Under the pieces are notes generated by a model. It was not told where the DNA came from and made no database searches. It saw only the letters and a program-made list of their open reading frames with translations. 64,000 bases of DNA from Membranipora membranacea (taxonomy: Eukaryota > Bryozoa > Gymnolaemata > Cheilostomatida > Membraniporidae): contig OU612065.1 of assembly GCA_914767715.1 (NCBI GenBank), forward strand, positions 32,426,001 to 32,490,000, given 5' to 3'. Numbering within the stretch: the stretch's first letter is position 1; each line of letters starts with the position of its first letter. Shown piece after piece: positions 1 to 64,000 of this stretch. The position numbers and the translations under genes were made by a program.

Positions 1-1010
1 ATCTGTAGTAGGCTGATTTAAGAGATTCTATGTGGTTCTTCCCGATTCAAGCATCACATAATTTATTAGCCAATCTGAGGTTGCTGTTCCCTGAGCCATT
101 CTACCCTATGTGACCCAACGGTTAAGTGTATAAAGGTAGCTCATTTAACAGGAATAGATCCTAATGCAGTAGGTTGAAAAGTTGCAAGGTGTTATATTGC
201 TTACCTAATTTAGCACAGTATTTATCGAAGTCAGTAATACTGTACTCGATCCATTTACCAACAAAGGATTCTACAATAGTTCCAGCCATTCTTTTGCTTT
301 AGCGAATCTACAGAAACGATAAATTCAACACGCAAATCTGAATAAAAAATAAATCTATTTTTTTTAATAAAATAGAGGCACCCGAAAAAATCTGTCACCT
401 TCAAGTTGAGGTAGATGATAGTTATAAACTAGAAATTTGAATAAAAAGTCAAAAAGTCACATATTTCTATATATATACTGGGCAATATAAAGTCTGTGTA
501 CACAAAGTAATAACCGCCTACCAGTAAATAAGTTCTCTTAAAAAGGTTGCGATAGCTCTCTTTTGGATATGTCTGGACGGTTTGCTCTCTCTCTGAAGAA
601 AGAAGCAGATTACTGTGCATTTGATAATTAAAAGTGATAGGCATAAATCATAGAATTTAACCATTAGTGTTGCAAAAATACATGTTTAGTCACCATGGTG
701 TTGGTGCTGGATTGAAAGATTGACTATTGCTTGCCAGCTGCCAGTTAACAGTCTGATAAAATATAAGGTTTATCAAGCTGAGCTATTTTTATATAAAATG
801 CAAAACAATCGCTTCACAAAAATGTTATTTCGATAGTATGATTTATGGATATGCTTGATTGTCTGATATGCAGGTCTTCAGCGATCACATTAAGTCCTTT
901 TAATACTAGACTGATTCCAGGTAAGGAGTTATTAATTCTCCATTTTGAATTATTGATTGATATCAATAGTCAGAATGTAATTACTATCGTATATCTAAAT
1001 TCGCTTGCCT

Positions 1011-1134
1011 CTAGCATCTGTCTGACCTTGCAAAGTGCCACAATATTTTGTACAGTTCACTGCCCCCATCTACTAGCATCTGTCTGACCTTGCAAAGTGC
1101 CACAATACTTCGTACAGTTCACTGCCCCATCCAA
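1011..1134. repeat. Two-copy 62-bp tandem duplication
   Basis: The segment beginning CTAGCATCTGTCTGACCTTG at 1011 is repeated immediately from 1073 with only a few substitutions. It lies inside the larger diverged repeat region and has no coding sense I can support. Confidence 0.85.
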
Positions 1135-4100
1135 CAAAACACCATAAATCAAAAATTTTGGACACCTGGATGCATGGCCATAACAAGTCCTCATACAGAA
1201 AGTGGTACTTTTAACAAATCTGATGTGTCAAGAAGTCATTATCTGGTGCATCTGGAAACCTAGTCCTTCGTTACGTTACACTGTTACACATAGCAAGCAT
1301 GACTTTGCGGCTTGCTTTATGCCTCATGCTTTGTTTACCTCTGCTGAAGAACTTCAGCAGATGAGAGAAGTATAGCATGACATTAAATTTGATACCGTTC
1401 ATTATAAATAGCGCTGATGATCAGTCATAAAGTCATAAATCTTTAAGTTTGATTGACTCTTCGAGTCAGTAAGTAATTATAATCTTATGTTTAGATTCAA
1501 AGACTTTGGTGAGCGCTCCGTCCTTGCCATGTGCCACAATATTTGGGACTGTTTAGAGGTACCCTCTGCTGTTTCATGACTAACGTCCCTCTATCTGAAA
1601 CAACTCATAAATAAACAAAGAAACTGAGAAGAAACCCCACTGCAGAATGATTGCAATACAAAATGTTATTTGATATGATACCAAATTATAGTAGCATTGC
1701 TATTAATCATTATTAATAGCTCTGATGATCAGGTAATATGGACTCTTGGTAAAGAGGTCATAATTTCTTGAATTAACATTGATCCTGAGCGTCGGTATGT
1801 AACTATTATTATGAATGTAAATTTAGAGCCGGCTGATCATCCAAAGTTTGACGAAATTCTGTTGCTGTCGAAAATTTTCCTTGCTGTCTCTTGACTAACT
1901 TACTGAGTTCAACCGAAAGGAACTCACACTGCATTACAATAACAAGTCGATGTTGATTATTTCGAATGTTTGTTTAGGATAACATTTCCACAGCCCCACG
2001 TTAGCATTCACATCAATCACCTTAAGCCCTTCTCTTCATAGCACTGATATATAGATTTGTGGTAAGGAGTCCTAAATTCACAAATTTGAAGTCTGCCTGC
2101 TAAAGGTTACAACAATAAGCGAGAGGTGTAAATCCAGGTGGAATAGTTGACTTTCATGGTTATACTATGCAAAACAATTTGTAGACAATACTTCTTCTTG
2201 ATGTTCAGAAGTCCATTTATTCCTACTTAATTCCAATTTTCCATTTCACTGAAGTCATGCTCCATCATTATCAACCACGGAATAGAGGATCATGGCCGAA
2301 TCTTGCTGTCTTCAGCAATATTTTTCCCCGTTCTCAAGCCTCAAGCGAGAATAAGAGTCGCAAGCAGTCTGTAAGCACATGATAGACACAGAACATGTCT
2401 GCCGATGAATCTTTATGCAGTAGACTAAAAAGTCATTGTATTATTGCTTACCTAGTTCAGCACAGTATTGATTGCAATTGGTGATGTTGGTCTCGATCTC
2501 TTTACCCAGCAGTTCCGGCCACATTTTTTACTTAGCAAATCTACTGAAATAATCAACTAATTTGGCAGGGAGTCGTAATAATAACATCACCATAAAAGTC
2601 ATTGAAAAAGGTGTCAGTGTGGATTTGCTTGTTTGGATGTTATCCAGGTCTCCATTGATCACATTAAGCCTTTTTATTACTAGCGCTTATTCCTAGTAAG
2701 AAGCCATCAATTCTTAATTTTGATGTGCTGATTCATGTCTAGAGTCAGAATGTGATCATTCACAAAAATATGTAAATTCTGTTACCTAGATGAACAGTCT
2801 GTCCTTGCCTAGTACCAAATTATTTGGTACCGTTCCAAGGTTCTCACTTCTGGCGATTGACGAAATTGTCATTCTTTATATTAGACCATTCATGAAATAA
2901 ACTAACTGGAAACCTCACTGGGTTATGATTATGAATTATATTTGAATGCTTGCTTCAAGCTTTCAAAATTAGACCAAGAGCTGAAATCCTACAGCAGGTG
3001 GATCTTTTAACAAATATTAATGTGGCAAAAGTCCTTATTCAGTGCTTTGAGCTCCATTTCATCTGGAAAACTAGTCCTACATTACGTTACACAAGGCAGT
3101 CCTGACTTCGTGGTTTGCATTATGCCTAATGGTTTGTTAACCTCTGCGGAAGAATTTTTAAAAAGACTGAATTTTAGTGTTTTGCCAGATGAGAGAAGTA
3201 AAGCGTGATATTGAAGTTGATATTAATCATTGTAAATAGCACTGATGATCGGGTATTATGGATTCCTGGTAAGAAGTGATCTATTTTTAATTTTGATTGA
3301 TCCTGAGAATCAGTATATAATTATTATCATGTGTGTAAATTCAGTTTCCTTGACGAGCTTTGATTGCACAAATGATCACATCTTTGGCTAGCAAGCGAGA
3401 GATACTGGTACAGCTCCCGCTATCGTCTCAAGGGAATTACAATGGCTTCTTCCCGCCCACATACCACTAAAATCAACCAGCACTCTCACAAATCACCCAT
3501 ATCTCAAATTCAGAAAAATCTCATAGTCGCAACACTGACAGATGGAACATACTCATCCTTCTAACATCAAGGATGTGTTCTATCAGTAATAATCAAAATT
3601 GTTCAGTGGTCCTTGAGAACTATCAGTGTCCATCACCTGTTCTCTGGCTAGTATGGTTACATATCATTACCTATATAAGAAGAGAGCTGTCCACCCTTGC
3701 TTTGTGCCACAATATTTGGGGCTATTTTTAAGATATTCTCTACTGTCTTGTGACTAACTTTCCGCTCTGAATCTGAAACCATTTATGAAATGAGCAAACA
3801 AATAGAAGAAAAACACACTGCAGAATAAATACAATTCAAAATATTGTTTGGATTGCTAGTTTCAGGATTACCAAATTATAATCTGGTTGATATTAATCAT
3901 TGTTAATAGCACTGATGATCAGGCATTATGAGTTCCTGGTAGTAAGTCATAAATTTTGAATTTTGATTGATCCTGAGATCAGTATAATATAATTATTATT
4001 AAGTATGTAAATTTAGAGCTCTCTGATCTTCCCAAGTTTGAAATAATTGTGTTGTTGAAGGAATTTCTTGCCTTCCTATATCGTAAAAAATTACCCTACA

Positions 4101-4149
4101 ATACAGAAAATGTATATATCCGAGAGTGCTTGGAGCTGGTACAAGCAAC

Positions 4150-4235
4150 CTTGACAGCTCTTCCAATGGGACTCAAACCAACAAGTCCTGCGGCACCACA
4201 TGCCACTTTGCCACCTCGCCACCCCCAAGGTGGTG
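4150..4235 (-). repeat. tRNA-like (SINE-type) segment
   Basis: On the minus strand, a box-A-like TGGCAAAGTGGC (4202-4213) is followed by a box-B-like GGTTTGAGTCC (4169-4179) at roughly the spacing of an internal RNA polymerase III promoter. The remainder does not fold into an obvious complete tRNA, so a tRNA-derived SINE fragment is likelier than a functional tRNA. Confidence 0.4.
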
Positions 4236-4894
4236 TGATGGTGCAATCGGTTGATTATTTTGAATGTTTGTTTTAGGATAACATTACCATAGTCCAATGT
4301 TAGCATTCACATCAATCACCATAATACAGGCTCTTCCAACCATTGCAGGGATGAGTAGGCAATATGGATTTGTGGTGAAGAGTCATCAATTCTTGAATTT
4401 GAAGTCTGACTGCTGGAGGTTATAACAATAAGAGGCTTAAATCCAGGACGAATAGTTTACTGCCATTGTTTATACTATGAAAAAAGATGTGTAGAAAAAT
4501 ACTTCTTCTTGATGTTTTGAAGTCCCTTTATTCCTACTCTACTGCACTGATATGATTCTGATTAGCCATCACACTGAAGTCATGCTCCATCATTATCAAC
4601 TGTGAATAAAGAATCATGGCCGAACTACAATGTCTTCAGTGATATGTTTTCTCTATATATATAAATATAGAAGTTGTGGATAATACGCAACTTGATTGCA
4701 GTCATAACCCAGACATTCAGTCTGGTATAGTCCACCTAAAGTATAAAGGTCAATGTAAGCTCATGAGACACAGATCTTGTCTGCCAATTGTATGGTCCTA
4801 TATAAGCTTCTCCTGTCTCCATTGGTTAAAAAGCTGAATACATCTATCCTGTGTATAAAAACTGTGATTAAGTAACCAAACTAACTAAATAAAG

Positions 4895-4990
4895 AGGTAG
4901 GGGTAGGTGCGGGTAGAGGGTAGAGGTAGGTGGTAGGGCCAAGGGGATAGGTGCGGGGGGGAGGGGGTTGAGTGGGGTGTGGGGGTCCTT
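4895..4990. repeat. G-rich low-complexity tract
   Basis: About 95 bases are composed of GGTAGG, GGGTAGAGGG and similar G-runs on the plus strand, strikingly unlike the AT-rich surroundings. Many runs of three or more G separated by short loops could form G-quadruplexes. No gene is visible nearby. Confidence 0.8.
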
Positions 4991-6590
4991 TACTCATAAG
5001 GGAAATTGACAGGTAACTGGCCACTCGGACTTTTTAGTGCCAATTGAATCCAAGGGGCATCATATCAGATATCAAATTTTGTGAACTGATTGTAGAAAGA
5101 GTCAAGAGATAACGGAAAAAAATGAATAAAGGCAAAGTTTAACCGACAATGAATTTTCACAAGGTCAATATTCTCTCTGCAACCAATTTAGCATTTTTCC
5201 AACCTGTGAGGCAAACCTGCCCCGCATTGGCGGATGAATATTTTGAGATGGGCCATGGATGGTAGCTCACATTTTTTTCTATTGATGAACATGTAGAAAT
5301 TCACCAGTGAAGACAACTACATCAGTATATTCCTTTCATAATTCCTACCAATAACACAACGGCCCCTCTGAGTAGCCTGCCTTGAAAAGCTCGCCAAATC
5401 AGGCAACATGACTACATTGCTGATGTAAATGGCTCAGGCTGTCTGTTTAGGGAACAAAGCTTTCAAATAGGGGCAACAATTTTGCTATTGTGACAGTTAT
5501 TTTGAGATCGAGAATCAGATGGCATTCAAGCCATTAGACCAATTTAAAGCACAAATTTTTTGGCGTTAAAGAGCAGTGTTATAAAAGAAGTTATTCTTAT
5601 AATGAGCCTTTTATGGTAAAACAAAACAGGAAACTGCGAGTACCTGATGCCTGTTGGCATTTTCATCAAGCTCCGCGACTAAACTGTGCCAGCACTATGT
5701 TTCCAGCATATCGGTACCGATTAGCATTCATTTATTCAGTCATGGTCCTTGCATCAAGGCATTCATATTGTAACTAAAATATTGGCTCCCTGCAATGGAT
5801 ACTAAAAATTGGTATTTTGCCAGAAACTATGGCTGCTTCTGAGATCTTTCTGTTACATTGCAAGATCATAGAGAATGGGGCATTTCAAGGAAGTCTAGCT
5901 AGTAGTTGTCTTAGGAATTGTCCCTTATACGCTCATTGTCATTAATACTATCGTTGGAATACATCACGACTTTTGATCTGACAGAAAAGGAAATTGCAAA
6001 AAAAAGCGAAATAAGATTTCTCGACGGTTTTATTGCAGGAGAATTTTTTCAAATGGCATAGGCCTACATATTTAATTTACTCAATTGTTTTACAGACAAA
6101 CTCTTAATTCTATTTAATCACTTAAGATATATTTTTTGCAAAAAAAACTTATGCTTATGCTTATTTAATGACCCCTTCAATCCTAATATTGAATTTTCAT
6201 ATGATTGATGACATTTTCATATTTTACATATTATCATTTGATTTAATTATAAAAGAAATAAGTTTCAATTACTTTTTTGTCGCAGCATATAGGTTGAACC
6301 GTAAGCAGATGACAACACCGACTAGGCTTTACCATCACTCGCTATTACATATTTCACGTGCCGTCATACCACGCCACATCTCTCAACTGTAAGTCACCTG
6401 TCTGCAGAATTCCTGCTCAACAGATCGTCACTGAAGAGCTGCGAAAATTAAACCCACTAGCAGTTGTCAGAGGACTTATTTTTGAGCTTAGATAGATTGA
6501 TTAATTCAATTCTGAGTGTCACAAATTCATACAATCAGATCTTTTATATTTTGTGATGACACTTTCGTACAGACTGTGAGCTTCATGCTA
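4991..6590. other. No recognisable feature
   Basis: AT-rich unique-looking sequence with A/T runs near 6000-6150 and 6200-6290. I found no long open reading frame, RNA gene or clear repeat here. Confidence 0.6.
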
Positions 6591-7117
6591 TATTTTGTTT
6601 TGTGAACGATTTGTTATATGCTTCTATGTTTTACGACCGGACGACCCAGCACAACCTGTTCAAACTTGATCTAACTGGTTCTAACTGGTTTTGGTCGGAT
6701 GATTTTTGTGTATTATGTTTTGGTTAGATAGCGTGATATATTATTCTTAGCCTGATTACTGGATGTACAAGGTTGTTCTAAGCTGGATGTATTAAAGCAA
6801 TAATATACTCCAAGACAGTGTCGATTGAGTCATACAGGACGTAACAGGAAGCCCATAATATAGCCGCACATTTGTGACATTGAGCTTAGATAGATTTATC
6901 AATTTTGAGTTTTTCACACATTTTTGCCTGAATTGTCATCTGTTACGCATCAAGTAGGGTACATGCATAGTGCAACTCTCGGGGTTTGTTGTGCATGGCT
7001 GTTGTTTGTGGTCCTGATCTTTGACGGATGTGTCCATTATCTTAGATATTTCCTTTAGGGCTTGCTTGTGGTCTATTGTCGCTATTCTCTCCTTGGCCTA
7101 ATCATTGATTTTGTTTC

Positions 7118-7333
7118 ATGATGGCACCGCATGATGTTTATACTGTTGATGGTTTGGTCGGCAAAAACAATGCTGTTCTCAAGAATATTCTGAGGGAGGC
7201 GGGGAAACCCTCCTCTGGCACAAAAGCTCAACTCGTTCGGAGAATTTTATCATCTCAGATTAGAAAATCTGCAACAACCCAGGCAACACTAAATGAAAAG
7301 CTAAAATTAATCCGATTGGCTGAAAGCCAATAA
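7118..7333 (+). CDS. SAP-like N-terminal gag ORF of the retroelement
   Basis: A 71-residue frame starts with tandem ATGs. Residues about 14-45 (NAVLKNILREAGKPSSGTKA, then QLVRRIL) resemble a SAP helix-turn-helix motif: leucine pattern, a Gly turn and a KAQLVxRI second helix. SAP motifs bind AT-rich DNA in chromatin proteins and occur in some retroelement gag proteins. It ends at a TAA, after which a Gln/Leu-rich sequence continues, so it is probably a truncated start of gag rather than a stand-alone gene. Identification rests on the motif pattern only. Confidence 0.5.
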   Translation: MMAPHDVYTVDGLVGKNNAVLKNILREAGKPSSGTKAQLVRRILSSQIRKSATTQATLNEKLKLIRLAESQ

Positions 7334-7509
7334 ACACAGCTCAACATGGAATTAACCCCTTTGGAATCCTCCGTACAGGTTCATGATCACACAGGTGGGG
7401 ATGATTGTATTACAAATCCTATACATGAGATTAGTCCAAATCCAGATATATTTCAGGCTACTCATCAAGAAAACACTGACGCTGAATATCATTTTTATTC
7501 ATACTCGCA

Positions 7510-8158
7510 GTGAAGATGGATTTTTATCTCATCCACTTGCGCCAAACAAAAACTGGTACCACAGATCAACATAATAGCCACACAGTACAGCATGACATGA
7601 TAATAGCTGATAGCCATAATTATGTAGCTCATAGTGTGCAGTTAAGACCAACACCCGAACCCTGTGCACATGTAAACGATCCTAGCTCATTGTTCCGTGA
7701 TGGCTACCATAATCCACAACCAGCTCAGAACGATAAGCCAGCTCAGAACAATAAGCCAGCCTCATTGCCAGCCACTGCTAGCAATACATATTCTGTTCAG
7801 CCTGACTCATCAATCACACTGCCCCATGATAATGGCAGCTCAGATCAGGCTTCTGCAATAACTCATAGACTACTGGAAAAACTTTCAGAAAATATCAAGG
7901 ATGTTCATTATCTAGTAGTAACCAGAAATGTTTGATGGTGATCTCATGGTTTACCAGGAATGGCGCAAACAATTTCCTAACTATATTTGTCGGGAGAAGA
8001 ACATGAGCTCTGAGTACAAGATTTACTACTTGCAAAAGTTCACAAAGGGAGAAGCATATCAGGCTGTAAGGGGCTACTGTATTTTGAAATCAGGACAGGC
8101 TTTCCAATATTTTAAACTTTCACTGAGTTGGCCCAAAGTCCCGCAGAGCGATCCTTAA
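7510..8158 (+). pseudogene. Broken gag (DUF1759-like) of BEL/Pao element
   Basis: Two overlapping frames (7510-7935 and 7928-8158) encode a Gln/Asn/Pro/Ser-rich linker and then the gag core. The core reads FDGDLMVYQEWRKQF, and later YYLQKFTKGEAYQAVRGY; the spacing of F-x-GD, W-x-x-F and L-x-x-x-x-GEA is typical of the DUF1759 capsid-like region. A frameshift separates the linker from the core, and the frame ends shortly after GQAFQYFKLS where gag normally continues. Not functional. Confidence 0.7.
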
Positions 8159-8551
8159 TCTCTCAAACAGCTAACAAATCTTCTCGAGCAAACTTGATCA
8201 GCAATGATAGACATTCCAGAACTAGGAGGGCTTGGTGACTGTGAGGAAAATCAGCATTTTTTTTGTTTACTTCCTGATAATATAGTATAAACGGAACAAT
8301 CATATCACCAATTACATTGAAGCAAATAACAACCTATACCCAGATTTTCATATGTTTGCGGATTTTTTGATCAAGCAGACAAAATCTGCAAACAATCCCG
8401 TATACCGTCACTTTCTTAAGTCCGACAAGTGACCTCAAACCCTCAGGCTGATTGATCAAAGCAGGAAAATCCCAAACAAGCACCCAGAACAACATCTTAG
8501 AATGCTGTAACAACCAACAGCGTTAAGAGAGAAAATTCTGGTGAACCAGAA

Positions 8552-8767
8552 TGCATCATCTGCCATGGCGCTGACCATCGTTATGTAGCTCAGTGTAAAA
8601 TATTCAAGGCAATGAACCATAATTCTAGGCTTGAAACAATCGGGGACCATAATATTTGTTTTCCGTGTAGGGGGAAAAATTGTAGTGTCAAAAAACGTGA
8701 TAAAACATTGAAATGTCGTTCATGTGGGAATACTCGCAATCACACTATGCTTCATGAAACCAATTAA
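8552..8767 (+). pseudogene. BEL/Pao zinc-knuckle segment
   Basis: The plus frame reads CIICHGADHRYVAQCKIF, then ICFPCRGKNC, then CRSCGNTRNHTMLHET before a TAA. The Cys/His spacing (C-x2-C...H-x4-C, C-x2-C, C-x2-C...HH-like) is the knuckle cluster between gag and protease in BEL/Pao elements, including the H-x-x-LHE ending. It is separated from gag by out-of-frame sequence. Confidence 0.65.
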
Positions 8768-8924
8768 AAGGCTCAGGCTAAGAATCAGGAGACAACTCCA
8801 CAAACAGCAGGTACTATTACCCAAATAAATGTGTCAACAGATAGGCTCTACACAAAAAATCTTCCAGTTTGGCTTTCAACAATACAAATCTGATGCAGCT
8901 CCACTGAAAATATCAACCATGACT

Positions 8925-9470
8925 AATCAGAATTGTGCTGTAGCCACCAGAAAGTATTTTGATTTGAGAATCCAAGGATTTCACGGTGGTTATTATGTGA
9001 AAATGCCTAAAGCATATACCATACATACAGTCTAGTATACCGATATCTGAGGACATAAAAGAGCTAAATCATCTAAAGTCAATATCTCATCTCATAGCTC
9101 CCAAACTGAGCCATTGAGTCGATCTGCTCATTGGTAGGGATCGTGTTGCTACTACACATTATAAAAACTCATAGAGACGCCACAGGACAGAACTGCATGT
9201 GCAGTTAAAACACCAATTGGCTGGTGCTTTGTTGGTCCTGATAATAGCAGCAATGTTGTGAGACATGATGAATTTGTAGATGAAGTTGGCGTAAGTCATG
9301 CATCATTATGCCAACCCATTGATACATGTAACCAGGTACAAAACACCAAAGATCCAATCTTATCTCAGCAACAAATCACTGTAGCACTCAAAATTGATGT
9401 GCAAGAGTTGTCCCCTCATGATCTCATGAAACTAGTATGTTATGCTAATATCTCATCTGATGATGAATGA
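8925..9470 (+). pseudogene. BEL/Pao protease-region remnant (DUF1758-like)
   Basis: The translated plus frames show KYFDLRIQGFHGG followed by a KAYTIHT stretch, then after stops a segment corresponding to the usual 'LLIGRD' area and CAVKTPIGWCFVGPDNSS, which matches the A-x-x-T-x-LGW-x-x-xG ending of this protease-like domain. Several stops (for example just after 9035) make it non-functional. The following HDEFVDEV acidic stretch up to 9470 is family-typical linker. Confidence 0.55.
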
Positions 9471-9479
9471 TTCTAAGCT

Positions 9480-12090
9480 TATGTCACAGGAAGACATTTA
9501 GTTTTTGGCTAGGGTCGGTACGTTGTAATGATGCTGAGGTGGCGTACCAGAATTCCTGACTGCTGACAAGTAGATCATTTGACCATACATGAGTCATAAA
9601 CCCAAGACTAATTCCAGTATGTATAGGTTATGTTAATCATAAAATTACTAATACTTCTGCTGCCATCATTTTTTCTAATGCTGCCATCCATGACCAGATT
9701 AATAGTCATGTGAGAAACGGACTGGGCCGTGTACACAACAAGTAGTAGTTAGCTTGCTCAGAGTCTACTCTGATGAGCGAGTGGGCTTTTCTATTTAGTT
9801 TGGGTTCTATTTAGTTTAAGCACTGAAAGCCTTCGCTTGAATTATGCAATCATTATATAACCCACAGAAGGGTCTCAAAGATACACTGATACACGATACA
9901 CTGATCCGACAAATTCTGATGGGCTTTACGAGCGAGCGAGCGATATCAATTAATTTCCTGACAATATGTGATACATGTACAGAGTTTATCTACTCCACTG
10001 AATTTAATGCACTAGACACGGTCTCAATTTTGAACTTAGATTTAATTCAAGGCTATTATAATACACTGTCTCTTTAAATCATCACACGATATATGTATTG
10101 CAGCTTTTGATATCTGCTGATACTCCGGTACATGAAAGCGTCACCCAGACAGGCATAAACTTAATCTCTGTTTAGCATAAGATTATTTATTTAATATCCC
10201 TGACCATTTAATTCAATCGAGACAAAATACACGTATGAAAGGTTAGAAATATCAAAAGGTGTTCTAAATATTCTGACCTGACCTTCTCTGCATTTATATC
10301 CTTATTTTTTTTTGTATCCTTTGTTATTAGAATGTCAGATGAGTGCTGATATAAGCACTGATAGCACAGATAAAGCTGCTATTACTCAGAATTACACAAC
10401 AATACCAGTTATATTATATTATACAATCAATGAATTCACTTGACAATCTAAAACACTGCTGAATAGGACAACGGTCCTGATGCTCTCCTGTCTTAATGCT
10501 AACTGCTGTCTATACGTATTGTTGTGCAACTGATGTACATGTGACACAGTCTTTTGGTAGGTGGTTTCACTTTGATGATTTAGTGTTGTACACTCAGGTG
10601 CAGCTGGTGCAAGTACTGAGGTTGATGGTAACTTGTAGTTGTATTCTCTTTCTTTTTTTACTAGGAGTGATGGTGGAAGTCTTGTGCTCTACTGGATTCG
10701 ATATTATTTTAATTCTTGTTCATCGCTCTGGCGTTCAGGTCATCATATATATAGCAGAAGGTAGGGATGTAATACTAAGCTGATGCTAAAATAGAAATCT
10801 CCGCAAACCAGGGTTAATTTACAGTTGTAATAAAACACCATTAAGTGTTGTTTTTATCTAAATAAAATCCTTTCTACTAATAGGCTGTTAATAATTCTGT
10901 GTACTTTTAAACTCAACGTTAGTTTTACAATAAAATCCCAACACCTTAAAATTTAACTATAATGTAAAATCATTTATATTTATAAGATTATGGATTTATG
11001 GATTTAGATATGGATATGGATTTATGGACTTATGGATTATAAATTGTGCCATCATGTCGTGTTCAAAATGAGGTTTTGAAGGAAGATGATGTTGTGTGTC
11101 AAATTAATGATCCAAGGCTTAAAGAATACTGACTCTGTCATCTCATTTTTTGCCACATTCAAACACGTCAGCAACTTTCACCACCCTAGCTTCTTTTCCA
11201 TGGATCAAGCATAGTTATTTGTATGTAGTTGGAAGCGTTGGTTTAGATCTCTCGAAGAATTCTAGTAATACTAAGATCCCTGTGTATGATTTTATCATGG
11301 TAGCGACTACCCTCAGAGATGGTGATGAAAACATTTTCTCTGGTTGAGCTATCACCGCAGAAAGTTGTTATTGTCGGTTTTTTGCCATTCCTCTAGTACT
11401 GTAATTCTGTCTGGTATTCATTGTTTTAATAGTACTGGTGTATGCTTAAAAAATTGTCACCCTGACAGTCACAACCAAAACCAATAATAAATAACCAAAG
11501 CCTAAACTTCTACTGCTAATTGTAGCAATGTAAATAATTAGATATAACGATTGTACATGAATAGTGCAGCGGCTAATAAAAGGGGGGGGGGATGGCAGTG
11601 ATTAAAAGGTCACTGTTGCAATAAAAATTATTGAACTCTATTTTTGTTGAGGCAGTTGTGTCTCTAATATTTGCTGCCTAAATTTTCCTACTAACTTATT
11701 ATCTTCATAATTATAATTTTTTTGTTTCATAATAATCACACTGAAACTAATTAAAAAATCCATCAATTATTATTAGCACATTAAGAATTATTGCTTGATA
11801 TAATGTATAAGTCACGTTTTGGTGATCAGTTACTTCGTATTACACTTTGCATTTTACATTTTGCTATCTCAGCAGATCAAGGTTAAATAAACAGTGCCGT
11901 CAATAATAATCCTAAATAAATCAATAAATACAGTGTCAAAAAGGTTGCGGCTTACCTACGCTATTAAATACCAGTGTAATAACTATAAATGGTATTTGTC
12001 AGGAGTTGCGAAAATGACAATAGGTCTACTGTGGTCACTGAAATCAGAGTCGTTCACAATCAATTACACCATATCAACCTAACCTTGTAC
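9480..12090. other. Unassigned sequence where reverse transcriptase should be
   Basis: The retroelement's protease end and RNase H start flank 2.6 kb with no reverse-transcriptase motifs in any frame I read. It holds AT-rich sequence, a short ATGGATTT-type simple repeat at about 10988-11040 and a 10-G run near 11582. Deletion of the RT followed by insertion of other DNA is the simplest explanation. Confidence 0.5.
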
Positions 12091-12100
12091 TCATACATCC

Positions 12101-13084
12101 ATGCTTTCTAATATAGCATCCTTGTATGACCCCATGGGACTTATCTCCCCTCTAGTATTATCGGGACATACCATATTACAGAATTCATGCAAATCTGTGT
12201 ACACCTGGGAAGAAATCCTAAAGGATGACTACGCTGAAGACTGGTTAAACTGGAATCAAAACATGTCAAAATGATCAAATCTAGACATACAGCGGGCAGT
12301 CAACCCTCTGGATTTCAGCTCAGTTAGACAGGAAATACACACATTCGCTGACGCAAGCACATCCGGATACGGTGCATGCTCATATCTCATATCTATTGAT
12401 GCCCAAAACAATGCCCATTGTACACTAATATTTGGCAAATCACGTGTAGTTCCAATCGAGGTCATCACACTACCAATATTGGAGCTACAAGCAGCCCTCC
12501 TGGCAGCTAAGCAGACCGCCATGCTCTCAGAAGATATGCAACTAGATGCCAAGTGCTATTATTCGAGTGACTCCAAATTAGTTCTGGGATATATAAACAA
12601 TGATGAAAAGTGGTTTCTCACCTATGTCTCAAACAGATTAGCTCAGATACATGATAATTCAGACAAATCTCAATGGCACTATGTGAGCACCAAGCAAAAC
12701 CCTGCTGATCTGACCTCTCGTGGCGTAAACTCTGTCGAGAGTCTCTCTCAGTCAATTTGGCTCCGTGCACCTGATTTTCTGTGGAATTCCGACTTACCAG
12801 AGAATTTGAGTGTCTCTGGTGTTGAGCCGTGTGAGGTAGATCAAAATGACCCGAAGTTGAAAAAAGAAGCACAGGTAGTTGTGTCATATGATATTTGTGT
12901 AGATACTAGGGCTGAACATCCGCTAGATTTGTGCTCCAGGTTTTCAAGCTGGTTCAAAGCTGTTCATACACTAGCTCTCGTACAGAAAGTCATTCAAAAT
13001 AAGCATGAGATTCTGAGTAAGCAGGCTGTAGATGTTTATCGCTCTCGGTCTATCCTACAGACACCCTTGGTGTACAGTAGCTGA
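12101..13084 (+). pseudogene. BEL/Pao RNase H region
   Basis: The frame opens with SNIASLYDPMGLISPL, the conserved junction after the reverse transcriptase in BEL/Pao polyproteins. One in-frame TGA (12272-12274) interrupts it; beyond that the frame stays open to 13084. RNase H hallmarks are visible in order: TFADASTSGYGACSYL (first acidic residue), LPILELQAALLAAK (catalytic Glu region), YYSSDSKLVLGYI (second Asp) and VSTKQNPADLTSRG, the NPAD-x-x-SRG signature. The integrase zinc finger and core that normally follow are absent. Confidence 0.8.
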
Positions 13085-13117
13085 TTCAATACCATCAATT
13101 TAATGAATCAACCAAAG

Positions 13118-13840
13118 GCTATTTATATATATACATATATTAATATCAATATCAATATGAATATCAAACTTCAACTTTAACACAAGGTCAATGAGGTATG
13201 TTTTAAGTCAATATATTTTTCCTCTTGCATCATCGTTTTTTGGTAAAAATCATATTGTTATGAAACCTCAGCTCCATGTCTTGGATGTAAATTATATCAA
13301 TGCATTTATCACCTTTCACCATGTAATTTTTGTTTACAATCTGTTCCAGTTCTACGATTACATTTGGTGAGAATCAATAAAATACCATCTCTCACACCAT
13401 ATCTCAGTATACTCTCCGAAACTAATAGCTGTTGTTACAGACACATTTGTGCGTAACAATTAGTTACCTAACTTCCTTTATGAAATCGCCTTACTTTAAA
13501 TTTGGTTCTAGTAATGGTTAGCACTCAGGTTACTTCTCAAATTTTACTTTGTTGTTGTATTATCCTTTTAGCACTCCTGTGAGTATGATATATTCAAATG
13601 ATAATTTTTAGTTCCACTACTACACAAAGTTTTTGCTGACTTATCTTGCTGCAATCTTGCGGATAAATGCCTATTGAGGCCTTGTTAACACAATCTAGGC
13701 ATCCATCAGTCAATTTGCTAACATTTACAAAGAATTAAGGCAGTATTTTAATGGCTGCACGACACCAATCATACACAGACCTGTTGCGGGTATACCTGAT
13801 ACACAATACCTATCACTGTCGGATATAATGTGTAGAGATA
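13118..13840. other. AT-rich spacer without gene
   Basis: It starts with an ATATAT/ATCAAT simple-sequence stretch (about 13120-13165) and continues as ordinary AT-rich DNA. Nothing else is recognisable. Confidence 0.5.
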
Positions 13841-13984
13841 AACTTTGTCCATTTGCAAACTGGTAGGAGCTCATGGAGTTTTGGCTTGTTCATACAGCGC
13901 TCAACAGTCCCAGAGACAATTCCCAAAGTCCCAAGCTGTCATTGGGGCTGTATTCATGGCTTGTATAGTGGTGAGAATCCTGGG

Positions 13985-14150
13985 CAGTGCAGATGCGGGA
14001 GGGATACAGAGGGTTGCTGGAGGGGTGGGAGAGGATGCAGGAGGGTATGCAAAAGGCTGCTGCAAGGGTATGGGTGACGTTCGTCTTGTGTGTCATAGGG
14101 GTATGGGAGGGGTGTGGAAGGGATGCAGGAGGGTTGCGGAAGGTGTGCCA
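13985..14150 (+). repeat. G-rich imperfect minisatellite
   Basis: GGGATGCAGGAGGGT-like units of roughly 20 bases recur imperfectly (GGGATACAGAGGGT, GAGGATGCAGGAGGGT, GGGATGCAGGAGGGT). The several overlapping open frames here are by-products of the repeat's bias, not genes. Confidence 0.7.
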
Positions 14151-14622
14151 TAGAGAAAAATATCTTCATTTGTTGGTCAATGAGAGATCATCTGATCAAT
14201 TTCATCACTTTGTTGCTTTGCACTTTCAGACACATAATTCAACCTGTATATTCAGTGTTTTGGGTTTTCAAGTTATTGAGCTATTGGCAGAGCGGTAGGG
14301 CATGGCCTCTCAGCTCAACATCATGTATGCAACTATATAATTTTACAAACAAATAGGATAAAGTTATAAAATGCTCTTTTGTCATGTTGTAATTTGAACT
14401 AATAATAACATGACTGTTTATCTATCACAAATGGTAATAACATCTAATTAATTCTGTATAGCCAACAATAAACAGAGAAAAACACTTATATATGTCTTAA
14501 CTTTGTTAGCTATAGAATGTTTGATGAACCAATTTAATTGCACCTCTAGTGTGGTGAAACTTGGGTTGAATGATCTCACCAAACGCACATCCTAGGATAT
14601 TAAACTATTGACCCATAGCATT

Positions 14623-14631
14623 GGCTATAAG
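14623..14631 (+). promoter_or_regulatory. Possible TATA box of the carboxypeptidase gene
   Basis: The motif GCTATAAGA ends about 50 bases before the first in-frame ATG (14680) and 80 before the preferred ATG (14710), a reasonable arrangement for a TATA promoter. No start site can be fixed from sequence alone. Confidence 0.35.
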
Positions 14632-14709
14632 ATGAATCCGATCTGATACATCTCATCATTTTCCTTGTGGCTCCCACATATGATGGACTGGTTTGGGATT
14701 GTACAGAGA

Positions 14710-17700
14710 ATGTCCTCTGGAATGTGGGTCTATGGTTGTTTTGGAGTGTTGACCGCTTCTTTTTTCGGAGTATCTGCTGATCGTCAGGATATTGATCTCT
14801 CATCGTAAGTTGTCACAACTAGCCTTGTCATTCAGATTACTTTTTTTGGGCGAAATTAGGTGTGCATTCACCAACTATGACAAACATTGGTGGCCAGGCG
14901 AAAATGTTAGGTGAAGACCTTCCTTAAGTTGTACAATAAATAGACTACAAAAAACTTTGCCGAGTGACAGGAAACTTAGTAAATGAAGTGTTAAAAATAC
15001 TATAGCTTCTGCTTCTTTCTCTGTAAATAAAAATGTCACTAGTATACTGACGTATGTTATTGTAACATCTGTGTCAACAGGGCTGTGCTGGTCAAGTATA
15101 AGCTTACAACTACCGATCATTCTGGACACATCCAAGACCTATCAGGCAAATATGGGAGCATGGTACGTACAACTTGATAATACATTCCTATAGCATGTAT
15201 AATTCTTTTATGAGTTTTATGGCTATTCAATGTGCAATTTGGGCAAGTGGAAATATTCTTACATTAGTAGAATTAGATCTATCATATCTGTTTAGCGCAC
15301 ACCTGTGCAAGGTAGGAGTGGGCAAGCTCGGGTTATATATAAAAAAGCTCACCTCCCTTTTAACAACATGGATAGTGATTAAGAGACAACGTAATTCCTG
15401 TGACAGCATTTACCTCAGACCTAATTATGAAGCTTACCAGAGCTTAGTTACTATTAGTTACCATTCTCAATAATTATACCAGGTTGATATATGGGCGCTG
15501 AGACCAAACAGCCATGCTGATATATTCATGGATGCTTCAGTTCTTGATGATGTTACCAATGTGCTGAATGAACATGGCATCAAAGTGATCTCTAACACAA
15601 CATATTCAAGGTATTCTTTATTTCCTGTTTGTTTCCCTTTGACATTTTCTTATTAAATTGTGATGAGATTGACCTTGCATTGTTGAACTGGGTGAAGCAA
15701 AAAAAGATAATTGCGACTATAGGCGTAGAGTAGGCTATAAATAAGTTCTAAATCTAATTTATTTACACCAACGATTTCAAAGGCCATGTGATGAGGGCGC
15801 AAATGACCAAGGAACACAACTTATTTGGCCATTATCACGACATTGAAGCAGTAGCAAGGTATACTTTTATTGGCAACCAAAGTCATCTCGTTCGAAATTT
15901 TTGCACTCAGTACCAGAAAAAATGTTTGACACAATGCCAAATGCCGTGAAGTATAATATTATAGAGTTAATTACGTGACTGAAAAACAGACAAAATAAAT
16001 GTATCTCTTTTAATGGGCATTACTGATGTGAAATATGCAATTAAAGTACCATTAAATTGCCCCGTGAGATTACCAGAGTCACACAGAGGACATACACCAA
16101 CACAAATACAGGCAATGTCACAGAGCACACCAATGTCAGAAGTGTGACAGAGACTGAAATATTTTTTTCTTAATTAAAGACGCTTTTAAATAAACATTTT
16201 CTTGAAAAATGATATTGATGCTGATAAATAATTAAAAAAAAGTGCAATGGTGAGTTGCGTCAGTTCAAACAGCCATGCTGAAATATTACGCATGCTATGG
16301 TTGTTGATGATGTTACCAAAGTGCTGAGTGAGTGCAGCGTCAAAGTGACATCTAATTAACACAACATATTAAACAATTGTCATGAAATTGGCATTGCTTG
16401 TCAAATCGGCCAAATCAGAAGATGTTTATGTTGACTATAGGCTTAGATAAGGCTACAAATCAGCTATAAATCCAATTAATTTATATCGAAGAAGTTTAAG
16501 TGGGCACAGTGGATCAAGGAACAAATATTGTTTGGCCACAAACACAACATTGAAGCAGAATCAGTACTGCAACAGTGCCAAATGGCGTAAAGATCCGAAA
16601 CATAATCTGTTTTAATGGGCATTAATGATGTGAAATATGATATTTTAGTACCATTACATTGCCCCATCAACTCCACTCTAACCATACGATTACCAGACGC
16701 CCATGGGAAATTTTCCAAAATGTTCCCTGAGAGTCATCCGTGTATCTAATTCGTTTTCTCTTTTGAAATGGTATTGAATATCACTGGATGAATTCACCCC
16801 ACAAAGCCTTTTAGCGCTTACTTCCTATATGTACCTTGAAAAAGAGAGGACAACTGTTTGAAACCAGTTTACCGAACTGTCTTTCAGTTCCGTTGTGCTT
16901 GCAGTGTTGTACCATTTGCTGTTTGTCAATTTTATTTAAAATTCACAAACACTCGATCATCTGTTGATCTTTCAGTTTCCCAAAGGAGGTTATTGCTTCG
17001 GCAACTAAATTTGGCAACAATAGCATGAAGCGACACAGGAGATCAGTTCCTGAGTTAGATACGTCAGTTTATCACACCTATGATCAGGTGGGTTAAACAT
17101 CAAAGTTGTTTCACTAGTTTGTTTAAATTTCTGTGAAAATTGACATTGTCAGGTTTTTAAGTAAATCAGAAAAAAACACATTCCAATTCGTTGACCTATG
17201 AGTCAGAGGATAATATTAAAACATCAATCTACATGTTACGCCTTGACATTTTAGTGTTTAAACTAAGGATTTTGTCTGCTACCAACAAGGAATTGTTTGT
17301 AAGAGTTATCTTCCAAAATCGCTATTGAATTCATTCCATTGATTGGTAGGATAATAGAACTGTAACAGAAGCAACTAGTAACAACTCACGCTCTCATTTT
17401 TTATAGATGATACTGCACAATATTTGTTTCCCTTTCCCAATGAATGACAACGTAACTTTCTTTCATGAATTCGGTCAACTCAGCATTGTAGGTGGGTAGC
17501 AGTGCATCAAAGTCCCCAGCAAAAAACAGTAGTCAGTTGTCATTCGATCAAAAGTATAATGATTATCATTACTGCCAACATTTATTCAGATCATATAGTT
17601 TCATCCTCAAAACAGGGTGGCGTTAGAGAGACTCATCACCTGCAAGGTTGAAATTTGAAGTTCAGATAATGTCAAACTATTTTTGTTCAAAAAATAAAAA

Positions 17701-20700
17701 AAAGGATGGGCGCTTTAATAGTAATAAGTGGGAAAGTGGTCAACTTGCACCACCAACCACGCCACATGCGGCCACATGCACGCCTGCTACCACGCCATAT
17801 TCTATGCATGCTACAACGCCTGGCACAACGCTGCCTTTGTTGTGTCAGGCGTTGTACCTTCTGTTGTGTACAACTTCACCTACCACTGTATATGCAACGC
17901 TGGACTGCATACTGACGTTGCTTGGCGTTGCTGGGCGTTGTGGGTACCACTGATGATGTCTCACGCACCTGGGCGCGCCTGAGTTCTGCTGATTAACTGA
18001 CAAAGACCCCCAAAGTAAACTTGTTTTCAGTTTGCTTTTCAACAGCACGCAGTGGGTGGAAATTCCAGGTTAAAATGTTAAGGTCAATTAAGTGTGCTGT
18101 TTATAAGAAGACATTTCCAGGTTAAAATGTCAAGGTCAATTAAGTGTGCTGTTTATAAGAAGACAACTCCAAACTATCTGTACATCCTATGTTGTTGATC
18201 CACAGATTTAACTAATGTGGTGCGTTTGCAGTTTCTTTTACTGGGTTTATCAAGGAGTATACCTTAAATTATACCACTCTCTTTTTGCTTATATGCTATC
18301 ACTACTGCTATTGTCTCTGATCATTGGTGACAGAATCTTTCATGCTCAACAACCACTAACCAAGCTAGTGGTAACTTCAATAATGTATAGTTCACCTATC
18401 GTCACATCAGTTTAAACCATTTCACAATGTCAGAAGGCATTTATGCAACATGACAAATAATCATTTCATATTACCTTTATTACCTAACACATCAAATTGG
18501 GAGTTAATACGTACTAAGCTAATGTATCACATGCCCCCAGTATGATGTTTGGGGGCCCTTGGGGGCTGTTGTGTGGAGTATGACTGATTTTGGCGTTAGC
18601 TTATTGAACTAACATCAAAATCAATCACACTTCACCAAACAGCCCCCAAGGGCCCCCAGACATCCTACTGGGGGCACGTGCTATGTATGTATAACAGCCT
18701 GTATTTACAATCTTTGTTTTTGCTAAAAACAAAGCTGATGTTGTCATGTTGCATAAATGCATAAGTGGAATGTGATATTGGAATCAATTTAAACTCATAT
18801 CAGGTATCATTCCTGTCTTTTGTTATATTGTAAGTTTCTCACATATTCTGAAAGCAATCTTAGACTGATCTGTTCGTTCAACTAGTAACTCAGGAAGACA
18901 TTGTTAGGCTTGCTTTCAATGAATGTATAATCTTCCACGTAATATTTGATTCTGTGAATTGATTCAATGATATAATTGTTTTCTGAGGCAATAGATGCTG
19001 TGGGCTGCAATCATCTTCTGTTTTCTGTTTTGCACAATGCTACCAGCAGCTCATAATCCGTGGGAGAGTGTAAAATCTTTCATTGTTAATATGCTGCGGG
19101 CTGCAAGCATCTTTTGTTTTGTGATTGTTCTCAATCCCAAGAATTTAGATTCAACACTCATACACCTAAAATTACAGATCCTGTTTCGTTTTGATAAATA
19201 TGTTTTCAAAACTGGTTTTACTGGAAATTGATGCACAATACTACCAGCAGCTTATAGTGCTTATGAGAGCAAAAATCGAAATCAAAATCATTGTTCATAA
19301 CAAAATAATCTCTTGGATATGAAAAAAAAAATTTCTTTGATTGGACTAGCACAATGTGAATGTAACCATTGATTTCAAAGTTTTTATATCTCATATCAGA
19401 ACGGTCTAAACTGTCTCCCCTGTGACAGCCAGGTTTCATATGTTGGTCGTTTTGCGCGCTATATAAGGGATTGGAAGAAATGTGCTGCTATTGCAAACTT
19501 CTTCTGCACCAATCAACCTTGAAAACTGAATTCTGAGGGTGAACAGGGGTAGAGGTGGTCATTCCTGGTAATTTTCAAATAAAATTAAATTGAGCCTCAA
19601 AATTTATTTTTCAGGGCATTTAGGATGTTTTTGTTATTCTGATACCATAATTGTTGACGGATTATGAACTGGCTGGAAAACAATGTTGTATCTAGTTGTG
19701 GATCACTTTGTGAGATATTCCAGGCGGGAAGCAGCCATGAGGGCAGACCACTGAAAGGAGTGAAGGTGAGTTGTGACATTTACAACATACAAATGTAGCT
19801 TTGTCGCATATTCGACCCACTTGGGGCCGAATACCCGAGCAGAACAGACACCACTATTTTATTCATTTTGCTCATGTTTATTTTGTATGGAGTTAACTTC
19901 TTCCTGTTGAGGAAGAAGGCAACTCCATACAAAAAGTGTTTTGTTTACCTAATCAAATTTATCCGCAACCTTATTCTTTAGAATTTTGATACAAGTAGGT
20001 ATTAATTCAATTTACTAATGACTCATAGTTGAGATGCCTTTTCGACATTAAAATCAATTTTTATTCTTGAATAATAAACTAAGTTAGATACCAGAAAAGC
20101 AATCTATACTTTACCAGAAAAACATGCTCCAAGGGCTTTCCAGCCAGAACTGACCTGCCTTGATGTTCGCCCGGTTTTTATATGCACAGGGGTTCACCAC
20201 GGCGGGTGCGCATGGCCAAAAAACTGGAGATTGCATTTGCCCATCCTCTTGACAAAAGCGGAGATTTGATTTAGATTTTGTTTCTGATAAAAAGGTTTTA
20301 ATTATCTATATCATTTAAATGTTTGCCTTTGGACCCTCCAAAAAGACGGAGGTTGGGCTTTAATTCATGTCTAATAAAAAGGTTTTAATTATATATATTA
20401 TTCAAATGTCAGCGTTTAATCCCCTCCAAAAAGGCGGAGGTTGGGCTTTAATTTATGTCTAATAAAAAGGTTTTAATTATATATATTATTCAAATGTCAG
20501 CGTTTAATCCCCTCCAAAAAGGCGGAGGTTGGGCTTTAATTTATGTCTAATAAAAAGGTTTTAATTATATATATTATTCAAATGTCAGCGTTTAATCCCC
20601 TCCAAAAAGGCGGAGGTTGGGCTTTAATTTATATCTAATAAAAAGGTTTTAATTATATATATTATTCAAATGTCAGCGTTTAATCCCCTCCAAAAAGGCG

Positions 20701-23700
20701 GAGGTTGGGCTTTAATTTATATCTAATAAAAAGGTTTTAATTATATATATTATTCAAATGTCAGCGTTTAATCCCCTCCAAAAAGGCGGAGGTTGGACTT
20801 TAATTATATTATACATTATTTTGAAGTGGTTGACGTCGTCTGGTATCACCTGGCTCCATTCTCTTTATCTGAAATCTCCTGAGCTGTGAGAACTTGAGAT
20901 CTCACAGCTTTCAACCAAATGTTTTAATGTGCATTAGAATTAATATTTTTTGAATCATCTCCAAACTTATTCAACCCATTGTGATGTGATCTATATTACA
21001 TTGAATTGATTTTATCCATTTTTGCAGTTCTAATTCGTCTGTCACAGAGTTGGTTCAATATAAAATCACTGCAGGCAATTAGGGAAATCAAAAAATGATT
21101 GTTTCTGCAAAAAGAAAAAAATGTTCAAATAATTTTGTAGCCTGAGGTTATCATATATTCACTGTACTGTTCCAGATAGGTGTGACACAGTGCGGTGATA
21201 AGCAGAAGATGTTTATAGACTGTGGAATACATGCTAGAGAATGGGTGTCTCCTGCTGTGTGTGTCTATATAATATCGCAGGTAAAACAATAATTATAAAT
21301 AAATCGTATTAGTGGTATATGCGGGAGCAAACAACTTCAAATTGTTAATACAAATTGGCAATTTTCTACATCTGATCGAATGAGAGGATATTTATCGTAG
21401 CAGGATGCTAAACCAAATCATCCCGTATTTCTGTAAATAAAGGTCTGACTGCCAATTCGTCTCTTCCAGCTGATTAATGGGTATTCAACTAATAACAGAA
21501 TAACCTCAATGGTAGATAAATATGATTGGTATATTCTGCCTGTGGCGAATCCTGATGGATATGTTTACTCGATGACAACGGTAAGTTAACAAAATCTGTT
21601 AATTTATTTTGTTTATTGCTAGATAAATTTGGGCTCGGTACCTAGCTCTTGGATTGAGCTGCTTGTTGACTGTTAGTTGAACTAAAGCTTTCAACGAGAA
21701 ACCAAGTCTCATAACGACTTTTATTTTGTTATTCCATTTTCAAAAGGAGAGACTATGGCGGAAGAACAGAAGGAACAACCCAGGTTCAAGTTGCTATGGT
21801 GTGGATCTCAACAGAAATTGGGGTTTCGCATGGGGAGGTAGGATCATAAAGTTATTTTCTCAAAGTAAGATTTCTAGATTAAATTGAATAAACATGAAAT
21901 TTTTCAAAATCAAAATTGACATCTTTTGCTTCTTTGCTATTTTCTTTGACACTTTTATATTCCAGGACAGGGAGCTAGTACAAACCCCTGTTCTAATACA
22001 TACAGAGGTGGATCATCTTTTAGTGAGCCAGAAGCTGAAGGAATAAGAGCCTTTGTCCGAGCGAAGTCTAAATGGCACTCTTACCTCACTTATCACAGCT
22101 ATGGAGAGTACGTACTAGCAGTCTGGGGGTGAGTAGAGAAAATGTTACATGTGCAACTCCGATCTTTTTAGTTTCTTCCTTCAACAAATATGCAGATGGA
22201 GAAAAGAGTGATTGATAATTGATAACTCTATGTAAACCATCCTAGATACCATGCCCGAGGAGAAAGAAAGTTGTTTTGAGGAAGAAATTCTTACATTATT
22301 TATGCTCTGATATGAAAGTCATAGGAGTTACCCCAATGCCTAGAGGGGATCAAGCACATTATTGTGACAGTGGCCTGTCGTCATGAGTTGAGTCCTGAAA
22401 AGTTCAAGCCCGTGCTTTGTAATAAAATTATTATCAAAAGTTAAATTTATATTAGAGGATTATCAAAAGCAGCAACAGAACTTAGTAGTCTTAGGTATTC
22501 AAACTCAAAATATGATAATAAATGTTACAGGTGCAAGCAACATGACAATTATACATTTATATATATATTATTAACTTTATGAACACTAAACTGATCAGTT
22601 CCGGAAGGCAAACAAGATCATCTATCACATGCATGCTATTGTATGGAGTATCCATAAACATATGGATAGTATTTATATTTTTATGGGGGTATCAAAGGTT
22701 TAAAAGTGATAGGAATACATGCACACACCTGTCAGTGATGTTGAAACAATTGTTTTGTTTCAGATACACAAGAAGTAGAGCACCAAACTATTCGGACATG
22801 AAGAATGCTGGCGATGCGTATAATGATGGACTGAATGCAGCTAATAGTAAAAGTTACTTTGTTGGCCAATCAGGACGTGATCTCAGTATGTTATAAAGTT
22901 CGCTTGGCCTAACCCTAGAAGACTTGCACATTTGCCATAGAAGAAAATAACGAGTTGACAAAATAAAGTTTTGTTAAGCGAAGCCAACAATCCTTTGAAC
23001 CATACAAGAGCATACAATTGATAATGTTCCATTGGTTATGTATCATATAAAACATTATATTACTCAAATGTTTTGCAGGTGTTGCTGCAGGTGGATCAGA
23101 TGACTGGTTTTATTCCTCTGTGGCACAGGGTGGTGCCGGCTGTCCATACAGCTACACAATGGAGCTTAGGGACGAAGGACAATTTGGTTTTGTCCTCCCA
23201 GAAAACCAAGTACTACCAACTGCTCAAGAAAACATTGCAGGTATAGCCTAATCACTGTAAGGGTTTCCAACTTTCGTTAGAAATCACTACTTCTTTCTAT
23301 TATGCATTTCATTCTTAGCCCTGATTTTTTTCCTAATATGACTGTATTTTGACTCTGCTCCTTTATATGTATTTACATGTATTTAAATAACTGCAGCTCT
23401 GACAACGTGAGTTTATTGTTTCATCTATTGCACATGTTTTTAAGGCACTTATTGAATCATTATCAGGTTTGAAAGCGTACATAACTTATCTGGAAACAAA
23501 TGGGAAGCTTATTGAGACTGGAGGCTGTAGTTCATCAGGCTCCACAACTACAATAGGAACAGCAACAACCACAACAGCTGCCCCCACCACCATCCAACCA
23601 GGTAAATCTACTGTTAGTTTTTCATACGACAGCCATCAATACTGGCAGCATGTCAATCACGGTATCTAATAATGTTGGTGCCTCTAAAATCAAGTTCTTC

Positions 23701-23910
23701 GATAGTCAACAATTAAAGACCGTTTACATGGTACTTTTACATTGTCACTGGATTAATGTGGCTCTCAACTTCATTGAGACAACTGAAATGCTATGACAGA
23801 TCTGTCTAAATTAAATTATCATTCGCTTTTCTTTTATTTTAGCACCAACTACAACATGTAGGCTGAATAGAAGAGGCAGATGTAGAGGAGGAGGAAGATG
23901 GTGGGGATGA
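14710..23910 (+). CDS. Secreted M14A metallocarboxypeptidase, B-type (13 exons)
   Basis: Zinc exopeptidase that removes C-terminal residues from peptides outside the cell. Coding exons: 14710-14804, 15081-15162, 15483-15610, 16976-17087, 19661-19765, 21176-21280, 21470-21580, 21747-21837, 21966-22128, 22764-22885, 23079-23240, 23467-23601, 23843-23910; 492 residues, all phases compatible. Residues 1-23 are a signal peptide (VSA/D), about 32-120 the activation propeptide ([15 protein letters not shown]), RHRR at 121-124 the likely activation site. Zinc ligands are H193, E196 (IHAREW) and H320 (YHSYGEY); DLNRNW at 266-271 and TMELRDEG with catalytic E400 are present. D379 in GGSDDW sits at the specificity-pocket position that is Asp in carboxypeptidase B, predicting preference for C-terminal Lys/Arg. 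Residues about 446-475 are Ser/Thr/Ala-rich; 476-492 form an Arg/Cys/Gly/Trp tail unusual for the family. The start could instead be 14680 in the same frame. Exon 5 has a non-AG acceptor. All other junctions are canonical. Confidence 0.9.
15858..15917 (-). mobile_element. ~60-bp remnant shared with the LINE at 49.3 kb
   Basis: TATACTTTTATTGGCAACCAAAGTCATCTC... to CACTCAGTACCAG closely matches the start of the insertion at 49327. It is absent from the corresponding place in the decayed duplicate (about 16553), so it looks like a separate, extremely truncated insertion of the same element's 3' end. Confidence 0.5.
16250..16650 (+). pseudogene. Decayed duplicate of carboxypeptidase exon 3
   Basis: This intronic segment repeats exon 3 and its downstream flank (15480-15960): AAACAGCCATGCTGA, TTGATGATGTTACCAA and GTGCTGA are shared, followed by matching intron sequence (GACTATAGGC.TAGA). 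The copy has lost the open frame (a TAA follows the GTGACATCTAA segment) and carries indels, so it is not an alternative exon. It records a local duplication of about 770 bp offset within intron 3. Confidence 0.8.
17740..17960. repeat. CA-rich to GT-rich inverted low-complexity segment
   Basis: Within intron 4, a CCACGCCACATGCGG-type strand-biased half switches to a GCGTTGTGGG-type half; CACAACGCCTGGCACAACG is mirrored by GTTGTGTCAGGCGTTGT. Open frames here are artefacts of this bias. Confidence 0.55.
18063..18167. repeat. Two-copy 52-bp tandem duplication in intron
   Basis: TTCCAGGTTAAAATGT begins at 18063 and again at 18115, with the 52-base unit nearly identical (one TTAAGG/TCAAGG difference). 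Confidence 0.9.
18437..18760. mobile_element. Fold-back / MITE-like element
   Basis: GCATTTATGCAACATGACAA (18437-18456) is exactly mirrored by TTGTCATGTTGCATAAATGC (18741-18760). Inside, a second strong inverted repeat pairs CCCCCAG..GTTTGGGGGCCCTTGGGGGCTGTT-type sequence with AACAGCCCCCAAGGGCCCCC. No ORF is present. The size and terminal inverted repeats suggest a non-autonomous DNA element. Confidence 0.7.
18992..19270. repeat. Imperfect direct repeats in intron 4
   Basis: ATGCTGTGGGCTGCAATCATC recurs as ATGCTGCGGGCTGCAAGCATC, and TGCACAATGCTACCAGCAGC recurs as TGCACAATACTACCAGCAGC about 200 bases later. Confidence 0.7.
19881..19934 (+). other. Long perfect-arm hairpin in intron 5
   Basis: TTTTGTATGGAGTT (19881-19894) pairs exactly with AACTCCATACAAAA (19921-19934), and CTTCTTCCT with AGGAAGAAG around a GTTG loop; only a 2x2 mismatch separates the two stems. 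It could be the relic of a fold-back element or a small structured RNA; at 54 bases it is short for a typical animal pre-miRNA. Confidence 0.6.
20285..20812 (+). repeat. 88-bp minisatellite, about six copies
   Basis: Unit starts AATAAAAAGGTTTTAATT at 20373, 20461, 20549, 20637 and 20725, exactly 88 bases apart, preceded by a diverged unit from about 20285. Each unit carries CCCCTCCAAAAAGGCGGAGG, a short stem-loop. The internal copies are nearly identical, which points to recent expansion or homogenisation. It sits in intron 5 of the carboxypeptidase gene. Confidence 0.95.
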
Positions 23911-24074
23911 CATCAACACTTTGTCAAGTGCTATAAAGATGAACGTACCATACCTTAAAAAGATCCAAACACCATTACTCGCAAATTAGACTTTCTTAAC
24001 TTTCTTAGATGAAATTGACTTTGCTATCAGAACTTCAACCACTGCTGCCAAAAAGCCAAATGTGTGCTAATAGT

Positions 24075-24335
24075 ATTCTGTATAGCTCAAAATTAATAAA
24101 AAGAGGCTGCAATCGCGGCATTGTCACCTAAAGAGAAAATAATTTGCACAAACTGATAACATCAATCGACCGTATCATGTGCCGTAGTTACAGTCTTACT
24201 AGTGGAATTTAATGACAACATCAGCTAGTGCGTAAATTTCATGCCCCGAATATGAAGATTGTGCAAATTATTTGCCCATTAGGTGAGAATTCTGAGATTA
24301 AAGTCTCAATTAATTATCTTGGAGCTATACAGAAT
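24075..24335. mobile_element. MITE-like inverted-repeat element
   Basis: ATTCTGTATAGCTC (24075-24088) mirrors GAGCTATACAGAAT (24322-24335), and ATAATTTGCACAAA is mirrored by TGTGCAAATTAT further in. There is no ORF. It contains AATAAA at 24095-24100, which may supply the polyadenylation signal for the carboxypeptidase transcript 185 bases after its stop. Confidence 0.7.
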
Positions 24336-24509
24336 TCAATGAGCAGAAATTTGCCTGAGTGGCAGCAGTAGTTTAACATTGTTACAAACTATGACAGACT
24401 GTAACATCAAAATAAAATTCCCTCTCACATACGAAATATGATTGATGAATTAAAGGACACATATTTAGTCTATTATTTCATCACTTGTGCTTACCAGTTT
24501 ATCGTATAT

Positions 24510-27030
24510 ATGGCGTCTGGCAACAAGGCCCTGTCCAAACAGGGCCCGAGCCAAATCATCATGTCCAAGCTTGGCCAAGCCACACCTAACCAAAGCCAAA
24601 CTCAGACTGTTCAAACAACCCTGTCAATACCTTAATACAAAGCTTGACCCCATATACTGGAACTTTGCCCAAAATACAAAACTTGGCCACAATAAGTAAA
24701 ACTTGACACCAAACTACAAAAGTTGTCCCAATATACTGAAACTGGTGATCACCCAAAAGGCCACGGGTCATAAAGCCACTGGCCAAAAGGCCACTGTCCA
24801 AAAAGCCACTGGTTCAATGGTTACATCTGATATCAAGTTTCCATTGATATGTTTTTTGGGCCCGTAAAACAAAATTCTAGCTCTTGATTTGCCATTTATC
24901 AATGATTTTGCATTTCTACTCACTGATTCCCATTTTAGTGATGTTAGAAAAGATCCCACCCACCCTTTGCAAACAATTATTTTAAATGACTACACACGAA
25001 CATCTTCTCACACATTGTTTCTGTGCCTTAACCCCCAATTAAAACATTATAATGTAATTTGATGGACAAATTAAAGTCATCACAAGCAAACAGTCAGCAC
25101 TTTTAGATCGAAGCAATGCTGCACTGAGTAGAGACAGCAGCGTAGCTTTTTTGATTTTGACATGCCACATGCCAAGCACGAGTGAGTTGCATATCCTGCT
25201 TGGAATATTAGAAAAAGTCAGTGATCAGGTTACAAAACTTTAAGCGACAGCGATCAAGTTGAGTCAGTTGGGTTCGTTGGTCATCAATAATGAAAAAAAA
25301 ATACGATGGATGCACGGATAGATTTCGGTAGAGCCTTGTATTGTTCACAAGAGAGTTTAGTTTTTGTTTAGCATCAGGTACGATATAACCATGTGATAAC
25401 AGGAAGGATCTGGTGATGCATTGGGTAAAAATGATACTAAAAATCTTTCCGTGTGAATGTAAATTATTGTCATTATTACGAAAAAAGTTCAAAAAAGTTA
25501 CGCCGCTGTCTCTTCTCAGGGCGGCATTGCTTTGATCTATAAGTGCTGACTGTTTGCTTGTGATGACTTAAGTTTGTCCATCAAGATTTTTATGTATTAA
25601 AGGCCAAGCCCAATGAAGTTCTAACTTACTGTATGTTTTTCATGAGGTTCTAAGCTCTCATTTGAGCCATTGGACAAAACTCTACACCTACCACAGGCAG
25701 ATCTGTTGATGCTCAAAGCTGATGCTTCATGAAAACAGTCATGGTCCCAGCACATGACGTCACAAGCAGTGTTTTCTTAAATTACTGTGATACCAGATAT
25801 ATGATACCAAATATAAGGGGAGTGATGATACAGATCCCATTAAAAACTTTGGAATAAGTGAATAAGATATCATCCTACAAACACCTTAATTTTTATTGGA
25901 TATTTTGCTAGGAGCAATCAAATAACAATGGATAATACAAACAGCATACTGACTCTCGTGATCTGACTGGGCATGTAGATCACTGATAAACTAGGCTATC
26001 ATTACCGCAAAGCTGGTGTTGTAAGGCTAAGTATGCATCATGCGTGACTTGAATTTGCGCATGTGAAAGAACAATGAGTTTAGTTTGGGTTCTGATTGCA
26101 ACTTTGGAAAGGGGGAAAGGGATATCCCCTGCATAACCTGTCAATCAAAATCAGCTAATAATGACAAGAGAGGATATCTATTAATAACAAATCTGCATGC
26201 TTTGGGGAGTATGTCACCAGAGCAGGTAGCCAATCAGATGGCTTCGGAATTCCGAGACTCAAATTTTCAAAGATCAGCTCATGCCCAGAGCTGAGCATGC
26301 GCAGAATGTACAAACAGTAAAAACCATTTTGGCAAATGATAAACACTGGCTATGAAGCCAGAAGGTCAAGGAAATTTAAATGGTTTCCCAATGTGACTGA
26401 ATGTATTGACTGTTTGATGGAGATATCATCTTAGAGCATCAGCAGATCTGGTTGTGTAGAATCTTGTCCAATGGCTCATCTGAAAGCTCATCACCTAAAG
26501 TAAAACATGACAACACTTAGAACTTCATTGGGCTTGGCCTTTAATTGGAGGTTACTGTACAGAAGGAATGTGTGAAAAGATGTCCGGGTGGAGTCATTAA
26601 AAATAATTATTTGCGAAGGGTGGGTGTGATGTTTCCTAACTTTACAAAAATTGGAATCAGTGAGTAGAAATGAAAAATCATTGATAAATGGCATATCAAA
26701 AGATAGAGTTTTGTATTATGGGCCAAAAAAACATGTCAATGGAAAGTTGATATCAGACTTCTAGTGTGTAATCATTGAACCAGTGGCGTTTTTGGGCAGT
26801 TGGTTTTTGGCCAGTGACCTTATGGGTAGTGGCCTTTTGACCAGTGGCCTTATGACCAGTGGCCTTTTGTCCAGTGACTTTAAGACCAGTGGCTTTTTGG
26901 CAAGTGGCTTTATGGCCAGTGGCTTCTTGGCAGTGGCCTTTTGACCCGAAATCACTGAAACATGGCCCGATTGCAAAACTTGGCCTCAATTTGTAAAAAT
27001 TGGCCCAAAATGGAAACAAAAAACTTGGCC
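24510..27030. mobile_element. Nested set of inverted-repeat elements
   Basis: Outer arms at about 24640-25050 and 26530-27030 are inverted copies (for example TTTGCAAACAATTATTTTAA against its counterpart near 26610, and the GGCCACTGG minisatellite at both ends). Inside lie two further palindromic elements: 25058-25588, bounded by TTGATGGACAAA / TTTGTCC-type ends with 90-bp arms, and 25597-26543, bounded by AAAGGCCAAGCCCAATGAAG and its complement with arms of about 130 bp. No transposase is visible, so these are non-autonomous elements. Confidence 0.7.
26785..26945. repeat. 17-18 bp minisatellite (GGCCACTGG type)
   Basis: AGTGGCCTTTTG.CC and AGTGGCTTTATGGCC alternate about nine times; a shorter inverted copy lies at 24755-24815. 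In one minus frame it reads as repeated KATGQKATGH, but this is a property of the repeat, not a gene. Confidence 0.85.
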
Positions 27031-27205
27031 GCTAAAAATGAGGTGTAGACGATTAATTATGACCCACTCCGTTGTTTCCAATCACAAGACTCAAGTTGCT
27101 TTAATGAAAACTTTCAAACATGAGATAATGCATTGTTCACTGGTTAAAAAGCGTACTTACAGCTAGCTTTGAATTCTGAGGATAGATATGAGTGTGGAAA
27201 ACTGC
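27030..27205 (-). pseudogene. Relic 5' end of a cationic-peptide gene
   Basis: Read on the minus strand, CACACTCATATCTATCCTC then AGAATTCAAAGCTAGCTGTAAG matches the non-coding first exon and splice donor of the peptide genes at 38.2, 48.0 and 58.4 kb. The first-intron sequence (around GAGGTGTAGAC.AT...GACCCACTC) matches 33962-34080. The two coding exons are missing; the nested fold-back elements begin where they should be. No TATA box remains upstream. Confidence 0.75.
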
Positions 27206-27219
27206 ACTAGAAACTGCAT

Positions 27220-28900
27220 CGCATGTATGTAGTTTTTTTTTCATATTTTGGGTGTTGTGCTCACCCACAAGTGAGAAGTGTCACTGTCAGAATCGATCTC
27301 AAAGATAAACAGTGGCTGAAACGAACGGATCTGAATACCCTAAAATCTTCAATTGAAATTGTCTTGTATTTGTCCCATCAATCAATGTTATATTTCACTA
27401 GATATCAATCTCAACTTTGAAAATCAGCAAAGAGTGCTATGAGGGTAACATCACTATCAGTATTATATCATTGACTTATTTCCATAAATGCTGTGAAAAT
27501 TTCTCATTATCACACTTAGATTTTAAGATTGATCACATAAGTAAAACTTGCCCTTGCCAAATATTCAATATCTATAAATAAAATCAAATGGTGGAGTTGA
27601 TATGCCAGGTATCAGAGCGTTTATTACTAGAAATTAAAATTATCCTCTCCCTGAATAGGTGAGCTGCTATATATTCGCGAAACAACATTTGGACTGCTGG
27701 CAATAAATCGAATGAAAAATCCCTCTGCAAAGAAGCTATGCAGTGTCCGGCAAAAATAGATTGCTTGGCCACCAGAGATCTCGCCCATGCATTACTAACA
27801 CATGTTGTTTTAGCAGTATACGCAAATCAAGAACTTGAAAGCTTTTAAAATTTTATCCTCAAGCTTACTTGCCTGTTGACAGAGGGCTTAGTATTATCAT
27901 GGTTTGACAAGTGTGTAGTTGTAGGATTATCACCTCTTCGGCAATCAGTGGAGTTATTTTCTTATGAAAATCTGAACATCATGGGTGGTGTTTGAATAGA
28001 TGCTGAAGGTCTCCTGGTCTTAAATTCTTTTTAGAGTAGCTGGAGTAAGCTCAAAAAATTATATTGCTGTTTGCTCTCTTATCAGGGACCAGAACTGATC
28101 ACTATTGACTTGTAAGTCATGGACACGTACCTTAGAAAACTGTGTGGGTAATTGTCAAAACCAGTTGAGCTAGGTATGCTGAATCATTATTTGTGCAAGG
28201 GAAAATCACAAACATTGTCGGACAGTTTGTACATTACAATACCGGCCTAATGCAATATGAATTGAGACAATTTTCACTAGATATGGAGTGGAGAACATTT
28301 ATTTACCAAAGTTAGTTCGGCTTATTCATTTTGGCTCTGCAAGAAGACGGCAATTTATTGTGAGAGTAGAAAACATGATGATTAACAGTTGTACCAAATC
28401 TGCTTTTGGCACGGCAATATGTAGGTATTATCAAACATAAGCCCTGCTCCAATTGTCTAATAACAAAATATCTTTCATGAAATACACTAATCTCAACACT
28501 GTGTATTGACATTAAATTGGCCAACATTAAATGAGGCTTATTTCTAGGGAGAATTCATGAAATTCACAAGGCGAAATCTGGTTGCATTGTTTTTAGCTCA
28601 GTCACGTTTATCATTAAGATTTAGTTTTAGGAAAATGAGTAAATTTTTCACAGTGTGGGCATAGAATTAATTTTTTCAAGCTGCCAAAGGGTAGTCCTTG
28701 AACCTGACGAAACTTATATTACTTCTTGGTTTATTGCTTTGAAATGAATACTGGGACAAATGGAAAGGTGAGGCAAACACCTGTGAGGATTCTGTGTTGG
28801 TTGGACCAGATGTTCCAGCCATGCAGGTCAGGTCAGGTCGCTGGTTAATGCGGGCCGGCTGAGGTGAAGGGTTAATTGGACATAGGCCAATGTGTACATT
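27220..28900. other. No recognisable feature
   Basis: AT-rich DNA with only short frames that show no family motif or recurrence elsewhere in the window. Confidence 0.5.
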
Positions 28901-28916
28901 TAGCTGGTTTATTGTT

Positions 28917-29255
28917 TTAGTTTGATTTGCCCGAATATTGTTTGTTAAGCTGTCGACTGTTTTGTAGCGCTTGAATTGGTTGGGTAGCAGACGCTCTTTT
29001 TAGCGTGCTGATGGAAGCCAGAGTCGGGTGATGTGGTGGAGTGTCTGGCGAACGCCACCAACGGTGGGAAAGCCGCCGGCGCAGTTGGCCATCAGTAGTT
29101 CTCGGGGTTGCATTTTTATCATCGTTGGCATGTTGATAGCTGGAGAGCTGGAGAGCTTGAGGTGCTGGTTGCACAGATAGCGATCCATATTTGAAATGTT
29201 GCCTCTGTCCGCTACGGCAGCGTCCCATCGCCTGAATGTGATTATTTAAATACAT
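28917..29255 (-). other. GC-rich island with a 112-codon open frame
   Basis: A minus-strand frame of 112 codons spans a local GC-rich patch. The product is Gln/Arg/Ser-rich (HRWWRSPDTPPHHPTLASIS), with no membrane or enzymatic motif I recognise. The base composition differs sharply from its neighbourhood, suggesting inserted DNA, perhaps the end of a transposon. I do not propose a function; coding is doubtful. Confidence 0.25.
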
Positions 29256-29339
29256 TTTACATGTTATTATTACATGTAGTCATAGGTTATAGGAAATTTA
29301 TGGACCATGATAGTACCTGAGTCTCATCGATCCTTGTAT

Positions 29340-30040
29340 TTAGTATATCACACATGTGCTGCACCTTCCTGCTACCACCTTCCTTTTTTGACTTGAATTT
29401 TAATCCCATCTTTGATTCTTGCATAAAAGAACTGTCAGAGCATAACTCTAAATTAGAACCATGTCTCAAAACTACATACTTGCGATGTAGTTTTCGCTGT
29501 GTCACACATGTGCTGCACCATACCACCTTCGTTTTTATACTTGTTCATAATTAGCTCACTTTTCTTTAGCTACCAATTTTAGTCATGAGCATATTCCATA
29601 TTCCTATTCCACATTACCTGTATATACATTTATAATTGACAATGGTTTGTTGACTTTGCAGGTCCTTGCAATTTTAATCCCATCTTTGATTCTTGCATAA
29701 TAGAACTGTCAGAGCATAACTCTAAATTAGAACCATGTCACAAAACTACATACCTGCGATGTAGTTTTCGATGTGTCACACATGTGCTGCACCATACCAT
29801 CTTCCTTTTTATACTTGTTCATAAATTGCGCAACTATCTTCAGGTATAAATTTTAGTCATGTGCATATTCCATATTCCTATTCCACATTACCTGTACATG
29901 CATATAAATGACAATGGTTTGTTGACTTTGTAGGTCCTTACAATTATAATCACATCTTTGACACTCTCATAATGGAACTGTGAACGCATAACTCCAAGTT
30001 AGTTTCTAAACTACATACACGCGATGTAGTTTTCGATGTG
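29340..30040. repeat. 273-bp tandem repeat, about 2.5 copies
   Basis: AATTTTAATCCCATCTTTGATTC-like starts occur at 29396, 29670 and 29942 (spacing 274 and 272). Each unit contains the hairpin-like ACTACATAC.TGCGATGTAGTTTTCG. The last unit runs directly into the minus-strand promoter-like segment of the peptide-gene family (GATGTAGTTTTCGATGTGCTGAGTGATTGC). Confidence 0.9.
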
Positions 30041-30300
30041 CTGAGTGATTGCTATTAGTTGAAGCGTCTTGATATATAAAACATTTTAAATTTTTCCTTT
30101 GAATTTGCAAAACCAACTGGAAGTATTCTATATTTGGTAAGTTATAATCAAATACAATATTTGTTTCCTGTTCTTGTGGAAGAAATAACATGCCGCATTT
30201 CATTGTTACTGATTGTGATGATTAATATGTGTATTGCAGACCAAAAATGCCGCAATTATTTCTACTGTAATTAATATGAGCCAAAAAAATGCTGATGAGC
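30040..30300 (-). promoter_or_regulatory. Orphan peptide-gene promoter, unit 1
   Basis: Minus-strand copy of the peptide-gene promoter: the CAATCACTCAGC start-site context and the TTCAACTA element are kept, but the TATA box is altered (TATATATC instead of TATATAAAG). No signal-peptide or mature-peptide exon lies downstream; the 273-bp repeat lies there instead. Confidence 0.55.
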
Positions 30301-31636
30301 CAGATAACAAGTTTACATTGCCTCATGCTAAAAACAAAGATTAAATGGATATGCAAAATAATGCCATGTCATATGTTTTGTTTCATGGAAGTAATTGAGG
30401 AAACCATTAATTGCTGATAATGTTATGGTGAGATCGGTAATGGAACAGGATATCAACTCCTGTTTTGTAGGCAAAATATAGTCATATTCCTCTCAGGTCT
30501 TGTTAAATCTGAATTAAAAGGCTCAACGGTCATCAACAGAACAACGTAAAAAAATATTCTAATCTTATTATATTATTACAAGCACCGCATTTTCAACTTT
30601 CTTTGTAAGTAGTTCGTTTTTCCACATCGATGTCTGTTAGTAATTAGAACACTTCTTGCCTCCTTCGTTCAGAATTTGGCCACGTTCATATTAGACTTGT
30701 AAGGGCACAACATATGCTATACATGGATGTTTGAAGGTAGATACAATGAGAGATTTTATTTTGATGCGGAGGCGTATCTTTTTGCAACAATTTGCTTCTT
30801 TCTCTTGTAGTAGTTCATAGATTTCCATCATGCTTTTGCATGACATAGTTTTCTGCATTAATCTGCCCATTGCTGCTCAACTGTATACAATGCGCTCCAT
30901 AAATAAGCAGCTCTTCAAATAAGATGCATCCGATTTCAGAATTAAAAAAAATTGTGGGTTAAAAAGTTTTTTCTCAGTTTGCGGCCCTTGTTTGAAACTT
31001 TAGGTGTGTAATTGCAATCTAGCCAAGTTAGACATCTGGTTAAAATTTATGGCCAACTGAATTATTCTGGCAAAATATCATATTTGTGATCTGACTCTGT
31101 ATTTGGTCAACCACAATGAAGACCCTGCTAAAGATTAATGCGAACTAAGATACATTAAATTTTATAATTTGTCGGCAACTTCGAAGCCAGATTAGCCCCT
31201 ATTATTATCTAGCCTAGCCAGTCAATCTCAGTCAAATCAAAAACTGAAGCCTTCCAAAAATTACATTGAAATGTAGACTTGCATCTCCAATCAACTGAAT
31301 TATCTACGCTTGATAAAATGTTTATGTTTAATTCTGTGATATGGAAGCGATCGATCTAAGACAAACTGTTTTAACTTAGTCATGCAGTAGAATCTTTAAT
31401 AATGTATACAACAGTGCCACAAGACATAAATGCACACCAAAAATGATGCCGAGAAGTAATTGGCAGAGTTAGCATACCAATGGTTTCGTCATTTATCGAG
31501 ATAGAATAACCATATCAGAAATATATTCTACTCTGCGTTCTAGCTTTTACACCTTTGATATGTCATGATGCCATATATCATGTATAAAAGTGTTAGTCAG
31601 CACATACTAGGCCTCTTTTCTCATCTATCTTTCCAG

Positions 31637-31750
31637 CTGAAACACCGACTGAAGCGGGACTTCCTTCTGTAATTTTTGAACGGGCAGGGAAAAGTGGAGA
31701 ATTTGTTCCTTGTGAAGCTGATAGGGACTGGATAAGCTTTATTGTTAAAA
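31637..31750 (+). pseudogene. Decayed third peptide-gene paralogue, mature exon (unit 1)
   Basis: A TCTCATCTATCTTTCCAG acceptor identical to that of the intact plus genes is followed by an exon reading AETPTEAGLPSVIFERAGKS, recognisably related to AVSQTEAG..S.VIKGAVKSG. A one-base loss before GGACTGGATAAGC shifts the frame relative to the family's ending, so the usual KGLDKLFG end is lost. No matching signal-peptide exon was found upstream. The preceding intron (CATGATGCC.TATATCA) is homologous to the functional genes. Non-functional or strongly altered. Confidence 0.75.
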
Positions 31751-33419
31751 AAAGTTGCAATCCCTGTTTAATGATTGTTCGATGACATGGCACACAGATA
31801 TAAAACAGCTTAAACTGTTTTAAAGTCATTTTCAGGGCTCAGTGCAATGTTTAAGTTACAATGGGAGGTCTACATTTTATTAAGAATCACCACATTTTCT
31901 TTTGTCTGGGAAAGAGAATTTTTGTTTTTGTTAAAACCTTGAATTATTTTTTTCTTAATTTCAGATATTTTTGACTTCGGATTTAACCACAAACTATGTG
32001 TTATGTCGCACTTTTTTGTTTCTGTTTTGGTGGCATTATTCATAATTTATCATAATCATAATTAATCTGCACTTTGATTGTCTTAGTGAAGTCTATAAGG
32101 TATCCAAACAACAGCATGTCTGTCTAAATGTTTACTCTCACTTCATGTTCCGCAGAATTTAGATGATTTTTAATCCATGATCAGTGCACTATGATGCATT
32201 TGAATTTTTGTTGATTAATTTTGTACACAAAACCTGTTGGAGACTGGATTCTAAAGCTGGAAAGAGGATATTTTTTATCATTTCATACACGCTCCAACCT
32301 TTTCACCTTTTCTCATCTTACAGTTGTAAAATCACCAGCATTTTGGTGGAAGTATTATGCAGATTTGAGACATGTGATAGATGATAGAGTTTATTCTTCT
32401 TCCTCATATGCAACAAATTTGACCAAGGGAATTTAAAAAAATAACTCTATCTAGATAAAATTTACCCAGAAGCGTTATACACTTTTTTAAGTTTAAAAAA
32501 TTGAATTATTGTTGCAGAACTAGCTGCCTGACAGAATGCTGCTTTGATCTTTATGAATGGTCTTGCACACTGCACATCCCATATATATACTCTGATATCA
32601 AATATCAACAGAAGAAAATATCCGTACTGGTGAACATTGTAATACCCTATATGTATCTCTTATTGGCAATAACTAAAGCACTTTTACTGATTGCAATTTG
32701 GAAAAGTAATTCCCACAATTGATTATTTGGGCATCAGGCAACATAAGATATTTTGCAAACAAATTGTCTAGGAAAGTTAAGCGATGAGAAATACGACCAC
32801 CCAACTTCTACTTGTCTGTATATATTAAAATTCATCATTCTAATGTCTTAGGCTCGTAACCCTGACTCACGTTAGTGTCAAAAGTGACCAATGACAATGC
32901 AACGTACCGAAAAGATGCGTCTCAAACATAGTCAGTCAAACAACTCGTTAACTAGTTAAGTATAAATCAGCATAACCCTTTATCTTAAGTGATAAATGCA
33001 AAACTTCAAGTAAGGTCAATATTTTAATTGCAGCAAAAAATCATTTGAGGTCTTGTACAAGTAAATGTTTTGAAGTTTCAGACAAAAATACAATGTGGTG
33101 ATAAATAATACATGGTGAATCCTATCCTTGTTGCTTAAATATTGCATTGATAAATTAATTAATAAAACTGTATAGGGATTATGAAATTCATTTGTTTGAT
33201 CCTCCTGTTGTAATAAGATATGTGCTACAGGTCATTTGATAGATTTAATCTCATTTGTAGATTGATTTCTTCAAAATGGTTTAACCTGTTATTTATCTGT
33301 GTATGATGTCATCTCATTATAATCAGATTTATGTATTGTTCAGACTAAAAGCTCACAAAAATGATATGTGTATTTATTCTAGATAACATTGTAGTTGTTA
33401 CCTGTTTAGTTTAACTGAG

Positions 33420-33867
33420 TTATCCAAAAAGCTTATCGAGTCCCTTCACAGCTTGATCAGCAACAAATCCTGCTGCTCCACTTTTCACTGCCCCTTTTAC
33501 GACTGCAGAAACAACTCCAGCTTCTGTCTGTGAAACAGCTGTAAGGATAAATGAGAACATATATCTAATATGAGCTCATTCTCGATTTCTTTCATGACAT
33601 ACAATGGGGGGGGGGGGGGGGAGGAAACAGGCTAAGTTTGATGTATTGTAAAAGCTTCAGCTTTTGTCTGAGTCAAAGCGGGATTGCAGATGAGAATATA
33701 TAATTGATAGGTGGTTTTTTTCTGTGTAGAAAAAACACTTAAATCGGACAAAAGACCAGTGATCAGCATGTGAGATCTTATATCTTATACATGGTTTATT
33801 GATATTTGAACTTTTTAAACTTACCAATTGAAGCGATAAGCATTGAGATCAGTACAAATACCTTCAT
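33420..33867 (-). CDS. Secreted cationic helical peptide precursor, isoform A (unit 1)
   Basis: Coding exons on the minus strand are 33867-33825 (43 nt) and 33538-33420 (119 nt incl. stop), with GTAAG donor and ACAG acceptor; 53 residues. A non-coding first exon lies at about 34127-34085. Residues 1-15 or 1-21 are a signal peptide (MKVFVLISMLIASIAVSQ..., cleavage after SIA or TEA). The remaining 32 residues start GVVSAVVKGAVKSG and end ADQAVKGLDKLFG; five... four Lys and two Asp give net positive charge, hydrophobic residues recur every 3-4 positions, and the terminal Gly could be an amidation donor. No Cys. This profile fits linear helical antimicrobial or membrane-active peptides; I do not recognise a named family. 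It is transcribed away from the plus gene at 38437, 4 kb apart. Stop is followed by a spliced 3' UTR (donor at 33401). Confidence 0.85.
33606..33621. repeat. Poly-G/poly-C tract in the coding-region intron (unit 1)
   Basis: An uninterrupted run of about 16 G on the plus strand (C in the transcript) lies in the intron between signal and mature exons, about 70 bases before the acceptor's exon. It is conserved with different lengths in all four minus-strand genes (also near 43099, 54522 and 63870) and absent from the plus-strand genes. Confidence 0.95.
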
Positions 33868-34152
33868 TATGTTTTATCTGGAGAGAGAATGAAACAATTA
33901 AAACTGATGTCTGTAACAGCCTAACCCGAAAACAAAATATGTACCACATTTCTATACAATACATGAGGTGTAGACAATAGTTTATGACCCACTCTGTAAT
34001 TTCAAATCACAAGACTCAAGTTAATTTAAATGTCAGCTTCAAGATATGAGATATGCAGGTTCACAGTTTGAAAGAAATACTTACAGCTAGCTCCGAGTTC
34101 TGTGAATTGATATGTTTGTGGAGAACTGAGTGATTGCTGTTAGTTGAAGCTG

Positions 34153-34161
34153 CTTTATATA
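34153..34161 (-). promoter_or_regulatory. TATA box of isoform A gene, unit 1
   Basis: TATATAAAG on the minus strand; a TCAGTT initiator-like motif with its A at about 34127 lies some 34 bases from the start of the box. The same TATA, TTCAACTAACAGCAATCACTCAGTT arrangement precedes every intact family member. The second minus-strand copy is at 43633-43641. Confidence 0.75.
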
Positions 34162-34314
34162 TGGAATATTTTCATTAGAACTGCCAAACCACCTGGAAGT
34201 ATTCTATATTCGGAAATATGTGATCAAATAAAATAGTTGTTTACCATTTCTCATTTCCGTAAATGGCATGCCATCTTTTATTTCCACATGTTGTGATAGT
34301 TGATATGAATATTG

Positions 34315-35175
34315 CAGACCAAAAAAGCCGCGATTCTTTTGCTGTAAGAAAATCTAACCAAAAATGCCTGTGAACCGGATAAACTGATTATTTGCCTAAT
34401 GCTAACTAAACAGAAGCATATGCCTTAAAAATAAAAATGATGTAGAAATTAATGCCATGTCATATGTATTTTTTGACGGAAGTTATGAGGGAAACCATTA
34501 ATATGATGTTACAGTGTAATTGGTAACGGAACAGGATAGCGTGTCATGCTGGATAGTTTATGTATCAGGGATGAACAAAGTATTGTCACATTCTAAATAT
34601 TATTATTACTCCATGAACAGAAAAAAAACCTCAAATCAAATCATTATAAACACCCTAAAATACCAAAACCACAGAAGCAAAAACCTTGAAGATAAAGAGG
34701 ATATGCAAAATTACACCATGTCATATGATCGTTTTGTGGAAGTGATTTGGGAAACCATTAATTGCTGGTAATGTAATGGTTCAATTGGTAATTGAACAGG
34801 ATACCAAGTTCTGTTGGATAGTTGAAGTATCAGAGAAGGGCAAAAATTATCATTTGTCGTAAAAAATGTAATGGTTGATGATTATTGCAGACCAAAAATT
34901 CCGCAGTGATTTCTGTTTTATCACACTGTATAACAAACTGTCAGAATTGAATTGCCAAGTGCTAAAAACAAAAGCCCTTACATTTTAATGATAAATTAAG
35001 GAAAAAAAATAATGGGTTAAGGCAAAAAGGATATGCAAAGTTATGTCATGTTGCATGTTGTTTGTTTCATGGAAGTGATTGGGAAAACCATTATTTTTTG
35101 GTAAAGTTATGGTGTAATTGAGCAAGATACAGGTCCTGTTGGATGGTTGAGGTTTCAGTTAGGGGGAAAAATTGG
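34315..35175 (-). repeat. Diverged upstream modules of isoform A gene
   Basis: Three related blocks (about 34315-34600, 34640-34870, 34880-35175) each contain ACCAAAAA.(T/G)CCGC, ATGCCATGTCATATG-like, GGAAGTGAT..GGGAAACCATTA and GG(T)AA..GGAACAGGATA segments. A further relative lies at 30240-30500. They sit upstream of the gene in its own direction. An 83-codon frame runs through one (34520-34771) but has no ATG at its start and is best explained by the repeat. Confidence 0.6.
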
Positions 35176-35931
35176 TCATTGCCTTCTCATCGAAACTAAA
35201 TTACAAGGCTTAAGGGTCATGAATAGGAAAACAGAAAAAACTGCTGCTCAAATCTCAATGCTATTATTGTACACAACTTTTTCAAGTAGTCTATTTTACC
35301 AGATTTTCGATTGTCACTAATTAGAACACTTACCGACCCACCAACCTGACCATTCACAACAAGCGTTATACATGACTGTCTGATGGTAGAGATAATGGAA
35401 CATAAAATATAAAATAGTTTTAATTCTTATGCTGAGTATCTTTACAATGAATTGTGAACATAGACTTTATAATAAACCTAGACAGGAAACCATAAATAGC
35501 TGATGTGAGGCACTACGAGCAACATAACGACATTGGAAGGTGTAGAAGCATAGGTGTTATCATTGATTTACTGTCCATAATCCAGGTTTTTTGTTTAAAG
35601 CTCAACCAAATTTGATTGTAATTTTAGTTTTAGAATGGCTTTACAATCAGCAGCATCTTTCCGATAACGTGATTTCATATCTTCTTCAAAAAACGTTGTC
35701 CAAAAAATTAGTATCAATATCTTAACGACAAGCTGATAAATCTATGGTGATCTTCAAACTCAAAATCTGATCAAAATTGATCGAGTCATCAATAAAATCC
35801 CTGCCATATGAGCTGCAAGTCAATTATAACACTGCTACTATACCTTCCAATGTCGTCAATTTGCCCAACAATTTAATGCCTCAGTGCCTCAATGCTAAGG
35901 CTCCATATAGTGTCCTCTCTAGGTTCATTTT

Positions 35932-36255
35932 TAAACACTTTGTTTGAGGCTGCTCTTTTGTATCACATCTTATTCTCCATATTTTATTCTATCATGTGAG
36001 GGATTTTGATCATCATCTTATCTGTGTGATTATTAGTGTATTAAATTAACTACTATGTCAAATGTCTATGGTTGTGACATACCCCAGGGGAAACATCTGC
36101 TTATTCCCAATGCCGATTGAAGGCAATCACCCTGGAAGTTTGAAAGGCCATAACTTCCTCAATATTTGGATTCTAAAGCTGAAAATTGCCCACATGATAG
36201 AATGAAATATGGAGAATAAGATTTGATACAAAAAAGCAGCCTCAAACAAAATCTT
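35932..36255. mobile_element. Palindromic element, deleted form (unit 1)
   Basis: Arms GTTTGAGGCTGCTCTTTTGTATC and the complementary GATACAAAAAAGCAGCCTCAAAC flank a shortened centre. Units 2 and 3 keep a longer form with a tRNA-like centre. Confidence 0.7.
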
Positions 36256-36859
36256 CAAGTCTATATATGATTGTGGCATGTATCAGTGTAATACTGCAAA
36301 GATTTGCATCACAGTATTGCATGGCATAATAATCTGCATCAATCTGCGATTGCTGCTCATATTTTTACTATGTGTTTGTGTAATTATTCAATTAAAACAA
36401 CAACCAATATTTCAAAAAAAGTGATTTGAAATCTCAATCAGATTTTTACCGAAGTTTTCTGTTTTTTTATCTTTGAAATATCAATCAGATTCTTACCGTA
36501 GTTTCAAAGTTAATTAGCTAAAAGCTAAACAATAGCTGCTGAAGGCTTTCTATACTCAAGCAGCCCATCATTATTCGTATTGTGAATTTCAAATAAATAA
36601 AGTAAAGTATAAGTAAATAACTGGTGATACTGCATATATCATATCATTGTGATACAAAGATGATTATGATAGGAGTACAAACAAAACATGCATGTAAAAG
36701 ACCTTTAGCTGTCCTTCATACTGGAGAGAAAGCAAATTCAACTCGACCTTTTCTGTAGGTGTGTGGTTTGATCATACTACTATTCGGGAGAATACCAGCC
36801 TATATACAAGTTAGCGGGATCATTATGATAGAGAAAGAACATTGTTAACCTCCTTCACT

Positions 36860-36887
36860 TATCGATATGTGCATGTACATATCGATA
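36860..36887. promoter_or_regulatory. Near-perfect palindrome TATCGATATGT..ACATATCGATA
   Basis: An 11-base arm on each side of a 6-base centre, strictly conserved in all three units (about 46686 and 57030). It lies 180-205 bases upstream of the 70-codon ORF. It may be a dimer-binding site or a hairpin remnant; neither is shown. Confidence 0.45.
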
Positions 36888-37064
36888 TGCCCATAATGCG
36901 AGCAGAAATTCGAACCTGGTCGAGTTAAATAATTAATTTGTTAGTTAAGGTTTATTATACCGACTGTCCATATTAAGTTTTCGAAAACTATTTCAACAAT
37001 TGTACTATTATGATCTTATAAAACTACTGCGTAACATGTTTGGTATTCTGGTTACTGAGTCGGT

Positions 37065-37277
37065 ATGTCTTTGCTGTTATCATTACCAGCATCTGTTTTT
37101 CTATGGTTTTTATGTGATACCACTCTAGTAAATATAAATGTTCAACTATATAACGAGGCAAACAGTGGCGTGTATAAGCATGTTAAAATCTATGCAATAC
37201 TATACAGATACACACAAATAATTGTGACGTTTCTCGGCATTATAATTGAATTCATTCTTCATTGGATCTCTCACTGA
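37065..37277 (+). CDS. Possible small hydrophobic secreted/membrane protein (unit 1)
   Basis: A single-exon 70-codon frame starts at ATG, 48 bases after the start of a TATAAAA motif (37017-37023). Residues 1-17 (MSLLLSLPASVFLWFLC) look like a signal sequence; a second hydrophobic stretch (FLGIIIEFILHW) lies near the C-terminus. The frame stays open in units 2 and 3. Between units 1 and 2 I count about 12 substitutions and no indels, six of them silent, more silent changes than drift would give, though the numbers are small. I recognise no family. It could be a short membrane peptide or chance. Confidence 0.35.
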   Translation: MSLLLSLPASVFLWFLCDTTLVNINVQLYNEANSGVYKHVKIYAILYRYTQIIVTFLGIIIEFILHWISH

Positions 37278-38157
37278 TCATGTTGTGGATGTTGTGCAAT
37301 TTCAAAACAAACAAGGCAAGCAAGCATTTTAATTAGAAACAGAGAAAAATCTGGGAAAATGCACAGCTTGAAAAAGTGATGTTCACAATGAAATCTCAAG
37401 ATTTGAGCAGTTTCTTTTCTGTTTTCTTATGCGTGACTTTTTTCAATTTTGATACGACAAAATGATAACAATCTTTTGCCCTTCTCTGATACTTCAACTA
37501 TCCGACAGGTCTTGGTATCCTGTTCAATTACCAATTGAACCATTACATTACCAGCAATTAATGGTTTCCCAAATCACTTCCACAAAACGATCATATAACA
37601 TTGTATAATTTTGCATATCCTCTTCATCTTCAAGGCTTTTGTTTCTGTGTTTTTGGTATTTTAGGGTGTTTATAATGATTTGATTTGAGGGTTTTCTTCT
37701 GTTTATGACCAAATAACAATATTTATAATGTGACTATACTTTGCTCATCCCTCATACATAAACTATCCAGCATGACATGCTATCCTGTTCCGTTACCAAC
37801 TACACTGTAACATCATTTTAATGGTTTCCCTCATAACTTCCATCAAAAAATACATATGACATGCCATTAATTTCTACATCCTTTTTATTTTTAAGGCATA
37901 TGCTTCTGTTTAGTTAGCATTGGGCAAATTAATCAGTTTATCCGGCTCACTAGCATTATTTGGTTAGATTTTCTTACAGCAAAAGAATTGCGGCGTTTTT
38001 GGTCTGCAATATTCATATCAACTATCACAATATGTGGAAATAAAATATGACATGCTATTTATTCCAAAGAAATGGGAAACAAATATTAAATTTGACACCA
38101 TATTACCGAGTCGAGAATACATCCAGTTGGTTAGAAGTTTAAAGGAAAAATGTTTCA

Positions 38158-38166
38158 TATATAAAG
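38158..38166 (+). promoter_or_regulatory. TATA box of isoform B gene, unit 1
   Basis: TATATAAAG followed 34 bases later by a CACTCAGTTTTG initiator-like context (A at 38192). The non-coding first exon then runs to 38234 with donor GTAAGT. Equivalent boxes are at 47908-47916 and 58328-58336. Confidence 0.75.
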
Positions 38167-38436
38167 AAGCTTCAACTAACAGCAATCACTCAGTTTTGCA
38201 CACTCATATCAATCCTCGGAATTCAAAGCTAGCTGTAAGTACACGTTTTAACCAGTGAACAATGTATTACCTCATGTCTTGAAGTTGTCATTTGAAGCAG
38301 CTTGAGTCTTGAAGTTACAATTCACCCGGATGATGATGAATCATTGTCTCAATACAAATATACACATTTCTTACAGGTTGAGCTTTTTCAGGCAGCAGTT
38401 TGAATTGTTGCATTTTCCCTATTTCAGATCAACAAA

Positions 38437-38818
38437 ATGAAGGTATTTGTACTGATTTCATTCCTAATTGCTTCAATTGGTAAGTTTACAAAAGTTAAAA
38501 AATCAACAAACAAAGATGTGAAGTCTTTAACATCTTATTGCTGATCATTATGCTTTTGCCCGATTTTAGATTTATTTTTGCAGAAAATTCAACTACATGT
38601 GTACTCAATTGTATTTCATGATGCCCTATATCACATGAGAAAGAAAAATCAAATATAAATTAGCACATATTGGATATATGTTCTCATCTATCTTTCCAGC
38701 TGTCTCACAGACTGAAGCTGGGGTTGCTTCTAAAGTCATTAAAGGGGCAGTGAAAAGTGGAGCAGCGGGATATATTGCTGATCAAGCTGTGAAGGGACTC
38801 GATAAGCTTTTTGGTTAA
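38437..38818 (+). CDS. Secreted cationic helical peptide precursor, isoform B (unit 1)
   Basis: Coding exons 38437-38479 and 38700-38818 give 53 residues. A signal peptide (MKVFVLISFLIASIAVSQ...) occupies the first coding exon plus the start of the second. The 32-residue remainder starts GVASKVIKGAVKSG and ends ADQAVKGLDKLFG: five Lys, two Asp, no Cys, regular 3-4 hydrophobic spacing, terminal Gly. It differs from isoform A at five positions, all in the N-terminal 19 residues (A/V, K/A, I/V, Y/F, I/V), giving it one more Lys. Full gene model: non-coding exon 38192-38234; exon 38428-38479; exon 38700-38836; 3' UTR exon from 39445 to about 39565 with acceptor TTTCTTTTTCAG and AATAAA at 39545. 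The stop is 18 nt before the last junction, so the spliced 3' UTR should not trigger decay. Candidate host-defence peptide; function unproven. Confidence 0.85.
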
Positions 38819-39444
38819 CTCAGTTCAACAAATCAGGTAACAACTACAATGATAACAATAATAAGCTGACATATCAGTTTGGTGTGATTTTAGTCTGAAC
38901 AGGTTGAATCCTTCGGTAGGCAGGTCTGGCAGCTAGTTCTTCTTAAATATTTTCAGATTCAGAAAATTCAGAGCGTTTTTGGGTAAAAATTATGTGAAGT
39001 GTTAGAACTTGTACCCCTTCTCATCATATGAGGTTTAAGGTGTTCATGGGGCCTAGTGCTGTGCCAACCTATCAAGCTTCCACTTCAAAATACTTTTTAT
39101 TACCATTCTTTTCCACTTCAGTTCAAAATAAACATAGTTCCATTGTCAGGAGACATTATTGTTTACATTAGCAGATAACTTCATTTATGAATTTATTTAT
39201 TTCTCTAAAGTAGATAGAAGTGATAGTCTATTGGGCTGGTACAGCACTAGGCAACTGGTACTGCAGAACAAGCTTCCAGACTATGTATTGCTGTGGTCCT
39301 TCTAGAGTCTTTAAACATTTTCGAAGTCATCAATCTACAATTCAGATTAATTCTATCAAATGTCCGGTAGCATGTAACTTATTACAACAGGAAAATCAAA
39401 CAAATGATTTTCATAATCTCTTTACAGTTTTCTTTCTTTTTCAG

Positions 39445-39565
39445 GACTCAAACGCAATATGTAAGCCACAAGGATAAGATCTACCATGTATTAATGATTA
39501 CCACGTCGTCGTTTTGTACAAGACCTCAATGATTTTTCGTTAAAAATAAAATACTGACTTGACTT
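39445..39565 (+). other. 3' UTR exon and polyadenylation signal, isoform B gene
   Basis: A strong pyrimidine tract and CAG acceptor precede the exon; AATAAA lies at 39545-39550. The donor AATCAG/GTAACAAC after the stop codon is conserved in all plus and minus genes. Equivalent exons are at about 49099-49215 and 59520-59635. Confidence 0.55.
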
Positions 39566-39834
39566 GAAGTTTAGCATTTATCTCCTGAGAGAAACATATA
39601 ATTTACTTTATACTTAACTCATTCTGTGTTGTTTAAGTTTTTATTCATTAGGGATGCACCTTTTCGGTAATTTGAATTGTCATTGGTCACTTTTGACACT
39701 AATGTGAGTCAGGGTTATGAGCTCAAGACATTAGAAAACGCAATCTCTCATGATGAAATTTAATATATGCAGAAAAGTTGTTGTACCATACAGAACATGA
39801 TAATAGATGTTATCCGGGTGCAAAACTTGGTCTC

Positions 39835-40135
39835 AAACGGTAAAAATTGGCCAAAAATTGAAAAAAAAACTTGGCCCCAAATCCAAAACCTGAATTGACT
39901 AAGTAAAACTTGATCCCTTATATAAGACTTGGCCCAAATACAAAACTTGACCCCATATACTTAACTTGGGCGAAAATAGCAAAAAATTAATTATTAAAAT
40001 TTGGCCAAAAATACGAAACTTGGTCACGTTGCAAGAAACTTGGTCCAAATCAGTAAGACTTGTCCCCAAATATAAGACTTGGCCCAATATACTATTTGGT
40101 CCAAAACACAAGATGTTGCCCAAAACACTTAACTA
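39835..40135. repeat. AAACTTGGCC-type degenerate short repeat
   Basis: Units of roughly 17-20 bases such as ACTTGGCCCAAATACAAA and ACTTGACCCCATATAC recur about a dozen times. The same family is found at 24640-24745, 26950-27025 (inverted), 50325-50625 and 59975-60285, so it marks the right end of each tandem unit. Confidence 0.85.
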
Positions 40136-40167
40136 ATGTACAGGGAGACAAGGAGGCTACACCTTTA

Positions 40168-40404
40168 TTACATGTTAATCTCTGACGACGAGCTTTGTAA
40201 AATCCAAAGAGTAATGGGCGCATCTAGGGCAGTCCTACAATATATATAGCTTTCAACCGTATGGTTTCTATACTGAACAGCTTTGTGAGCTGAAGGCTTG
40301 AGTTCATCATTCTTCCAAATTTGAGTGCTTAGGCCTATACCGGTCTGTTGGATCTTCTGGGACTTTGCTGTCGGATATTCGACCTGCTTAAAGTAACAAT
40401 ACAA
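40168..40404 (-). other. 78-codon frame downstream of an orphan peptide promoter
   Basis: The frame (FKQVEYPTAKSQKIQQTGIG...) lies directly downstream, on the minus strand, of the promoter-like segment at 40410-40520, and AATAAA follows its stop immediately. It starts with TTG rather than ATG after an upstream in-frame stop, so it would need splicing or another start. It is repeated in unit 2 (50662-50898) and split by the hAT-type insertion in unit 3. A non-coding transcript is equally possible. Confidence 0.25.
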
Positions 40405-40409
40405 TTCTT

Positions 40410-40520
40410 ACTGTAGTTTTCGATGTGCTGAGTGATTGCTTTTAGTTGAAGCTTCTTTATATACAAAACATTTTACATTTTTCCTTTGAATTTGCAAAAC
40501 CAACTGGAAGTATTCTATAT
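40410..40520 (-). promoter_or_regulatory. Orphan peptide-gene promoter, unit 2 (and 50905-51015, unit 3)
   Basis: Minus-strand TATATAAAG (complement at 40455-40463; 50949-50957 in unit 3), then TTCAACTAAAAGCAATCACTCAGC, matches the peptide-gene core promoter. Downstream lies the 78-codon frame, not a peptide exon. Confidence 0.6.
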
Positions 40521-42911
40521 TTGGTAAATTATAATCAAATACATAATTTATTTCCTGTTCTTGTGGAAAAAATAACATGCCGCCTTTTATTGTTACTGAT
40601 TGTGATGATTAATATGCGTATTGCAGACCAAAAATGCCGCAATTATTTCTACTGTAATTAATGTGAGCCAAAAAAATCCTGATGAGCCAGATAACAAGTT
40701 TACATTGCCTCATGCTAAAAACACTGATTAAAAGGATATGCAAAATATTGCCATGTCATGTGTTTTGTTTTGTTTTATCGAAGTAATTGAGGAAACAATT
40801 AATTGCTGGTAATGTTGTAGCGAAATCAGTTATGAAACAAGATGTCAACTCCTGTTTTGAAGGCAAAAAATTGTCATATTCCTGTCATGTCTTATTAAAC
40901 TTGAATAAAAAGGCTCAACGGTCATCAACAGAACAACTTAAAAAAATGTTATTATATTATAACAAACATCGCATTTTCAACTTTCTTTGTGAGTAGTTCG
41001 TTTTTCCACATTGATGTCTGTTAGAACACTTCTTTCCTCCTTCGTTCCGAATTCAAGACATTCATATTAAACCTTGTAAGGACTCAACATTATGCTATAC
41101 TTGGATGTTTGAAGGTAGATACAGTGAGAGATTTTGTTTTTATGCCAAAGCGTATCTTTTTGCAACAATTTGCTACTTTCTCTTGTAGTAGTTCAAAGAT
41201 TTCCATCACGCTTTTGCATGACATAGTTTTCTGCATAAATCTGCCCATTGCTGCTCAACTGTATACAATGCGGTCCATAAATAAGCAGCTATTCAAATAA
41301 GATACATCAGATTTCAGAATTTAAAAAAAATGTGTGTAATTGCAATCTAGCTAAGTTAGACATCTGGTTAAAATTTATGGCCAACTGAATTATTCTGGCA
41401 AAATATCATATTTGTGATCTGACTCTGTATTTGTTCAACCACAATGAAGACCCTGCTAAAGATTAATGCGAACTAAAATACATTAAATTTTATAATTTGT
41501 TGGCAAATTCGAAGCCAGATTGATCTGGCAATTGCTGTACTTTGACACTACATGCTATAAGGTGTCCAAACAACAGCATGACTGTCTAAATGTTTACTCT
41601 CACTTCATGTTTCACAGAATTTACATGATTTTTAATTCATGATCAGTGCACTATGATGCATTTGAATTTTTGTCGATTAATTTTGTACACAATACCTGTC
41701 GGAGACTGGATTCAAAGGCTGGAAAGAGGAAATCTTTTATCATTTCATACACGCTCCAACCTTTTCACCTTTTCTCATCTCACAGTTGTAAAATCACCAG
41801 CATGGAAGTATTATGGAGATTTGAGACCTGTGATTGATGATAGAGTTTATTCTTCTTCCTCATATGCAACAAATTTGACCAAGGGAATTTAAAAAAATAA
41901 CTCTATTTAGATAAAATTTACCCAGAAGCGTTATACATTTTTTTAAGCTTAAAAAATTGAATTATTGCTGCAGAACTAGCAGCCTGACAGAATGCTGCTT
42001 TGATCTTTATGAATGGTCTTGCAGACTGCACATCCCATATATATACTCTGATATCAAATATAAACAGAAGAAAATATCCGTACTGGTGAACATTGTAATA
42101 CCCTATATGTATCTCTTATTGGCAATAACTAGAGCACTTTTACTGATTGCAATTTGGAAAAGTACTTCCCACAATTGATTATTTGGGCATCAGGCAACAT
42201 AAGATATTTTGCAAACAAATTGTCTAGGAAAGTTAAGCGATGAGAAATACGACCACCCGGATGTCATCTATTTTCATGTTCTATATGGTACGACAACTTC
42301 TACTTGTCTGTATATATTAAAATTCATCATTCTAATGTCTTGAGCTCGTAACCCTGACTCACGTTAGTGTCAAAAGTGACCAATGACAATGCAACGTACC
42401 GAAAAGATGCGTCCCAAACATAGTCAGTCAAACAACTCGTTAACTAGTTAAGTATAAATCAGCATAACCCTTTATCCTAAGTGATAAATGCAAAACTTCC
42501 AGTAAGGTCAATATTTTATTTGCAGCAAAAAATCATTTGAGGTCTTGTACAAGTGAATGTTTTGAAGTTTCAGACAAAAATACAATGTGGTGATAATTCA
42601 TACATGGTGAATCCTATCCTTGTTGCTTAAATATTGCATTGATAAATAAATTAATAAAACTGTAGAGAGATTATATAATTCATTTGTTTGATCCTCCTGT
42701 TGTAATAAGATATGTGCTACAAGTCATTTGATAGATTTAATCTCATTTGTAGATGGATTTCTTCAAAATGGTTTAACCTGTTATTTATCTGTGTATGATG
42801 TCATCTGATTATAATCAGATGTATGTATTTTTCAGACTAAAAGCTCACAAAAATGATATGTATATTTATTCTAGATAAAATTGTAGTTGTTACCTGTTTA
42901 GTTTAACTGAG

Positions 42912-43348
42912 TTATCCAAAAAGCTTATCGAGTCCCTTCACAGCTTGATCAGCAACAAATCCTGCTGCTCCACTTTTCACTGCCCCTTTAACGACTGCAG
43001 AAACAACTCCAGCTTCTGTCTGTGAAACAGCTGTAAGGATAAATGAGAACATATATCTAATATGAGCTCACTCTCGATTTCTTTCATGACATACAATTGG
43101 GGGGGGGGGGGGAGGAAACAGGCTAAGTATCATATCTTGTAAACGCTTCAGCTTTTGTCTGAGTCAAAGCGGGAATGCAGATGAGAATAAATATTTGCTA
43201 GGTGGTTTTTTCTGTGTGAAAAAATCGGACAAAAGACCAGTGATCAGCATGTGAGATCTTATATATTATACATGGTTTATTGATACTTATACTGTTTAAA
43301 CTTACCAATTGAAGCGATAAGCATTGAGATCAGTACAAATACCTTCAT
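42912..43348 (-). CDS. Secreted cationic helical peptide precursor, isoform A (unit 2)
   Basis: Coding exons 43348-43306 and 43030-42912. The predicted 53-residue protein is identical to the unit 1 isoform A product; the mature exon differs from it by one silent change (a Val codon). Non-coding first exon about 43607-43565, TATA box 43633-43641. The intron carries the poly-G/C tract. Divergent partner is the plus gene at 48187, 4.3 kb away between start sites. Confidence 0.85.
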
Positions 43349-45432
43349 TATGTTTTATCTGGAGAAAGAATGAAACAATTAAAAATGATTCTGTAACAGC
43401 CTAACCCGAAAACAAAATATGTACCACATTTCTATACATTACATGAGGTGTAGACAATAATTTATGACCCACTCTGTAATTTCAAATCACAAGACTCAAG
43501 TTGATTTAAATGTCAGCTTCCAGATATGAGATATGCAGGTTCACAGTTTGAAAGAAATACTTACAGCTAGCTCCGAATTCTGTGAATTGATATGTTTGTG
43601 GAGAACTGAGTGATTGCTGTTAGTTGAAGCTGCTTTATATATGGAATATTTTCATTAGAACTGCCAAACAAACTGGAAGTATTCTATATTCGGAAATATG
43701 TGATCAAATAAAATAATTGTTTCCCATTTCCCATTTCCGTAAATGGCATGCCATCTTTTATTTCCACATTATTGTGATAGTTGATATGAATATTGCAGAC
43801 CAAAAACGCCGCGTTTCTTTTGCTGTAAGAAAATCTAACCAAAAATGCTAGTGAACCGGATAAACTGATTAATTTGCCCAGTGCGAACTAAACAAAAGCA
43901 TATGCCTAAAAAATAAAAAGGATGTAGAAATTAATGCCATGTCATATGTATTTTTTGATGGAAGTTATGAGGGAAACCATTAATGTGATGTTACAGTGTA
44001 GTTGGTAACGGAACAGGATAGCGTGTCGTGCTGGATAGTTCATGTATCAGGGATGAGCAAAGTATTGTCACATTCTAAATATTATTATTACTCCATGAAC
44101 AGAAAAAAAACCTCAAATCAAATCATTATAAACACCCTAAAATACCAAAAACACAGAAGCAAAAGCCTTGAAGATAAAGAGGATATGCAAAATTATACCA
44201 TGTCATATGATCGTTTTGTGGAAGTGATTTTGGAAACCATTAATTGCTGGTAATGTAATGGTTCAATTGGTAATTGAACAGGATACCAAGTTCTGTTGGA
44301 TAGTTGAAGTATCAGAGAAGGGCAAAAGTTATCATTTTGTCGTAAAAAATGTAATGGTTGATGATTATTGCAGACCGAAAACTCCGCAGTGATTTCTTTT
44401 TTTATCGAACTGTTGATGTGATTAATAACAAAATTAAATTGCCGAGTGCTAAAAACAAAAGCCCTTACATTTTAATGATAAATTAAGGAAAAAAATGATG
44501 GGTTTTGGCAAAAAGGATATGCAAAATTATGTCATGTTGTATACTTTGTTTCATGGAAGTGATTGGGGAAACCATTATCTTTTGGTAAAGTTATGGTGTA
44601 ATGGAGCAAGATACAGGTCCTGTTAGATGGTTGAAGTATCAGTTAGGGGGAAAAATTGGTCATCGCCTTCTCATCGAAACTAAATTACAAGTCTTAAAGG
44701 TCATGAATAGGAAAACAGAAAAAACTGCTTCTCAAATCTCAATGTTATTATTATACACAACTTTTTCAAGTACTTTTCAAGTACTACAAGTAGTCTCTTT
44801 TACCAGATTTTCGATTGTTACTAATAAGAACACTTACCGATTCACCAACCCGACCATTCACAACAAGCGTTATACATGACTGTCTGATGGTAGAGATAAT
44901 GAAACATAAAATACAAAATAGTTTTAATTCTTATGCTGAGTATCTTTACAATGAATTGTGAACATAGACTTTATAATAAACCTAGACAGGAAACCATAAA
45001 TAGCTGATGTGAGGCAATACAAGCAACATAACGACATTGGAAGGTGTAGAAGCATAGGTGTTATCATTGATTTACTGTCCATAATCCAGGTTTTTTTGTT
45101 CAAAGCTCAACCAATTTTGATTATAATTTTAAAATGGCTTTACAATCAGCAGCATCTTTCCGATAACGTGATTTCATTTCTTCTTCAAAAAACGTTGTGC
45201 AAAAAATTAGTATCAATATCTTAACGACAAGCTGATACATCTATGGTGATCTTCAAACTCAAAATCTGACCAAAATTGATCGAGTCATCAATAAAATCCC
45301 TGGTATATGAGCTGCAAGTCAATTATAACACTGCTACTATACTTTCCAATGTCGTTAATTTGCCCAAGAATTTAATGCCTCAGTGCCTCAATGCTAAGGC
45401 TCCATAAAGTGTCCTCTCTAGGTTCATTATTA

Positions 45433-46085
45433 AAGACTTTGTTTGCTCTTTTGTATCACATCTTATTCTTCCATATTTTATTCTATCATATGAGCGATTT
45501 TCAGCTTTACAATCCAAATATTGAGGAAGTTATGGCCTCTCAAACTTCCAAGGTGACAGCAATTTATCGGCAGTAAGAATCAGCCGGCAATCCCTAGGGC
45601 ACGTCACAACCATCATATTACTTATTACGATACACTAATAAATATGTTGATGATCAAAATGGTAAATTCTTTAATGATCTTGAACCCGGGTCCAAATGCC
45701 TTTGCAGGCGACGCCGGTAATACTGAGCTATATTGCCTTCTAGCTAACCTAGTTGGTCCAAGTGGCATGACGGTAGCGTCGTTGCCTATAGGTATGGGGA
45801 CCCGGGTTCGATTCCCACCCATGTCTGAATTTTGATCATCATCTTATCTGTTTGATTATTAGTGTATTAACTAATAATGTCTATGTCACATTTCTATGGT
45901 TGGGACATACCCCAGGGGAAACATCCGCTTATTCCCAATGCTGATTGAAGGCAATCAACCTGGAAGGTTGAGAGGCCATAACTTCCTCAATATTTGGATT
46001 CTAAAGCTGAAAATCGCTCACATGATAGAATAAAATATAGAGAATGAGATGTGATACAAAGAGCAGCCTCAAACAAGGTCTTTTA
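45433..46085. mobile_element. Long palindromic element with tRNA-like centre (unit 2)
   Basis: Arms of about 200-250 bases: the left (TTTGCTCTTTTGTATCACATC..., CAATCCAAATATTGAGGAAG) is mirrored on the right (CTTCCTCAATATTTGGATT..., GATGTGATACAAAGAGCAG). The centre contains the tRNA-like segment. No ORF for a transposase. The unit 3 copy (55482-56425) is interrupted by another insertion. Confidence 0.75.
45755..45824 (+). repeat. tRNA-like (SINE-type) segment, unit 2
   Basis: AGTGGCATGACGGTAGCG resembles box A and GGGTTCGATTCCC (45804-45816) is a near-consensus box B. The anticodon arm does not fold convincingly, so I call it a tRNA-derived sequence, not a tRNA gene. The copy at 55802-55871 is almost identical. 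Confidence 0.5.
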
Positions 46086-46890
46086 GTCTATATATGATTG
46101 TAGCATGTATCAGTGTAATACTGCAAAGATTTGCATCACAGTATTGCATGGCATAATAATCTGCATCAATCTGCGATTGCTGCTCATATTTTTACTATGT
46201 GTTTGTGTAATTATTCAATTAAAATAACAACCAAAATTTCAAAAAAAGTGATTTGAAATCTCAATCAGATTCTTACCGAAGTTTTCTGTTTTCTTATCTT
46301 TGAAATATCAATCAGATTCTTACCGTAGTTTCAAAGTTAGTTAGCTAAAAGCTAAACAATAGCAGCTGAAGGCTTTCTATACTCACGCGGCCCATCATTA
46401 TTCGTTTTGTGAATTTCAAATAAATAAAGTAAAGTATAAGTAAATAACTGGTGATACTGCATATATCATATCATTGTGATACAAAGATGATTATGATAAG
46501 AGTACAAACAAAACATGCATGTAAAAAACCTTTAGCTGTTCTTCATACTGGAGAGAAAGCAAATTCAACTCGACTTTTTCTGTAGGTGTGTGGTTTGATC
46601 ATACTACTATTCGGGAGAATACCAGCCTATATACAAGTTAGCGGGATCATTATGATAGAGAAAGAACATTGTTAACCTCTTTCACTTATCGATATGTGCA
46701 TGTACATATCGATATGCCCATAATGCGAGCAGAAATTCGAACCTGGCCGAGTTAAATAATTGATTAGTTAGTTAAGGTTTATTATACCACTGTCCATATT
46801 ATGTCTTTGAGAACTATTTCTACAATAGTACTATTATGATCTTATAAAACTACTGCGTAACATGTTTGGTATTCTGGTTACTGAGTCGGT

Positions 46891-47103
46891 ATGTCTTTGA
46901 TGTTATCATTACCAGCATCTGTTTTTCTATGGTTTTTATGTGATACCACTCTTGTAAATATAAATGTCCAACTTTATAACGAGGCAAACAATGGGGTGTA
47001 TAAGCGTGTTAAAATCTATGCAATACTATACAGATACACACAAATCATTGTGAAGATTCTCGGCATTATAATTAAATTCATTCTACATTGGATCTCTCAC
47101 TGA
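46891..47103 (+). CDS. Possible small hydrophobic protein (unit 2)
   Basis: The 70-codon frame of unit 1 is retained with the same start, length and stop and an intact TATAAAA about 48 bases upstream. Changes relative to unit 1 include L4M, S-to-N, H-to-R, T-to-K, F-to-I and E-to-K, making it more basic. No family recognised. Confidence 0.35.
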   Translation: MSLMLSLPASVFLWFLCDTTLVNINVQLYNEANNGVYKRVKIYAILYRYTQIIVKILGIIIKFILHWISH

Positions 47104-48186
47104 TCATGTTGTGGATGTTGTGCAATTTCAAAACAAACTAGGCAAGTAAGTGTTTTAATTAGTAACAGAGAAAAATCAGGGAAAATGCACAGCTTGAAAA
47201 AGTGATTTTCATAATAATATCTCATTTGCCCTTCTCTGATACTTCAACTATCCAACAGGTCTTGGTATCCTGTTCAATTACCAATTGAACCATTACATTA
47301 CCAGCAATTAATGGTTTCCCAAATCACTTCCACAAAACGATCATATAACATTGTATAATTTTGCATATCCTCTTTATCTTCAAGGCTTTTGTTTCTGTGT
47401 TTTTGGTATTTTAGGGTGTTTATAATGATTTGATTTGAGGGTTTTCTTCTGTTTATGACCAAATAACAATATTTAGAATGTGACAATACTTTGCTCATCC
47501 CTGATACATAAACTACCCAGCATGACATGCTTTCCTTTTCCGTTACCAACTACACTGTAACATCATAATAATGGTTTCCCTCATAACTTCCATCAAAAAA
47601 TACATATGACATGGCATCAATTTCTACATCCTTTTTATTTTTAAGGCATATGCTTCTGTTTGGTTAGCATTGGGCAAATTAATCAGTTTATCCGGCTCAC
47701 TAGCATTTTTTGTTTAGATTTTCTTACAGCAAAAGAATTGCGGCGTTTTTGGTCTGCAATATTCATATCAACTATCACAATATGTGGAAATAAAATATGG
47801 CATGCTATTTATTCCAAAGAAATGGGAAACAAATATTAAATTTGACACCGTATTACCGAGTTGAGAATACATCCAGTTGGTTAGAAGTTTAAAGGAAAAA
47901 TGTTTCATATATAAAGACGCTTCAACTAACAGCAATCACTCAGTTTTGCACACTCATATCAATCCACGGAATTCAAAGCTAGCTGTAAGTACACTTTTTA
48001 ACCCGTGAACAATGTATTACCTCATGTCTTGAAGTTGTCATTTGAAGCAACTTGAGTCTTGAAGTTACAATTCACCCGGATGGTGATGAATCATTGTCTC
48101 AATACAAAGAAACACATTTCTTACAGGTTGAGCTTTTTCAGGCAGCAGTTTGAATTGTTGCATTTTCCCTATTTCAGATCAATAAA

Positions 48187-48568
48187 ATGAAGGTATTTGT
48201 ACTGATTTCATTCCTAATCGCTTCAATTGGTAAGTTTACAAAAGTTAAAAAGTCAACAAGCAAAGATGTGATGTTTTTAACATCTTATTGCTGATCATTA
48301 TGCTTTTGCCCGATTTAAGATTTATTTTTGCAGAAAATTCAACTACATGTGTACTCACGTGTATTTCATGATGCCCTATATCACATGAGAAAGAAAAATC
48401 AAATATAAATTAGCACATATTGGATATATGTTCTCATCTATCTTTCCAGCTGTCTCACAGACTGAAGCTGGGGTTGCTTCTAAAGTCATTAAAGGGGCAG
48501 TGAAAAGTGGAGCAGCGGGATATATTGCTGATCAAGCTGTGAAGGGACTCGATAAGCTTTTTGGTTAA
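48187..48568 (+). CDS. Secreted cationic helical peptide precursor, isoform B (unit 2)
   Basis: Coding exons 48187-48229 and 48450-48568. The predicted protein is identical to unit 1 isoform B; the only coding change is silent (ATTGCT to ATCGCT) and the 119-base mature exon is unchanged, whereas the adjacent intron differs at several positions. TATA box 47908-47916; non-coding first exon about 47942-47984; conserved 3' UTR donor after the stop. Confidence 0.85.
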
Positions 48569-49326
48569 CTCAGTTCAAAAAATCAGGTAACAACTACAAT
48601 GATAACAATAATAAGTTGACATATCAGTTTGGTGTGGTTTTAGTCTGAACAGGTGGAAGCCTTCGGTAGGCAGGTCTGGCAGCTAGTTTTTCTGAAATAT
48701 TTTCAGATTCAGAAAATTCAGAGCGCTTTTGGGTAAAAATTATGTGAAGTGTTAGAACTTGTACCCCTTCTCATCTATGAGTTTTAAGGTATTCAGGGGC
48801 CTAGTGCTGTGCCAACCTATCAAGCTTCCACTTCAAAATAATTTTTACTACCATTCTTTTCCACTTCAGTCCAAAATAAACGTAGTTCCATTGTCAGGAG
48901 ACATTATTGTTTACAGTAGCAGATAACTTCATTTATGACTTTATTTATTTCTCTAAAGTAGATAGAAGTGATAGTCTATGGGGCTGGTACAGCACTAGGC
49001 TACTGGTACTGCAAAACAAGCTTCCAGATAACTTATTACAACAGGAAAATCAAACAAATGTTTTTCATAATCTCTTCACAGTTTTCTTTCTTTTTCAGGA
49101 CTCAATGCAATATGTAAGCCACAAGGATAAGATCTACCATGTATAAATGATTACCACATCGTCGTTTTGTACAAGACCTCAATCATTTTTCGTTACAAAT
49201 AAAATACTGACTTGACTTGAAGTTTAGCATTTATCTTCTGAGAGAAACGTATAATTTACTTTATAATTAACTCATTCTGTGTTGTTTCAGTTTTTATTCA
49301 TTAGGGATGCACCTTTTCGGTAATTT

Positions 49327-50097
49327 ATATACTTTTTATTGGCATCCAAAGTCATCTCATTCGAAATTTTTTGCACTCAGTGCCAGAAAACTATTTTTTT
49401 TAAAACAAAAAAGGAGAAACAGAAGGGAAATAATATCATCAATGATGTTGGTCAAGTCGATAATATATGGTTGAGAAGTAAAGTTTTGAATGAACTGAAC
49501 TTCTCTTTAGATCTCAAATGTAACGGTAAAGAATTGTATGTAGCAGAAACTTTGTATCTCAGATTGTCTGTATGATATAAATGTAAATGTTTATCACGAA
49601 AATTGAACTTGGTAGTGTTTTTAAATCCTCTATATATAAATGGAGGTGTTAAAAAATTGTTTATCTTATGCGCAAAAAGTGAAGTGAAATAACAAACAAG
49701 CTTAGGAAGAGGTAGGAGTTGTAATGATTGTGTAATGGATTCGGTTGAAATGAGATAATACAGGATGTAATGCACATTGGCGATAATGCGTAAAGCCCGT
49801 TTTTGCAACAAAAATAATCTATTGAGGGCATTATTGCAGGACAAGTTGCCAAAGATATGGGTACCATATATAAGGTGACAATAGATAAACTGGAAGTAAA
49901 ATGTGCGGGCACTTGCTATATCCAAGAAGTATCTCAAACTTTGAAGTAGGTAAACATTCCGTTGTACCTTTTTATATACATACTCTAGATGATCCTGCCA
50001 TGAAAGCGAGTCATTCAACACAAAACCCAGAAGCCTTGTAGTTCATTGAATTGTCATTTGAATTTGAATTTCCATTGTCATTTGAATTTGAATATTC
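49327..50097 (-). mobile_element. 5'-truncated LINE insertion in unit 2
   Basis: Units 1 and 3 read straight through TAATTT/GAATTGTCATTGG where unit 2 has 771 extra bases. On the minus strand, 50021-49452 encodes the C-terminal end of a non-LTR reverse transcriptase: SWQDHLEYVYKKVQRN, LIYGTHIFGN and LFLLQKRALRIIANV match the conserved region after the polymerase core in Jockey/CR1-like LINEs. The upstream catalytic part and endonuclease are absent. Short direct repeats (ATTGTCATTTGAATTTGAAT) occur at its right end. Confidence 0.8.
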
Positions 50098-52460
50098 GAA
50101 TTGTCATTGGTCACTTTTGACACTAATGTGAGTCAGGGTTATGAGCTCAAGACATTAGAAAACGCAATCTCTCATGATGAAATTTAATATATGCAGACAA
50201 GTTGTTGTACCATACAGAAAATGATAATAGATGTTTTCCGGGTGCTCAGAAGTGATCATATTTCTTATCGCTTAACTTTCCCAAAGGATTTTTGCAAAAT
50301 CTCTCCGCCCGAATGCAACACTTGGTCTCAAACGGTAAAAATTGGCCAAAAATGGAAAAAAACTTGGCCCCAAATCCAAAACCTGAATCCACTAAGTAAA
50401 ATTTGATCCCTTATATAAGACTTGGCCCAAATACAAAACTTTATCCCATATACTGAAACTTGGGCGACAATAGCAAAAATTTAATTATTAAAATTTGGCC
50501 AAAAATACGAAACTTGGTCACGTGGCAAGAAACTTGGTCCAAATCAGTAAGACTTGGCCCCAAATATAAGACTTGGCCCAATATACTATTTGGTCCCAAA
50601 CACAAGATGTTGCCCAAAACACTTAACTAATGTACAGGGAGAGAAGGAGGCTACACCTTTATTACATGTTAATCTCTGACGATAAGCTTTGTAAAATCCA
50701 AAGTGTGATGGGCGCATCTAGGGCAGTCCTACAATATATATAGCTTTCAACCCTATGGTTTCTATACTGGACAGCTTTGTGAGCTGAAGGCTTGAGTTCA
50801 TTATTCTTCCAAATTTGAGTGCTTAGGCCTATACCGGTCTGTTGGATCTTCTGGGACTTTGCTGTCGGATATTCGACCTGCTTAAAGTAACAATACAATT
50901 CTTACTGTAGTTTTCGATGTGCTGAGTGATTGCTTTTAGTTGAAGCTTCTTTATATACAAAACATTTTACATTTTTCCTTTGAATTTGCAAAACCAACTG
51001 GAAGTACTCTATATTTGGTGAATTATAATCAAATACAAAATTTGTTTCCTGTTCTTGTGGAAAAAATAACATGCCGCCTATTATTGTTACTGATTGTGAT
51101 GATTAATATGCGTATTGCAGACCAAAAATGCCGCAATTATTTCTACTGTAATTAATGTGAGCCAAAAAAATCCTGATGAGCCAGATAACAAGTTTAAATT
51201 GCCTCATGCTAATAACACTGATTAAAAGGATATGCAAAATGATGCCATGTCATGTGTTTTGTTTTGTTTTATGGAAGTAATTGAGGAAACAATTAATTGC
51301 TGGTAATGTTGTAGTGAAATCAGTTATGAAACAAGATGTCAACTCCTGTTTTGAAGGCAAAAAATTGTCATATTCCGGTCATGTCTTATTAAATCTGAAT
51401 TAAAAGGCTCAACGGTCATCAACAGAACAACGTAAAAAAATGTTCTAATCTTATTATATTATTACAAACACCGCATTTTCAACTTTCTTTGTAAGTAGTT
51501 CGTTTTTCCACTTTGATGTCTGTTAGTAATTAGAACACTTCTTGCCTCCTTCGTTCCGAATTTGGACACATCCATATTAAACTTTGTAAGGGCTCAACAT
51601 ATGCTATACATGGATGTTTGAAGGTCGATAAAGTGAGAGATTTTATTCCTATGCCGAGGCGTATCTTTACAACAATTTATTACTTTCTCTTGTAGTAGTT
51701 CATAGATTTCCATCACGCTTTTGCATGACAAAGTTTTCTAGGCGGCGGCCATGTTCAGTGCCAAGTTGCTCTCAGTTTGCGGCCCTTGTTTGAAACTTTG
51801 GGTGTGTAATTGCAATCTAACTAAGTTAGACGTCTGGTTAAAATTTATGGCCCACTGAATAATTATGGCTTAATATCATATTTGTGATCTGACTCTGTAT
51901 TTGTTCAACCACAATGAAGACTTCCTCAATTTGACAAGCCCTGCTAAAGATTAATGCGAACTAAGATACATTAAATTTTATAATTTGTGAGCGACTTCGA
52001 AGCCACATTAGCCCCTATTATCCTAGCCTAGCCAGTAAATCTCAGTCAAATAATTAATTGAAGCCTTCCCTAAACTACATTGAAATGCAGACTTGCATCT
52101 CCAATCAACTGGTTATCACTGAATTATTTATGTTTGGTAAAAAGTGTAAGTTTAATTCTTTGATATGGAAGCGATCGATTTGGGACAAATTGTTTTAATT
52201 TAGTCATGCAGTAGAATCTTGACCAATGTATACAACAGTGTCACAAGACATAAAATGCACACCAAAAATGATGCCGGGAAGTAATATGCAGAGTTAGCAT
52301 ACCAATGGTTTCGTCATTTATCGAGATAGAATAACCATATCAGATATATATTCTAATCTGTGTTCTAGCTTTTACACCTTTGATATGTCATGATGCCCTA
52401 TATCATGTATAACAGTTTTAGTCAGCACATACTAGGTGTCTTTTCTCATCATCCTTCCAG

Positions 52461-52574
52461 CCGAAACACAGACTGAAGCGGGACTTCCTTCTGTAATTTT
52501 TAAACGGGCAGGGAAAGGTGGATATTTTGTTTCTGATGAAGCTGATAGGGACTGGATGAGCTTCATTATTAAAG
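52461..52574 (+). pseudogene. Decayed third peptide-gene paralogue, mature exon (unit 3)
   Basis: After a CATCCTTCCAG acceptor the frame reads AETQTEAGLPSVIFKRAGKG and then a diverged SDEADRDWMSF end. It shares with the unit 1 copy the one-base loss that destroys the family ending, so the lesion predates the unit duplication. No signal exon found. Confidence 0.75.
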
Positions 52575-54334
52575 AAGTTTCAATCCCTGTTTAATGATTG
52601 TTCGATGACATGGCGCACAGATATAAAACAGCTTAAACTGTTTTAAAGTTTTTTCCAGGGCTCAGTGCAATGTTAAAGTTACAATGGGAGGTCTAAATTT
52701 TATTAAGAATCACCACATTTTCTTTTGTCTGGGAAAGAGAATTTTTGTATTTGTTAAAACCTTGAATTATTTTTTTCTTAATTTCTGATATTTAAATTCG
52801 GATTTAACCACAAACTATGTTTTTTTCTTTTTTGTTTCTGTTTTAGTGGTATTATTCATAATTTATGCTGTGATGTGTTATGAATTCTCTTCTCGTTATG
52901 AAATTGTATAACTGATTGATGTAATGGCTGCCTGACAATAAATTAATCTGCACTTTGATTGTCTTAGTGAAGTCTATAAGGTGTCCAAACAACAGCATGT
53001 CTGTCTAAATGTTTACTCTCACTTCATGTTCCGCAGAATTTAGATGATTTTTAATCCATGATCAGTGCACTATGATGCATTTTAATTTTTGTTGATTAAT
53101 TTTGTACACAAAACCTGTCGGAGACTGGATTCAAAAGCCTGAAAGAGGAAATCTTTTATTATTTCATACACGCTCCAACCTTTTCACCATTTCTCATCTT
53201 ACAGTGTAAAATCACCAGCATTTTGGTGGAAGTATTATGGAGATTTGAGACCTGTGATAGATGATAGAGTTTATTCTTCTTCCTTATGTGCAACAAATAT
53301 GACCAAGGAAATTTAAAAAAATAACTCTATTTAGAGAAAATTTCCCCAGAAGCGTTATAAATATTTTAAGCTTAAAAAATTAAATTATTGCTGCAGAACT
53401 AGCTGCCTGACAGAATGCTGCTTTGATCTTTATGAATGGTCTTGCAGACTGCACATCCCATATATATATATTCTGATATCAAATATAAACAGGAGAAAAT
53501 ATCCGTACTGGTGAACATTGTAATACCATATATGTACCTCTTATTGGCAATAACTAGCACTTTTACTGATTGCAATTTGGAAAATTAATTCCCACAATTG
53601 ATTATTTGGGCATCAGGCAACATAAGATATTTTGCAAACAAATTCTCTAGGAAAGTTAAGCGAAGAGAAATAAGACCACCCGGATGTCATCTATTTTCAT
53701 GTTCTATATGGTACGACAACTTCTACTTGTCTGTTTACATTTAAATTCATCATTCTAATGTCTTGAGCTCTTAACCCTGACTCACGTTAGTGTCACAAGT
53801 GACCAATGACAATTCAACGTACCGAAAAGATGCGTCTCAAACATAGTCAGTCAAAGAACTCGTTAATTAGTTAAGTATAAATCAGCATAACCCTTTATCT
53901 TAAGTGATAAATGCAAAACTTCAAGTAAGGTCATTATTTTATTTGCAGCAAAAACTCATTTGAGGTCTTGTACAAGTAAATCTTTTGAAGTTTCAGACAA
54001 AAATACAATGTGGTGATAGTTAATACATGGTGAATCCTGTCCTTGTTGCTTAAATATTGCATTGATAAATAAATTAATAAAACTGTATAGAGATTATGAA
54101 ATTCATTTGTTTGATCCTCCTGTTGTAAAAAGATATGTGCTACAGGTCATTTAATAAATTTAATCTCATTTGTAGATTGATGACCTTAAAATTGTTTAAT
54201 CTGTTGTTTATCTGTGTATGATGTCATCTCATTATAATCAGATGTATGTATTGTTCAGACTAAAAGCTCACAAAAATGATATGTATATTTATTCTAGATA
54301 ACATTGTAGTTGTTACCTGTTTAGTTTAACTGAG

Positions 54335-54453
54335 TTATCCAAAAAGTTTATCGAGTCCCTTCACAGCTTGATCAGCAACAAATCCTGCTGCTCCACTTTT
54401 CACTGCCCCTTTTACGACTGCAGAAACAACTCCAGCTTCTGTCTGTGAAACAG
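54335..54453 (-). pseudogene. Isoform A gene lacking its 5' half (unit 3)
   Basis: The mature-peptide exon is intact and encodes the same 39 residues as units 1 and 2 (one silent Lys-codon change), with acceptor and poly-G/C intron tract. At about 54587 the sequence jumps from GTCTGAGTCAA to TATGCAAAATTATGTGATG, which in unit 2 are separated by about 1.35 kb (43168-44515). The deletion removes the signal exon, the non-coding exon and the TATA box. Confidence 0.85.
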
Positions 54454-55481
54454 CTGTAAGGATAAATGAGAACATATATCTAATATGAGCTCATTCTCGA
54501 TTTCTTTCATGACATAAAATGGGGGGGGGGGGGGGGAAACAGGCTAAGTATCATATATTGTAAAAGCTTCAGCTTTTGTCTGAGTCAATATGCAAAATTA
54601 TGTGATGTTGTATACTTTGTTTCATGGAAGTGATTGGAGAAACCATTATCTTTTGGTAAAGTTATGATGTAATGGAGCAAGATACAGGTCCTGTTGGATG
54701 GTTGAAGTATCAGTTAGGGGGAAAAATTGGTCATCGCCTTCTCATCGAAACTGAATTACAAGTCTTAAAGGTCATAAATAGGAAAACAGAAAAAACTGCT
54801 TCTCAAATCTCAATGTTATTATTATACACAACTTTTTCAAGTAGTCTATTTTACCAGATTTTCGATTGTCACTAATTAGAACACTTACCGACCCACGAAC
54901 CTGACCATTCACAACAAGCGTTATACATGACTGTCTGATGGTAGAGATAATGAAACATAAAATATAAAATAGTTTTAATTCTTATGCTGAGTATCTTTAC
55001 AATGAATTGTGAACATAGACTTTATGATAAACCTAGACAGGAAACCATAAATAGCTGATGTGAGGCACTACGAGCAACATAACGACATTGGAAGGTGTAG
55101 AAGCATAGGTGTTATCATTGATTTACTGTCCATAATCCAGGTTTTTTGTTCAAAGCTCAACCAATTTTGATTATAATTTTAAAATGGCTTTACAATCAGC
55201 AGCATCTTTCCGATAACGTGATTTCATTTCTTCTTCAAAAAACGTTGTGCAAAAAATTAGTATCAATATCTTAACGACAAGCTGATAAATCTATGGTGAT
55301 CTTCAAACTCAAAATCTGATCAAAATTGATCGAGTCATCAATAAAATCCCTGCTATATGAGCTGCAAGTCAATTATAACACTGCTACTATACTTTCCAAC
55401 GTCGTTAATTTGCCCAACAATTTAATGCCTCAGTGCCTCAATGCTAATGCTCCATATAGTGTCCTCTCTAGGTTCATTATT

Positions 55482-56425
55482 AAAGACTTTGTTTGCTCTT
55501 TTGTATCACATCTTATTCTTCCATATTTTATTCTATCATATGAGCAATTTTCAGCTTTACAATCCAAATATTGAGGAAGTTATGGCCTCTCAAACTTCCA
55601 AGGTGACAGCAATTTATCGGCAGTAAGAATCAGCCGGCAATCCCTAGGGCACGTCACAACCATCATACTTATTACGATACACTAATAAATATGTTGATGA
55701 TCAAAATGGTCAATTCTGTAACGATCTTGAACCCAGGTCCAAATGCCTTTGCAGGCGACGCGGGTAATACTGAGCTATATTGCCTTCTAGCCAACCTAGT
55801 TGGTCCAAGTGGCATGATGGTAGCGTCGTTGCCTATAGGTATGGGGACCCGGGTTCGATTCCCACCCAGGTCTGAATTTTGATCATCATCTTATCTGTTT
55901 GATTATTAGTGTACTAACTAATAATGTCTATGTCACATGTCTATGGTTGGGACATACCCCAGGGGAAACAGCCGCTTATTCCCGATGCCGATTGAAGGCA
56001 ATCAACCTGGAAGTTTGAGAGGCCATAACTTCCTCAATATTTGGATTCTAAAGCTGAAAATCGCTCACATGATAGAATAAAATCATTGATTTCCATATCT
56101 GGAATAGCATCATTAGTTTTCTTTTGCAAAACAAAGGGCTTGCAAAAATAGCCAGTCCCTAGTAGCAATATATAAATGCCCAAATCATCGACACTGTAGG
56201 GGTATTATTACTGTTTGCAATTTTGTAAACAAGACAATTTCTCAGGCTGATTATTCATGCTACTAGGGACAGCCAATCAGATAACAGTCAGATGTGTCTC
56301 AGTGTTTAGTGTCCTAACTGTATAACGCTATGATACTATTTCAATTCTATGAGAAGAATTTAATTCAGTTAATAAAATATAGAGAATAAGATGTGATACA
56401 AAGAGCAGCCTCAAACAAGGTCTTT
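55482..56425. mobile_element. Long palindromic element, interrupted copy (unit 3)
   Basis: Same element as at 45433-46085, with the tRNA-like centre at 55802-55871, but its right arm is split by a 287-bp insertion. Confidence 0.7.
56084..56370. mobile_element. 287-bp insertion flanked by 8-bp duplication
   Basis: AATAAAAT occurs on both sides (56076-56083 and 56371-56378), and the two flanks join seamlessly in units 1 and 2. Internal inverted sequence: CCAGTCCCTAGTAGCA mirrored by TGCTACTAGGGAC. An 8-bp target duplication is typical of hAT-type DNA transposons, but I see no clear terminal inverted repeats. Confidence 0.65.
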
Positions 56426-57233
56426 AAGTCTATATATGATTGTAGCATGTATCAGTGTAAAACTGCAAAGATTTGCATCACAGTATTGCATGGCATAATA
56501 ATCTGCATCAATCTGCGATTGCTGCTCATATTTTTACTATGTGTTCGTGTAATTTTTTTAATTAAAATAACAACCAATATTTCAAAAAAAGTGATTTGAA
56601 ATCTCAATCAGATTCTTACCGAAGTTTTCTGTTTTCTTATCTTTGAAATATCAATCAGACTCTTACCGTAGTTTCAAAGTTAGTTAGCTAAAAGCTAAAC
56701 AATAGCAGCTGAAGGCTTTCTATACTCACTCGGCCCATCATTATTCGTTTTGTGAATTTCAAATAAATAAAGTAAAATATAAGTAAATAACTGGTGATAC
56801 TGCATATATCATATCATTGTGATACAAAGATGATTATGATAGGAGTACAAACAAAACATGCATGTAAAAAACCTTTAGCTGTTCTTCATACTGGAGAGAA
56901 AGCAAATTCAACTCGAACTTTTCTGTAGGTGTTTGGTTTGATCATACTACTATTCGGGAGAATACCAGCCTATATACAAGTAAGCGGGATCATTATGATA
57001 GAGAAAGAACATTGTTAACCTCCTTCACTTATCGATATGTGCATGTACATATCGATATGCCCATAATGCGAGCAGAAATTCGAACCTGGCCGAGTTAAAT
57101 AATTAATTAGTTGGTTAAGGTTTATTATACCACTGTCCATACTAAGTCTTTGAGATCTATTTCTACAATAGTACTATTATGATCTTATGAAACTACTGCA
57201 TAACATGTTTGGTATTCTGGTTACTGAGTTGGT

Positions 57234-57446
57234 ATGTCTTTACTGTTATCATTACCAGCATCTGTTTTTCTATGGTTTTTATGTGATACCACTCTTGTAA
57301 ATATAAATGTCCAACTTTATAACGAGGCAAACAATGGGGTGTATAAGCGTGTTAAAATCTATGCAATACTATACAGATACACACAAATCATTGTGAAGAT
57401 TCTCGGCATTATAATTAAATTCATTCTACATTGGATCTCTCACTGA
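57234..57446 (+). CDS. Possible small hydrophobic protein (unit 3)
   Basis: 70-codon frame differing from unit 2 by one residue near the N-terminus (L instead of M at position 4). The TATA motif upstream is altered to TATGAAA here, so expression may be reduced or absent. Confidence 0.3.
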   Translation: MSLLLSLPASVFLWFLCDTTLVNINVQLYNEANNGVYKRVKIYAILYRYTQIIVKILGIIIKFILHWISH

Positions 57447-58606
57447 TCATGTTGTGGATGTTGTGCAATTTCAAAACAAACAAGGGAAGTAAGTGTTTTA
57501 ATTAGTAACAGAGAAAAATCAGGGAAAATGCACATCTTGAAAAAGTGATTTTCATAATAATATCTCAAGATTTTGAGCAGTTTCTTTTCTGTTTTCTTAT
57601 GCGTGACTGTTTTCAATTTTGTTACGACAAAATGATAACAATCTTTTGCCCTTCTCTGATACTTCAACTATCCAACGGGTCTTGGTATCCTGTTCAATTA
57701 CCAATTGAACCATTACATTACCAGCAATTAATGGTTTCCCAAATCACTTCCACAAAACGATCATATAACATTGTATAATTTTGCATATCCTCTTTATCTT
57801 CAAGGCTTTTGTTTCTGTGTTTTTGGTATTTTAGGGTGTTTATAATGATTTGATTTGAGGGTTTTCTTCTGTTTATGACCAAATAACAATATTTAGAATA
57901 AGACAATACTTTGCTCATCCCTGATACATAAACTATCCAGCATGACATGCTATCCTGTTCCGTTACCAACTACACTGTAACATCATAATAATGGTTTCCC
58001 TCATAACTTCCATCAAAAAATACATATGACATGGCATTAATTTCTACATCCTTTTTATTTTTAAGGCATATGCTTCTGTTTGGTTAGCATTGGGCAAATT
58101 AATCAGTTTATCCGGCTCACTAGCATTTTTTGTTTAGATTTTCTTACAGCAAAAGAATTGCGGCGTTTTTGGTCTGCAATATTCATATCAACTATCACAA
58201 TATGTGGAAATAAAATATGGCATGCTATTTATTCCAAAGAAATGGGCAACAAATATTAAATTTGACACCGTATTACCGAGTTGAGAATACATCCAGTTGG
58301 TTAGAAGTTTAAAGGAAAAATGTTTCATATATAAAGACGCTTCAACTAACAGCAATCACTCAGTTTTGCACACTCATATCAATCCTCGGAATTCAAAGCT
58401 AGCGGTAAGTACACTTTTTAACCCGTGAACAATGTATTACCTCATGTCTTGAAGTTGTCATTTGAAGCAACTTGAGTCTTGAAGTTACAATTCACCCGGA
58501 TGGTGATGAATCATTGTCTCAATACAAAGATACACATTTCTTACAGGTTGAGCTTTTTCAGGCAGCAGTTTGAATTGTTGCATTTTCCCTATTTCAGATC
58601 AATAAA

Positions 58607-58988
58607 ATGAAGGTATTTGTACTGATTTCATTCCTAATCGCTTTAATTGGTAAGTTTACAAAAGTTAAAAAGTCAACAAGCAAAGATGTGAAGTTTTTAA
58701 CATCTTTTTGCTGATCATTATGCTTTAGCCCGATTTTAGATTTATTTTTGCAGAAAATTCAACTACATGTGTACTCACGTGTATTTCATGATGCCTTATA
58801 TCACATGAGAAAGAAAAATCAAATATAAATTAGCACATATTGGATATATGTTCTCATCTATCTTTCCAGCTGTCTCACAGACTGAAGCTGGGGTTGCTTC
58901 TAAAGTCATTAAAGGGGCAGTGAAAAGTGGAGCAGCGGGATATATTGCTGATCAAGCTGTGAAGGGACTCGATAAGCTTTTTGGTTAA
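58607..58988 (+). CDS. Secreted cationic helical peptide precursor, isoform B (unit 3)
   Basis: Coding exons 58607-58649 and 58870-58988. The mature exon is base-for-base the same as in units 1 and 2. One residue differs in the signal peptide (S13 to L). TATA box 58328-58336; non-coding exon to about 58404, where the donor context changed from AGCT/GTAAG to AGCG/GTAAG, still functional-looking. Its minus-strand partner is broken, so in this unit only isoform B should be made. Confidence 0.85.
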
Positions 58989-60508
58989 CTCAATTCAACA
59001 AATCAGGTAACAACTACAATGATAACAATAATAAGTTGACATATCAGTTCGGTGTGGTTTTAGTCTGAACAGGTGGAAGCCTTCGGTAGGCAGGTCTGGC
59101 AGCTAGATTTTCTGAAATATTTTCAGATTCAGAAAATTCAGAGCTCTTTTGGGTAAAAATTATGTGAAGTGTTAGAACTTGTACCCCTTCCCATCTATGA
59201 GTTTAAAGGTATTCATGGGGCCTAGTGCTGTGCCATCCTATCAAGCTTCCACTTCAAAATAATTTTTACTACCATTCTTTTCCACTTCAGTCCAAAATAA
59301 ACGTAGTTCCATTGTCAGGAGACATTATTGTTTACATTAGCAGATGACTTCATTTATGAATTTATTTATTTCTCTAAAGTAGATAGAAGTGATAGTCTAT
59401 TGGGCTGGTACAGCACTAGGCATCTGGTACTGCAGAACAAGCTTCCAGATAACTTATTACAACAGGAAAATCAAACAAATGATTTTCATAATCTCTTTAC
59501 AGCTTTCTCTCTTTTTCAGGACTCAATGCAATATGTAAGCCACAAGGAAAAGATCTACCATGTATTAATGATTACCACATCGTCGTTTTGTACAAGACCT
59601 CAATGATTTTTCGTTACAAATAAAATACTGACTTGACTTGAAGTTTAGCATTTATCTTCTGAGAGAAACGTATAATTTACTTTATAATTAACTCATTCTG
59701 TGTTGTTTCAGTTTTTATTCATTAGGGATGCACCTTTTCGGTAATTTGAATTGTCATTGGTCACTTTTTACACTGATGTGAGTCAGGGTTATGAGCTCAA
59801 GACATTAGAAAACGCAATCTCTCATGATGAAATTTAATATATGCAGACAAGTTGTTGTACCATACAGAAAATGATAATAGATGTTATCCGGGTGCTCAGA
59901 AGTGATCATATTTCTTATCGCTTAACTTTCCCAAAGGATTTTTGCAAAATCTCTCGGCCCGAATGCAACACTCAAACGGTAAAAAATTGGCCAAAAATGG
60001 AAAAAAACTTGGCCCAAAATCCAAAACCTGAATCCACTAAGTAAAATTTGATCCCTTATATAAGACTTGGCCCAAATACAAAACATGACCCCATATACTG
60101 AAATTTGGGCGAAAATAGCAAAAATTTAATTATTAAAATTTGGCCAAAAATACGAAACTTGGTCATGTGGCAAGAAACTTGGTCCAAATCAGTAAGACTT
60201 GTCCCCAAATATAAGACTTGGCCCAATATACTATTTGGTCCCAAACACAAGATGTTGCCCAAAACACTTAACTAATGTACAGGGAGACAAGGAGGCAACA
60301 CCTTTATTACATGTTAATCTCTGACGATTAGCTTTGTAAAATCCAAAGAGTAATGGGCGCATCTAGGGCAGTTCTACAATATATATATAGCTTTCAGCCA
60401 TATGGTTTCTATACTGGTTTGTGAGCTGAAGGCTTGATTCAATTATTCTTGCAAATTTGAGTGCTTAGGCCTATACCGGTCTGTTGGATCGTCTGGGACT
60501 TTGCTGTC

Positions 60509-61859
60509 TAGTGATGGCAAATTGTCAGATTTTGGCGAGACGGGACGAGACCGAGACAGCAAGAAAATTCGGGACGAGACCGGGACGAGACCGAGACATA
60601 TAACGATGCCGATAAAACATTCTTCAGATATCACAATTTAAAAGAATGGTGGATATTCATTCACTATGACTAGTGCAATCAGCTTATAGTACATTTGCAT
60701 TACAAAATAAAGTACACCTATGCTGTAGTATGTTGGATAGGCCCTGGGGGCCGATGTCAGGGAGACATGCCCCAATGCACCTATGAGAGTTGTGTAACAA
60801 AAGGCCTTTTGTTTGGTGAACAAAGGAGTACAATGGCAGGCAAAGTGTGCTTGTCTGAATGCATGTTGGATTCATGTGATTGCATGCTGGGGGGCGTGTA
60901 TGCTAGGCTCAGCTCTCTACTTTTGCTACACTCATTTGTGGGTATACACAATCCACCCGCTGCTATGATATATAGGAACCACTGGTAAAGGGTATGACAC
61001 AACTGTACTTTATTTTGTAATGGATTCAAGTTGTAACTTATGATCTATAGCAATAAGGATCTATGTTGAAACATTTATTGAATTATAGAAAGCCACACGC
61101 TCGTGCAGATTTCCACTAATTCTTGCAAATTAAATTTTGTATGAGTATCAGCCTGCCACACATGATTGTCATTGCCCAAATTCATACTCATGATTTATGG
61201 GTGTAATCCTACTGTAATCCTCCTCAGCCAATCTAAAACATAGGCCTATAGTGATAACTAAATAAAATACTGTTAAACCAAGGAGAAGCTGTTTCTTCTT
61301 GTTTATTATACCAACCAGTCCAGTGATTCAGCTTCTGGATATGCTTAGGCTCAACTATCTCCTCATATTTATACAATTTGATACCCCATTAATCATTGTA
61401 TCCCTTCTCCCTCTTGCCCCAGGTCCAAATCAATGAGAAAGCTCCACATTGATCAACCATTCCATCTTTTTAACAGAAGTTGTTTACATAGATATGGCCT
61501 TGACTTATCAATCAAAACAGACAGCCGATCAATCAAATCTGACAGCCAATCAGATAACATTTCCGTTAAATAATTGCAGCAAAAGCATGACTAATAACTA
61601 TCATTCCATTATATTATAGTCAGAATTTCATGTGTCATCATATAATAACCGTGGTGTAGTGAGTAAGAGCATGGACTGCTGATCACTAGGTCACTGGTTC
61701 GAGTCTGGGTGAAGGCAATGTTTTGACCAGCTACTACCATTTACAATGCCAGTAGTCTCGACCTGGAGTAAGAGTTGTGTGTCTCGACGAGACGAGATAC
61801 TGTCCCGAGGAGACAAGTCTCGCGAGACCGGGAATTGTCCCGTCTCGTTGCCATCACTA
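60509..61859. mobile_element. Non-autonomous hAT-type DNA transposon
   Basis: Ends TAGTGATGGCAA and TTGCCATCACTA are exact 12-base inverted repeats flanked by the 8-base duplication TTGCTGTC (60501-60508 and 61860-61867). Removing it restores the sequence seen in units 1 and 2. Subterminal GGGACGAGACCG-type repeats at both ends are typical of hAT elements. No transposase frame is present in 1351 bp. Confidence 0.92.
61649..61712 (+). repeat. tRNA-like segment inside the hAT-type element
   Basis: TGGTGTAGTGAG (61652-61663) and GGTTCGAGTCT (61696-61706) match box A and box B with tRNA-like spacing. It may be a SINE inserted in, or captured by, the transposon. Confidence 0.5.
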
Positions 61860-61905
61860 TTGCTGTCGGATATTCGACCTGCTTAAAGAAACAATACAAT
61901 TCTTA

Positions 61906-62640
61906 CTGTTTTGCAGCCAATGGAGCACAGAAAAATATTTGTAATAACACCCTATTTGTTAGTTAAAACATGTTGCCCTGCTCAAATATGCATTCAAAAG
62001 TGAAGTTGTGGATCTCCAACAAGAGATGAGACAACTAGAAGAATTGCCTGTGAGCAGATTTTGTCAGCTGTTGTGCGCTCCTACTTCTTGGTTATTTGTT
62101 TAAGGTGCACTGATACTCACTCAGTATATGCATGTGCTCCATTTATAAGCTTGAACCTAAGCTTGTTTTTTTCTGACTGCTCACCTTACACTTTTGCATG
62201 TTCCCCTCAAAGACTACACCAAGACACATGAAGTCTAAAGCAATTTATTAACAGGCAGCCAGTTCTACAATTAATAATGCAATATTTTTACACCAAAATT
62301 ATTCAAGGCACCTAAAAGCAAAAATTATATATCATGTATTGTATGATCCTTCTTTGGTATCAACATAAGGTACCAATTGCACAACTATAGTCAGTTTCCA
62401 TTTCCATAGATCTTTTAGTTGTCAGGAAGCATTGTGCAAAAGTCGTTGACTAAATCATCAAGTTATGCTGAGAGGTTTTGCCATCGCCATTCCCAAAAGT
62501 GAAAGAGATGAAGTTTACTGATATTACACAGTACCTTACCAAAATGTACATCAAATATGAGGAGAAGACAGGCTACACAAACTATAGAAACATTTTAGCC
62601 AAAACACAATTAATTTGTTCAATGTAAAAGCTTTTGCATT
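61906..62640. other. Diverged junction between units 3 and 4
   Basis: Homology to the start of units 2 and 3 stops after ACAATACAATTCTTACTG; the promoter-like motif expected next is missing. AT-rich sequence without a recognisable gene. Confidence 0.5.
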
Positions 62641-64000
62641 ACTGCTGAAGGACTAGCTACAAGACATTGATTTGATCTGTGTTTGGTCAGTAAAACCTCG
62701 CAGCCTTAATTTATCAGAACAATAATAATATTTCCATTCGAGTCATAATTGACCTAAATTGTTAACAAAAGCAATTGTTCATACTGGTGAAAATTATAAA
62801 ACCATATATATAAACCTTCTATTGGTAAGTCGTCAAGCAAATTTACTGATTGCATTTTGTAAAAGTAACTCTTAATATTGATTATATTGGTATCAGGCAT
62901 TCTAAGAGAGGTTGCATAATTTATCTTGGAACCTGAAATGATAAGACTAATTCGTGTCCTGGAAAACATCTCGTTTCAATTTCATAATTGTACGACACCT
63001 TCTACTTTTCCGTGTACATTAAAATTCACCGTAGAAGATTGTGTTTCTAATGTCGTAAATCAGAATTATGTTAATGTCAAAAGTGACCAGCAAAGATTCC
63101 AGGTGACGGGGTAGACAACTCAATATTTTGTACCTCTCTGACAATTTTGTATATAAAAAAATATTCCTTTTAATATATACAAGAGTTGTATGCAAAATAT
63201 AGACACTCAGACTACACAAATTAACTATAAAATACCAAGTATTATTCTTTGCTCCTAACTGATAAATTGGAAACTTCATCGTTGTAAGTCAATATTTTAT
63301 ATATTTGGAACAAAAAATATAGCAAAGTTTTGTACAATACAATGTATTTAAATGTTTCAGACAAAACAGTGCGGTGATACTCATGGTTTACTTCTCATCG
63401 TGGTTTACATATTGCATTGAATCCTGAAAAATGAAGAAAACTGAATAGAAATTACTATAATCATAGGTTTGGTGATCACATTGTAGTAAGTAACCTAAAG
63501 ATACATGCTACAGGACATTTGATGGAAAAATTCTGATTTGTAGATTTATGTATCCAAACCAGTTTAACCTGTTATGTTCATTAAAATCAGGTGTATGTTT
63601 GTTCAGACTAAGATTTCACTAAATTATCATGTCAAAATATTATTGTTACTTTTCTAGTTATTACCTATTTTGGTTTACCAAGTTAACCAAAAAGCTTATC
63701 GAGTCCCTTCACAGCTTGATCGGCAACAAATCCTGCAGCTCCAGTTTTCACTGCCCCTTTAACGACTGCAGAAACAACTCCAGCTTCTGTCTGTGAAACA
63801 GCTGTAAGGATAAATGAGAACATATATCTAATATGAGCTCACTCTCGATTTCTTTCATGACATACAATAGGGGGGGGGGGAGGGAACAGGCTAAGTATCA
63901 TGTATTGTAAAAGCTTCAGCTTTAATCTGAGTCAAGGGGGTATGCAGATGAGAATAAATATTTGAGAAGTGTTTTTTTTCTATGTAGAAAAAGCTCTTAA
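62640..64000. repeat. Start of an older, diverged tandem unit 4
   Basis: Sequence such as TACTGGTGAA.ATT.TAA.ACCATATAT and GGCATCAGGCA-like motifs aligns with 32510-33720 of unit 1 but with many substitutions and indels, clearly more than between units 1-3. Confidence 0.75.
63683..63801 (-). CDS. Isoform A peptide gene, mature exon only (unit 4, runs off window)
   Basis: The complete 119-base second coding exon with stop is present; the signal exon should lie about 90 bases or more past the right edge. Relative to unit 1 it has silent changes at Gly, Ala and other codons and one replacement (Ser to Thr in the GAVKTG segment), despite strongly diverged flanks. The intron begins with the same AGCTGTAAGGATAAATGAGAAC complement and the G-tract near 63870. 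Confidence 0.8.

Follow-up and report, generated by a model that had tools for sequence, protein, structure and literature searches.

What do the repeated short coding exons in this 64,000-nucleotide stretch of the genome of Membranipora membranacea, a kelp-encrusting sea-mat, encode, and what might their products do? A first-pass annotation of the whole stretch (hereafter the window) had proposed seven intact mature-peptide exons and five complete genes for secreted peptides, and both counts were borne out (Table 1). Each of the seven exons, which form exon 3 of their genes, had a frame that was open to the stop and ended in ADQAVKGLDKLFG. In five genes we also found a signal-exon ATG, a GTAAGT donor and a CAG acceptor, and their phase-1 splice yields precursors of 53 amino acids. 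The signal exon of M3 was lost in a deletion; on self-comparison, two other units had ~1.35 kb that is absent from the M3 unit. The M4 signal exon was found just outside the window, in additional flanking sequence, and the M4 gene is therefore complete in the genome. The window units are large repeats, and the window also contains decayed copies of their parts. No peptide exon was seen behind the exon-1 relic, and the window had no Rfam match at gathering scores.

Table 1. Features of the window. Exons on the minus strand start at their higher coordinate, and the coding parts of signal exons start at the ATG.
Feature	Position	Strand	Remarks
Exon-1 relic (non-coding)	27135..27204	-	93% identity across 70 bases
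Promoter relic	30041..30242	-	75% identity
Decayed mature-exon relic	31599..31748	+	73% DNA identity
M1 mature exon	33420..33538	-	GVVSAVVKGAVKSGAAGFVADQAVKGLDKLFG
M1 signal exon, coding part	33825..33867	-	MKVFVLISMLIASI; TATA start 34161
P1 TATA box	38158..38166	+	TATATAAAG
P1 presumed non-coding exon 1		+	3′ of TATA; donor GTAAGT at 38235
P1 signal exon, coding part	38437..38479	+	MKVFVLISFLIASI plus one base (phase-1 intron)
P1 mature exon	38700..38818	+	Predicted mature peptide GVASKVIKGAVKSGAAGYIADQAVKGLDKLFG at 38720-38815, then stop
Further promoter relics, alike	40428-40629 and 50922-51123		73-74% identity
M2 mature exon	42912..43030	-	Peptide identical to that of M1
M2 signal exon, coding part	43306..43348	-	TATA start 43641
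P2 signal exon, coding part	48187..48229	+	
P2 mature exon	48450..48568	+	Peptide identical to that of P1
Decayed mature-exon relic	52424..52563	+	72% DNA identity
M3 mature exon	54335..54453	-	Frame intact; no signal exon; deletion junction ~54588
P3 signal exon, coding part	58607..58649	+	MKVFVLISFLIALI
P3 mature exon	58870..58988	+	Peptide identical to that of P1
M4 mature exon	63683..63801	-	KTG variant; signal exon past window end

The window genes are a small part of a superfamily with about a hundred or more gene copies. At E <= 0.001, and counting relics, the genome gave 114 mature-exon matches spread over chromosomes 1, 6, 7 and 10; this census leaves out some weak relics (three at C1 37.3 Mb and two in the window). 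Complete members share one architecture, in which a phase-1 intron separates a signal exon from a single mature exon usually terminated by Gly, and the copies are arranged in tandem or alternating arrays on the four chromosomes, with gene orientation alternating in three clusters. Across 11 aligned rows the signal region was better conserved than the mature region (mean identity 0.72 versus 0.49, with the signal region higher in 52 of 55 pairs), as is usual in defence-peptide families, and the C-termini vary among subfamilies (KLFG, AIKG, KIKG, AIEG).

The minus-strand peptide type (M) shares its genomic cluster with a third type (T), and comparisons between the two gave a pooled dN/dS of 0.10 for the mature part (80 comparisons that share copies and are hence non-independent), which excludes chance open frames; values within and between these types ranged from 0.10 to 0.17. 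The pools drew on the 28 of 37 tabulated copies that had a full 39-residue exon, with broken copies excluded, and the table of 37 itself omits two of the 31 matches in the main C1 cluster (33048690 and 33063722), which have an abnormal exon start or are frameshifted. In the array at C7 1.1–2.9 Mb, which at 41 matches is the largest related branch, pairwise comparison of eight copies of one neutral-to-acidic type gave 29 synonymous differences and no nonsynonymous one, a sign of strong purifying selection, and none of the 41 matches contained an internal stop. A dN/dS of 0.67 in a group of six C7 copies is inflated by the ungapped comparison of peptides of unequal length and should be disregarded. 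The purifying selection inside subtypes indicates that the members are real genes, and together with the exon anatomy it upholds the earlier description of a real family that joins a signal peptide to a Cys-free mature peptide.

This secreted, Cys-free peptide family of M. membranacea is apparently undescribed. The first-pass annotation had recognised no named family, and we likewise found no credible relative in Pfam, NCBIfam or the PDB; six peptide strings of the family were also absent from the paper text that we searched. Hits in the PDB (E 0.44–5, syntrophin and others), Pfam (E 0.023–0.34, including DIM protein at E 0.24) and NCBIfam (E 0.02–0.58) were judged to be chance or signal-peptide matches. 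In a set of 5.8 billion proteins, with scoring confined to the candidates that had the most words in common, the sole relatives were eight uncultured fragments closely resembling the genes of this genome. The fragment P0002 was first found independently of alignment A2 yet is a row of it, so that its score against A2 is partly by construction. A protein search with a single precursor returned no candidate, and one C7 10.7 Mb precursor used as a query of viral contigs gave 84 pattern matches and no relative. As a separate observation, mitochondrial COX1 carried AGR at expected Ser sites, AAA at expected Lys sites and ATA at expected Met sites (code 5), on which grounds a tunicate origin for the genome was rejected.

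The peptides had been called Lys-rich, a generous label: Lys is present, but at 4 or 5 per 32 residues, for a net side-chain charge of +2 or +3. The window peptides also lack Cys, Trp and Pro. Peptide types examined from the window, C7 10.7 Mb and C10, with a signal exon present, had net charges of +1 to +5 and were 42–56% hydrophobic, whereas all 20 copies sampled from the C7 1.1–2.9 Mb array had net charges of 0 to −5. Because the window charge is so modest and the 41-match branch is neutral to acidic, the term 'cationic antimicrobial peptide' cannot cover the whole family. The first-pass reading is supported in part: these charges speak against the simple label, and the proposed host-defence role stays plausible.

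A helical-wheel prediction had been suggested as a check, and amphipathicity was calculated for part of the peptide and for the whole. From residue 14 to the C terminus, eight peptides were amphipathic relative to shuffled sequences (p 0.002–0.061), but the hydrophobic moment of the same number of peptides treated as one full-length helix was non-significant (p 0.14–0.67). For residues 1–18, p was 0.054–0.112 in P, M, Mt and S and 0.008–0.026 in three C7 10.7 Mb types. A single-sequence AF2 model of mature P placed helices at residues 2–13 and 16–31 (mean pLDDT 78.2, pTM 0.31); Foldseek returned no match to this model in the PDB at E up to 10, a 32-residue helical hairpin being a poorly informative query.

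The terminal Gly, previously read as an amidation donor, is near-invariant: it ends all 13 rows of alignment A1 and 32 of the 37 tabulated copies (the other five being truncated or frameshifted), and the exception is found among the sampled C7 1.1–2.9 Mb copies, of which 17 of 20 end in Gly and three in Leu. The genome also has 22 exon matches to copper monooxygenase domains (PF01082), a family that contains enzymes other than the amidating one. Terminal Gly and copper monooxygenase domains together fit the predicted amidation. The window precursors contain no dibasic site (KK, KR, RK or RR).

We propose, with confidence about evenly divided, that the family consists of secreted, probably amidated, helix-hinge-helix peptides that most likely defend the host by acting on membranes or protect its surface. 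In most copies the signal peptidase cut would fall at (T/I)E(A/S/C)|G, a predicted site that is uncertain given the V, F or R at position −1 in a few copies; the terminal Gly would be converted to a C-terminal amide; and the product of 21–39 residues would form two short helices around a Gly/Ala/Ser hinge upon membrane contact. The peptides may then act on microbes and foulers, and subfamilies that differ in charge may be tuned to different targets. In a bolder version, which we consider distinctly unlikely, bryozoans would have evolved a defence-peptide superfamily of their own, whose amphipathic peptides, cationic and anionic alike, are expressed behind one kind of signal exon. Several clusters would then keep two subtypes in alternating, divergent gene pairs, and the colony would secrete two peptides as a matched mixture, forming complexes that act on membranes or coat surfaces.

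Might the peptides instead work without killing anything? Cationic and anionic helices secreted together could self-assemble into a coat, adhesive or surfactant layer over the colony. A cationic branch and the 41-match branch, neutral to anionic where sampled, do have closely similar signal exons and first mature residues, Ala plus Gly makes up 19–42% of eleven peptides, and high copy number, which was also counted in favour of the host-defence reading, would suit bulk secretion. The branches sit in separate arrays, however, and the peptides are very short and show neither Cys nor the Tyr-rich or repeat motifs by which adhesives are usually marked; we consider a self-assembling structural or surface layer unlikely. 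Amidated hormones or neuropeptides would account for the Gly as an amide donor and for C-termini that are conserved inside subfamilies, but the window precursors each carry a single peptide and no dibasic processing site, and 114 exon matches on four chromosomes with subfamily-specific C-termini are un-hormone-like; we regard a signalling function as improbable.

An ice-binding function seems very improbable. The type I antifreeze proteins of fish are Ala-rich helical ice-binding peptides encoded in tandem arrays, and the many tandem copies of short, Cys-free, Ala-containing, predicted helices recall them. By eye, however, the peptides show no 11-residue Thr/Ala ice-binding repeat, their Val and Gly content is high, and the PDB offered no credible match. 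That the exons have no function and are simply carried along by a satellite or mobile element is hardly credible: several relics and broken copies exist, and the units of the window are themselves repeated, but the low dN/dS of the M and T types, the purely synonymous differences of the C7 type and its stop-free array have already largely refuted this reading.

With 114 exon matches and no counterpart in the protein-family libraries tried, the family would offer new candidates for membrane-active peptides. It would also lend itself well to studying how tiny genes in arrays multiply, are retained by selection and change from cationic to anionic. Ribosomal defence peptides of bryozoans, a large marine phylum, appear to have been little studied: in word searches, a review of bryozoan chemistry had no term starting with 'peptide' in its main text, and two reviews on the antimicrobial peptides of marine invertebrates did not mention Bryozoa. 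Public RNA-seq of M. membranacea (ERR6464929, SRX1121923) makes expression testable at once.

Among known systems, dermaseptin-type precursors of amphibian skin have a conserved signal region, a fast-changing mature peptide, cationic to near-neutral members and an acidic spacer with a dibasic cut; the Membranipora precursors share the conserved signal region before a faster-changing mature peptide and the mixed charges, but lack the spacer and cut and have no Pfam match. Tunicate antimicrobial peptide precursors have an acidic propiece, which those of Membranipora, a member of another phylum, lack, and big defensins are Cys-rich folded proteins, unlike the Cys-free and much shorter window peptides. 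The tunicate styelins and botryllin and the linear cationic helical peptides of Ciona nevertheless resemble the family as linear peptides of a marine invertebrate, and are reported as antimicrobial (PMC9966394 and PMC7387483). Big defensins of Lophotrochozoa, like our family candidate defence peptides in Bryozoa, are reported in PMC7203481 from transcriptomes including that of the bryozoan Flustra foliacea, the sole bryozoan defence peptide that we found in the literature.

The closest layout is that of the insect cecropins, described in PMC6929098 as having a short precursor with a signal peptide and one mature helix-hinge-helix peptide, C-terminally amidated in several cases. The Membranipora genes likewise encode a short precursor, a signal peptide and a single mature peptide, for which helix-hinge-helix structure and amidation are predicted. 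Cecropin was absent from the Pfam hits, listed up to E 10, of two window precursors, 13 A1 rows and 19 A2 rows, although HMMER filters discard most matches above about E 0.1. Whereas cecropins have a strongly basic amphipathic N-terminal half, that of the window peptides is weakly basic; Trp and Pro are missing, and an anionic branch exists. Our best reading is that these peptides are cecropin-like in layout and, by the tests applied, not cecropins.

The window has seven mature-peptide exons (three +, four −), all with a frame that is open from the splice acceptor to the stop. The + strand exons encode one peptide type (P; GVASKVIKGAVKSGAAGYIADQAVKGLDKLFG) and the − strand exons encode another (M; GVVSAVVKGAVK(S/T)GAAGFVADQAVKGLDKLFG). 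A signal exon was present for five of the seven, with its ATG 263–329 bases upstream of the mature exon, GTAAGT as its donor, and the joining Ala codon made by G|CT. This reading of exons and signal exons bears out, for the window, the seven exons and five genes counted in the first-pass annotation. In the third minus copy, whose mature exon starts at 54453, the signal exon has been lost at a junction close to 54588, with ~1.35 kb of sequence present in two other units being absent there. The fourth (mature exon starting at 63801) becomes a complete gene once sequence past the window end is added. Each of the five genes complete within the window also has a TATATAAAG box followed by GTAAGT, which would close a non-coding exon 1. 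A donor-like site lies directly 3′ of the stop (AGGTAAC or AGGTAAT in the window genes). With a loose pattern, 31 of 32 full-length copies have such a site behind the stop, which makes a 3′-UTR intron likely. It is close to certain that the family exons are real secreted-peptide genes.

The window lies on chromosome 1 (C1, 32,426,001–32,490,000) of this cheilostome bryozoan. The genome analysed comprises 339,339,785 bases in 18 contigs; the genome note for Membranipora membranacea puts the total at 339.4 Mb, with 11 chromosomes and 21 scaffolds, the longest measuring 41,072,641 bp, and an N90 scaffold length of 24,422,204 bp. Searching this assembly with protein queries yielded at least 114 matches at E up to 0.001 on C1, C6, C7 and C10, a sum of lower-bound counts that takes in relics and partial matches. 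We read about 60 copies closely, and the remaining family members are known as matches alone. Genes read as complete made up 20 of 31 matches within the main C1 cluster, 4 of 4 at C1 37.3 Mb, all 20 loci examined in the C7 1.1–2.9 Mb array, and, on C10, 4 of 5 minus-strand and 2 of 2 plus-strand copies examined; the fifth C10 minus-strand copy had no signal exon within the 601 bases examined, and the C6 copy had none within ~1.6 kb upstream. We compiled 37 copies from C1 and the C7 10.7 Mb array: a signal exon was read in 28 and in two further C7 copies, and the last residue was Gly in 32, the other five being truncated or frameshifted. The C7 copy at 10.55 Mb departs from the acceptor pattern, has a visible signal exon, and encodes a peptide ending in a residue other than Gly. 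In some stretches of the C7 1.12–2.91 Mb array the matches are spaced at about 6.1 kb, and none of the 41 contains an internal stop.

Peptide-gene clusters found with protein queries, and other features of the window
Feature	Location	Strand	Details
C1 main cluster	C1, 32.46–33.18 Mb		31 matches
C1 second site	C1, 37.31–37.33 Mb		4 matches
C6 copy	C6, 19.97 Mb		1 match; second C6 match weak (E 0.19)
C7 1.1–2.9 Mb array	C7, 1.12–2.91 Mb	+ (all)	41 matches
C7 10.7 Mb array	C7, 10.03–10.81 Mb		19 matches
C10 cluster	C10, 6.32–6.44 Mb		18 matches
BEL/Pao-type LTR retrotransposon remains	window 7109–13081	+	ORF with Pfam Pao peptidase domain at 12275–13081
Minisatellite	window 20283–20805		88-bp unit, 6 copies, 96% matches
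15- and 30-bp repeats	window 24634–27008		built on CCAGTGGCC / TTGGCC
TTGGCC-rich stretches	window 39842–40091, 50337–50618, 59981–60263		adjoin peptide units
196-aa open frame	window 49452–50042	−	between peptide units; no Pfam match

By eye, gag-like ORFs precede the Pao peptidase ORF in the BEL/Pao remains, and the 196-aa frame looks like a non-LTR reverse transcriptase tail. The 14,741-base mitochondrial contig reads with code 5, AGR and AAA falling where Ser and Lys, respectively, are expected. Its gene order, with genes named by eye from translations, is rearranged: COX3, ND1 and ATP6 on one strand; ND4, ND4L, ND2, COX1, ND5, ND3, COX2 and CYTB on the other; then ND6.

Nei–Gojobori dN/dS over the mature part, pooled over pairs that share copies and thus descriptive rather than a statistical test, was 0.13 within M (45 pairs), 0.17 within T, a third type from the same C1 cluster (28 pairs), 0.10 for M versus T (80 pairs), 0.51 for M versus P (30 pairs) and 1.19 for D versus M (40 pairs). 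For the C7 10.7 Mb, C10b and C10a groups, with 4, 5 and 2 copies respectively, values were 0.52–0.64; another group, of four copies, had zero differences, and eight copies of one C7 1.1–2.9 Mb type had 29 synonymous and 0 nonsynonymous changes over 28 pairs. The peptide is held constant within the well-sampled types and has shifted between types. Signal and mature exons were more alike than the intervening introns in the M–P, M–T, P–T and D–P comparisons, but not in D–M and D–T, for which introns align over 55–59 bases only.

Taking all matches by coordinate and leaving out three outlying C7 matches at 10.03–10.55 Mb, orientation alternated in 23 of 30 neighbours in the main C1 cluster (shuffle p 0.0005), 13 of 15 at C7 10.70–10.81 Mb (p 0.005) and 16 of 17 on C10 (p 0.00005), where two subtypes, one per strand, alternate almost strictly. 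One C10 subtype has a Cys directly before the predicted cleavage site. Because duplication of a two-gene unit would give alternation, the pattern is no proof of a functional pair; its interest lies in its recurrence in three clusters.

Eleven representative peptides were 21–39 residues long with net side-chain charges of +3 to −5, and one further C10 copy reached +5. Charges were +2 or +3 for the window types, +1 to +3 for the C7 10.7 Mb types, +3 to +5 for the C10 types, and 0, −2, −3 or −5 for the C7 1.1–2.9 Mb copies. An alignment-free AF2 model of the P peptide alone, of moderate confidence (mean pLDDT 78.2, pTM 0.31), has helices at residues 2–13 and 16–31. In hydrophobic-moment comparisons, the stretch from residue 14 on exceeded shuffles or nearly did (p 0.002–0.061), and the first 18 residues did in some peptides (p 0.008–0.34), whereas the whole peptide as one helix did not (p 0.14–0.67, eight peptides). 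A bent two-helix form bound to a membrane fits better than a single long helix.

Searches of Pfam (2, 13 and 19 precursors) and NCBIfam (13 precursors) gave no match above chance, PDB sequences gave no credible match, and no candidate emerged when 5.8 billion proteins were searched with a single sequence. Profiles from 13-row and 19-row precursor alignments, the latter itself containing one of the hits, returned the same eight unnamed fragments among the 7,984 and 7,988 best-sharing candidates scored, a scope that distant relatives might escape. The letters of all eight are very like those of the C7 and C10 genes, one (P0003) is identical to a stretch of two C10 copies, and none represents the window's C1 type. 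The fragments are probably Membranipora DNA from environmental samples and therefore provide no evidence for spread past the genus. Six mature and signal strings were absent from the text of the openly licensed papers searched, and among the matches listed from that literature the titles and abstract starts revealed no linear bryozoan antimicrobial peptide family, although one may be described elsewhere. The main text of a bryozoan chemistry review has no word starting with 'peptide', and two reviews of marine invertebrate antimicrobial peptides leave Bryozoa unmentioned. Big defensins are reported in the bryozoan Flustra foliacea in a passage of PMC7203481.

Membrane action in defence is our best guess for the family, held with a confidence of about one half and no higher mainly because an anionic branch exists. 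That branch has its signal, gene layout and first residues in common with the cationic one, although a mechanism of cationic lysis would be a poor fit for it. The branches either cooperate or act on separate targets, unless the family has another role, such as surface coating. The function of the short, anionic to neutral C7 1.12–2.91 Mb branch is the sharpest question that the family raises. Although none of the sequence tests run on the Membranipora peptides backed membership of the cecropin family, their layout is cecropin-like.
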